This document shows, one piece after another, positions 1-64,000 of a stretch of 64,000 nucleotides of DNA (the first letter of the stretch is position 1; the number at the start of each line of letters is the position of its first letter). Source of the stretch: Liolophura sinensis (lineage: Eukaryota; Mollusca; Polyplacophora; Chitonida; Chitonidae); the NCBI RefSeq assembly GCF_032854445.1, contig NC_088300.1, forward strand, positions 58,192,984 to 58,256,983. Direction: 5' to 3'. A program made the translations under genes and the position numbers. The notes below the pieces were generated by a model. The model was not told the DNA's origin. It made no database searches and worked only from the letters and a program-made list of their open reading frames with translations.

Positions 1-3000
1 TTCTGTGTGAAATTTTTGCTATGATCTAATATTAGGGCTATAAATTCTGGGAATTGGCGAAGGTTTGTCGTTCGAACGGTATAGTACAGTTGTTGCATAA
101 TGATCGTTCATGTACTCAAAGATAGATATGTGGCTGAGCCATACATCACTATATAGGCGAAAGGATGCCCTAGCTGGTATTAATGGTTAGTTAGATTATA
201 GTCCGGCGGCCCCACATTCCTGCATTATTCTCACACATTTATGATACCTATCATAAAAAGATCACAGCACAGAGAAAAACAGATCAACGGCGACAGCATG
301 ATTGTTATCAAAATGGTACAAATAGGTGATCGGTGAAATACGGTCTTAGCCGCACCACGCTGTCTGAAGAGATGCTGAAGTACTATTGTTAAGTATGGAG
401 TATAGTCCGGCAGGCCCATGTTCGGGCATCATTCTCACACGTCTAATGTCTAAGCCACACAGTGAAAGATGAGCTATACTGTCCACAGAGGCACACCGCT
501 GCATTATTCTCAGACCAGTAATGTCGTATACATGCAATTCTAAGTGAATGGATGTCATGGCGTCAATGTTCAGTAAGAGTGCACTCCAACAACGGCACAT
601 TTCTGTATTATTCTCAAATGAGAGAAGCCAACATCCACACATATACATTCCTGTATTATTGTTGAGTAACATCCAGTTTCATATGAAATGGCGTTCAGTG
701 GGTGACATGCTGAAAAACTGTCATACATTACTAAGATTATATAGTTTCTGTTGCGACGGTTTGTCGGGTACGTGGAGAAGGTGCACTCCTGTTTCATACA
801 TATACATGTACATTATGAATGAAAAAAAATCACTGAGTACGACGTTAAACTCAAAATGTAACATATAAGTATGTCAATAAATCAATAAATAAATAAATGT
901 TTTGCCACACAAACGCGTTCGCCTCGTTCCCGAATTCTGTCGACCAAAGTGTGCTTGTAAACAAAGGTATAAAGCCAAATATAATGACCGCTCCCTACAC
1001 AGAAGCCAGTATCATCTATTCCCAGTTCTGTATACTTGCTTCCATATTTTGGTTAATGAATTGTTCTTCCGCTCTATCCATACACATATGGACTACTGGA
1101 CGTGAGAAAAGCAGCTGTTAATTCCGATCTAATAATGGACAGGCCTGCATATTAGGAGCGGCTATACTGCATCTGACTTCAGTGCAAGATATTGGGGTAA
1201 TGCTGGTACTGCGCCTTGGGGCAAAGCATCAAGGAACACGTCAAGTAGGCACTATCGGATTATAGTATAGCTAAGTACCTTTGTCACGGTGAAATTTCCA
1301 TTTGGTATATTATTTCAAAATTAAACGCAAAATAACAGATGTGATAATTAAAAACAGAAGCACCAAACCTTTTTGAACCCATAAATAACTAACCACTGAC
1401 AGCGTAGGACACTATAACGACTGAGTTTCTCGTCTGAAAACCATTGCCTGGAAGTTGGAGTGGCAAAATTATTGGTAAATTTCAAAGCATGGTAACATGT
1501 GTACGTTCGACTTTTCCAGACAAAATATTATACCATACATTCAACCCACAGTGCCCCATCCCCACATGGCATTAAAGCGAGTGCCTGGGGCATGTGTTGG
1601 TGTAGTTTTCGCCTTCAAATCTGAGCTATGACTTTGATCTCTGCCTTCAAAGTCGCTCTTCCTCTATCCTGGACCCCCTGCTGAGTATCCTCTCTGTGTG
1701 ACTGTCGTACATTATCTACAGCAGGTGTGAGTCGCACCTTTAATTAGCCTGATTTAAATCCTGAAGTTGCAGAGTTTGGCTCATACAATTACGCAGGTAG
1801 GACCCCAGGATTTAATACACGGACTTCGCCTTTCATAAGTGCTGATTCTGAGCTCTTGTTTTGGATTAAAACGGTGGTACTTTTCATAAAGTAAGTAAAT
1901 GTAAAATGCTCACTTAGTCAAGCAGAGGCCTTTGCATTCCTATACAACCCAAGATTTTGCTGGTAGACCAATATTGTCACCGAGTATTGGTTCCTCCGAT
2001 TGTTTTTGTGTAAGTCTGTACTGAATGTGATGACAACACAGCATTTTGAGCAATTCTAAACCAGTGACGTCTAATAAATTGTTATTAAGATCGCTGCATT
2101 TTCTTTACCGTACCTAATTCTGAGTAAGCCAGGGTGCTAGAGGCTGTACAAGTTGCTACTATTTAAGCGTTTAAATGAACAGTCAAAATAAAACCCCAAC
2201 TGCATGCGGTAGATTGACATGAGCCCGGATCCATCGGTTAGAACACCATTTGTGACCATTTGTCAACTATCAGACTGCTGTCGTTACTGTATGTTTTATT
2301 ATCTGTGCTTCGGTCTCTTGTACTTAAAATGTATTGATTCTGGAATAATTCTGATTCCATTAAGTTGGCTCATTTCGTACAGGATGCCTTTAATGTAAGT
2401 ACCTTACATGTATAGCTTGCAAGCTGAAGGCTGAAGTTTATGACGATAGCATCAGATCCAGCTCAGGGGCATGAGTGCAGAGTAGAGTTTTAATTGAGCC
2501 TCAGTGCCTTTGTGCGTCATAGCTGTAGAAAACATCAAAACTAATAGAACGGACCACGATGACCGATGCGCTTCTGTAAGAATTGTTTGACAGGAAAGTG
2601 GCTGGTAAGTACTTGAACAGGTCATTTAATATTGTAAACATGAATGGTTTAGCCGGGAAAGTGCACGAGCCACGTGGCTGACATATGCTCTTGTTTTTGT
2701 ACACTACAGTTATTGCGGTTGTGGCGATTGGACACGGGAAGCTTTAGTGAAGCATGACGCCCTCCAGACACCAATGCAGATAGATCCGCCCTGCGGCTTG
2801 CGGTGATGTCATTGAAACTCAAAGACCTGAGCATATGCTAAGACCTGACAACCGCCCTCAGGGTGTATTTCAGCGAACTATTCTCATGAGTCCATGCATC
2901 CTATTTGTTAACAGCGCATTGAAAAGTCAACGCCCTTACCAACGGGCTGGTAGACAAACCCTGTGGCTCAAGCCGGAAAAATCAGGGCGGCGTTTTCTAC

Positions 3001-4446
3001 GGAGACGCTACAGAACGTAACACTATGGAGGAAGAATTAATGAATTACAATGAAAGTTAGCGCTCCATATAGACCGATTCACAGTCGAGCCAAAGTCCTA
3101 GTTGCTTTTAAGTCTTCCAGGAGAACAGTCTATCGTATCTGGAGCGTGATTGGATCAACAGGAAAGAAGTTGACACTTTTTTGCATGAATAGGTTTGATC
3201 AGCCGTCAGAAATCGGCCTTCTGGAGGCGCCATTGTCAGTGACACCGATACGGGAATAAAACGGACATTGTATGTGGACAGTTTTGTAATGTTGACTGAG
3301 TGTCAGCACATTGTGCACGGGTGAAATCAAAGCAGGGCGAGCAAATACCTGACCAGGAGCTGACACTTTAGCGAGTATCATCAGCTGTTCTGCCAAAACT
3401 GCCTGCACCGCAAAGAGTCTTCTTCTGATTGGAAGTTTTTTCCGCCGCCGTCCTGACTTGCAAACTTGTGCGGGTTATCAGAACGTCGACAGCGCAAAGT
3501 GGAGCCGGCAGAGTAAAGGCGGAGGGTGAGAGACAGTTTGGTCCGATCGAGTGGATAAGGGAAAGCGCCTGCGGGGAATCGGGGCAAAACTTCGACATAC
3601 ATCCTCAACTGGTGGATGAGTGTTACTGCATCACTCCTGCCCGATAATCCCCTGATGTAGGTCACTAAAGAGGTTCCTGTGTTAAGACTTGTCCCTCTTG
3701 AGCAGTACTTGAAATTCTACCAACTATGATGAATGTTCCTAGCTGTAGGAAGTAGACGTTAGACAGACACAGGTGGAGATACAATACAGACACAACGGTT
3801 CGTATGCCAATGTTGTTATCTGAATATGCTTGAATATGATGAGAATGACCATCTTCATTCTTCGTTGACTTATGGATCAAGTTTGATTAATTATTCAGTT
3901 TTGCTAAGTCCATTCTGTTTAGCTGAACTACTTAATCAGATTACGTGCTCACAAATATCACATTCATAAGCGTTATAACTGTATAATTGATGAATGCCAT
4001 TTAGATACCATGTATCTTAAGCTCTATTTTGTCCGTTTTTTTCTTTCTCAAGGAGTATAATTTATTGTAACTGTTACAATGTCTTAATACGAAAGGAGGA
4101 TTTTGTCTTAGTACAATTATTGATTGCAGTGAATAGTAAGTTGCCTGTTGTTGAAGCTCATACAATATGTGACCTCATGGGCAAATAAGGTGCAAATAAA
4201 CTTTAGCTGCCTCCGAATACTGAACGTGGGCGTAACTGAGTGGTACATCTGACAAGGACGGTCTGTTTGGGCATGAAGACATGTTGAAGCAATACATGGT
4301 GTGGCCTGACTTGTGCGGTATGACGCAGTGACACAAACACACTGGGCTATACAGTCGTGCAGTTTTGTGCAGAAACAGAATGTCAGCAGTTGTGTGCTTA
4401 CAGTATTGTTTTGATCTTAATTGCACATGAACTCTGTCTTCTTCAG
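1..4446. other. upstream intergenic DNA, no gene recognised
   Basis: I see no convincing coding region here; open frames are short, overlap on both strands and lack recognisable domains or splice signals. Positions 210-670 hold several degenerate copies of a word like GCATTATTCTCA at irregular spacing, and 819-898 holds a SINE tail remnant. The end of this stretch, about 4426-4446, is a pyrimidine-rich tract ending in CAG that could be the acceptor of a 5' UTR intron of the downstream GTPase gene, so an untranslated first exon may lie somewhere in this region; I could not locate it. Confidence 0.5.
819..898 (+). repeat. SINE 3' tail remnant
   Basis: The stretch contains TGAGTACGACGTTAAAC followed by a run of AAT/AAAT repeats. 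This matches the shared 3' core of the two SINE families elsewhere in the window and the AAAT tail of family B. No head or body is recognisable upstream, so it is a strongly 5'-truncated or decayed copy. Confidence 0.45.
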
Positions 4447-4465
4447 AAATATACAAACAAAGACA

Positions 4466-4538
4466 ATGTCAAACGGGAAGACCAAGAATACAGACCCTAG
4501 GCTTGTAGTGCTGGGGGCTGCTGGTGTGGGCAAGTCGG
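4466..4538 (+). CDS. RERG: RERG-like exon 1 (coding part): start and P-loop
   Basis: Encodes residues 1-24 plus one base of codon 25. It carries the whole P-loop GAAGVGKS and ends at a GGTAAGT donor. The start ATG has A at -3. The position equal to Ras Gly12 is Ala, as in human RERG. Confidence 0.88.
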
Positions 4539-7500
4539 GTAAGTTTTCTATAGGCATAGACTAACACACCTTAAATGACCTAAAATTTCGCCCTCAAAAG
4601 TGCAATTTTAGAGGCAAATAAATGTCACAAATTTTTGTTTTTCGTGCTGAAATTTACCATTATCTGGTAGAATATCATGCCATGTTCCAAGAAAACTCCA
4701 AAACAGATCTCTAAAATCAATAGAAATCTCAAAAACAGGGGAAAATGGGCAAGTTAGTCATGGAAGAAATTTATGGTCGTTTAGGGTAATTAAAGACGTA
4801 AAGAGCCGAGAGTAGAACCAGAGCAGCGACGACAGTGTGGTCGTTGGCAAATGGTCACACGTAACTGGTGAAATACGATTCAAAATGCTGTGTTGGCATC
4901 ACATTTACCATAGTTTTACTTAATGTTTGATTGATAACAACTAGGTGCGATACTTGGACCAAGAGATTTGTGTACATATTCGCCAAATGTATCAATAAAT
5001 GTCACTGATGTCTGTGTGAAAATGATATGATATTACTCTGAGATGCAAAAGATTATTTAAATGTATGCATTTGTATACATTCTTTTCCTGAAACGAATAC
5101 GTTCTGTTCTGAAACACTGTCCGCCTTAGACATCTTGCACGACTTAATTTATCGTGAACTGATCGCATTATACTGATAGTGCTTTTTTAGCATTGGTTAT
5201 GAGACTGGTGTTTGAGCATTTCGGGTTGTGGAACTTCGTCCATATGTCTGTGATGAATCGCACTGAAGGTGTTTTATTCCACAACCTAGTTAAAGCAGAA
5301 CGCATAGCTCATCAGTTAACAAGCCACAGCAGCCTGTATATGACACACTAGGGTATTCTCCTAGTTTACTGTTTTGGCGGAGGCAATGACCACGAAGGAT
5401 TGTGTATCAAGTGGTCAAATTGATAGGCTGTCTCGGTCAGCAGAATTCATTTTCCGGTCAGTTCTCTGGAGGATCAGAAAAACTTCACGGCTGACCTCTC
5501 TGGAATAAAGGCCTCGTCCGGGAAATCACTGTTTACGTTCACTGGACAGTTAATCACTGTGTGTATCTTTTGTGTATCTTCCATACATATTTCTAAAAGT
5601 CTTATACACCTATCTCCAGATGAAATGTAAACTTATATGCCTATTTCAGAAATTGATCACTTCAGCGTGAAATTCACATTTTTTCACTCATCACTCATTG
5701 TGACGTTTTTCTACTCCACTGCCAGGTCCACTCAAAAGGTTTTGGCTGAACTCAATTATATTCGACAGGTGGTGATCTCAGTAGATAAATAGACATGACA
5801 AACGGTAAAACTGCTGGAAATGGGAATAGGCATGCGATGTATAACACATTAAAATTAATATTCTCTACAGAATCTAAATTATGGTTGTCACAAGATACCC
5901 AACGCATACGTGACCCAAAAGTAAATTTAAATAGACACATATAAGTCTGTTCCAGCGTAGCTCTGTGATTGTTACACCGAAAGATTGCTCTTCTGCATGC
6001 ACGCATAAACACAAAAACAAGCCCTGTCTATAAATATACATGCCATTCTATCAACGCTCCAAAATTTACTTCTTCCACAATTATTTAGAAAAGAGAGAAA
6101 TTGGAGCGCGATAATTTAATGGTATCGAATCAAGGTAGTAAATATTCCGGCGGACTAAACCTTTGAAGATATCTCGGGTACTCGAAAGATGTATACATTG
6201 GGATTTGGGGCGTGTTATCTGAACTATATATCTTGTATATTTTGACGCCTTCCTCTTGGAAGCCATGATAAATGTTCCACATAGAGGAGGTTGTGTAAGG
6301 CGTCTCGGATAAACTTGCGTAGGAACTATGTTGCTTAAGTACCACTTGATTTCTGCTACGAAGATTGCAACGCAATTTTTGAGCATGAAATCGGATATGG
6401 TTAAACAGTTGACGCACGTCCAGCTACCCCGCCACCATGAAACCCCCATAACCGAATGTTTCTTTATCTGAACAGTCTTTATTTATGTAAAAGGCGTTTA
6501 ACAGCGTTCTTCCGGGAAGTTTGACCTCTGTGACAACGGTGTGGTTTGCTCCACCCACAAACGTCTTTTCTGTGGTAACATTCACACATGCTTGATTGGT
6601 GGAGGAAACTTGAGGAAATATCTGACGAAATCCGATGTCGTGTAATCTGAGAAGAATTCATTCTGGGTTCGTACAGGTGTATCTTCATGGTGCAGCAGCG
6701 CAAACTTACATCCTTTTCCCCGGGAAGATTCCTGCTGTATCTAATTGTGTTGTATACATGTTTTTTGCAAAGAGTAATTTCTGTTTGATTACGTGTGACT
6801 TCCACTCGTGTTTCATTGTTTGCTGTGACACACAGGCTAATGACATTAATTTCGGTTATACCTAATTCTTCATTCTTGATACAATATATGTGTACATGTA
6901 TTTTTGTTTTACACTTGCGCATAGTACATCTGCATCAACTACCAGATGTCCGTCCGATTCAAATCTCATTCCACCTCTCATATATGGGAGTAAGAATGCC
7001 AGTCTTTGTGTACTCCCGGTGTGCCCGTTGTCCGAGTGATGGAAACAGAATCGGGTTTAACAGGTTATTATTGTGATAGCACGACCATAACCTGATCACC
7101 CTGTATGAAGGTAAACACTGCCCCTGTCTCCTCAAGACTGTCTCGTTAAACAGCAGTGGGTAGGGGTCAGAACCCCACAGAACTTCACAGATCTTGACCC
7201 TCAGATAAATAGTCTGACAGCTGCTCGAACCAAAAGTTAATGTGAGTTGTTCATAACGGACTGCCTTAGAGTGTTTACCCACTGACCTCCTCGCCTTCCA
7301 CTTACCGAAATACTGCACGGAAAAGTTTGATATAGAGGTAAAAACGGATGCGCGAAGCTAACCACAACTGTTTACTCAGCTGAGAATAATTCTATCTAAT
7401 TTGGCTATTTCGTGTCCCAACGCGACCTTAGCGGGTTGAACTCTTCTCTGGCGCCCCGTGTTTTGCTCTCATGTAGTTACTCAGGGCGCCGGGAAACGAT

Positions 7501-10500
7501 GAAGTGGGCAAGGTTGATAAAGGCCAATAACTCAGGAATATCGCACGTCCTGACAAATCGGTGTACATGATGTATTTGTCATGGAAACCATAGAGCCCAG
7601 TTGTTATCGCCAGAAAGGGTGTGATTACACGCCTCCTGGGCGTTGTATTTGTATACAGCCTGACATACATCCGGGCTGTTACAAAACTTAATCGGATGAA
7701 AAATACTTATACATGTACGTAGCATTCCCTACGAGTGTATCATTAAAAACAGACAAAACAGAAACACAGACAAAACAGACAAAACAAAACAGGAGTAGTT
7801 AGTTAGTCGGGATCTATTAGACCAGATCGTGTGTGACTCTAATACATATTCATATACTTCCCATATGGATGATATACTTATACGAATCTGGATTATTCCC
7901 AAACATATGAATTAATGCGATAATAAATCAGGTTCTTCCTGAAAACGCGATGCATGACCTCGGAAACGTCGGAAAGCTTATATACACCATATATATAGCG
8001 TTCCTGGAGCCATTTGGTCTGTCGTACGTACAAACGTATTGCGTTTTAATACTTGTCATAGTATATGGACAAATATACCTATACATGTCACAAACCGGAC
8101 CAGAACCTATAGGCCTTAAATTGTGTTATCATGAAGTATTGACTTGAACCAGATTCTAGTATACAACTTAAGCAGTAGCATGCGACTGTATACGCATTCT
8201 TACAATGCTTGTTTTTTGACGCACAACAGCTTCCGCTTGCTTTTACGCCGTTCGTTGTAATATCTTGTGTGGTCCAAACTACCATATAATCAGCAGTTGT
8301 TAAAAAACAGGTCTCTGCCCTGCATTATATCCTGTCTGCCATTGTCAAAACCTGCAAGACATTTACCCATCTTTCGTGCATGTTGGAAATATGAAAGATA
8401 ATTAGAACTGGGTTGCTGGGTAGCTTCGGCCATCCTTAGTTTAGATAGAGAGTGAAGCAAAGCCATAATGTCCTCTCCATATAGAGTGTGATTGACACCA
8501 GATGGAGAGCGCAGAATTACCTCGATTTTCATGTGTTCACCATGTGCCTGTGGGATGTGCACAACTCCAGTAACCGTACGGAAATATGATAGCGCACTCC
8601 ATTACCGTTCTCATCCGGGCACTAAGCGGATTGAATATGAATGACAGGTGTTACGTGTCAGTTTTGCCAGAGTTCGACCGTACGGTTTTATGAAACTGAC
8701 CATGCAGACACCCAGTTATAGAAAGAATGAATGAAGCTAACGTCAACTTATTCCTTTATCAAAGGGGGCTATCTTTGCCCCCTTGGATATATATAACTGG
8801 TCATTTTGATTGACAAGAGCACGAAGTGCGCCTTTTTGAATGATTTGGTTATAATCACTATATGGATGAAAATACCCCCATTTCATTATCTTCTTTAAAG
8901 GTTGTACAGGATATGCTATATACTCTTTAAATAGAACAGTTAATGTACTGCAGGACGTGACAGGAAGGATTTGGGGTCAAATTAAAAAAATGTTTTTTTA
9001 ATGGCAGAATGCTGCAGATGTAAGGATCAACTCCGCACCAGTATTTTTGGGGGGCATGGCAACTCTTTTTAAGAAAATTAGGTACCTGAAGAAAACGTTT
9101 CAACATTTGGTGGACATCTTTTTAGCCTTAAGAGTTTTTTTGTGTGATTACATGCATGTGTGATGTACCAGCATTAAGTTTGCAAACTGCAGTCATTTTC
9201 AACACAGACTGTTTGTAAAGCATGACACAAAACTTTTATCAAGAATCAATTTATTAGTGTTAATGTCTTGATGTGTTCGTCTTTGATCAAAATGTCATGC
9301 AGCGGAAGTTAATAAATTGCTTTTTACGTGGGTTCTTTTGAACGAAATTTAAATTGGCAACGTCTGTCCTGACACCTGGGAGCCTGTATTAAGATTGCGC
9401 ATGCAAATTGTAGTCCTTTTCACACAAGCTATACTTACTTGTAAAGTCTTGATGTATTTATCAAGAACAGTCTCTTTGAGTTAATGGTGCTGTAATCCGA
9501 ATGTCATAGGTGAAGCAAGTAAATAACACTTGTTTTTTTTTGACCTGGGTGCATTCTGGACAAGACTGAAATTGGCAGTGTCTATCACGTCAGCGAACGA
9601 GCCTGTAGAATGTGCAAATAACGGCTGTGTTGTGACCGGAGGTTAATCGAGCTGGACAGCCCACGTGACAGGTAGAGTGCGATAGCCCGCGTGTGTCCGC
9701 ATACCCAGCCTGATGGTTATCTCTGTCTCAGATTCTTAGATCCTTATCATTAGTCAGACTTGCCAGATCGGAACAGCGGGTAGTTACAGACTATATTAAA
9801 TCCCATGCACATAGCGACATTTTTGGTTTGTTGCCGCATCACGGCAAAAACCATTAGCGATATGTTTTGGTTAGAAAAAAAAACTATGCCGAGTGCAAAA
9901 AGAGGTTCTTTTGAGCTAAAACAAATTAGGCCTACGCCATTCGCAGCACTAGATAAAAGAGCGGTGGAAATCCGTCCTGCAAGGAGGTACATTACATACA
10001 GCCTAAGGATTTCTTCGTCGTCCATATGACTGAAAAATTGTTGAGCACGACGTTAAACCCCAAGCACTCACTCACTCACTCTATGTTATACGACTTGTAC
10101 ATCTCAACTATAGCCAATTCAAAGATCACACGTTTCGATTTTATCGAATATTTTGAAGTCAGTACGACAATTCGCACTTTACGCCTGTGAACCCCGTTGG
10201 AGTTTGGGCGTATTCCAAACTTCTGCTGAAATCCTTTAGTCTCTTCCACATATGATCTCATGATTTCATATTAGTACCTTGATATATATTTGAGTTGCAA
10301 ACTTTCCTGTTCATGGAAGTCAAAATTACGTGTATGGATAAATGCATTAAGCCTAAGAACCAGGAATATTTCACGTGTGTGGGGTTTGGTATGAAGCAGT
10401 CTCGTAGAACGTCATGATGTCTCGCGTTACCTGAAATTCAGCGGACAATCTGAAGGATGGAACAGTAATATCTTTATTGACCTGTGATAACTTTGTGATA

Positions 10501-13500
10501 ATCCACTGCATAAACAAAGTCTGCCAATCAGATTTCTCTAAAATCAGCATACGGAAGTACTGCATTGGATTTTTTAATGATTTCGCAGTCATGATATTCA
10601 GAAGACAGTACATGCACATATATATATAGGTGTGTTTATATGAATGGTGTAATGTATATCGAAGTCTACAGCTCGTGTCACGACGAACACCATATACGTC
10701 GGTTTAACTACAGTATTGGATATACATATCTCGAAACTGAATACACAGAGAGTTTTGTATGGGGTGGAGAAATGCTGTTTTGTTGGCGTAACTCGTTAAA
10801 GTTAATTGGAAGGCACTGACAGCTGGGATTCATGTTGGCATTAGGCCACATAACCCATTTCATATGCACAGAAACCAGTCCCGTATCTTTGACACCAAAT
10901 CTATCGTAATAATTACCTGTCCGTCTCATTTGCAGTTGACCTCTTTTAACCCGGACATGAACATGTACGTGAATAGCACCTCCCTAGTATAAGGTCTTGT
11001 GTATATCTTGAGAAAACGTTATTACCTGTTTAATGTTCGGCTTCATTAATTTATTCTTCACACAGTCACATCTATATGTGAGATGTAAACTACGCAGAAA
11101 ACGACGTTGTTTATTCCCAGATGCTAAATCTGCGATACCCAAGATTGGATATGTATTTATAGCATATCTGCTATACATCAAATGACATGGAGACCTCAAA
11201 TGCCCATGTAGGAGTCATCAACACGTTTTTGGTTCAGTTTGGCTAAGATTACGGACATCGGAACACTAGATGACTTTCCTTCTTCACTGGCCATATGGTT
11301 GGCTCCTCTACCCTCCTTTATTGTCGTGTTGTATAGATAATGATTATTTTGATTCAAAGACATGTTTGGGCAAATTGTTCCAAATAAGCACGTGGTCAAA
11401 GATAAAAGTTTTTGGGAAGGCTTCATTAAGATTCGTCCAGTTCTTTGCGAATACGATAACCTCAATAACCTTGACTTTGCATGGTTATTTGCTAATAGTA
11501 GATTAAGTGATACAAAAAGTCCTGGGTTTACAGATATGACATGCATCTGGCGGTGTTGCCCTCCAGGCTCCTCGCCAGTGTGATTACAAACTCATTAAAA
11601 GAATAACTGTAACTGTATGTAGAGGTCTGTAGAAGGAAAGTCTTTTTCCCAACATAATCTGCATAGATTTATCACTTTTTTTTATCACGTTTTGCTATAT
11701 ATTGTCTATTTGTGTTTTTTCACAGCTGTCGTTGTTCGATTCATGACCCGTCGATTCATTTGGGAGTATGACCCCACACTTGGTAAGCATGATATATGTA
11801 GTGTGGTGCTAATGAATAATTATAGTGAAATTCAGGAAGAAATCAAAATGTATTGTTATCCTTACTCTGTATCTTAGTACTTTATTTAAGTGATCATATT
11901 GAAGTGCCGCTAAACATCGTGATTCTTAATCCACCATTTACGTTGAATTCTCTGCGCCATGTTATTAATGTAATTTGACTGTAATGAATGTAGAAATCAC
12001 AATGGCGCACCTTATTAGATGGAGCTGCGTGCATGCGCAATCTCCTGACCGTGAGGTGTAACCCATTTTCCCGTTCATCTTAATACTGTAACAGACACGA
12101 TGTCGTCGATGGTTTGTCCATATGTTATTGATTGTTGACTGCCCTCTCATCGTCAGCATTCATATCTATCGTCAGCATTCATATCTCAATATTGTAACAG
12201 TCGTGTCGTCTTTGTCTCTTCTCTTCAAGAGTGACATGCCTCTATTGTGTAACAGACATGTTGTTATCGATTGTATATCTTTCTGAATGTAAGTTGAATA
12301 TTTGTGGTCTTCTGATCACCATCTTCATGTCTGAATGTTGCAACATACCATGGCTTTGTTCTTTCAATACATTAATTGTCTGTTGTCCTCTCATCACCAG
12401 AATATACCTATAAGCACCAGACGACAGTTGATGACGAAATGGTTACCATGGAAATCCTGGATACAGCTGGAGATGTATGTCAATCACAATATTCTTCGAA
12501 TTCAGATTATTTTAATTTTCAACCCATGGAATAAACGACTTTAATCAAGATAATGTCGTAAAGATGTTAGGTTTCTTAACCATAGACCACTTGACTGACG
12601 ATCATTTAGGCGTCGTATATGCGTTTTGTTGAATAATGTAGCCATACTGGATATATGACCATTTCCAATCAACACGCAGCTGAGATACATAATTTTGATT
12701 ACAAATTAACAATTACAGCATATTGACACTGATTTACGCGCCTAGAAAAAAAATCCTGGCGTCTTTGTGGCATCATTGAAAACTGGTGACTGCTTATCTT
12801 TAAAGGACAACGTTTTGATGTGTTACTCCATACATTTTTTTTAGTTCTTAGTTTTTAGTGGGTGGGGGGTGAGTTTGTGTTAAACGTTGTTTTGGAAATT
12901 GGTCCAGCGAATATAGCTGACGATTGGTGAATGAATGTTTATTACGACGCCTAGATTTAAAACATGAATATTCATACATAAAACACATTCTGATGCTGTG
13001 GTGAATGTGATTTGTTTCTGTTGATCCAAGAAAACTTGCAATGTATGATTTATAACCTACCCTACATCATGATGGCCAATGTGCGTTAAGGTTTCAGTTT
13101 CCTGTAGATTTATAGCCTCATAGTGAGTTACATATTATCATGACATGTATGCATTTTGTTTGGCAGGATTTCTCAAACCAAAGAGAAGGTCAAATTCGTT
13201 GGGGTGATGGATTTGTGCTGGTGTATTCCGTGAACAGCAGAGACAGTTTTGAAAAAGTTCAGCATATAAAGAGACACTTAGACGAAGTGAAGAAAACTAA
13301 TGTACAGTGTATTCTAATTGGAAATAAAACAGACTTACACCACGAGAGAAATGTGACAACATCTGAAGGTGAACATTTAGCCGCTGAAATGGCTTGTGCT
13401 TTCTACGAAACGTCGGCCAGCGACGGAAGCCCGGAAATCGTCGAAGCCTTCCACGAACTTTATCGAGAGGTTAAGCGTCGGAAAGCCCTTGCTGGTAAAC

Positions 13501-13577
13501 CCCGACGGAGAAGTTCGGCCCAGCAAGTGAAGCAAGTGATCAGCAAAGTACTCCGCGGGATACAGAGTGGGTCTTAG
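4466..13577 (+). CDS. RERG: RERG-like Ras-family small GTPase (4 coding exons)
   Basis: Join 4466-4538, 11726-11782, 12401-12474, 13167-13577 gives 615 nt, 204 aa plus stop; human RERG is about 199 aa. All introns are GT-AG and phases agree (1, 1, 0). Visible G boxes: G1 GAAGVGKS (17-24, then Ala25), G2 Thr42 in EYDPTL, G3 DTAG (64-67), G4 NKTD (121-124), G5 TSA (150-152). RERG signatures are FIWEYDPTL, NQREGQIRWGDGFVLVY and a basic RRRSS tail. There is no CAAX box (the end is GIQSGS), as in RERG, so a cytosolic, non-prenylated GTPase is expected. RERG restrains growth and Ras signalling in mammals; that role here is inference. Oddity: residue 68, equivalent to Ras Gln61, is Asp. An in-frame ATG lies 39 nt upstream (4427); I chose 4466 because a probable splice acceptor (CAG at 4444-4446) lies between them and the length then fits the family. 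Confidence 0.93.
4539..11725 (+). other. RERG-like intron 1 (7.2 kb)
   Basis: GT-AG intron. It holds one 5'-truncated family A SINE at 9943-10080 and an ACAGACAAAA-rich simple stretch near 7745-7795. Several minus-strand open frames of 80-147 codons lie between 5752 and 7318, but none has a recognisable domain, so they are not called. The smaller introns 11783-12400 and 12475-13166 hold nothing recognisable. Confidence 0.8.
9943..10080 (+). mobile_element. SINE family A, 5'-truncated copy
   Basis: Contains GCAGCACTAGATAAAAGAGC, GGTGGAAATCCGTCCTGCAA, CATATGACTGAAAAATTGTT and an ACGTTAAACCCC core, then an (ACTC)n tail. It aligns with the 3' third of the full-length copy at 49478-49842. The tRNA-like head is missing. 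Confidence 0.8.
11726..11782 (+). CDS. RERG: RERG-like exon 2: switch I
   Basis: A 57-nt exon after a TTTTTTCACAG acceptor, ending at a GGTAAGC donor. It completes Ala25 and encodes VVVRFMTRRFIWEYDPTL, including the effector-loop Thr42. Phase 1 on both sides joins cleanly to exons 1 and 3. Confidence 0.93.
12401..12474 (+). CDS. RERG: RERG-like exon 3: beta hairpin and DTAG box
   Basis: A 74-nt exon bounded by TCACCAG and GTATGT. It completes Glu44 and encodes YTYKHQTTVDDE through ILDTAGD. The last codon before the donor is GAT (Asp68), where most Ras proteins and human RERG have Gln. No alternative donor nearby would restore Gln. Confidence 0.93.
13167..13577 (+). CDS. RERG: RERG-like exon 4: switch II to C-terminus
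   Basis: The terminal coding exon (residues 69-204) starts after a TTTGGCAG acceptor. It encodes NQREG, the NKTD and TSA guanine-binding boxes and the basic KPRRRSS tail, and ends at TAG 13575-13577. The reading frame is open and well conserved throughout. No C-terminal cysteine for lipidation is present. Confidence 0.95.
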   Translation, partial: DFSNQREGQIRWGDGFVLVYSVNSRDSFEKVQHIKRHLDEVKKTNVQCILIGNKTDLHHERNVTTSEGEHLAAEMACAFYETSASDGSPEIVEAFHELYREVKRRKALAGKPRRRSSAQQVKQVISKVLRGIQSGS

Positions 13578-13653
13578 TGGAACCAGCTGAAATCCACGTC
13601 ATCCCCGACCACAAGGTTCTAAAGTGCTCTGTGATTTTCACCAACGACGTAAT

Positions 13654-13659
13654 AATAAA
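13654..13659 (+). terminator. candidate poly(A) signal, RERG-like gene
   Basis: AATAAA lies 77 nt after the stop codon, with TG-rich sequence (CTTGTATGTGCATATAAC) about 50 nt further on. It is the nearest canonical hexamer; actual cleavage cannot be seen from sequence. Confidence 0.45.
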
Positions 13660-14761
13660 CATTTCGGACGATGTAAAGTATATATGCAACGCCATGCATA
13701 TTCCGCATACTTGTATGTGCATATAACAGGCTTAGTTTTAGCTATCGATTGTACACGTGCCAAACATGATTTACATTCGTTATGCCTTGAAAGTGTGTAA
13801 TAACGTTATCCATGTACGTTATCACAACGGCCAGTTCTTAAACAGCGAATCAAGCTCATTGCCATCAACGTAGTATATAGAATTATAGATCATTTCAGAT
13901 GAATACATTGATGCATGTACATGTTATGACGTGTTAAATTCTTAAAAATAACATTCGTGAATGATTCCATATTCTAAACTTCGGACAGTACGGACATTCA
14001 TTTCTGAAACTTGCAGTTTTGCTTTTGAAGAGCGCCAATTTTGTGTTACTTGTGTATACAGAGTGCCGTGATCAGTCCACAATGGGTGTCTTCAACATAC
14101 AGTCGTACAATAGCAGACACCAAAATGGCAATTCGTTTATCATCCATCTAAGCTGAAACACGTGCTGTACATAGTGTGCGTTTTCACGCAATGTAATTCA
14201 GTGGTTTACGAAAAAAATGTAGAAATACTATGTCACTTATTGCGAACGCGGGTCTGGTGTGATCGAAGCGAAACAAATTAAATTTTACAGGTATAGAATT
14301 AACAACACATATATTTGTTTATTTGATTGGTATTCAACACCGTATTCTCTTATACGACGACGGTCTGGTTCTTTGGTGACAGAAAGCGGAATGTCTTAAA
14401 CCACCACCCATCACCACCCAGGTATATGACTAATCTCCTGACTAGTGAGATTCCTGATTTAGTGAGAGCTGGATTCGAGCCAGTGACCTCAGTGATCACT
14501 ATATGTAATCGTTAGGTCTATTCATTGCTTAATTGCTTTAAGCGTTAATTATTTCATCAATTAAAACTGGTATGTATGTATATATGTTGGTACAGTTAAT
14601 ATAAAGCCAAACAAGCCTATGCATTAAAACGAGTCTTTGAGTCTATATATTGATCTGTTAATCTTTATATGCTATATATTCATGCAGATCTTTGGTGACT
14701 TCGTTGCATCCCTCGTCGTGGAGGGAATGTTGCAGAATACTTGAACTCTTCAAAATTGCGT

Positions 14762-14764
<3 letters not shown>

Positions 14765-14794
<30 letters not shown>
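14765..14794. repeat. (AT)n microsatellite
   Basis: About 30 bp of pure alternating AT directly beside the 3' end of a minus-strand SINE. Confidence 0.95.
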
Positions 14795-14797
<3 letters not shown>

Positions 14798-14802
14798 AAT
14801 AT

Positions 14803-15032
14803 TTGGGTGGTGTTTTCTGCCGTACTCAAGAATATTTCACGTATACGTCGGCGGCGCATTACGACGGACGACAACCGGATAGAGCAATGGTAATACCCAC
14901 GACTATCAATAGGTTGCTCGCAGACCTTCCCACGTACGACTCGAGAGGAAACCAACATCAGCTGGAACTGAACTCACAGTGACCGCATTGTTTACAGGAT
15001 CCTTAGTCATTGTGCTGCGCTAGCACCCTAAA
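14803..15032 (-). mobile_element. SINE family B, diverged near-complete copy
   Basis: Read on the minus strand it runs from GCTAGCGCAGCACAATGAC-like head sequence, through a GAGTTCAGTTCCAGCTGATG-type B-box region and a CGTACGTGGGAAGGTCTGC-like body, to GTGAAATATTCTTGAGTACG and GCAGAAAACACC. The tRNA A box at the extreme 5' end is missing. It is more diverged than the copy at 27416-27685. Confidence 0.75.
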
Positions 15033-16360
15033 CACTTCGCCCCAGCAGTCTCTTGAATATACATGTGTACATACGCACATGCTCCGATCCGCTGCCACGC
15101 CAGTTGCAGGCTCAAACCAAGCCTTGGGCAGGGAATTTGTAGAGGGGTATATAAGTGCAGATATATGCTCTCCGTACTGCCTGCTGACCCTTTAATCTCC
15201 TCCTTATACGCGTTTCTATCGCCTAAATGAACAGTATAGAAAAAATGTATGAGTTTGCAAGGCCGCAAAAGGCTTCCAAACATGCTCTTAAATTTTTCTG
15301 AACGTCTTTTCTTTTCTTCAACCACAAAATGCAAAACTTTTTTTTTTGTTTGAACGTACAACCTTGGCTACCAATTTGCACGGCTAGAATGGGAATGCCG
15401 AAATAATGAGAAACCGTATTGCACGCAACAAGGAAAGACGCGGTAATAAACAATCGGAATGAATCCTCAACCAACCACAGGGAATTTGTTATTTGAATTG
15501 TGTCTTGAAATTAACATTTTAAGTAGACGTATTAAAACTTTGCATTCGATGCCTAATGTATTATATGCAAAAGCTACATGTCTTTTACTTTTTCCGCAAA
15601 CTTGCCATATTTACAAGTTGTTCTGTCGTCATGTAGATAAACTAAAATATGTTGGGATAAAATGATGTTGTTGGTCTCAATTATACATCCTTTATTTGGT
15701 TATGTTTGTCCATTCACGGGGCATGTTTATGTTATATGTGTGTCTGGCTAGGCTGCGACAGAGCTTCTCGCTTCTGTACGAGGAAATATTTAAGAAGGAA
15801 GTCAGGATCTACAGCTTCAAAAGACTAGAGTCAGCATCGCAAATTAAAGATTAGCCCAATGAGACAGGGATCTTACCTACACAAGCATGCGTGAAGTCCT
15901 GCGTGGATGCATGGCTGCATGGCTGCCATCTATCTAGATTTCACGCGGGAAATTTCATTGACCTTTGCAAATGAAACCTGCATCCTGTATTTGGTTATGT
16001 TTGTTATTTGCCTTTTTTCCCCTTTCAAATTTGAGTTTACTCTATATATTCATTGGATTTGTTGTCCAAAATTCACCTTTCAAACAGCCTTGCGTGACAT
16101 TCGGGCATGAAGCGTACATGGTGAATGTCAACTTGATTTCTCGGTTCAAAATTTTCTACAACCGGATTATTGTTAAAAGAATTAGATGGTTTGCCGTACT
16201 AAGTTAGCAGTTGTAGCACGGCTCGATGGGCTATATGCACATCAGGCAATTGTCCAGTAAATGTGGGAAAATTACTCATCTCGTCTCTTCACTCATCCGT
16301 TCGCCTTGACTTTGTGCAGTTATTTCTCACCCAAATAGCCAGCCATCAGAAAAGCTTTTC

Positions 16361-16382
16361 AAAAAAAAAAAAAAAAAAAAAA
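16361..16382. repeat. poly(A) run, 22 bp
   Basis: An uninterrupted homopolymer beside the tRNA-like sequence. On the minus strand it is a T-run directly downstream of the tRNA pseudogene, in the place of a Pol III terminator. Confidence 0.95.
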
Positions 16383-16383
16383 T

Positions 16384-16460
16384 TCACGAGAATGGGATTC
16401 GAACCAAAGCGGGAATATAGCTCTCAGCCCATGGATTTAAAACAACTCGGTCACCTCGTC
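16384..16460 (-). pseudogene. class II (Ser-type) tRNA pseudogene or SINE head
   Basis: On the minus strand: GACGAGGTGACCGAGTTGTT (acceptor 5' strand plus D arm with A box), then ATCCAT (3' half of an anticodon stem), a long GGG...CCC variable arm, the B box GGTTCGAATCC and an acceptor 3' strand ending CTCGTG. The pattern resembles tRNA-Ser(GCU), but the anticodon and the 5' half of its stem are deleted, so it cannot be a functional tRNA. It runs directly into a T-run on its own strand (A 16361-16382). Confidence 0.55.
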
Positions 16461-16899
16461 GGCGCCGATATAGGCTGCAATATTATTTTTCGAAACAATT
16501 TTTGTGTTGTTCTGAAACACGTGGTTATCCTTTCACACGTTCATGTTTATACGCGTGTGCGTGTGGCAAAATGAATAAAGAAGATGCAAAGAACGGTAAT
16601 TCCATAATTTATTTGGCGAGGCGTATAAAAGCGTTATCATTTGACAAAATCAATATGAGTTATGTCACTATTTGGCCCAGGAGCAAAACCATGTATGTAT
16701 GACTCAAGTCAGAACAGTCTTATTGTCTAGGACTAGACACACAATAAATGAACAGGCTATGGTTCAGAGTTTACTGAGCAAACACTTTAGGAGAAAAACG
16801 TTCAACTTTATATAACTGTCCATATTTAAATTAACTATACACATGCACATATATAGGCAAAAATAGACAGGCATGCAGTTTTTTGATTCAAGTTGGTAC

Positions 16900-16903
<4 letters not shown>

Positions 16904-16972
<69 letters not shown>
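16904..16972. repeat. (AT)n microsatellite, 69 bp
   Basis: About 34 uninterrupted AT units. Open frames here that encode Tyr-Ile repeats are artefacts of this microsatellite. Confidence 0.97.
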
Positions 16973-16973
<1 letters not shown>

Positions 16974-17056
16974 TGCAATTCTGAGCACCCCAGCTCGCTG
17001 ATCAAGCTGTCTATATGGCTAATGTGCATACGTGTGGGTTAGACCTACGCTAATGA

Positions 17057-17317
17057 GTGAGTGAGTGAGTGCTTTATGGGGTTTAACGTGTTACTTAACA
17101 ATTTTTTCAATCATATGACGACGAAGGAATCCTTAGAGTGCATGTTATGTGCCTCCTTTTTGCAGGACGGATCTCCACCGTTCTTTTATCTAGTGCTGTT
17201 TCACTGAGACGCCTTACCGAAGGCAAGTAAGCGGCCCCGCTCCAGGCCATTATACTGATACGGGTCAACTGGGCGTTGCACTACCCCCTTCATGCGGAAC
17301 GCCAAGCGAGGAACTTC
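17057..17317 (-). mobile_element. SINE family A, 5'-truncated, with target-site duplication
   Basis: Minus-strand copy running from the (GAGT)n tail side through GTTTAACG, CATATGACGACGAAGGAATC, GCAGGACGGATCTCCACCG and CTTACCGAAGGCAAGTAAGC to GCCAAGCGAGGAAC. It stops before the tRNA-like head. CCTACGCTAATGA occurs at both edges (17044-17056 and 17318-17330), a perfect 13 bp target-site duplication that fixes the insertion limits. Confidence 0.9.
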
Positions 17318-17581
17318 CCTACGCTAATGAGGATGTGAACTCGCTCTTCAACCTGCTGTCTGATGAGCAAGGAAGGTTTGCCAGACACCTTCAACTTGGT
17401 CATATATGTCGGTTTCATCCCTCCCATCCCACCCCCAAAAAGAAAAAAAGTGTTTTTTTTTATGTGCATTTATTCTTCATGTTGGTTCTGAGGGATTGTA
17501 TTGTATGGTCTAGTCTGGTTTCAGGATCTGTCAGTGCGGCCTGAGACTTTCTTTTGGTGATAAAATGTTTATAACAATTGC

Positions 17582-17585
17582 AAAA
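17582..17585 (-). terminator. Pol III terminator of tRNA-Gln
   Basis: A TTTT on the minus strand about 16 nt past the 3' end of the tRNA-Gln gene, the usual minimal RNA polymerase III stop. Confidence 0.6.
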
Positions 17586-17600
17586 GTGAGCCGTAGCCCG

Positions 17601-17672
17601 AGGTCCCACCGAGATTTGAACTCGGATCGCTGGATTCAAAGTCCAGAGTGCTAACCATTACACCATGGGACC
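17601..17672 (-). tRNA. tRNA-Gln (anticodon UUG)
   Basis: A 72-nt complete cloverleaf on the minus strand. The acceptor stem GGTCCCA pairs with TGGGACC (7 bp, discriminator T). The anticodon stem CTGGA/TCCAG encloses loop CTTTGAA, giving anticodon TTG, which reads CAA. The T stem CCGAG/CTCGG encloses TTCAAAT. The A box TGGTGTAATGG and B box GTTCAAATC are intact, there is no intron, and a T4 stop follows. It closely matches the animal nuclear tRNA-Gln(UUG) sequence as I know it. It stands alone rather than in a cluster. Confidence 0.97.
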
Positions 17673-20600
17673 TTCATATGAGCGCCTTCGTTTTTACGGT
17701 CTATAATCTCGGGAGGTAGGCCGATGGTTCTGATTGGTTGTCGTATTCTCGATCGAATCTCATGATGGCGGGTTGCTGATGACGGCTGATGTTGGTGAAT
17801 CTGTCAAATTACCAGCCCATAGCAAATGTAGATGACAGAGACTTCGCTCCGACCCTCAATAATGCAACAGGGTGAGATGGGATACCATATATTAGGTAAT
17901 TTTGTTATGCTTTGTTATACGCCCTTTGCGCGCCAATCGTTTTCTTCCCCGCGACTTTGTGTTGTTGTTGTATAATGTCATTCGATTCTTGAATGCTTAA
18001 CTTTGGGTTTTGTCTGACATGAATCATCAGATATTGCTAATTTAACATGACGCATCTTAAACAAAGCGGCTGTTCTTCGAATTACCAGTTAAGCATCCAT
18101 GTTTCTGCCTTATTTATGATAATTTACACAGTACCCAGTGAACTAAACTGTAAAATAAAAAATATATATGATAAAAAAAACCCTTTAGTTTACACACCGA
18201 TTTGTAAATGTAGCGAGCAATAATGTAGGGATTTGAAAAAAATTGAGTTATTATTAGACAACCGCAGGAATATTTTCGTTTCTATCATTTGCAAATGTGG
18301 AGACCTTATAATATTGAATTGACGAAATCTGAAGCCAGTCATGATCTTCCTAAACTAAAGTCAAGGTAACAAAAACACACAAGTTAACACTCGTGTAATT
18401 GTATCATCAAGTAGAGGTTAAAGTCAATAAGTCAAATTAGAGTCACATGTATGCTAATATTTGATACTATAAATACATGTGATGGATGATTAGATCTATC
18501 AGAGTGATATTGTGTGACTACGGATGGTGAAATGAGGGACGGAGGTTTAGTAAACTGAAGAAATTGGTATTTAGATACTCTGTGAAACACACGTTAATTT
18601 TCTGCCAGTGGGCAACTGTAGACTGGAGCACCTGAAAGTCAATAGAGATTTGTATTAAGGTAGGCTTAAATTTAGATTCTTTTGAGAACCTGTTTAAAGT
18701 ATGAATGCCGATTCAATAGCAGTCAGACTATTGACAGGGTAACAGATCGCTCTAATGTTGATTACTGGCCAGCTACTACTGTTGGTACTTCACATTCTGT
18801 TATTGATCATTCCTTAGTGTATGTAGGCCATATGCAACAGCTGCAACTTACTGTGGACAAACAGAGTTAAGTAACGCGTAACTCGGTGTATTATATGAAA
18901 ACCTTAGTTCTGACCAGAACTCGGTGTATTATATGAAAACCTTAGTTCTGACCAGAAAAAAAAAAATTTGCACGTGTATTGTGTGGATCAATGTGCAAAA
19001 CTGTTGGTCTGCAATGCATACATGCATGTGATATTGATTCACTCACACTTTTGAGATTTTAGACATTTCATTTTGAATTGCATGTCAGCCTATTAAAACA
19101 GCTTGGTATTTAGCATTTTTAGCAATGATTTCTTTAATGCTGCCTGAAACATTATAGTAAATATGGTAATAAGGCATATGTGTTATGTGCATGTATTAAT
19201 TGAAACTGAACCCCCCCCAAAAAAAAAAACAACAACAACAAAAGAACACATCTGACAGACGTTCATATTTTCAGTGAAATTAGTCATTATGCCTGAATAA
19301 AATCATCAGGGTTCAAGTTACTTGCACCTATGCTATGAATAAAATCATCACCTATGTCTTCAAAATGGATCATTTCTAGGTGTAGTACAAACATGATAAA
19401 AGTGGGAGTGTATGTAGCAAATATAATTCCCATTTCAAATCTGCTACGTCTTAAGAAAATTGTTTCTTTAGTAGTAGTAAACATGAAACACTATGATTTT
19501 TAACATTAAAGTTTTTTTATCATGGAAAATATGGGTTGAAATATTGAAGGGATGTGGGAGTGCATGAGGAAGAAAATTGCAGTGTATAAATACTGATGAA
19601 TAGTAACCAGGCATCTACATGTTGTATATGTTTTGTATATTTACCCTGCTCCAACAGTGGAAAAAAACTTATTCTGCACATAAAACAACAATTTAAAATT
19701 GTGTGTCATTATTAGACATAATCAACATTAAATTTGGTGAAACTATGAACTTGTATTATTCCTCCACCCATAATTTACCTAACTGTCTTTTAAGTGAACA
19801 ATTCTTGAACCAATGAAAACATTCAAATAAATAGATTTAAAGAAAGTATTAAGAGATTGAAATTAGTCGGTAAATTTTGTATTATTGAATGAACGTAGAA
19901 AATTTTACATGTCAGATCTATAAAATGATACGAGACAAAAGTTGTTATGATAAACTTTAATAATTCATTTGGACAATATATCTTGTTGAAAATTATCAGA
20001 CAAACTGGTCCTTTAAATATGTAAACTATTACAATTGTAACAGTGAGAAATCTTCATTATATGTTTATACAAAATGTAAATAAAGCATGCATGTGAAGGT
20101 TGACATGTTTGATGGTTGAAGAACAGTGTTAGCACATTAGTGGCATGTACGAAAAGAAAATTTCAGGTTGAACTTACCTTCACCAGATTGACATCACCAT
20201 TTTCTTTACTGCCACAAAAACAGAGGATAAGCTCTAATTTACATGCATAAGTAAACATTATTTGGACAAAATTTGTACTTCTTTTGAATGTGATGTTGTG
20301 GGTGAAAGTGTAAAGCTGTTAAACCTAATGGTTGACTGCTGTTAGCTCACTCAAAAACCAAACTAAACAAAAAGAAAAGTTGCATAATGAGTAATTGGAC
20401 ATGAAGTTATAGGTATTGGATAACACTTCCATACAAAACTATATGTGGTACAGGTGTAATGGATAAGACAGAATGTGTTATCATTCACTCATTTTAAGTC
20501 CTCAAAATAAGAATGATAACCATAAATTGGGTCCATAACTTGGGCCATAACAGAGATGATTTTGAATTTTGCAAATTATTCACTATGTCAGAAACATAAA

Positions 20601-23600
20601 TCATTAAATGATTCTAATAATTTATCCACCTGTTCTAAAATGTTTTTTAGTGAATTCTAATACTTTTCACACCTTTAAATCACATTGGATGACCTTAATT
20701 TTTGTTATCTCCTGGAAGAGCTTGAGATGTCAGCTATTTTAACCTCTAAGATATGACTACATCTGTATAAAGTTCACTGAATATGCAAATAAAAAATTGT
20801 ATACATGTGACTGCTAGTAATATAAAGGGAAATAATTTGTGAGTCATAAAGTATTAATTTGTCAAGAGTAGCTTCCCTTGATTCGAATCAACCGAAAAGA
20901 ATTAGTCCCAGTCATATGTTTTTTTTTTCTCTTATAGTTTTGTGTGATATGAACTAAATATAAAAATTGAATAAGTACAAAGTAGAAATAACTCCTTGTG
21001 ACACTTTGTCAGTAGAGCTGATGTCAGACATTATGTAATTGTCTTCAGTAATTGGGAAAAGTCAATCAATAACGTACATATTCTAGCACAAGATCAGCTT
21101 CCTTCCCTTGCCTTGTCAAAATTTAGACGACCTTTATAATGCATATTATAGCATAGAAAACTGTCACACTTATAAACTCAAGTTCTGACTGTTCTGACTG
21201 TAAGTCTGGTGGGTTATGTACCTTGCCAACAGTGGTTTTCAACTTGGTTTCTGCTACCATTGTGCAAATGAAAAATTCCTGTGTATGGTGAAAGACACCA
21301 GTCCAATGAATGTAATTATTTATGCTTTTGCATGTGTGATCATTGCTTGCCCTCTCTCTGAGGTTAATATGTTAAGCTCCTTGACAAATGCTTAAATCAG
21401 TTGCACATGTGTGTTTCAGCTTCAAAATGAAGTGGCTATGTAAATACTAATATTGCTATTACCCTCAACATCTGCATGCTATAGTTTTTATCATGTCACA
21501 TTGTACTTTTCACACACATGTATGATAGTTTATGCATTGTTATTAGATTTCATATTACGCAATTTTGTAAACAATTAAATTTTATATCAACTTGTTTGAA
21601 AACTTTGCTTGTTTCAGTCTTTTGCAGAGTAGCATGGATTGCAGTAAAGTTGTAGAATACATGAATGTATGTGTATGTCAGATGGAAATCTGAGTTGTGT
21701 GAACATGCTTCATGTTTTCTTGTTTGTGTTTTTTAAAATTTATTTAAGATTGTTTAAAAAGTTGTTTTGACACTTCAGTTCATAGTGACAAAGAAAGCAC
21801 TTTGTTTAATTCTTGTTTTGAACAATTTTACATTTGCATATTCATATGCATAAAATAAAAAATATAATATAAGAAGTGTAATGTAAATTGAATGTAAATG
21901 ATTTTGTCTCTCAGGATGCTAAATTTGTGCTACAGAGACGACTGTACACCGTGCGTGTATATTTACATGTGTCCATTAACAGGCTTTGCTTATTGTTGCT
22001 AACATGTCTCTGTATCTGGTTTATACAGTGTTGATACACTGAATCTGTTATACAGTACTTGCTGTTTTTCTTGTGAATATGTGTCTGCATGTATTCTGTG
22101 TATTTGTACTTCCTGTTACATTATTGATGCAAATCATAATGCCCTGTGGAATAGATTTCCTAATTCTTCTGATTTTGGGGACCGATATTAGTAGTGTTAA
22201 TAGTAGAATATTACATTTTTTTACCAGCCTTTTGGAAAAGTAAAAGCACCAGTGTGCTGTTGTGAGAAGCCATGTGAGAAAAGAGAAACTCAATATTCCT
22301 GCTGCAATTACATATATGTTGGCTAAAATCAGCAGACCACGGTCCCAGAAATTAGAAGAATCCTGTCATGTTTTACAAACATGACAAAAATTTTTTCAGC
22401 ATTTATTTAAGTTGTCCCCGCATTAAGCATGCATGTACATGCATGTAGTTTATCAGATAGATCTATGTTGTCTTGTGGCGCTAACTAATAAATTGTGTAA
22501 GCTGTAACTTATATTATTTTCTTCACGTCATATTTTTTGTGTGTAACTCTCAGCATGCAATTGTTGTATGATGTAGACTGTGTGATGTGTTGTGGGCATT
22601 CAGCATGCTTATGTTGCATAATGAAGTATGGTTTATAAACGTCCATTTTAATTTAAAAGTTGTGTAAAGTATTTATCCAATGTGCAGATTTCAAGATACG
22701 ATATTTGACAACAGAGAGTCGTCCCATTTCAAAAGTGGTATTGTATCTCTATGGCACAGGTGGGTGAGGGTGAAGGGTATAGAAAACAGGGGTAGATAAA
22801 TCTGAATTATGTTGCAAGTGGGTTTGGGTGTCAAATATCTCAGATCACAAATACTGCTTTATTGAAAGATTTGACAAGTAGCCCTTTTGTGCTCTTAAAT
22901 TGTAGTGTCTTTTTAGGCTGGGTTGTCACTCTTGTTTTGTCATAATGACAACTCAAAACTGTGTATTCATGTCTTTGTACCACAGTGTCATATGTGCTTT
23001 CTCCTGGTATTGTAAAAATGTATTGTGTCAGCATTACTATATACTGTGTATGGATGCCTTTGGTAAACTTGTAGTTGTATGTAGTATCAACACTGAATTT
23101 TTTTGTCTCTGAACTTTCTTTATACAAGTATATGCGTTGAATGTTTTTGTTTGTGCCTTGCTCTATATTTCTTTTTGACATATCTTTTAACCTCAGCATG
23201 CATGCATGTTTGTTTAGAATTAAGATATACTGGGCTGCCTGAATTTTGCCTGCTTCAGCTTTCCTCTCCCTCTCCCTTGCTCCTCTACATTGTACAGTAT
23301 ATATTCTAACTGGGTGCATGGATTTCTGGTCCAAGTCTGCTTCATGTGCAAAATTCTGCTGACTGCTTTCTTTTCCTTCTTCAATGGTTTGATGTTGCCT
23401 GTCTTGGACTTACATTCTCTAGGCCCAGTAGCATGCTGACTGGGGTTGTTATGGTGATACGTTATTTTGGCTGGCTGACTGGTTATTTATTCTGCCCCTC
23501 TCTCTGATTTCTGGGACAGGTTTGGATGAACCCCCTCCCTCGGCACCCTCCTCATGGCTGATATCCACCCTTGTTGTACGGTGAGGGTCACCTTGGTATA

Positions 23601-23646
23601 ATGTCTGAAGGAATCAATATGAAAGGCTAGTGGCTTCATCAATCCG
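17673..23646. other. intergenic AT-rich DNA
   Basis: Six kilobases with no recognisable gene. Apart from a 38 bp tandem duplication near 18.9 kb and short homopolymers I see no organised structure. The promoter and any untranslated first exon of the downstream OTULIN gene should lie towards the right end, but no core-promoter motif stands out. A 164-codon minus-strand open frame (22840-23334) has no recognisable domain. Confidence 0.5.
18880..18955. repeat. perfect 38 bp tandem duplication
   Basis: Two identical, directly abutting 38 bp units (18880-18917 and 18918-18955), each beginning AACTCGGTGTATTATATG and ending CTGACCAG, followed by an A-run. Perfect identity suggests a recent slippage event. 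Confidence 0.95.
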
Positions 23647-23667
23647 TAGGTTGGTAAAGTCGCTGCC

Positions 23668-23860
23668 ATGGAGTGGCATAACTGGTATGTGAGGCAGCGA
23701 CACAAGAGGGAGGGGCTTATCCCTCCCAGTGTCACATGGGACAGGCTGCCCAGTTTCTACGACAGACTTACGGAACTTGCCCAACACATCCCCTGGAAAC
23801 GCCGGCTTGTTCTTCACCTGTGTTTTCGTGGTATCCGAATTAAAATTGATTTGGGAGACG
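23668..23860 (+). CDS. OTULIN: OTULIN exon 1 (coding part): basic N-terminus
   Basis: Encodes residues 1-64 plus one base of codon 65 and ends at a strong donor (GACG|GTAAGTG). The first base (G) plus TT of the next exon makes Val65, so the phase fits exactly. The peptide is Trp/Arg/Lys-rich (for example PWKRRLVLHLCFRGIRIK) and leads straight into the membrane segment. I do not recognise a homologous domain; assignment rests on position, Kozak context, upstream in-frame stop and phase. Confidence 0.75.
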
Positions 23861-26800
23861 GTAAGTGCGTGGGAGTTCACCAGTTTTACATGATTTCAGC
23901 GTTGTCATTGTGTTTGAATACTGACGCCTGCAGCTGTTTATTGTAGTTTTGTAGCTACAAAATCCATATGCTGCCTCTGTATCTGTGTTGATACATGTAT
24001 GTTGATGGTGTGGAGGTATTTTGTGTTATCACAGCTGGAGGTCTACTGCTACACATACCTAGTCATTGATTAGTGTTCTAATTCTGGCATCCCAGGCCAG
24101 TGCAGCATGAGTGTGTCTGTAAGCAGTGCTACTCTGCATGACTGATTGTCTGTACAATGACTCCAGTTGTCAGAGGAAACAGTTTATGAGAAAACGTTGG
24201 TCTTTGGTGTTGCATAAATTTATTTCTCAGGAAGTAAGAACATCCCATCCCTGCTTATATTTACATATGTATGTGTTGATTAAAGCTTGTAAATCATTGT
24301 GCATATCTACATCATCCATATGTACTTGTAATCTTTATATAAATGGCATGGGATATAATTAAATGTGTAACAGTTAACCCTGAATGCTAAAATGTAAAAG
24401 TTTGTCCAAACAACTCGTGGAAAAAAAAACAAGCATCATGTATTTATAGATGGCAGGCAGTAGACCTGGACGAATTACATGAAGCCATATGGTTGTTAAT
24501 TGTTTTTTAGAAGACAACATATATGCAGGGCCTACAGTGTGAACATACACAGTTCCGTGTAATTATATTTTGAAATGTGCATGTGTATTCTACGTAGTTG
24601 GAGATGCATCTTCGTTATCTGCATGGAGGGCCTAGAAGAGGGTAATCTTGCAAATATCAGGTTCTGACTCAATCATACTTAAAAAAGAATTACTGCATGG
24701 GCTTATATGTATGTGCGCTGAACTGTATATTTTGTGTACAACATATGACTTGGTTTCAGTTATCGTTCTGACACATCTGTGTCTTAGAAAAATGCAGTGC
24801 ATGCTATTGTATAAAGATATGTGCTTCTGTTACTGAAATACTTGTAGGTTTAAAAATAAGCAAAGTCGAAAATGAACGAAAACTATTACATTATATTTCG
24901 TTGATCAGTTGATTTGCTTTGGTTGTAGAAAGTTTTGGAATATGTTTAAATGTGTGTATAGTGGCGTACATGTTAATCAGTCAGATTGTCTAATGTACAT
25001 ACAGGTATACTTTACTATATGTACATGTACATGGTTTGCGTCGGGTATGTATTTATTGTATTTTCACAGATATGTCCTTGTTGTATAACCAATCATGTTA
25101 TGCCATTTTGAATAAGCTGAATCAGCATTTTAGAACTTTTGCAAGTTCACATAGGTTTAGGCGAGATAAAGTGAGCGCTCTCGCAAACTAATACGGCTAA
25201 TAGATGTGATTTGACGGTAGCAATCAATGTCACCATTGAGCCAACAGGCCAGAGTATGTAAGATTAGCAACTGAAACCATGCATTAGTGTACAAGAGCCG
25301 GCACCTTGTCTCACCAAAATCTGTGGGATACTGCTGAAATGCTGATGGGCTTGTTGGAAAAGAAGCGATTTGTACATTTTGTTAACCTACTCATTCTGAG
25401 ATGAACTAAAGGAATTTATACAAGATGTGTAAATGTTCACTGTTTAATGCATATGTAAAATGATTCAAAATTCTAGAGGTAAGGAAATGTCATAGAATAC
25501 TTTATTTGGTGCTGAACTGTACTTAAACCATGCATGTTCCCAGGAGGATATAATCTTACCTTTCAAAGAAATCTAAAAAAAAAAACCTTCTGTGATCAGC
25601 TAAACTCTCAGCCAAAATAGACAACTTATTCATGATTAATCTTTATATACAACTGTAGCATCCTTCCTGGCCATGACATTGTGAGATCAGGCACTTTCAC
25701 CGTAGTGTGTCGCCCAGTGACTACTGAGGTTACACCTGTGAATTCATTTGTTTCTTTCTAAGGTGTGCCAGTGTAGAGAAGGAAGATAAAAAGAGGAGGT
25801 TTAGACTATCTTGAGTAAAGTAATTAAGATAAAACACTGAGAATAGTAACTAGTAAATTTACTCTCAGAATTATTCGCCTTCCAGTTACATCATCTAAGC
25901 ATTATCATGCACATAATATGAGCGCCATATTACCATGATCACAGGTAAAGTAGCCAAATGCAAACTTTGAATATGTGTATTTAAGAAATAATAATGTTTT
26001 TACTATGGGTGTCTAGTGGCATCCTCATCCACCTTATTGACTATAAAACTGCCTCTAGATACTCATAGCAGGGGGATTATTTCTATTCTGTAACAGACCG
26101 TTCCCAGTAGCACAGTTGGTAGAGCATCCGCTTCAAAGCGGTAGATCCAGGGTCCATCTTGGGTCGAGTCACACCTAAGACCTTAAAAGAGGAATTTGTA
26201 ACTTCTCATTTACCATGAAAGGGGTAGTGCAATGACTGGTTGACGCATATCAGTGTAGTGGCTTGGGCGGGGCAGCTTACTTGCCTTCATCTCAGTGAAG
26301 CAGCACTAGATAAAAGAGGGTGGAAAACCTGTCCTGCAACAAGGAGGCACATTACATGCGCTCTAAGGATTCCTTCGTCGTTATATGACTGAAAAATTGT
26401 AAAGTACCAAGTTAAACCCAAAGCACTCACTCACTCTGTTCGGTAACATGTTAAATAAGAATAAGTCAAGTCATGTCACGTCAACATTTTCACACTTGTA
26501 CAAAGTAGCATTGGAAGATGCCAGTATAGTTATTCTAAATAGTATCTGACCTCTTAACGCCATACACATTACAGTAGGTGAAACCATTGCTTCTAAACAA
26601 AAGTAAGACAAGCCTAGAAGGTCACTGATTTCACTGGTACTGGTGGGCTTGTAATCTTCGATAAAACAGTGCTTCCAGATGTTGTTTACATATTGTCTGC
26701 CACACACTGTTTAGTACATATGTTCGATGTTGCTGTCATGTTATTTACCGTCACAGGGAATTAAATACAAAGTTGCAAATCGTCCGCCATACTCTGGTTT

Positions 26801-29800
26801 TGTATGTTTAACCTTTCTATGTTGTCACAAAAGGATGCCGAGGATGGAATGAAATTAACGATGTCAAGTGAAGTTGTTCTGTTACACATAGCATGTGATA
26901 TCTATCCATTCATTTTTATCGATGAAAAGCACATCCTATTTTATAATAAGACTTGGCCATTCTATGTATGTCATCAGATGAGCGTTTAGCATGCACACCA
27001 AAGGGAGTAAAACATGAAATTTATACTCCTTTGATTGCCCCTCTTTTTATGTAATACCAAAACGGTAATTTTTAAATTACTCCTTCTTTGGAAACTGTTT
27101 TACAGACTGTTTTGAAAGAACAATACAAAAGGTAGTAGACTGCTGAAGTTTACCCTTGAGCGATTAATTAGTACGGAGGCTCTATGATCTAAAGGGATCC
27201 TTGCTACATGTGTATGGATTGTGTTGTTGTTGTACTGTCACTCATTTACTGATTTCCTTTAAATGCCACCCTACCCCCCCCCCCCCCCCCCCCCTTCAAA
27301 CTCATTCTCTGTATGTGTGTTCTCAGTCACATGCTAAGCTACATGTATTCATAAACACCTCCAAGCAGAGGTTTAGACATGATTTACTATTAAGGATGTC
27401 CTACAGGTGGTAGATGGGGCCTCCGTGGCTCAGTCGGTTAGCGCGCTAGCGCAGCGTAGTGACCCAGAAGCCTCTCACCAATGCAGTCGCTGTGAGTTCA
27501 AGACCAGCTCATGCTGGCTTCCTCTCCGGCCGTACGTGGGAAGGTCTGACAGCAGCCTGCAGATGGTCATGGGTTTCCCCTGGGCTGTGCCCGGTTTCCT
27601 CCCACCATAATGCTGGCCGCCGTCGTATAAGTGAAATATTCTCGAGTACGGCGTAAAACACCAATCAAATAAATAAATAAATAAATACAGGTGGTAGATT
27701 GTAAATTTTTAATATGTTTTTTGGATGAGTTTAAAAAAACATGATGAAGGCGAAATTCCCTATGGTAATTTTTGGATTCTTTTGCAGAAACAAAACAATA
27801 AAATGTTGGTCAGGCCTTTCTCAGAGTACTGGTTAACCTTCACAAGAGGCATAGTGCCAATATGTCAGCCTATGTGAATCAGTCAATAGCTAGCTAACAT
27901 CCTCCACTAACTGTGTAAACAGAAGGAAGAATTGTTTTGTAAAGGCCTCGATTTGTTACTCAGCAGCTGCTTGCCTACATGTAGTTTGTGAAACTGCCTG
28001 TCAGTTTTGTAATCGTGAGTATCACATTAAAATGTGATGGATTACAGTTATCTGAAAGTGTGCTTTGAAGAAGATTGAGTTGTGTGATTTAGTGCTGAAA
28101 AACCCTAGTTTTTGAGTTTGTGATATTCAGTACCTTCATTTTGAAAATAAAAAAAGTTGGCTTGGTTTGCAGACTTTACAATGAATCAGAAAGGAAGATT
28201 TTCTTTATTATCTCCACGTGCATGCATGGAGAACAAAGGCTTCAGAATTCATGTATCCAAGACAGCGTTCGGGCCAGGACAGCCCCGTCCGTGGTTGATG
28301 AAAGAGTTGTTCCTGTTTTATGTAACAATGTAAACAACAGAAGTTTGCTGTACTTATAGGACTAAGTTCAGGATACTTTGGTTGCTTTGAGTTCAAGTCC
28401 AGCTCGATCATGCTGGCCTCCTCTCCGGCCATACGTGGGAAGGTCGTCCAGCAGCATGCGGCGTGTCGTGGGTTTCCTCTGTACTCTGCCCGGTTTCCTC
28501 CGACCATAATGCTGGGCGCCGTTGTATAGGTGAAATATTCTTGAGTACGGTGTAAGACACCAATCAAATAAATAAATAAATATGTCTGAGTATATTTGCT
28601 TTTATTTAAATAATGTTTGCCATGGAGTGCTGACAATAGAGGAGTTTTTGAGTTTGAACTCTTTAATTGTTAAATGTAAAAACAGTCAAGATATATCACA
28701 TGACGTGAAAAATGTTTGGCAACTCTTGTTGACTATAATTTATTGGTCACTTATCTCTGTGTGTTCTAGAGGCACAAATGACACATCCTTCCTGTATAAA
28801 CTTCTTAAGTTCACAAATATTCAGCTCCTCAATTTTCCGCATTAAAAAACTTTCTATGACACTATGGTATAGTAAATATCACTAGTAAAAGTTGCCTAAC
28901 ATTTTTGACTTTGTTTACCTTTAGTAATAAAAGAATGTTAACTCGAAACACCTTATTTCTGGAAGGTACACGTATATGTATAAAGCGTTTTGCTTAAACA
29001 TTGTTTTCTGTTCACATTATCCTCTCACCAAGAGGGAGAGAGGGACAGAAATATTGAGTAGACCTAGCGAGGTGTTACATGTAAATACTTGTACACTGTG
29101 GGATGTATGTAAAGTGTTGTTTATGTATATTGAGAGATGAAGAGATCTTGTTGTATTAATAATGTATTAGTGATGTAGCAGTGGTGTGCTGACAGAGCTG
29201 GCCTAATCCTCTGACATTGACTGACTGGTATTTTGTACTTACATGTAGTCTGTGCTTGTGAAGGATCCTGCTGTTGGTTATGGGATATGCTGGTAAATCT
29301 GTCTGGCAATTCCTACCTGCAACATAATCAGTCCTTTTATCTGAAAGTGTTATTTATGTGCTTTATATTTGTCCACCACACATTTGTGTTGATTTCAACA
29401 TTTTTTTGGTTATTGTAAGATAATGGTCGGTTGGAGTGGGTCATGACCGAGTTGTTCAGATGGTTTGTATTTTCAATAGCCACAGAACACATGAGGTGTT
29501 GGCTTAATCAATCATACTTTGCGCAACTCAATAACCTAGGAGCCTCTCACCAATATGGTCACTGTGAGTTAAAATTCAGCTCTTGCTAACTTCCGCTCCG
29601 ATAGTATGCCAGAAGGTACCCCAGCAGCCTGCAGATGGTTATGGGTTTCCCTCTGGCAGAGTATCTCCCACCATAATGCTGGCCACCATCGTATGAGTGA
29701 AGTATTTTTGATGTATGTCCAACTACTTGCCAGAGGCTGGTGGTTTACTCCAGACACTCCAGTCATATATAAATTTAAATGCTCATTTAATAAGGTTCAA

Positions 29801-32800
29801 TTTATTACACCAGTTTGAAGTAAATTAATATAATGTCATAATAGAGTCTTCTTGTAGCCCAGGCTGAGGAGCGCGCCAGCACAATGCAATGGCCCAGGAG
29901 AATCTACCCCCCACCACCCACCCCCATCACAAAACGGTCGCTGTGAGTTCAAGTCCATTTCATGCTGGGTTCCTCTCTGGTCATACATGGGAGTGTTTGT
30001 CAGCAACCTGCAGATGGTCGTGGACTTCCCCCGAGCTCTGCTGGGTTTCCTCCCACCATAAAGTTGGCAGTAGTCGCATACTAACAAACTTAATAACAAA
30101 TTTTGAATGCCACAGTTTGGCCATTAGAGACATAGAGTAATAACTATACTTGATAGATGGCTGCGTTGATGGGCCGGGACAGATTTTTGTGATAACCCTG
30201 TAACTTGTGGATGTAAATCAACACACGAAGATACAAATTATATGATTAGAGAAATCAATAATGCCCATGTGTGTGATATGTTTAGCTGGGATGCCAGGAC
30301 AAGCCTCATGGAGGCATTGCTACATAAAGTGAATGTTGTGAATCTCTATTTAATGGTCAGTGTTTCTCTGAAAGCATCTTGACAGTGATTTAATTAGGAG
30401 TGGTCTCATTTGTGTTTGCACACCGGTAACACTACTTTGGCAGCTTTGATTGCTTTGAATGGTGTGTTTAGGGAAAGTCATACAGGTACATATACACATA
30501 AATACTAGAAGAATATTGATCTGCTTTTAATAAATAAGTATGCTTAGGCTATATACCCAAATTTAAACTTTTTACAATTTCAGTCTGCAAAAAATGTCAG
30601 TGGACAAAAAATGTAATGAATTTAATTAGTGATCTCTAAACCTGCACAACTAGTTATATTAGCTGTAGTTTTTGTCTTTAAATACCTGTTTTAAATTGTT
30701 GTCCGTGTGGAATGGACATTCATGTAACTTATGAGATATGGGTTTGTTCTGTTCATGTTACATATGATGTAAGCATGCACTCACATAATTGTGTCTTAAC
30801 TACTTGAGTGATCAATCCAGGCTGCAGCGGAGTAAAATGTTCAGAACCTGAAGTTTGTGTTACTTTAGAAAATATTTCCCACAAACTGAATTGTCTTGGT
30901 GTTGTCATCTCCCTGTTATATTTGCTCACATTTTGTATGAACAAACTCATAAACTACATGTACCTGTATCATACACAACTTGAATATCCTAATTCTTCAA
31001 CCTTTTCATCCACCAATAGGGCTGCGCTGAATTACCTCCCTTAGTGTCACTCTCCTGTTAAAAAGGTGCAGTTTTAGGAATAAGCTGTGCTTAGGTGGGA
31101 TCTCAGAATGACTAATGGCAAGTTTCGGAGTTAAAGCAGCATAAGATGTTTGAAGATCTAGCTTTAAGACAGATTTTAATGTTGTAAAATTATTTGGAAA
31201 TCCTAGGAAAAATGTAACATATTTTTTATATCAGTTCTTAGATGATTTTAAAATTCTGGTCCTAGTTAAATATAATAAACAACTTCAGCGAAGTCTTAAT
31301 CTGAAAAATATTTACTTTATTTAAGATCTCTTGAAATTTTTTTTTACATTCTGTTGCTTAGAAAATGTTTGTCATTGTCGTGGCATAACCTATATACTGC
31401 ATGCTTAAATAGACAAGGTCCCACTCCGTGTAGTTTCACGCCTCATAAACTAATCTTGTGTTGTGTCATAGTTGCTGCCATATAACAAGGGAGGTAATTC
31501 AAAGCAGACCTGTTCAACCAGTGTTTAATTGAAACATTGTGAGACAGCTGTTGTGTAGAGAAATAATTTGCACAGTTTTATGAAGCATGCACCTTTAATG
31601 ACACATACAAATCATTTTTATCACCATTTTCATAAATTCTAATGAAAAAGTTTAGTGAAGATTTATAGTATGTACATGACAGAGATACCCGTCGATGTCT
31701 GAAATTGGCCCATCTGACCAGTGTAGTTTTGTCTTCAAAATCAAACTAAAAAATGCCTAAAGTTGCTCCTTCATGTGTAAAAGGTTGAGAAATTTGGTTA
31801 GTAACCTTATGTAGGACTTTGGAGGTAATTATACAAGGTTATGACTGGTGAAAGATGTTAACTACTGTCAGATTGTACCAAATTACTTCCACATCTTTAC
31901 ACCTGCAACCTGTTAGCATGGATCATGTTATTAGACAGACTCTTATGATCTTATTAGATTTTCTGCCAAGAAACCATGGCGACGACATTTAATAGAGCAG
32001 TGTTTTGTGATTGTTACCTGAACAGTGTGGGTGTGGATATCAGCAGTACTGTTTGACCTGTATACCAGTCTCACTGGGATGTTCAGTGTACTTGTATGTG
32101 TGGTTTCTACAGATGGTCATTGACTGTGGTGTTAGTCACGTCTTCTCTGCAGAACTCAGCTGGCTGATTAGAAGTCCCAGTTCTAAGGTCAAATATCATA
32201 GTTTTTTCCTCCCGGAAGGAAGTTCTGTCTTTGCCTATGTTTATTTGTCTGTCTCTTTGTGTATTTGTCGGCAGTTTTATGGATAAATATATACAGGGGT
32301 TTGAATGATATTTTGCACGCAGGTTGGCTTTAATTGGTACAAGGATCAATTCATTAAATTTTGGTTGTGATCAGAATCTAAAGCAAGGAATTTTTCACTG
32401 GACAATTTGTCATCATTGACATATAGGACGAAAATGCACAGTATTGTCCCTTTGTAGGGCTGGAATTTGTACATTTAGTGCTCTTGGAGTGCCTTACAGT
32501 TTCATTCGTTTATTTAAATGCTGTATAATGCCAAATAATTTTACTCACGCAAGTGTAATTACAGGGAATTTTGCTAGGAGGCTGTGTCTACATCTACATG
32601 TAGATCAGATTTGCTTTGGTTTTAATATTAGAGGGACCAAAGTCACCTGTGTTAAGGTGACACTCATCAAAAACCATGCATAAGGTGTTGTACACTTGGA
32701 GCTGATAACGATATAACAGCACAAACATTTTTGATGGAAAAAATTAAAAAACCCTTCAAGTGAAAGAGAGCACCTAATGTTTATGTCCACTAAAAGACTA

Positions 32801-35800
32801 TCAGGCAAAAGAGGGCAAGGTGACATCACATTTACCCTAGCTCTCTAATGTCAAAGGTATTTTCGGTATAATAGTCCAAGCAGTAGCTTATCACAGATAA
32901 AAGTTGTGGACTTGGGCTATGATAAATATTGTTTTCTAGGAAATTGGACATACTGGAAGAATATTTCCTCCACTGCTTGAACTGCAGATACAGCATGCCT
33001 ACTGTATCATCTACAAGGAACTCCAGCGACCCTGTCTCAGTAGCTTAGCCACAGATGCATGGCTGGGGTATTCCTGGTTCAGGTCGTGCCTCCTCTTAGG
33101 GGTTTTGCTGTTGATTTGACCCCAGTTAAATGCTTACAAAATTACAGTAGGATTACTAGATTCATGCTCAGTTCTGAAACAACTGAAAATAAAAAGTACC
33201 ACTGAGGCTGATCTAGGCATTTGACTGTCATTGGATTTTATGCTTCAGTTTTACTGTGGTGCCACTTGAGATGAAAGCAGTGCTGACCTGGTTATTGTGG
33301 ACGTCAGAGAAAGCTATTGGCTTGAACATGGCATTTCAATAATTTTTCTGTATTTTATGAAAGAAAACAGAAATAAACATGCCTTGTATGGGAGAAAGAC
33401 AAAGGTGCAGAGTTTAAATTTTACACGTGCAGTAAATTCAGAGAAAAAAAATTACATCATCAGATTTTTAATTAATTTGAAACATTGTCTGGTGAGATGT
33501 TGTCTTCTCGTTTCCGTAAATTTTGGCATTCCTAATGAATTTTGCACTGACTCGGATATTTGTTATTTAGAAACTGCTGACTAAACGCTAAAATGAACGA
33601 CAAAAAATGTATTTGGTGAGATGATTGCGGTTTGGGCCGAAACAGTATGGTACTGTCTGACATAATTTGCACATAATTTGATATGATTTACACGCATGTA
33701 AATCAGCTGATTTTACGTCAGCCACAACACTTGGTGAAATCACCTTTCGGCTAAACGTAACTAAATTGTTGTAAAGGATCTCAAAATGATGTCTTATGCA
33801 GTAGTTTTGTGGTATCATATGTCACTTCATGAAGTGAATGGGTAAAGGCTACCTCACAGCTTAGGCCGCTCAATCTGATAGCAACCTGTTTGATTGGATG
33901 AAATTGTCATCATGGCAGCCTTAACTCACATCAGCCATTTGAGAAGTATTGTATCTTGCTTTTGATTGAAATATGTTTTAGCCAGGTACTGTCTTGTTCT
34001 TTAAAAGACAACACTAGAGCAATCTCTGTATGCAAAGATTAAGCATTCGGTATAAAGTTTAAAGAGCACTCATTTTTTATTTTTTGTGATGCTGCATAGG
34101 CATTGTAGTTCAAAGCCAGCACAATTGCGCACATTGAGAAAATCCAAAGCTCTAAGCTGTTCTCAATTTTATCCAGTCAAGGAAGTGTTATTTCTGCGAT
34201 GTGAGAACACAGCTGTTTCAGCTGAAACTCATAATTATTCCAGATTAAAAATTGATCTTTGAGATTGAGTTATCAAGCATGTCCAAAAATATTCCTGTGG
34301 TTATATGATTAGATCTGTTTCCAACCCTCTTTCGAAATAGTGAACCTTGTGTTATTTGTTATGTTGTGTTTTAACTCAATTCTACAGCTGTATACCTGGA
34401 CAGCCATTTCTGCATGTTAACTGATGTAAATGTGTAAAATAATTGATAAAGTCTGTATGTTCGGACCGCAAAAGCTTATTTACCAGAGAGTGCATAAAAG
34501 ATTTACTTTTACACTACACTACTCTACTTGGTGACTTTATAGCTGAGACAAGCAGGTCTGAAACCTCTCTGTCTTGTTTTGATCATTTGGTCAGTTTGCC
34601 ATGGGCACAGGCAGTTCACCTAATGATGAGGAACCTGATCATTTGGTCAATTTGCCATGGGCACGGGCAGTTTGCCTAATAATGAAGAGCCTGATCATTT
34701 GGTCTGTTTGCCATGGACACGGGCAGTTTGCCTAATAATGAAAAGCCTGATCATTTGGTTTGTTTGCCATGGGCACGGGCAGTTTGCCTAATAATGAAGA
34801 GTCTGATCATTTGGTCTGTTTGCCATGGGCACGGGCAGTTTCCCTAATAATGAAGAGCCTGATCATTTGGTCTGTTTGCCATGGGCACAGGCACTTTACC
34901 TAATAATGAGCAGCCTGATCATTTGGTTTGTTTGCCATGGGCACGGGCAGTTTACCTAATAATGAGTAGCCTGATCATTTGGTCTGTTTGCCATGGGCAC
35001 GGGCAGTTTACCTAATGATGAGCAGCCTCATGTGTCACAGCTACATATATTGCAAATGCATAAGTTACAAAATGGATTTATCACTTGGCCAAGACAAAAT
35101 TTTGTCAGGTAAATATGCTGAATGGTGAAGAAAACAAACCTACTAGGCAACTGGGCAGAGATAGACAGCAAACGTGACCACGCAGTGTTTTCTTTCTCTC
35201 TTTTCTGAAAGTAATATGGATTTGCTCAAAATTTTTTTTCTGCATAGATTATCAATAGTTTGTCATTGTCGAAATTCTTGGTAGGTGTTGTATTTATATA
35301 TAGACGTGATTGAATTACAGACGCATGTGTGTGGGCTTATGACGTGCAGTTAGACTTGTACCATAGATATAGTCGAGTCTGTTCAGCAGTGTTCTATCTT
35401 TAGATACTGGTAGTTTCTACTTCAACAGCCAGTCTAGTCAAGTCACAGACCATTGACACTTCAAATCTGGCAGTTATGTCAAAAAAAGTCCCAGGGGTAA
35501 ATTGAAAATGAGTATTTTACTCTTTTAACTTTTTTTTTTTTTTTTTTCTTTTTTCCGAAGTAAATCTTGTGAAACACTTGTTGATATTTTGTTGGATTAT
35601 ATGTAACATGCACATGTTTGACCTATATATTTGTTATGTATTATATCATACTCATGGTTACACATGAGTACATAAGCGTACTATTTCTTTGGCTTCTTGT
35701 TAACACTTGATACAGTGTAAAATGCTCGTGTTGGTGACTTGGTTACCATGAGTACAGTTTATTTTCCTGTACTGATGACACAAGGAAGTACAGCATTTGT

Positions 35801-38800
35801 CATTTTCCATTTGACTTATTACATCATCACTGGGGTTAGGTATTTGTTAGCCTGTATCCTGCTTCTAGGTCAGGATTGGAGTCCTAGACATTAATTGTTG
35901 TGACAACCAGTACATGTGGTTTAGGTTTTATTTTCGCACAGTTTTTGTATGTGGAATATGCTGCTGTTGACAGGTAGGCTTATGGTTTCCAACGTTATCA
36001 TAGTACATGTATAACTGATTCAGGCAATTGTCAGTGACAGTCCATTGTAAAGTGCTACAAAATTTATATTGTACTGGTTTTCTTTAAAGGCAAAGGGCAT
36101 TTTTTTTTTTTTAAATGAACATGTGATTTTTTACTATTTGTTTCAGTTTATACACATGGGAATGGTTGTACAATACTGTTATTAAAATATATAATCAAAA
36201 ATGTATCAATCTTATCAACTGTTTGTATCTCTATACATTGTTTGTGCACATGTTCACCATGTGTTAATTTGTGAGAAGACAGCAGTAAACAGCCATCAAA
36301 TACATGGTACCAGAAGTACCAGTTGGTGCTTCTCTGATGATTTGGTGTATTTAGTAATAGTAAGACAGCGGTCACATGTTTTAAGGTGGCATCCTTGATT
36401 GTGAATATATGTATATACAACTACTGAAAAGGATAAAGTCCAGTTTTAGATAAGTGATTTTCATTGGGTTTTCCAGTGAGATATCATATATTTCTAATAA
36501 TTTTCTTTTTATAAAGTGAATCATGTTTATTTTCTTTCTTTCAGTTAAAGCAGCAGGGATTGTAGCTGTGCTTGGTTTGAGTTTTGGACTTGGTTCCTTG
36601 CTGTTGTATCGTCTCTACTATCGCTACGTTCACACAAAAGAGAGCATTAAGGCCCGGAAAGAGGATGAATTACAGAATGACGATGAATGCCACATTTATC
36701 TGGTAAGACACAAACATGTTGAACATTAAGAATGCCTCATGACATGTCCAGGCATTCACTGCTCGCATGACAGATAGGGATGCCGATGGGTGACAGAAAA
36801 AAACGAGACATAAATATTTGGATTCTCTGGTTATATTTAGTCAGACAATCAGTTTATATTTTCCATGTATATATGATTCCAGTCATTCCTATCAGCTTGA
36901 CAGTTTCTGTGGCTAAAAGGGAATCCATCATGTTTATTTTGAGGGCTGTCGTCATGATTGTGGGGATAATAATTTGTAACAACCCTGACTACGCTTCAGC
37001 TTGTCAGTTTGGTCGTACAGTGGAGGTGTATTGATCGAAGCACTATTAACTTTGCTATGTTCAGTGATATCACTGTAATCAGGGAGGGGTGTTAAAGCTT
37101 ATGTTATGCCAAAACCAGCAGCTGAAAAACATGCTTTGATTGAAAATAATACAGTAATCATAGAAAAAGCTTTTTCCTCATCAACTCAGTTTTTAGATGA
37201 GTGTGTTTCTTAACAATAACTTGTTGGTTTGCCAGATAACATACTTAGTACTCCCTGGGGTCTTCACTGTTTTTGTACAGTTGTGTTTTCTGTTCACTGG
37301 GTTCCATGACCCAATACTTTCGTCTGTTTGTTCCCTTATTAATACTCTTATTGTTACATGGTAAAACTCATGCAATTGCTTTTATTATCCTAGTGATTAA
37401 TTTTACTAGAAAATCTGTTTAATTTTCTAGGAATCAAAAGGTTTTTTAATACACCAAAAAACAATACATGTACATTTCTTTATAACAGAAGAATTATCCC
37501 CATCCCCCATATTTAAGAATGTACTTATTATGAGAGAAATCTTTTTTATTTTGATAAAAAAATGAAATTAAATTGTTAGAATATATATTTCTTATTGTCA
37601 TGGTTTTAGTTTACATATATTGATTCCTCATTTTGTATCCATTGAAGCGATCCAGACAGGTATAAATTGAGTCATTACCTTTTGGTTATGTTTGTGTATA
37701 TCTGTGAAGTTTTATATCTTTGTGTCATGTTTGTTCCAGAGGAATAGGAAATTTCAGCGTATTATTTATTGGAGATGATATCTCAGAGAGAACCAAACTG
37801 TAGTACACTGAGTTGTAAAGACTGTTTGTTTACAACATTCTAACTACACCTTTACATACAAATGTAAACTTCATGGTCCAGTGCCTGTGGTTTATGGGTC
37901 AGTCTTCTGAGGGTAGTATAAGAACTGTTTAAGTGCTAACTTGTGCTGAAGGTGACCTGCAGGAGGTCTAAGAGGTTTATGTGAAAGTTGTGTGTTGCGA
38001 CATGCTCGTAAGCCATGTACATGTGTACACAGTCTTCATGGACCAACAGCTTTTACATGTTCTTCCTTATAAACAGGCACATGTGAAAACATGATTTGAG
38101 TATGACTATTGACTGGTCATGCACATCAGAATCAGTCACTTTGTTACCTGAGAATTTCCATGAGTTGTGATTAGGTGTGTATATGTATATAATATACAAA
38201 CTAATTAAGTACATGTATATGTACCTATTCATGAAATTTGCTTATAAACTGTCAGTGTCAATTTCATATCCAAATATCCAGCAGACTATTTCTAAAATAT
38301 GAACAAAAGCCTGTACATGTAAATACTTGTTAATTGCATTGGTTTATTTTTTTTCGCTATGCTGTACTTCGGAGTATACATGTATGTGTGTGTATGCAAG
38401 ATGACAGCTTTTATAATATTTATGTATGAAAATCTGTTTATATTGATGTACTTTGTATTTAGTGTGGAAACAAAATGCACAGTTCTCTATTGAGTAAAGG
38501 TGGCACAAATAAGTAGAAATTCCTGCATGTGACATGTGGAGAACATGTACATATTTTCCATCAGGCTGTGTGTGGATAAATAAACATGACTTATATAAAT
38601 GTATATACCTATACTTGCACATGTAATAAGTGTGCAGGTTTATATATCTGTGTGATGTGAAGAGTGGACATTGATCAAAGACTTGTGACCAGCTGCTATC
38701 CCCTGCAGGACTTGCATAATGATCTCGTCACCTGGTTACAAGGGACAAAGGACCACTGGTCAGCTAGGTTAACGTGTAGTTAACTGAAAAAGAAATCTTT

Positions 38801-41800
38801 CTGTATTTATAATAAGCTAGTTCTACACAGGTATTCAATGACTGCAAGGAAGTACAGATCTGAGGTGACATCACTATAAGAAATATTCCATTGTTAACTC
38901 TAAGTCAGTGGACAGTGTATGTGAACACACTATTGTATGGGTATTAGTATGTAGTCAGCTTCTAGCATGTGTGAAAAGATGTCATTACATTGTGGATTAA
39001 TTTGGATGTTTATTGTAGACATCATATGATTAGGGGCTGTGTGACCTGAATATCACATCAAGTAGCAGGAAATACATGTGCAGTGGAACTGAGTGAGAGC
39101 TGATGTTCAGCCCTAGTTTTGGCAGTTGTGAGATAAAAGTGTCTCTCCTTGTGTGTGTGTGTGTGTATGGATTTAAGCCATGATGTAGACCAGCAGGGTT
39201 AAGAGAGGGGTTTTATGTCAGACCCCAGTGTACAGAGACATCTATACATGTAGGGGGTTAAAGCTGCTATAAACAGGGAGACATGTCCCTTAGGCTCTGA
39301 TGAGTGACACCCCATCTTCAGCTGCCTGTTTATATAGTAGGTATGTATTAGCATATACATGTAGATGTGACTGTCTTAAATCTACATGCAGTATAGACTC
39401 TTGTACATTTTGGATTTTCACTATCCAATTTAATGAGTATTATCTTAATACATGTACATGTATGTTTACTATGTATGTGCATTGGATGTGCATAAGCAAA
39501 CTGGCATTGACTTTGTATCTAAAGTGCTGTGTTTCTGTGTATTGTATGTTCTGCACTGCACATGTACTTATACAGAGTGGTTGTATCCAGGCATTGGGTC
39601 TGCGCTTTAGGGTATTTGGTCAGAGACAGTAATTAATTTAATTAATTGATAGTATAACTTTTCTGATATCTGGCTATTTATGATGAGATTCTGTGATATT
39701 TGCAAGTCACTATACAAAAGATACATGTATCTCATACGTACTGTTATGCATGAAGATCATTACTTCAAATTTCATTGCGTAAAAATGTAATCATCTAAGA
39801 TATATATGTCTACCTCAAAGCTGAATCAGCAGTATGGCCTTGGCTGAATGGTCCGTGTATGGTGGGCTGACCATGGTCAGATCCCGTTCGATTATACAGA
39901 CGTCATAAGCGTATGATCCCATCAGGATAGGCATATATAATTGTGCCTTTTGTTACAACATCCATGTTCTTAACATATAAACTAACTTGTACATATACCC
40001 ATTACTATGATGTTCTTCAGCCATGTCGGTATTTTCCAGTGGTTAAAAATTCATGAGTCTGTATGCCTGTAGAATTTGTCACTAAAAGACATTTGGTTTC
40101 GACCTCTGCCTATGTGCCCTGTGCAATGTCAGCATGTATCTATTTAGATATATTTGGATTACATTACCTTATGATGATGACAAAGCATCATTTGCCTTTG
40201 TTCCCAGTCTGCACTAGTGTGCATGTCTAAAAATCTATGTTGTATTATATATTGTGGGCATATGCATAATGTCACCAGAGAAGTTTCAAGAAGTAGGTTA
40301 CAAAGACCAGCGCAGACAGGCAAGGAAGAGAAAATACTTCTTGTGAATGTACGAAGACATGATGATTTTACTGTAAATAAGTCCGTAATGAACATCGACA
40401 CACCTTGATCAGGATGGCAGGATAATCCGACTGTGATGATATTGTGATGGGCCCACCATGGGCATAGGATATTGGGCTAGCATCTGGCTGTACTATACAT
40501 GAAAGGTGTTTATGCGTCATGCCTTGTACCTTTGTTTTTAGAAACTCTTCACAATGACGCTTTATCTGATATATAAAAATTTAAATAATTAGAAATGTAA
40601 TACTGGATTGGATCACCTTGTTTAATATTTGTTGTTGGCTAAACAGAAATGAATTCTGTGATTATTTTTACCTATTTTCTGTTTCTTTCAGGAGTCCACC
40701 GACGATAGCAGTCCTAGCAAGAGAGGTATGGGCAATGTCCAGTCTTCCCCAGGTGTTGTGGCCAGTGTCCACTACAGCCCAGCATATGGGGTGGCCATTG
40801 GCCCAAAGTACACCAACAACAATGGCCGGCCTCCCTGGGTGAGACAGCGTAAGCTGGGCAGTCCCAGTGAGAAGCAGACATGTCTTTCTGATCCACCAAA
40901 ATCTCGAGTGAAATCGTCTAGTGCTAATGCGGAGAAACAAGTCACTGATGGAGACAGTGACATAGGACTTCCATTTGAAGGTGCTGAGAAATGGTGTCAC
41001 GATGCCAGAACAGCCAAGTCACGGACTGCTCTGAGTCCCTCCCTAATTGTCAACTGTAGTCCCCAGTCTGTTCAGGAGAAACGCTTTCACTACAGTCAGT
41101 CTGATACGAAAGGCACAAGTGCACCTGGAGGTTATGGTATGGACAAGGACTCTGATGAAAACAAGCTACATATACGACTGTTACAGGACAGTAGTGTTTT
41201 GTTAACTCCCCCTGATGAGGATTGTGTCCCATATGTACGATCTGCCCCACACTCAGACCAGAACTCTGTCAATGAACAGTCTCTGCTGTTAGACTTCAGT
41301 CGTGAAGCCAGCCCGTATTCTGGTGAGGAGAACTCTTATGTTGAATCCCCTAGTCAGGCTGGATCATTCAGAAGCTCCAGTAAGATAAGTGAGTTTGATG
41401 AGAGTGAAGGAGAGTTTGGGGCAACTTCCCCACTACCGCGTCTCTCTAGCCTGGACAGAAGCTTTAAGCACAATCTGCTGAAACGTTTAACAGAGTGGAC
41501 GACTCTGTCCCATGAGCTGGGGTCTAAGTCTGGGTCTGGCTCTGGCTCTGGGTCCATCTCTCCTGATGTCAGATCCACCCCTGAGCGACGCATGAAGAGG
41601 AGTATTACCATTGGCAGCACGGGCAGCATGTCTGGTATCGAATCTCCAGTGACAGAGCTCGTTGGCGGAAATGATATCGGTTTACGGACTTCCAAAAATC
41701 TTGAGGATATTGAAGATGAGATTCACCAAATTTTCAGCGAATTTGATTACCTTAATTCTAAGCTGAGTGATTTGAAATCACGTAACAACACCTCAGGACG

Positions 41801-44800
41801 CATCGAGCCATTGGTGCCCGACGACCCTGAGATTATGGGCGAGATTCAGGACAATGTAGCATTGCAGGAAGAGATAAAGGAGGCGTATGAGCATTGGTGT
41901 CGGCAGGCCCAGGACCGTGGGCTGAGAGGCCAGAGCCTACCCCCGATTGACTCCAGTGGCCGACTTTCCTCCAGAGGGGCTAGCTTCATGGAAAGAGACT
42001 TGTCCTGGGATGCAGGCGACATCGCTGGCGATGGCTGCCTATTTGGGAAACACACCCCAAATCCCATGCCCTCTGTTTGGCTATCTAAAGACGGTGACAG
42101 TGTGGATGTTGTGAACACCCTCTCCACAATGGGAGAGGAGCTGGATGACCGTGAGTGGAAGCAGATAGAGGAGAGCACAACTCGTGGACAGGCTATGCAG
42201 CTGTCAGACAGTCGTAATACCAGTCGTAGCACAAGCCGTAAGGGCAGCATCAGCCCTGAGGACTCCAGCATTACCTATGATGCAGATGTATCTAGTGCTG
42301 ACTGGGACACTTCTTCAGAGGGTAAGTGATGAAGCGGACAAATACTAGACAGTTGATTGTATTATATTTAACTGTATGTGTGTTACATGCACAGTTACAT
42401 ACTGCAATATTCTGGTCAGCTTTGTAGTTCCTTAGGATTCTTTGTGGGTGTTTGAACTCTTGTATCTTAGTTAAAGCTACATACAATTTAACAATGTAAT
42501 TGACAATCATTGCATACATGTACATGTACATTTTTTAACTACATGTACATATGTTTGCTCGAATACTACAACATATTGGTTATGAAGATGCCCGTCTCAA
42601 AATTCATCAAATAGTCTGCTATAACAGTTGTTTAAAGCACTGTTATATTACAGGAGGTAACAGTCAACAGCTTGCAGAGCTTACAGATGGGAACTGTACA
42701 TTTAGTGTATGATAGATAGCAACAGTTATCTCCCTTAGAGACGGCAAGATTTTGAACTGTGGATGGATGTTACAGAGGGCAGAAAGATTTATGTGATTTA
42801 TTTAGTTATTTGGGCCAGAATTATGGTTTGAGGAAACTCATGGCCATCCATATGTTGCAGTCTGCCCTTCCCACACACATTGTGGACAGAAAGAAGGACA
42901 GTAGACTTCAGAAAGATGATGAAGTATTATCGCCCTGGCAGTAGCCTAAAGCCAATATTATAGAGGGAGATTACATGGATTATGGACTGACTCCTACTAC
43001 TTACTATACATACTTATATATTTACTGTTACTTCCCTGTGCCAGTAAATTGGTAAATTTAGTTTTTACTTGTTTTGAGATGAAAAACTATATTACCTGTA
43101 CATGCACATGTCTCGTTACTTTTTTGGAGAACATTCATTTTGTTTCCTCTTGAAATAGGTCTGTTGTATTTGAAGATTGTCTCTGTTTGATCTACTTATT
43201 TGTTTGTTTTTATACGTAGTCCTTGCTTGAGCAATATCAATGTATGGGAGTGTGGAAACTGGTGGTATCTTTTGAATATGTGTCACATCAAGTTATATTT
43301 TGTTACATGTATTACATTTCGTAAAGATGTCTTTGTGTATCAGTTTATTTACTTGTTAACTGCAGCATCATGTATTTCTGTTACAATTTGTTGAAAATTA
43401 ATATTGTAAAATTCTTGTAATGTTAATTTCAGCCCAAGGAGCTAGGACTCAAGAAACGAGCAAAAATCCCCCTATCCTCTCTGTAGGTGTGAAGATAGAT
43501 ATAATAAAGTACTCTGAGCAGGAATGGAAAGGGAAGACCCCAAAGTCTGAGGCTATCAGAAAGGTGAGGCTACACGGATATCCAGTACATGTATAAATGT
43601 AATTGTGGATCTATCAACAGCGATGTTGTTATCTGAATTACCTCCCTTGAATGACACTGCAATTGTTTGTGGGTCATGGAGGGGATTTGCTGAATAGGAA
43701 ATACTGCATTTGGCTGAAAGTCTGGCCTGTAAACATGCACTTTCAAAAGCACATAAAGGCCTTAAAATGATACATTTTAAATTTTTCTGATAAATAATTG
43801 ATCAAACGTCATAAATAAGTCACTCTGAAGAGACCCTGTAAGGGAGCTGAATCAATTAGAGTCAGGCAAAATGTGTCACGAGAAGAGAAGAGCTAAACTT
43901 GTGTTGAAATACAGTAACTTGTGCTTGAATAACTGATGGTGTGTGTGATATGCCAAGTGGGCTCATATCTATTGTTAGGAGCAGACTGAAAGTATGCAAT
44001 AGGTGATATCAAGGAAGACATTAAGGAATAGCACTGTAGCCCTCACTGGCCAAATTCTTTTCATTGGTTCAGATCAGACAAAACACCAATTACCAGAATA
44101 TGTAACTCAGCTACATGTAGTTCGTCATCTGGCTGTTACCACAAAAAGGCTCTACATCTGTCTGGCAAGAAGTGGGTTTCCGTTGGGTCTCTGCCAGGTT
44201 CTCTTCTCCAGAGAATTTACCCACTCTATTTTAAGTGTAACGTTTCTTGAATACTGTTGCTGCAACAGAGCTGAAATATTGCCAGTGGTGTGTTAAGCAA
44301 TAATCATTCATTCATTCATTCTGGAATACTGCTTACTACACCAAGCAAGTAAATATTTAGATGTTCATATCACATGACATAGGTTTGAATTGTTTTTTTT
44401 TTATGGAAACACATGTATTATATATTGTCATTAGCAGTGAAGAATCTGGCTAGCTCATAATAGTGATGCAAAGTGCCCATGAAATCCACATGGTGTGTAA
44501 TTGATGTCCTAGCCTTTAGTGTGTTTATCATTGACTGCCTGGTTGTCATATATAATCCCCCATCTAGTCACTATACATGTAAATGTACCACTGTGTGCTG
44601 TCTTCTGGGTAGAAGCTTCCAGTCATACATGTACATATGAAGATGGTGGAGACTAATATTGTACAAGTATCTAAATATCATACGTACATGGGAAGATCTT
44701 CCAGCAACCTGCGGATGGTCGTGGGTGTCCCCTGGCCTCTGCCCGAGATTCCGCCCATTATAATGTTGGCCAGCGTCGTATTAGTGAAATATTCTTGAGT

Positions 44801-47800
44801 ATGGCGTAAAACTCCATTTAAATAAATAAATAAATTACTAAATTGAATGTATCTAAATATGTTAAATCATGTTATCATGTAATTGTGGTTTACTTATGAA
44901 GTCAGACAAGCATGCTTTCATATTGAAGATATGTAGATGAGAACTATTCAAGTCTGTCAAAGAAAATTTTTTTTTTTTGATTTGATAACCTCTGTAACGT
45001 AGGATACATGTACTTTTCTTAAGGCACAACAAAAATGGAAAACTGTGCAAAAGGTAAGTCTTGACTAGGCAGGTTTTGGTATTTCTGTACATATCGAGCA
45101 CATCCTTAGTTGGAAAAGTGGGCTATACATCTAATTGTTAACTAGATCTTTGATGCAAACACGTGATCTTGGAAAATACCCCATTCTGGCAAAACTGCCT
45201 CTCTCAAAATGTAACATTACTGATCACAAGATCCGGTTCTTTTTCATACTCTGACCCACTTTTTTTTTTGCGGTAAAAGAAAACCCTTCCCCTCTTTGGT
45301 TGGGGGTGTCCTCTGTGCTTAATACCACAGGTGGTGACTTAGGCTGAAGCATGCAACACAACACCTGATATACACATATATAGCTAAAAACATTGTGTGT
45401 GTGCATAAAATACATTTTACATATTTATTTGTGTGCACATACAGGCATCATTTTTGAAGTATGAAAATGTCTTGGAGAAAATATTACCTTTCAAGGAGAG
45501 GCCTCATGGCATTGTGCTTTGTTACATTGCAAACACCATAAGTTACATGTACCCTTCATTCATACCTCTTTTTTAGTACTTGTCCTCTTCCCAATCTTAT
45601 GACAGACCTTTAAATGCTAGCAAACATGTGTTTTGGTCCCTAAAACTTTCTTGTAGTGTACAGGTAACTATAATAACCAGATTATTTCATCTGCAGGGTT
45701 ACCAAGAGGTGACAAGAAGGACTGGGCTCTCGTGTATGAGGATCGTCAGGGGAGATAACTATTGTGCAATACGTGCCTCATTGTTCCAGCTATTCAACCA
45801 GGGAATACCAGTCAGGCTGTCTCGTGAAAATGTCCTACAAAAAGTGAGTTTGCTTAAACAAAAGTTTGTTGTTTTTCTTGTTTGCTACATGTAATGTAGT
45901 TGTGAAGCAATACCCAGAGCAGGATGAAGTGATTAGGGATCTTTGCCTATCTTTATGCTGTGCTGTATTTCAGTATTTTTGCTGAATATTGTTCTAAGTT
46001 AGTAAATTTTTCCCTTTTCCATCTTCACACAAAGGGCCCTCTCTGGCTGATTCAACTAAAGTGCATGCCATAGCTTGTCAGCCATTGCTCCATGGTGATG
46101 GGGCTGTGTGATTTAACCCGTTTCTTCAGTTGTACATGTAGCTGTAAGTCAGGAGAGTTTTCAGATGACTGATGATGGGCTGTGGTGTCAATGCTCTTGC
46201 CATCGTAAACCTTACCACTGTTGTGCCATACTCTCAGATTAGCATTGAATCTGAATCTCAATTTAAATGAATGTGAACATGACACATCTCAGTGTTGTAC
46301 ACGTAAAATAGATATATGTATGTACATATACAAGATGTGTGTGTGTCAGATAACTTGGTATTCAATCTCAGTGTACATGTATGTTAATGTTATCAGATAA
46401 TCACCTAAGTTGGAAATGAAATTCATCTGAATATTGGGTACATTTGAGGGAGTTTTCAGAAAAAGCTTCTCTTCTTAAGTTATAAGGGAGGTAACTCCAC
46501 TATAAAAAGCTACAAATTATCTACCCATGAGATAAATACTGCTAACTGTCTTGGATGATATCCTTCAAGCTTAGTCCATGTGTACAGACACAATATTGCA
46601 TGCCTCTTGTTTTTGTGCTGAATTGCAGCTGAAGAAAATGGTGAATCAGAATACAGGCGGGATCAACAGCTGGAACTTTGCTAACAGAATTCCTGCAAGC
46701 AATAAATTGTTTGAAAAAATGTCTACTTGCATCCAGACATTTTTCAACAAGGTATGTGTTATGGTTTTTTTTTTAATCTAATCTTAAAACAGGGAATTGT
46801 AATACCCATACTTTCCCATATTACACAACACTGGATCATGGCTGCTTCAGATAAAAAAACAACACTACCTAGCTCTAACTTTTTGGATCCCACATCTTCC
46901 AGTTTTGAAAACACAGGGAAAAGTGATAGCTGCTATTCACAGTCCAAGGATGTATGAAGAAAATGTGCTGTTTTGACGCATTTTCCTCAAAGATAAAGAC
47001 CATATATAGAGTACCATGTGCCCTTTGACTATATAGGGTGGACAACCAAATCAGGCATTGTTATTTTTGTTCTTATATTTAGATATAATATTTAGATGTA
47101 AACCCAATTTAATGAACTGAATATTCATCTGTATTCATCAGTGCTCAAGTCAGTGTGTACGATGAATCTCTGGGCTAATGTGGCCTTCATCTCCCCCACC
47201 CCTCAGCCTCCTAAGCCCAAATAATAAGAGATAGCTATGAGCAAAGAAATACTGCAACATCAGTAAAGAGCATGTGTCGTGTTTTTTATGCCTTCAGTAG
47301 TCTGACAAATGCGAAGCAGTTATTTCTGTTACACTCTTCTGATTCTCCGTGGTTTAAGTAGCATTGCAGTCAACTGTACTGCTCCGTCAGCAGGGTCAGA
47401 GCTGTTTTTTTTAACACTAAAAGCCTTCCAAAAGGTCACAGAGATTTCATATGATAGATCAGTTTGAACATCTGCAGTAAAAAAAGTTCTAGAGCATTTG
47501 ACACTTATTTGATTTTACTGTTAAGTGTCATGACTTAGTTTCATAAATAATAAATTTTTTAGCGATTTTACCTGCGGTGATTTATTTCGCAAACATCTTG
47601 TTCATTAATAAAGGTTAATGTCTTTGTGTATTTTGCTAGAGTAGCTGCACTGGAGAGCAATTAGTTGTAAAACAATACGGCATCATATCACTTGCTTTAT
47701 GTTTATGTAATACTGTGAAGAGAAAGTTAACAGCGTAGTAATTTTGACATGGAAAAAAAAATCAACTGTGTTTTTCATACCATTTTCTGTTCATTACCTG

Positions 47801-50800
47801 CCTTAGCATGCTAGTGTGGCTCATTGACCCAGGAGCCTCTCACCTACAGGGTGTATGTGGTGTATGCTTCCTCTTTGGCTGTATGTGGGGAGGTCTTCCA
47901 GCAACCTTTGAATTGTCATTTCTCCCAGGCTTTGCCTGGTTTCCCCCCACCATAATGCTGGCCACTGCTGTATAAGTGAAGTGGTTATAGGTTATTGAAT
48001 GAATACGGGCTGATGTGGACAGGTTCTGTTGTTGTGTGGCGCCAAAGCAAGAATGAGTCTGCGAGTATTCGTTCAATAACCTATTTCTTATACACCAAAC
48101 ATCAGTCATTTCCCAAGGTAACAAATTTTGGTCGACGAAAATGAAAATTTGATACAAAAATATAAGATTCCAAGACTTGCAGTATTATTTTCATGAATGG
48201 CACAAGAATTGACAAGTGTTAGACACTGATAAATGAGAATAAAGAAAGGAAAAACTGAAAACAATAATTATTTATTGTCAGATAATAAAAGTTTTTTTTA
48301 GAAGGGGCCATTTGTAAAATTGCTTCCAAAATTTGACGGTATGATCTTAACATAAAAATGTGCAGGTAAATGAACAGGTGTTGACTGCTGTTATTATCAC
48401 TTGTTTTTTACCCCCGGTCAAGAAACATTGTGTCTTCTTGACATCAGTTGTCAATGAGATTCCACCCTCTGACTCCTGAGGATGTTAATATCTGCCAGCC
48501 GCCAAGGTCACTGAACACAGCTGTCCTGCACTCCTCTAGTTTGTATGATATAAAAGCTGTACAGTTGTAATAAATCAGAAGGAAATCGGGAAGGTCTTGT
48601 GACATCGTGTATCAAGTAGCACAAGCAGTGGCAGCCTCATTGCTTTTAAAGTGTTTCACTTTAGGACCCAGCATCCACCATTACAAAAGTTAGAAGGATG
48701 AATTTATTCTATCTCAAACCATACCATTCCAGGCTTTGTACTTACATACATGCACAGTGTATGCGCCACATACTGTACATGTTCAGGTACTAAACATTAG
48801 CAAACGTCCAGTCGTAACCTTTCTACAATAGTAACAAAGTCTGTTTTGTCCTGTAAAGGATACTTATGGTATATGGTCAATCCAAAATGTTCTGTTCCTC
48901 TTGGGAATTTGTATTTCAAACTATAATTAGGTTTATAAGTACATTTTTTAAACTCCTCCGAATTGTTATCAAATTTCTATGGTAAGTGAGCATTTTAAGT
49001 ACCTGTAAATCCTGTATTTTTTACATTCAAGGGTCTCACAGTTTTGTTTAACGAGGAAGCTGTGCATGATCATACATGATTACCGATCAGGACAGTTTTG
49101 AACCATGACCTGGTGAAGAAATAAATGATCTCGAAATAAATGTGTCAAGAGCCTGTTTTTTACCAAATTTAGTTTGAAGCATAATGACGTAGGATCCTAT
49201 TGATCTGATCAACTTTTGGAGATCATTGTGTCCGTCCACTCATATTTAACTCGCTTGTACCAAGTAAGGCCATGTATTATGAGATAGGGAAATGGTTGAG
49301 ATTGTGAGATGGGGAAAAGTGGCGGTGTCAGTGTCCGCTTAATCCTTTTTTTAACTTCTGTGGGCTTTAAGCATGATAGGAATTGAAGGGTAAGCTTTTT
49401 TCTTGTTCCCTAGTCTAATATATGGTGTATAAATGGACTTACTCAGGTCTGTATTGGTCTCTCCTACATGGATTGGAGTGAGTGAGTGAGTGCTTGGGGT
49501 TTAACGTCGTACTCAACAATTTTTCAGTCATATGACGACGAAGGAATCATTAGGGTGCATGCACGTGTAATGTGCCTCCTTGTTGCAGGACGGATTTCCA
49601 CCGCTCTTTTATTTAGTGCTGCATCACTGAGACGACTTACCGAAGGCAAGTAAGCCGCCCCGCCCAAGCCATTATACTGATACGGGTCAACCAGTCGTTG
49701 CACTGTCCCCTTTATGCTGAACGCCAAGCGAGGAAGTTACAACTTCCTCTTTTAAAGTCTTAGGTGTGACTCGACCAAGGATTGATCCTGGATCTACCGG
49801 TCCCGAATCGGACGCTCTACCAACTGTGCTATCCGGGCCGGTCTACATGGATTGGATTGGAGGTTGAGCTTTGTTTTACCTCCTTGGGCTATGGTGTGTA
49901 AATGTACACTCCCAGGTTGAAGATTCAGCTTTTTGTTTAGCTCCAACATACAGTGTTAGCAAGTTATGTTTAATTTGAATGCTCATGGTGAAGGGCTCAT
50001 GGATGGGTGTGTACATTACACAGGACCTATTAATACCACAAACACAGACCTTATGAACTTTCCCAGTATACCCGTACACTTGTCAGTGTTAATCATCAAT
50101 CAGTTCTTCGTATCTACACAAGTAACTATCCATATATCAGTGATCTCTGTCATTACTATATGCGTTTTATTACTTCATGATATCTCATGTTCAGCACCAT
50201 GTGGTATTGAGATGGTGGGAGAGTCAGAAGGGGGTGGGAAAGAGGTTAGAGACATTTTCCCTGCTTTAAAACATTTCTGTCAGTAAGTCGATCCATTAAA
50301 TGATATCCAGTAACAAAAGACAATTTTACTCTGAGGTAGTGATTAAGAAATTCTCCTTAAAAGCATGTTAAATGGACATTAATCTTGTGAACCAAGTGAT
50401 TTAAATCACATTATTGTGCTTAATCTTGTAGGCAAGTTTTAAAATATTGTGTACATATGTTCCTCCCAAGACAAAAGAATATTATACTTTACATACTGAC
50501 AGTCATTCTCAGGTGCCAAGCGATTGTTCAGTTTTGGGTATTCGATATTGATAAAGCTACATGTACACTTGGGTTTTTTTATGCTGTATCTTTTAATATT
50601 GTCCCTTCCAAATAAATCTTCAACATTCTGTCTTCATTGCTAGTGTATGGGCGTTTTAATGATAGTAATGTATCATGTTTGGTACCAGTTTTTAATACTG
50701 TTCTATCTTCAGGCTTTAATAATAGGTGTTTGCTGTCATTAACATATTCTCACCGCAGTATGACTGAAAGACTGCCCATTTGGCATTAGATCCTAATTAT

Positions 50801-53800
50801 TCCTTCATTCATTCTTCAGACTTCATAGATAGGTTGTTGCTGAACACACAACCATGTTGTAGATGTGTGTGTATAATAGTGGGAACATGGTATTACGGTG
50901 TTATTCTCTCTTATAGCTTTCATTAAAAGCTATTTTTTAAGAGACTTTTTTAAATTGACTTTTCTTGATAGCTGTTATGTGTAAATGTGAATGTGCTGAC
51001 TTTTCTATTTTTGAACATTATTTTTCCAGTTTGAAAAGCAGGCCCATTTTAAGATGCTGTACAAGTAAATATAGATGGCTTTAAGCATTTGACAGAAAAT
51101 CACACAGAAAAAAAGATTATATTTTTAGATGCATCAAACGCTGCTCTGATACTTTTATAGATACAGCTATGAATCCTAACACAGTACATGAACATAGAAG
51201 TGCAGTGCCCCTTTTCGTTTTTCAAGTAAACCCATTTGTCTTAGGGTTAAATTCACCAGCCTGTTTTTCATTATTGGAAGAAATCGGTTAAATCCAGTGA
51301 TTATACATGTACATGTATCTGTCAGGATCTGGAATGGTCCAGAATGTACATAAATCAGTACTTTGAGTATATAAATTAGTATAAGTCCTTAATGGTTTCT
51401 AGTAGATAATGGCCTACATGCACCATGCATGTGTCTGTGGTGGCAATATTACAGGAAACTTAGGAAAGTTGAAATTTTTGTGATTGATGAGTGAGGTTTA
51501 ATATGATAACATTCTGAAATTTTAGCAATCAAAGTACTCTGCTACAAGTGTCTTGCACCTGCTCTCTCCACAGTATCAGGTTATAATGTTCTCAGCTGTG
51601 GACTGGCTACAACTTCCTCCGGTGATGAATTAGGACACAACTTGTGACTGTTTCATTGCCGGATACAAGAGTTGTTCCTTTTGGGTTCGAAGAAATACCA
51701 TATAACCCCTAACTGTTCACCGAAAATTGTCAGTGTGGTGACTCTGTAGAATGAAAGCATATGGATAGTTGAAGCCGGTGTGACTATGACTAGATGCATG
51801 TGTAGATTTTTTGTGAAGAATTACTCCCATTCACACCTGCTCAGCATAATAATCATCACAACATCCATCATGAGAATGTTCTCAGAATAACAGGTGTTTG
51901 TTTGATTTGTTTGTTTGATGACACATGTGGAAAACATGCCTATCTGCTGGAGGTTAAAAACATGTGTATTTTCTTATGTAATTGTAATTTTTTATTTGTT
52001 TATTGATCCTAATTGAGGATTTCCCACAGCTCTATAGCCATGAGGGGATCTCCTCAACATAAAATCAACGTATATACATAAAATAACATAGACAACAAAG
52101 AGAACAAATGACATGTACATGTACAGAATAAAGTGGTGGGAACAATGCAAGATCAAAATCAAATCATATTACTGCTGGGCTTGGATGGTGAATCTATTGG
52201 ACATGATTATAAAATTATGTACAGATTTTAAGATCAATTGATTGTTATTCACGCTTAGTTCAGTTGAACCAAATAAGAGTAAAGTACAAATGTGTTTAGA
52301 ACAACTAGTCAAAAATACAGAAAGGTGAACTCCAGGAGATATAATGCTAAAGATGCTTTTTAGGATGTGCTTTCTATGAGTGACATAGGTAGGGCAGTCA
52401 AGGAAATAATGAGGTGCATTTTTACATTTATGTTTGCATTTACTACTTTTCTGATCGTTGATAATGATATATTTAAAGAGGTCACCATGAAGAGCGCTCG
52501 GTCCCATTCTCATTCTACATAGCACAATAGAGGGAAAGGTGTCAAATGAATTATACACAGATGTTAGATCACGGTTAATATTGTCTTGAGAGTACAAAAA
52601 GTTCTTAACTGTTTCCAGTGAAGAGTTTTGGATATGACCAGGCAATGAATTCCATTCTTTGGTAGTCTTGTTAAAGAAGGAAGAAGAGAAAATCTGAGTT
52701 CGGCATTTAAATAATCGAAAGTGATGTCTATTTCTAAGATTGTAGGCATTTGTTTCGCTATTATACCTTTGAGTTAGTAAGGTCTTTAGGTATGGAGGAG
52801 AGAGGCCATTGACGATTTTATGAAAAAACATAATGCGCTTGGATCTACACCGACTGTATAAGGGTTCCCATTTTAGTTCATTTAAAAGAGATTTATATAA
52901 AGTTCGACGTAAGCCTCCTGTACATAACAGTTCTGCTCGGTGTGGACATTTTCCAATGAGTTGGATATTAAAACGCTGCAGTTGTCAAATAGAAAATCTC
53001 CACGTTCAAGCCAAAGTACAGTGTGATCATACACTTTCTAGTAAGTGTTCACCTGGCTCCACTAATCATATCCCTATTACTTTTCTTAACTATAGCTCTT
53101 ACATGCTCATTCCATTTACCATTGTGTTGCAGAATAATTCCGAGATATTTATGGGACGGAACGCTCTTCATATCTAAGCCATTTAAATACAATCTCGGAT
53201 GTGAGGGATTATTTTTCAATGATATTTAGAGATAAACAGTTTTGGTAGCATTAAATGACACAAGACATTGACCAACCTAGTTGGATAGACGTTCAAGATC
53301 ACGATTAAGTTTAGCCTCAGATGTTGCTAAATCTAACAATTCTTCAGACAAGGATGTGTCATCTGCAAATATGTTAATATTACATTCAATATTCATACCA
53401 ATGTCATTGACAGAAATTAAGAAGAGAAGTGGACCCAGTACAGAGCCTTGTGGGACACCAGCATATATTGGATAAGTTACGGACTCAGTGCCGTTAAGGC
53501 AAACCTTAATTTTTCTGTCACACAAATAATTTTTTAACCACCCAAGTAGAGGATCTTTAATACCCAACTGCTCTAACTTAAACAGGAGACCATCATGCCA
53601 GACTTTATCAAATGCCTTACTGACATCTAAAAATAGTAAACAGGTGTCATTTCCACTGTCAAGACTTTTGTATATGTCATGAACAATTTTTGTAAGCTGG
53701 CATACAGTCGAATCTCCATGTTTAAATCCAGAGTTCTGTAGTATAAGAAGATTATTTGACATACAATACTCATACAGATGTTTATGCACGACCATCTCCA

Positions 53801-56800
53801 AGACCTTAGAAAGAGAGGGTTGAAGGGATACTGGTCGATAATGAGAAATGTCATGTCTGTCTGCTTTTTTGAATACAGGACAGACTTGAGAGAGCTTCTA
53901 TGCTGCTGGAAAGACAGCTGTCCGTAAGGAATAATTAAAAAGATTTGTTACGGAAGCTGCAATGCAATCAGCAGAATTTTTAAACAAGAAGCTGTTTATA
54001 CCATCAGTACCTGAGGCTTCCCGTGTATTCAGAATCTCAAGGAAATGTTTAATCTCATTTTCATAGGTTTGTATACAACTGAGACGTGATTCTGTAACAT
54101 ACATAAAAGGTGGTAAGACAGGTACAGTGTGGTTAGGGGCCGACTGAGATGCGAAAAATTTACAGAATTCATTCGCCTTTTCAACGTCATTTGACACGTT
54201 TTTGCCATTGACAGCAAGAGGTGGAATAGGTGGTTATGCTTTCGATCCTAGTAGAGATTTCATTGTCCACCAGTATGTTTTTGTATCCAGCTGGGGGTTG
54301 GAGAGTTTACCTTTTAAATATGTGGAGTGATGCAGTTTTGCTTGATGTTTAGCATTATTGGCCTCGCTTCTACATATATAATATCGAAGTCCCCATCGGA
54401 CTTAGTCAGTTTGTATTTTTTGGAAATGGCGATTCCTCACTCATATCTTGTTTCGAACAGCGTTGGTCATCCAAGGCTTTTCACGTGGTCTAATAATGAC
54501 TTTCTTATTTGGAATCCATTCATTGCAACATGACAAAAACAAACTGCTCCAGACAAATAATTTATCATTAACATGAGAGAATATATTATCCACGAGACCA
54601 AATGGTGTAACAGAGAGAAGATTGCGCAGACCATACAAATCGGCACATATGAAGTCCCACACATGTCTTATAAAAGTCTTTGGTTTATCATTACATAAGA
54701 TATTTATAGTACAATAAATAACGCAATGGTCGAGATTAGCCATTGGTGAGGCAACTCCGTAGTCAATTACATAACCAATACAATCCGTTTTAATTAAGTC
54801 CAATACTTGAACAGCATCATCAGTATATCGAGTGTGTTCATTATTAATTGGTTGAAAAAGATTTTTCCCAGCTATCATATCATAAAGGCTCCTTTTCAAT
54901 TCGCTTATATCGTGGTATTTATCCCAGTGTAGACATCTATCGTTAAAACCACCCATTATCAACATGGCATCAGGATTTTCTGTTAAGACTGATGTTAAAT
55001 TTTCTTCCAGATTACTTAAAAAAAGCTCACGTAAATGAGCCGGTTGGTTAGGTGGCTGGTAACACGATGCAATCAGCATGCTTTTGTTATTCTGTTGCAC
55101 CATTATCCATAACATCTCATTGCCATTCTCTAAATCCTTAGGTCTAGTAACATTAACAGATTCCTTGCAATAAATTTCCGCCCCTCCTCCGTGTCTGTTT
55201 TTCCTTTCTATACAATACCCATCTAGATTAACACTATCATCAGGACTATCACCACTAAGCCAGGTTTCGCTCACACATATAAGATCATGATTATATCTTT
55301 GATAATACAGTGGACATTTCATCTAACTTAAAATAAGACAACTGATCCTCACCCTGAGCCAGTAAACTCCTGGCATTAAAGTGACGACCAGATAAATTGT
55401 GCTGATTTGGGGGTCCCTGGTTTCTATGTACATCACCACACTTTACTCATTAAGATTGCCATATGTATAACTAAAGAGTAATGCAGATTGCATAATGTAG
55501 TCAGAACAAAAAAAATAAACCTATCAGTCAGGGATTCAGTTCCCCGGAATATAATTCGCATGTTTTCAAATAATGTAAATAATTTTCGAAGATGTAGACT
55601 CACACATATAACAAATATAATTATGCCATGCCCCAATTGCCACTCTGCACTGACTTACGTTATCCTTGATGTACCGATAATAAACAAAGAGATAGCGAGT
55701 GAAAGCACATGCACTAAAACCTTCATGTAAATACCCAGTTCCTCAGACAAACACATAATGAACTTTTTCAAGATTATTAAATGTAACTGTAACTGTTGAC
55801 CCAAAATACCATTATTTCTTGAAGAAATTAACTGAAATGATCCAACTGATTGTTAACTTACAAGAAAAAGTAACACAAAATAAAAACATAATACTATACA
55901 CAGCACGAGTTAGGTGAATACCTAAAGTATGGGATAACAAAGGGAGGGTTAATTTACTATGAGGATCTAAAATTAAACACAAATAAAACCACAGATTAAA
56001 TTAGACCATCAGTTCCTGCAGAGAGAACATGGAGAGAAGAAACTCATCTTCATCCAAAGTTGGATGAAGATGCTCCTGAGGCCTTAAAACAGGAAGTTGT
56101 AGCTTCTTCACTTGGCGTTCAGCAATAAGGGGGTGTGCAATGACTTTTTGACCCATATCAGTATAATGGCTCAGGTGGTGTGGCTTACTTGTCTTCAGTA
56201 AATCATCTCAGTGAAGCAACACTAGATAGAAGAGCTGTGGAAATCCATCCTGCAGCAAGGAGACTCCTTCAACATCACTGACTAAAAATTGTTAAGTACG
56301 ACATTAAATCCTTTTGGATATTATATTTGAAATTTGAAATTTGCAAGCACAGACAAAATGTCCTTAAGTTAGTAAATAATTTTCAGATTATTTCGATTCA
56401 TTTATGGCTTCCCCAAACAACATGCAGCTGGAGCTTTATGTCATACCCCAAATATAGGCACTGACACCCAACAACAGTTCAAGCAGTGATAGGGGGATTT
56501 TTAATGCACTAATCTGACTTGAAATAACTTAACATTCCAAGATTATTTGTTGAAATGCATGTTATTATTGTTATTTGATAAATTTGCCCTATTCAACACC
56601 TGTTTGGTATATGGAATTTAAGTACAGGTATTTGATTCTCATGAATACAGATGGCTGTTAAAGCCACAGGCCAGTCATGGGTGTGTTTTATTGTCTGTGA
56701 GTTCTCATGTACAAAGGTGAAACTTTGGACCTTGTGTTACCATTGAAAAGGATTACTCATTCTCACCATATGAGACTGAACATCATGACCCCTAGTAACC

Positions 56801-59800
56801 TGAAACTTGAAATTAGCACGGCTAATAAATCATTTCATTTTTGAACCCCCCCTAGTGAAAAGCCTTAACAAATCTCTTCAGAAAACAAAAATAAATAAAA
56901 GAAAAATAGGCAGAAAGAAGCGTACATGTAGATGTGTTTGGCGCTTGCCATAATTTTAAATGTGAACTGTGGATTATTTGCAGGTGACAGAGTGTAGAGA
57001 AGAGGCTAGTGATGAGCAGAGAGAAGCCATGGTACTGAAGATGTTCAACTCAGGTGTAGAGGTGGACCTCCAGCTGATGGAGGCTGTCAAACTGCTGATG
57101 TTCATACAAGCAGTGGATCTCTACCGCGACAATGTGGAGGGCAACCAGGTTGCAACCTTTGTCTGGCTCCTGTTTGCTCGTGATACATCAGAGAACCCTC
57201 ATCTTCTCCTATCCAATCATATCAACACAATCGGGGACTCTGGAGGGCTTGAACAGGTACAGTGCAAAACAAGTCAATGTTGCATGTAGATCATGTAAAG
57301 AATGGGAAAGGTCAAGGTCACATGTAGGTCATGTAGACATGTAGTGGTGGTAGACAAGGTCATGTTATGGTGTGTTATTGTGGCATGTTCTATTGTTTGA
57401 CCACATACTGTTCATATTGCCCTTGTCAAATAGATACAGAATGAGACAAACAAGGTCATTGTCTTTGGGACAAACAAGGTCATGGTCTTTGGTGTCATCT
57501 TGCCTGTATGAATTGTCTCATGTTTGGTGAAGGAAAGATGAAAAAACTTTATTCAGTTAACATGGAACAATTTTCAAATCTCAGTATAAAGACGGTGCTT
57601 CACTACTCAGGAAAGTGGTGATGTGGAAGATAATACATGCACTAGACATATCAGAATCCCAAAATATAAATTTGTCCCTAAAAATATCAATAATATCTTC
57701 ATCTTCAGGAATGATGGGGAGGTTTGGATCTTACAAAGGCAAAGACTTGTCATATTAAAGTATGGTATAATATATACATTTTACATGTGGATGATGGAAA
57801 ACAAGACAAGGCATACATAGCCTAAAAACTTCAGACATCACTCTGGTGGTTTCAGGGTTTGTGAAAACATCAGACAAATTTTAGATATGTTGAGTTATTC
57901 AGTACACCAGTAACTGCATGTAAGTCTAGCTCTGTTGGAAGTTATCATTAAACATGGTTATGCAGAGTCTCTGTTGAACTCACCATGAAATCAGTATTTC
58001 AGTATATCCTGACAAAAAAAATTACATCTAACAGCTTTGTTTGTGTGAACACATACTTTGTATAACCATGTATTTCAGTATATCCTGACAAAAAAATTAC
58101 ATCTAACAGCTTTATTTGTGTGAACACATACTTTGTATGACCATGTATTTCAGTATATCCTGACAAAAAATTGCATCTAACAGCTTTATTTGTGTGAACA
58201 CATAATAACAATAAAAAAAGAAACCAAAAACTTTTTCATTTTAACAGATGTGCAACTGGAGGTAAAAGTACATTTAATTGGGGGGGGGGGGACCTCCGTG
58301 GCTTAGTTGGTTAGCATGCTTTATCTCAAGGATTATGGCTAAAGCAAACTACCCTTTAATAATTCTTCTAACTTTGGGAGATCTGGTCTGCTCTTTTGAA
58401 GCAGTATACATATAATTGTAACAGATATGTAGTTTGTCTTTTCTCACATGGTCAGACCATCTAATGAAAAATATAAACTTATCTTTACATAACACCCCCC
58501 CCCCCCAAAAGAAAATTGTTTTATGCTTTAAGCATTAATAATATAAAAATATTAGAAGAATTAGGAAGTTTTATGATGAAGTTTCATCTAGATGAGACAT
58601 CAGTGTAGACATAAATTAAGGATTTTCTCTCTCTGTGTCAGGACAGATATATCGTGGGATATTTATGGGTTGAAGGATATATATGTATGATTCTGTTAGT
58701 TCTAGGCAGATATTATTTCTTGGATTATTGTTGAAATAATGTCCTTCCTTGTTGGCATACCCTGCCTTCGACTGTGATGTGAGGTTTATTATTCATTAGA
58801 CACCTGTCACACTGTCTGAGAGTAGATGGAAAACTTATACCAGTATATTTTTTCTTGAAGAGAAAAAAAGCTGAAAAGTGAAGTAACCTTATGGATCATT
58901 GAAAATTATGCATTGAAATACATGTACTTCACAGAATAAAGATTTTTCTCATTTTTTAATAATTTTATACACAAGTATATATTATTATAGGGAACAGTGC
59001 ATAGTCATTCACACATACACATATTAGTATTTGGTTCAGTTCTTCAGTAATAATGGACATAAATACATGTATACAGGCCAAAGTAATGATAAACACACAC
59101 AAACTAACAAAGACAAATTTATGACTTAGTTTGCATGTATTCATATAATTATCTTATAATTATTATGTAGCTCTGCTCGGTTTCCTCCCACCATAATTCT
59201 GGCCGCCTGTCACGTAGGGGAAATATTCTTGAATACGGTGTGAAACACCAATCAAATAAATAAATATAATTATTATCTTATATGTTTATCACTCATCCAA
59301 TTTGACAGCATATTGTGTAAGATCAGGAACTCCCAAATTGAGTACCATAGTGTCATACCTGGGCATGTGTTAATCTACAAACTGCAGACTGAGCTTCTTT
59401 TCTGCTTTGAGAACAGGTGTTTCATGAAAATCTTATTTGCACTGTTTAATTCAAATGTCAGCATGAATTCGCCCTCAGAATTGATAAGCATGTACTTCGT
59501 GAATAGACATTGATTAGCTCAGCGGCAGCTGTGTTTATTGCATCCTCAGACAGTAACCCGCTTAACTCATTGCTGTTGCTTTGTCCTAAATAACTGAGAT
59601 ATCACACTAAGCATAATCAGGCACATTGAGAAAATTGAAAGAGTCACAGTTACAAGTTATATCTAAAACCCAAAAACACATTTGTTTCCTACTGATGTAA
59701 GGTATGACTGACAGTGCCCTCAGAAGAAATCCAGATTAAAAGCTAATTATTAGTTACCAACCAAATAGCTATATATGCTTTGCACCCCTCTTCCAAAATG

Positions 59801-60294
59801 ACTAAGGTCATATCATTTGCGTTTTCTGTAAATATGACTGATCAATTTTTGTGTGATCCATTTTGTTGCCCTAAGTTAAAGTTAGAAACCATCTTGGTCC
59901 ATGCGTATGTGTTGTATATTTATTGTGGGATATGCACTCCTGAAATTACATGGCTAAGTCCCTTCTTCTAAGGAGAAGGATCATATACGTGTAGGTGTAC
60001 ATTGCAGATTCTTGTAATTAGCATGTACATGTATGATATGCTGTATAATTATCAAAAGCGGGATTGGGTGACATTGATCTTTGATTGTATTAACTTTTTT
60101 TTTTTTTCCAGATTGAGATGTGCCTTTTAAGCTATACTCTGGGTGTTACTATTCAAGTGTTTCGATTGGCAGATTTTGGTAAGGCAGATTTTGAGGCAAC
60201 GTTTTCCGGCGAGGATGATCACAACAGTAACAAGACAACAACTTTGACCCTGTTAGCAGAGGATGATCGACATTACAACGTCTTGGTATCTTAG
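23668..60294 (+). CDS. OTULIN: OTULIN-family linear-ubiquitin deubiquitinase, membrane-anchored (8 coding exons)
   Basis: Join 23668-23860, 36545-36702, 40692-42321, 43433-43563, 45697-45843, 46629-46751, 56984-57256, 60112-60294: 2838 nt, 945 aa. All junctions are GT-AG and every phase agrees. Layout: basic N-terminus; one transmembrane segment (about 67-86); Ser-rich, mostly disordered region (118-660); OTU domain (about 680-945). Family landmarks are EVDIIRY/QEWKG-like DIIKYSEQEWKG (Trp692), RGDNYCAIRA with catalytic Cys727, and DDRHYN with His939 and Asn941; Cys-to-His spacing (212) fits human OTULIN (129 to 339). OTULIN hydrolyses Met1-linked ubiquitin chains and restrains LUBAC/NF-kB signalling. 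The anchor recalls vertebrate OTULINL, which sits on the ER but lacks the catalytic Cys. The protein ends HYNVLVS, without OTULIN's PDZ-binding tail. Start choice: strong context GCTGCCATGG and an in-frame TAG at 23647. The exon 1 join rests on phase and splice sites, so it is the least certain part. Confidence 0.92.
26103..26436 (+). mobile_element. SINE family A, near full length
   Basis: Starts with a tRNA-like head CCCAGTAGCACAGTTGGTAG (A box) and a degenerate B box near GGGTCCATCTTGGGTCGAG. It continues through the body, GCAGCACTAGATAAAAGAG and CATTACATGCG, to the ATATGACTGAAAAATTGT end and an (ACTC)n tail. Co-linear with the copy at 49478-49842. Confidence 0.87.
27274..27294. repeat. 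poly(C) run, 21 bp
   Basis: Uninterrupted C homopolymer; its length is prone to assembly error. Confidence 0.95.
27416..27685 (+). mobile_element. SINE family B, full length, with target-site duplication
   Basis: Complete copy: tRNA-like head CCTCCGTGGCTCAGTCGGTT (A box), a GAGTTCAAGACC B box, body GGCCGTACGTGGGAAGGTCT, GGTTTCCTCCCACCATAATG, GTGAAATATTCTCGAGTACG, GCGTAAAACACCAATCAAAT and an (AAAT)n tail. TACAGGTGGTAGAT is repeated exactly at both edges (27402-27415 and 27686-27699), a 14 bp target-site duplication. Open frames inside are non-coding artefacts. Confidence 0.95.
28381..28581 (+). mobile_element. SINE family B, 5'-truncated
   Basis: Starts at the B-box region (GAGTTCAAGTCCAGCTCGAT) and runs co-linearly to GAAATATTCTTGAGTACGG, CACCAATCAAAT and an (AAAT)n tail. 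The tRNA A box is absent. Confidence 0.9.
29536..29720 (+). mobile_element. SINE family B, truncated at both ends
   Basis: Recognisable blocks are GGAGCCTCTCACCAATATGG, GCAGCCTGCAGATGGTTATG and CCCACCATAATGCTGGCCAC. The (AAAT)n tail is lost or diverged. Confidence 0.82.
29868..30080 (+). mobile_element. SINE family B, diverged copy
   Basis: Blocks GCGCGCCAGCACAATGCAAT, GTCGCTGTGAGTTCAAGTCC, GCAACCTGCAGATGGTCGTG and GGGTTTCCTCCCACCATAAA are in family order. A C-rich insertion near 29908-29930 interrupts the head and the tail is missing. Confidence 0.8.
31015..31514. mobile_element. MITE-like element with 28 bp inverted termini
   Basis: The termini 31015-31042 and 31487-31514 are inverted copies matching at 24 of 28 positions. 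Each contains TGAATTACCTCCCTT preceded by AGGKCTGC. The element is exactly 500 bp, has no open frame worth calling, and its inner sequence is not palindromic. I see no clean target-site duplication, so a DNA-transposon origin is inference. Confidence 0.5.
34581..35028. repeat. 56 bp minisatellite, 8 copies
   Basis: Eight head-to-tail units start at 34581, 34637, 34693, 34749, 34805, 34861, 34917 and 34973, an exact 56 bp register. Each begins GATCATTTGGT and contains TTTGCCATGGGCACGGGCAG and CTAAT(A/G)ATGA. Copies differ by a few substitutions and no indels. Confidence 0.98.
36545..36702 (+). CDS. OTULIN: OTULIN exon 2: transmembrane anchor
   Basis: After a TTTCTTTCTTTCAG acceptor it encodes KAAGIVAVLGLSFGLGSLLL then YRLYYRYVH and a charged helix-like stretch, ending at CTG|GTAAGA. 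The roughly 20-residue hydrophobic run is flanked by positive charge on both sides, which suits a single-pass or signal-anchor segment; which face the OTU domain occupies is inference (cytosolic expected from substrate). Confidence 0.85.
36703..40691 (+). other. OTULIN intron 2 (4.0 kb)
   Basis: GT-AG intron with no repeat family copy I can name with confidence. It holds a short (GT)n near 39150 and several ACATGTA words. A faint tRNA-like sequence near 39835 was not called. Confidence 0.75.
40692..42321 (+). CDS. OTULIN: OTULIN exon 3: 543-codon Ser-rich linker
   Basis: One 1630-nt open exon bounded by TTTCTTTCAG and G|GTAAGTG. It is rich in Ser, Gly, Asp and Glu with many Ser-Pro sites, and has an SGSGSGS stretch near residue 400. 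Two more helical, charged segments stand out: about 451-480 (LEDIEDEIHQIFSEFDYLNS...) and about 495-530 (IMGEIQDNVALQEEIKEAYE...). I recognise no folded domain. Human OTULIN has only about 80 residues ahead of its OTU domain, so this is a very large addition. An internal Met130 in good context begins MGNVQSS. Confidence 0.92.
42322..43432 (+). other. OTULIN intron 3 (1.1 kb)
   Basis: GT-AG intron. It contains a short inverted pair of the ggaggtaac/gttatctccc word (about 42650-42736) and tandem ACATGTAC palindromes near 42514-42550; otherwise nothing recognisable. Confidence 0.75.
43433..43563 (+). CDS. OTULIN: OTULIN exon 4: start of OTU domain
   Basis: Completes Ala661 and encodes residues 662-704. 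The segment VKIDIIKYSEQEWKGKTPKS matches the first helix of OTULIN; Trp692 corresponds by alignment to human Trp96, a residue of the ubiquitin-binding surface. Ends AAG|GTGAGG in phase 0. Confidence 0.95.
44271..44321 (+). repeat. possible SINE tail of a third type
   Basis: CTGAAATATTGCC, then GTTAAGCAATAATCATTC and an (ATTC)n run. It resembles molluscan SINE 3' ends I recall, but no head or body is convincing upstream. Confidence 0.35.
44679..44848 (+). mobile_element. SINE family B, 5'-truncated, with target-site duplication
   Basis: Starts inside the body (CATACGTACATGGGAAGATC) and runs through GCGGATGGTCGTGGGTGTCC to GAAATATTCTTGAGTATGG and an (AAAT)n tail followed by about 17 AT-rich bases. 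GTATCTAAATAT is exactly repeated at 44667-44678 and 44849-44860, consistent with a 12 bp target-site duplication. Confidence 0.85.
45697..45843 (+). CDS. OTULIN: OTULIN exon 5: catalytic Cys loop
   Basis: Encodes residues 705-753, beginning GYQEVTRRTG and containing VRGDNYCAIRASLFQLF. Cys727 occupies the catalytic position (human Cys129); in OTULINL this position is not Cys. Bounded by CATCTGCAG and GTGAGT, phase 0 both sides. Confidence 0.97.
46629..46751 (+). CDS. OTULIN: OTULIN exon 6
   Basis: Encodes residues 754-794 (LKKMVNQNTGGINSWNF... to ...TFFNK). Phase 0 on both sides between ATTGCAG and GTATGT. It corresponds to the middle helical part of the OTU fold. Confidence 0.92.
47803..47985 (+). 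mobile_element. SINE family B, diverged, 3' end lost
   Basis: Blocks TTAGCATGCTAGTGTGGCTC, CCAGGAGCCTCTCACC, GGGGAGGTCTTCCAGCAACC and CACCATAATGCTGGCCACTG are in family order. After TGTATAAGTGAA the family sequence stops and a foldback begins. Confidence 0.8.
47987..48084. repeat. foldback: 20 bp inverted repeat around a 58 bp centre
   Basis: ATAGGTTATTGAATGAATAC at 47987-48006 is inverted at 48065-48084 with one mismatch (19/20). It sits where a family B SINE breaks off. Confidence 0.85.
49478..49842 (-). mobile_element. SINE family A, full length, with target-site duplication
   Basis: Minus-strand copy with a complete tRNA-like head (GGCCCGGATAGCACAGTTGG A box, B box near GGATCAATCC), a body with GTTCAGCATAAAGGGGACAG, a CTTGCCTTCGGTAAGTCGTC block, GGTGGAAATCCGTCCTGCAA, CATATGACTGAAAAATTGTT, GAGTACGACGTTAAACCCCA and a (CACT)n tail. 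CTACATGGATTGGA is exactly repeated at 49464-49477 and 49843-49856, a 14 bp target-site duplication. It is the best reference copy of family A here. Confidence 0.95.
52169..52831 (-). pseudogene. LINE C-terminal segment
   Basis: An open stretch of 220 codons, with FFHKIVNGLSPPYLKTLL, NLRNRHHF, FNKTTKEWNSLPG and, further on, a KCKNAPHYFLDC-type Cys/His pattern. This is the region following the reverse transcriptase in many jockey/CR1-group elements. The frame actually continues upstream of the first Met (ELKWEPLYSRCRSKRI), so that Met is not a true start. Confidence 0.8.
53277..53801 (-). pseudogene. LINE reverse transcriptase core
   Basis: Visible motifs in order: NSGFKHGDSTVCQLT, LFLDVSKAFDKVWHDGLL, YAGVPQGSVLGPLLFL and the catalytic FADDTSL. 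It ends at a TAG stop just after DLERLSN where homologous sequence (SFNATKT) continues beyond, so the domain is interrupted. Confidence 0.92.
53898..54197 (-). pseudogene. LINE region between endonuclease and RT core
   Basis: Encodes ANEFCKFFASQSAP, then EASGTDGINSFLFKNSAD and SLRTAVFPA, the usual segment ahead of RT motif 1 in this group. It ends at a TAG, beyond which homologous sequence resumes (KLSQVCPVFKKADRHD, SHYRPVSLQPSLSKVLE). Confidence 0.85.
54441..55322 (-). pseudogene. LINE AP-like endonuclease
   Basis: 293 open codons. Motifs: ICVSETWL, NRHGGGAEIYC, MIMGGFNDRCLHWD-type block and MANLDHCVIY. The usual GDFN is GGFN and the usual SDH is LDH, so key catalytic positions are lost. 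Homology extends upstream of the first Met (HFNARSL near 55400), so the Met is not a true start. Confidence 0.88.
56074..56311 (+). mobile_element. SINE family A, worn copy without head or tail
   Basis: Blocks CCTTAAAACAGGAAGTTGTA, GCAATGACTTTTTGACCCAT, TCAGTGAAGCAACACTAGAT and AAAAATTGTTAAGTACGAC are in family order. The tRNA-like head and the (ACTC)n tail are absent. Confidence 0.8.
56984..57256 (+). CDS. OTULIN: OTULIN exon 7: central OTU domain
   Basis: Encodes residues 795-885 after ATTTGCAG and before GTACAG. The conserved block GVEVDLQLMEAVKLLMFIQA, followed by LLFARDTSENPHLLLSNHIN and GGLEQ, aligns without gaps in my reading to vertebrate OTULIN/OTULINL. Confidence 0.96.
57995..58203. 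repeat. 75-76 bp tandem repeat, about 2.7 copies
   Basis: Units begin TATTTCAGTATATCCTGAC at 57995, 58071 and 58146; the last is partial. The shared body includes ATCTAACAGCTTT and TGTGTGAACACATA. Length differences lie in the internal A-run. Confidence 0.95.
58291..58320 (+). repeat. SINE family B head fragment
   Basis: GACCTCCGTGGCTTAGTTGG then TTAGCATGCT matches the tRNA-like head of family B and stops there. It is preceded by a poly(G) run. Confidence 0.6.
59167..59264 (+). mobile_element. SINE family B, 3' third only, with target-site duplication
   Basis: Runs from CTCTGCTCGGTTTCCTCCCA through GAAATATTCTTGAATACGG to AACACCAATCAAATAAATAA. TATAATTATTAT occurs exactly at 59155-59166 and 59265-59276, a 12 bp target-site duplication, so this is a 5'-truncated insertion rather than a decayed longer one. 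Confidence 0.85.
60112..60294 (+). CDS. OTULIN: OTULIN exon 8: catalytic His/Asn and C-terminus
   Basis: Follows a long T-tract acceptor. Encodes residues 886-945, IEMCLLSYTLGVTIQVFRLA to DDRHYNVLVS, with His939 and Asn941 of the catalytic triad, and stops at TAG 60292-60294. It ends four residues after Asn941, shorter than human OTULIN, which continues to a PDZ-binding ETSL. Confidence 0.96.
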   Translation: MEMCLLSYTLGVTIQVFRLADFGKADFEATFSGEDDHNSNKTTTLTLLAEDDRHYNVLVS

Positions 60295-62748
60295 GACAGA
60301 AATGGAGAACCTATTCCTGTGAGACGTAATATACAGGGATCAGGGAACATTATTTATAAGTCTTTTTTCTCCTTATTTGCACAGTACTGTTAGCTTGTTG
60401 AATTGGAATGGAAACATTTTATTTTAATAGAAATGTATTAAAACCAAACTTGAAAGAGGCAATATTCTTATTATAAAAAAATATTTGTTTGTTTGTATGT
60501 TTTCTCAGTTAGGTTTTCCCAAAATCCCTTTGTCTTTACTAGTCAGGAGTTACTATTTTCAGTTCACAAAGTGTCTGTGGTTCAGACGGGCAAATGGTGT
60601 TTCAGTATTAATTCAGTATACTGTAAACCTCCCACATGTTTCTCCTTGTGGGTAATTCTTATAAAAATTTGTAGACAACCTTGAGTGCAGTTATATGTTT
60701 ATAATTTATCACATAAAGAGTTGCTAAAAACAACAGTCTTGATATTTACTGACAACTCAAATGAGCCAGGTTTAATATCACCATCTGCGTTTTTTCATGT
60801 GTGATCTGTCTATCTTCTTGTCACATCACACTGATGAAATACATAACTTTTACATGTCCACATATATTAGGTATAGTCAGAAGTGGTGGGAGAGAACAAG
60901 ACACGCAACATCACTTTACACTTAAACCACTATACTCCAGCCTATAAAGAAGTACAGTGTGGGAAGAGTATTGAAGACGTCACATTTAAGATATTTAGTG
61001 AAATACACAGCACTAATAACGGTTTATTTGCATTAATGACACCCTTTATTTATTTAAGTCATGGCTGATAAAAACTAATCAAAATGATAAAATTGAGAAG
61101 CAAAGTCTCTGTTCATTGAAGTGTTATATTCTTAAATTAACAGTCACCAAGAAAATATATATTAAACAAGATGTTAACATAAAGTTTCAAACCAAGAAAT
61201 TTCACTTGACTTAAATGTACATGCGTAATACATGTTTGAAACTTTTTAATAGCCCTCTTTTTAATAGTAAGTGTTGCAATGTACCCCAAGAACATGTGCG
61301 TCTATGTCCACAGTGCTGTGGTGATCTTCAAAAGGGGTTTTTAATAACATCAGTTTTGGGACATTTGGGCATAGTCTTCACAGAAATTAATCATGCAATT
61401 AATTTGTAAAAAAAAAAGTAATATTCTTCAAGCCGTCAGAAAAATGTCTTTTCCTTATTTGGTTGAGGCTTCGTGACCAGCCAAAATTTTGTCATACCAA
61501 TGAGATACCAATAACTTAAATCAGGAAACTGTTAAAGTATGTATGAATAGTTACAGATTTTGTTTCACATCAGCATTGTTACACCCACCGTGCTCATTGC
61601 TGCACATTTAATGTTTATTTAAAAGACTGATGGAGTGAGGTGAACAAGAGATCAGCAGAGTGTTAGAAAATTACATGTACCATGCAGCACTTTAGCTTTA
61701 AAATGTGTAACTGTTAGCAGAATTATGCCTAACTTTTATTATTTTAATTTACATTTGTGTGGAAAAGTGCTCAGTTTAGTTAATGTTAGCTAAGAAACAT
61801 GTGATCTGTCTTATGGGTTGTAATCTGTTTTCTGCTATTCTGTGGACTGGTGGTGGTCTATTTATAAAGTTATAGAGGGGTTGCATGACCTGCTCTTGCC
61901 AGCCATATTGGAGGACTGTGGATATACCAGCCCATGTTAGCAGGACGCCAGTATGGCTGACTGTCCATTGTTCTGTGAGGGTGATTATGTCACTGCAACC
62001 CCTCTATATTCTAGTTTAAGGTTTGGGTGTTTAAAGTGGGCTATATAAGCCCTGTTAATAAAGTCTTGTTTGATGTAGGTTGTATGTATTTCAAGTCTAC
62101 CACATCCATGTGACTTGTGGCCAGTTGAATGCTCTAGTAACAGTTGTTCCCAAGTTATGAAATGTTTTCAAGATGATGATGCGATTTTGAATCTCAGTTC
62201 TCCATTGAACCATAGTAAGAGTGTTAAGATGGATGTGATACACATTCGCGCAGCCACATGGCCTATGTGCAAGTTTTGTATCAGTTACCTTTTAGTTTAC
62301 ATTGACAAGGGAGTCCCAAGTTTTACCAGATTGAAGCATGGAAATCATAGTTTTTCTAGATAGCTATCATACCAAGGAAGAAAACCCCGATATGCCCTAC
62401 TAAATTACTGCATTGTGGCCTAATTTACATCTAAGCCCTTCTAACTTTGTTTATACATGTTTTTGATGGACGTGGAACATGATTTTTCTCAAGCGCTGAC
62501 TGCCCAACTAATGTTCGATGAAGAACTCTCGTTTAGGATGAGGTTCAAACCTCCATCAGCTATCCTCAAAGATGTTCTCCATTTTTCGGGTATGAGTTGA
62601 TGCTTATATTTGATTTCGAATCTTTGAGGATACTGGTAAATTCCGTTTAATATTCCTTTTCCATTAGTTTGTAAATATCTTAGCGCTCTGTTTTTAGTAT
62701 TTACCATACAAACTGATATATGTGTTACCGGTACTACGTGTTGCTAAG
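60295..62748 (+). other. probable 3' UTR and downstream flank of OTULIN
   Basis: No further gene recognised. An ATTAAA at 60437-60442 and an AATAAA at 62057-62062 are the candidate poly(A) signals I noted, so the 3' UTR could be about 150 nt or about 1.8 kb long. Confidence 0.45.
62057..62062 (+). terminator. candidate distal poly(A) signal, OTULIN
   Basis: AATAAA followed within 30 nt by a TTGTTTGATGTAGGTTGTAT T/G-rich stretch. Canonical hexamer and downstream element are both present, but use cannot be judged without transcripts. Confidence 0.35.
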
Positions 62749-62948
62749 NNNNNNNNNNNNNNNNNNNNNNNNNNNNNNNNNNNNNNNNNNNNNNNNNNNN
62801 NNNNNNNNNNNNNNNNNNNNNNNNNNNNNNNNNNNNNNNNNNNNNNNNNNNNNNNNNNNNNNNNNNNNNNNNNNNNNNNNNNNNNNNNNNNNNNNNNNNN
62901 NNNNNNNNNNNNNNNNNNNNNNNNNNNNNNNNNNNNNNNNNNNNNNNN
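62749..62948. other. assembly gap (200 N)
   Basis: Exactly 200 N, a typical fixed-size scaffold gap; the real distance is unknown. Confidence 0.99.
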
Positions 62949-64000
62949 AATAATTCAGTGAAATAAACATCTTTAGTTTTCAATCTCGAATTCGCTTATT
63001 TTGGATACATTTAATGGGTTGCAAAGGGAGTTTATACCTTCAGTTATTCATTATTGAAAGCAGCTTGCCAATAAAACTGATCTTCTACAACCTTCTACAA
63101 TGTATAACTCCCATGGGTTTTGTCTACAATCTCAAAATCGTGTCAACAGCCGACTTGAGGTATCGGTTGCTAGATTGAAAATTGGCGCAATTTGATACAT
63201 CAGTGGAGACATAGTAGTCTTCATATTGCTCTCGCATGTGCTTGGAACTGTCATTTCGAAAATGGATAGTCGCTTCTTAGCAATCATAAGACGTTTCCAA
63301 CAAACAAGGAACATATAGTTTCAATGGTGTATTGCCGGAATGCTTCAGTAGTCATTTCCGTCGTTTTCTGCTCCATAAAATGAACCACAAAACCCAATGA
63401 AAGAACGCTTTTGCATGATGGACGTAATTATTTCAACCAGCCAAATTCTAAGAAAATGTTGCACATGATTTCACAGTTAAGACTTGAATTCCTCAGTGGA
63501 AAGGAAATACCATGTGACAGAAATCAGGTTACAAGATAGGCTCATAGCGCTATACATACAATGAACTCAACCGAAAATAATTTAAACATAGCTCCTCAAT
63601 AAAGCAAAACAAACAAATACAGCAACATTTGCGATAACGCAAATATATTTGTTTTTTTCTCTTTGGTAGAAAAGACTCGGCAGTCATGGTATTCAGAATT
63701 CGGTTCCACTTTGTGGCAGCATTATATCGTTATATATTTGAGTTGTATTCCCTTGGCAGTTTGCATTATTGGAAATTAACTGAGCATGACGGCAGTACAG
63801 TACTAAAACAAAGTTTTAAATGACATGCAATGTTCTCATAAGTTTAGCCATCTGGGCTGTGTCATTTCTGAGCATGTCTGTATTAAAGTCTAACAGCCAA
63901 TGCTTCAAACCCCAAATCCCTGACAACGTTAGATACGATGGTAGTTTCTGGCCGTTAACTTTCATTCGATTTTGCATGCTTATTCCTAAGCCAGCTTGTC
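62949..64000. other. unannotated DNA after the gap
   Basis: I see no coding region, RNA gene or repeat family copy here. Confidence 0.5.

Follow-up and report, generated by a model that had tools for sequence, protein, structure and literature searches.

Within the window, by which we mean the whole 64,000-nt stretch of Liolophura sinensis DNA that was analysed (contig NC_088300.1), one gene appears to join a membrane segment to an OTULIN-type deubiquitinase domain. This raises the question of whether the two parts truly belong to a single protein, and if so, which known member of the family that protein resembles and where in the cell it would act. The original prediction placed the gene at 23668-60294, and these coordinates matched exactly, the ATG lying at 23668 within the sequence GCCATGG and the TAG stop codon ending at 60294. 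Scripted assembly of eight exons gave a spliced frame of 945 residues in which all phases agree and all seven introns are of the GT-AG type:

23668..23860, plus strand: exon 1, aa 1-64; ATG within a strong Kozak context and basic N-terminal segment, ending in phase 1
36545..36702, plus strand: exon 2, aa 65-117; the one hydrophobic stretch (aa 67-86), with a basic flank on its C-terminal side
40692..42321, plus strand: exon 3, aa 118-660; long linker rich in Ser, Asp, Gly and Glu
43433..43563, plus strand: exon 4, aa 661-704; opens the OTU domain, with Tyr687 equivalent to OTULIN Tyr91 and Trp692 to Trp96
45697..45843, plus strand: exon 5, aa 705-753; catalytic Cys727 in a GDNYC motif
46629..46751, plus strand: exon 6, aa 754-794; part of the OTU domain with weak conservation, found by exon enumeration and aligned to OTULIN
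56984..57256, plus strand: exon 7, aa 795-885; OTU core
60112..60294, plus strand: exon 8, aa 886-945 plus the stop codon; Asp936, His939 and Asn941 in an AEDDRHYN motif

Exons 4-8 are linked by the OTU domain that they share, and exon 3 by phase. The proposal that a hydrophobic segment (around residues 67-86) and an OTU domain with Cys727, His939 and Asn941 are joined in one spliced frame was thus borne out, with the residue numbering as given. We regard the gene model, as predicted by splice logic, as very probably correct.

Several other elements lie in the window. The 3′ part of a Ras-family gene (Pfam Ras; nearest solved structure RERG, 2atv, 9.4e-35) is found upstream on the same strand at 13116-13577 (+). 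Intron 1 holds a tandem array with a 56-nt period at 34524-35083, the registers of which are 74-92% identical to a reference copy, and a predicted tRNA-Gly (ccc) at 24060-24145 (+). This prediction may be a tRNA-derived repeat, as may that of a tRNA-Gln (ttg) at 17600-17672 (-). Intron 6 contains a non-LTR retrotransposon-like stretch at 52169-55322 (-), made up of separate ORFs that include a reverse transcriptase (53277-53897; 2.2e-28) and an endonuclease-like piece scoring below the Pfam cut-off (54441-55322). A run of 200 N at 62749-62948 is probably an assembly gap. Two families of dispersed repeats were also recorded:

27574-27687, 28473-28586, 29640-29701, 30025-30086, 44727-44840, 47919-47980 and 59160-59274: SINE-like dispersed repeat
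17103-17316, 26139-26436, 49480-49799 and 56135-56269, in both orientations: second repeat family, pieces 79-91% alike

A 62-nt core of the SINE-like repeat was seen seven times; some copies end in AAATAAATAAATA, and inverted copies lie near 14769-15031.

The join of exons 1, 2 and 3 is predicted by splice logic and is very likely. Splice sites were scored with approximate matrices. We searched for open exons of 60-450 nt, entered in phase 1 and left in phase 0, with both sites at least as strong as those of exon 2 itself. Exon 2 was the only such candidate in 23861-40691 (one on the forward strand, none on the reverse), and no candidate of this type arose in 60 resamples drawn from a first-order Markov model. 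With the demand on both sites lowered by 3 bits, two candidates appeared, one of them exon 2, while the unrelaxed search over the entire forward window also yielded two, the second lying within exon 4. For the first exon, ATG-to-donor candidates of 60-450 nt that end in phase 1 and whose donor scores no less than 6 bits were sought in 13600-36540, and exon 1 was the sole candidate with or without a Kozak requirement.

These results bear on a simpler reading, namely that the gene encodes an ordinary soluble invertebrate OTULIN, exons 1-2 being an erroneous or little-used 5′ end while the principal transcript begins closer to exon 3. Such a reading would be favoured by the length of introns 1 and 2 (12.7 and 4.0 kb), and by the isoforms of the C. 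elegans mitochondrial transport factor RIC-7 (F58E10.1), which are described as differing in their first exon (PMC3261915). Codon usage, scored with exons 3-8 as training set, points the same way: exons 1 and 2 were not marked as coding, equally high scores being reached by 80/1986 open intronic segments for exon 1 and by 392/3567 for exon 2. This test is, however, a weak one, because exons 5 and 6, which are secured by the domain and belong to the training set, also scored near zero. Against the soluble reading, the splice sites of exons 1-2 are strong and in phase, each of the two exons is the only candidate of its kind in the region searched, and intron 2 contains no Kozak-context first exon (donor at least 5 bits) that could be joined to exon 3 in phase 0. 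We therefore consider a soluble product as the main product improbable, though a soluble isoform may occur.

The OTU domain is complete. It matched Pfam Peptidase_C101 (PF16218) at E 1.6e-81 over aa 677-944, covering profile positions 2-265 of 265 and scoring 274.1 bits against a curated cut-off of 27. PDB matches with E up to 1 comprised only OTULIN (9 distinct chains, best 3.5e-52) and OTULINL (1 chain, 1.1e-46). As judged by the full-length profile match and the intact triad, the protein is a member of the OTULIN subfamily. A comparison of the spliced OTU domain with viral and genome contig collections returned 6 and 39 peptide-pattern matches, respectively, and no relatives among them.

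Alignment to human OTULIN (FAM105B) paired Cys727, His939, Asn941, Asp936 and Tyr687 with Cys129, His339, Asn341, Asp336 and Tyr91. The last two OTULIN residues take part in auto-inhibition and in coordination of Asn341 in the substrate-assisted mechanism of Met1 cleavage, according to PMC3690481. Overall, 17 of 22 listed OTULIN positions were identical in the chiton protein, the differences being at 152, 174, 245, 313 and 314. Disease mutations of OTULIN are reported at Gly174, Tyr244, Leu272 and Gly281 (PMC7862380); three of these four residues are kept, the exception being 174, which is Ala at a place where the alignment is loose. The domain would probably be an active Met1 deubiquitinase. 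Human OTULIN differs from the chiton protein in being cytoplasmic and 352 aa long. Motifs for PUB interaction and for PDZ binding are also described in it (PMC7862380), whereas the chiton chain stops right at the end of the OTU domain, with the C-terminus HYNVLVS, and therefore has no PDZ-binding tail. One simple PIM-like pattern had no match in the spliced protein; a diverged motif may be present.

Human OTULINL (FAM105A) offers the second obvious comparison, since it combines an N-terminal membrane segment with an OTULIN-type OTU domain. In a three-way alignment, the chiton domain was identical to OTULIN at 102/267 positions and to OTULINL at 90/262, and the two human proteins were identical to each other at 110/260. 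All three agreed at 63 columns, and at 47 columns OTULIN and OTULINL agreed against the chiton protein. Where the human paralogues differ, the chiton residue was that of OTULIN at 35 columns, that of OTULINL at 27 and neither at 86. OTULINL lacks the triad, having Asp139, His350 and His352 (PMC7862380), and so carries Asp where the chiton protein keeps Cys727. These figures are consistent with a chiton gene that branched before the OTULIN/OTULINL duplication, as far as three sequences, which cannot be rooted, allow. The duplication itself has been published, as has the presence in Ciona of a single OTULIN that is active (PMC4765238).

Such counts would suit a protein that is simply a pre-duplication OTULIN, bearing the ancestor of the OTULINL anchor and residing at the ER in a function unrelated to RIC-7. 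In favour of this possibility, the hydrophobic segment and the intact triad share one frame, and the distances to both paralogues are similar, with the 47 columns common to the paralogues set apart from the chiton protein. In addition, the N-terminus of OTULINL is reported to direct membrane binding, and the protein to be found at an ER-like membrane (PMC7862380). The unrootable comparison counts against it.

The best 19-residue hydropathy window of the chiton protein spans aa 67-85 (Kyte-Doolittle 2.14), and the best window outside aa 56-90 reaches 1.28, within the OTU domain. The hydrophobic segment is very probably a membrane anchor, judging by these values. The first 124 residues gave no match in NCBIfam (E up to 1) or in the PDB (E up to 10).

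For OTULINL, an assumed N-terminus of 95 residues was joined, with an overlap of five residues, to an assumed domain sequence. The domain so assembled agreed with the solved chain at 265/266 residues, and the join placed the Asp that replaces Cys at residue 139, matching the published position (PMC7862380). Aligned to this N-terminus, aa 1-117 of the chiton protein scored 28, a score reached by 317, 309 and 335 of 1000 shuffles in three controls. The distance from the hydrophobic segment to the OTU domain is about 590 residues in the chiton protein versus about 30 in OTULINL, as measured on the assumed N-terminus. With no detectable N-terminal similarity and a much longer spacing, the term OTULINL-like, which the original prediction applied to the anchor, therefore says no more than that a hydrophobic segment is present. 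Its broader suggestion, that the gene may keep the pre-duplication state as a membrane-tethered Met1 deubiquitinase, is supported as regards the intact site and the hydrophobic segment, and the distances to the paralogues are consistent with it; the OTULINL likeness of the anchor found no support in the sequence. Short membrane anchors diverge fast, so a common origin of the two may still be envisaged.

Hydrophobicity was also considered as a guide to the organelle. A review states that most mitochondrial signal anchors lie below 0.4 on the Wimley-White scale and have at least three basic residues after the segment (PMC4010795). The chiton segment gave 0.42, 0.34 and 0.38 for lengths of 17, 19 and 21, and the 15 residues following it include four K/R and one D/E. 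The corresponding OTULINL values were 0.50, 0.38 and 0.40. We set this call aside, as the chiton value is borderline and the rule fails to separate the chiton protein from OTULINL at its ER-like membrane. The rule is thus compatible with a mitochondrial location, for which the moderate hydrophobicity and the basic flank speak, and also with the ER, the latter being a further point for an ER-bound pre-duplication OTULIN.

A different likeness emerged from RIC-7. According to PMC10369933, residues 1-99 of RIC-7b are ordered and on their own colocalise with mitochondria, residues 100-470 are largely disordered, and residues 471-709 resemble the OTU domain of human OTULIN by HHpred and Dali, OTULINL and OTULIN being the top two human matches of this C-terminal domain. 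Compared by such descriptions of layout, the chiton protein has the same order of parts: a putative targeting region at the N-terminus (1-117), an extended middle predicted to be disordered (118-660), and the OTULIN-type domain at the C-terminus (661-945). It differs in being longer (945 versus 709 aa) and in having an OTU domain that is readily recognised by sequence. The available text of PMC3261915 does not use the word 'transmembrane', and that of PMC10369933 uses it twice, for Miro and TOMM-20 only; 'catalytic' and 'deubiquit' are absent from the latter, so far as it was available.

The chiton middle part, the linker, is 543 residues long and contains no Pfam family above cut-off. When aa 101-700 were cut into 12 blocks of 50 residues, ten were called disordered by a crude charge-hydropathy index, an index that is only rough because it also returned disorder for two of the five OTU blocks and for aa 1-50. 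The kinesin light-chain W-acidic motif was sought in the linker and discarded: the strict pattern had no match and the relaxed pattern one, a count reached in 273/5000 shuffles.

On this analogy, RIC-7 appears to fit the layout of the chiton protein better than OTULINL does. This better fit, together with the N-terminus lacking detectable similarity to that assumed for OTULINL and the disparity in spacing, argues against the pre-duplication ER protein described above, which we judge unlikely, though well worth keeping in mind. We propose common descent with RIC-7, and the chiton gene may, with slightly better than even odds, be its orthologue. Published accounts, as far as available, describe RIC-7 orthologues found by sequence in nematodes only (PMC3261915), no homologues identified in mammals or Drosophila (PMC12646758), and no OTULIN detected in C. 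elegans (PMC3690481).

The OTU domain of RIC-7 is reported to be largely dispensable for its role in mitochondrial transport, and ric-7 mutants are reported not to be rescued by human OTULIN or OTULINL (PMC10369933). Dispensability would be in keeping with a pseudo-enzyme scaffold, in which the chiton OTU domain, as in OTULINL, is kept for binding only and catalysis is unused. In that case, retention of the whole triad and of the equivalents of Asp336 and Tyr91 would be unexpected in the absence of selection for catalysis, and we consider such a scaffold very improbable. Given the two RIC-7 observations, transport and deubiquitination would be separable functions in the mechanism that we propose.

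Taken together, our preferred reading, held with slightly more confidence than doubt, is a membrane-anchored deubiquitinase of the OTULIN subfamily with the layout of RIC-7, perhaps located at the mitochondrial outer membrane. Weighing against it are the undistinctive codon usage of exons 1 and 2, a hydrophobicity rule that suits OTULINL as well, the disorder scored over aa 1-50, the five differing OTULIN positions, a kinesin motif count no better than chance, the silence of the RIC-7 texts on a transmembrane segment and on catalysis, and the two RIC-7 observations just given. In this mechanism, the N-terminal part would insert into a membrane, which would most likely be the outer one of mitochondria, so that the linker and the OTU domain would face the cytosol. 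As a flexible arm, the linker would allow the OTU domain to reach distant substrates or partners, and the domain would cleave Met1-linked ubiquitin near the membrane by the substrate-assisted mechanism of OTULIN. The mitochondrial location, taken by analogy from RIC-7, stands at about even chances. A review describes recruitment of LUBAC to mitochondria by Parkin for the attachment of linear chains to MAVS (PMC10562472).

A wider reading, which we put forward tentatively, is that RIC-7 and OTULIN form one family, and that the ancestral animal OTULIN was a Met1-deubiquitinase of the mitochondrial outer membrane with a long disordered arm that also took part in kinesin-driven transport of mitochondria, from which the lineages then diverged. 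Nematodes would have kept transport while the enzyme drifted. Vertebrates would have split the gene into a soluble, active OTULIN and a membrane-bound, inactive OTULINL, and the chiton would still combine the anchor and the arm with an active enzyme.

That RIC-7 has an OTULIN-like fold is already published (PMC10369933). A membrane-anchored, catalytically intact OTULIN with the RIC-7 layout was not found among the open-licence literature matches listed, and sequence databases may well contain relatives of the chiton protein that have gone unremarked. Apart from kinesin-1, RIC-7 is said to be the sole single gene of this kind reported to date in the localisation of mitochondria (PMC10369933). 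If the shared layout reflects descent, the chiton gene links RIC-7 to the OTULIN enzymes, and an OTULIN recognisable by sequence with the layout of RIC-7 would turn a likeness of fold into a testable family history. It would suggest that editing of linear ubiquitin at mitochondria was an early role of OTULIN, and would make the search for a mammalian counterpart of RIC-7 concrete.
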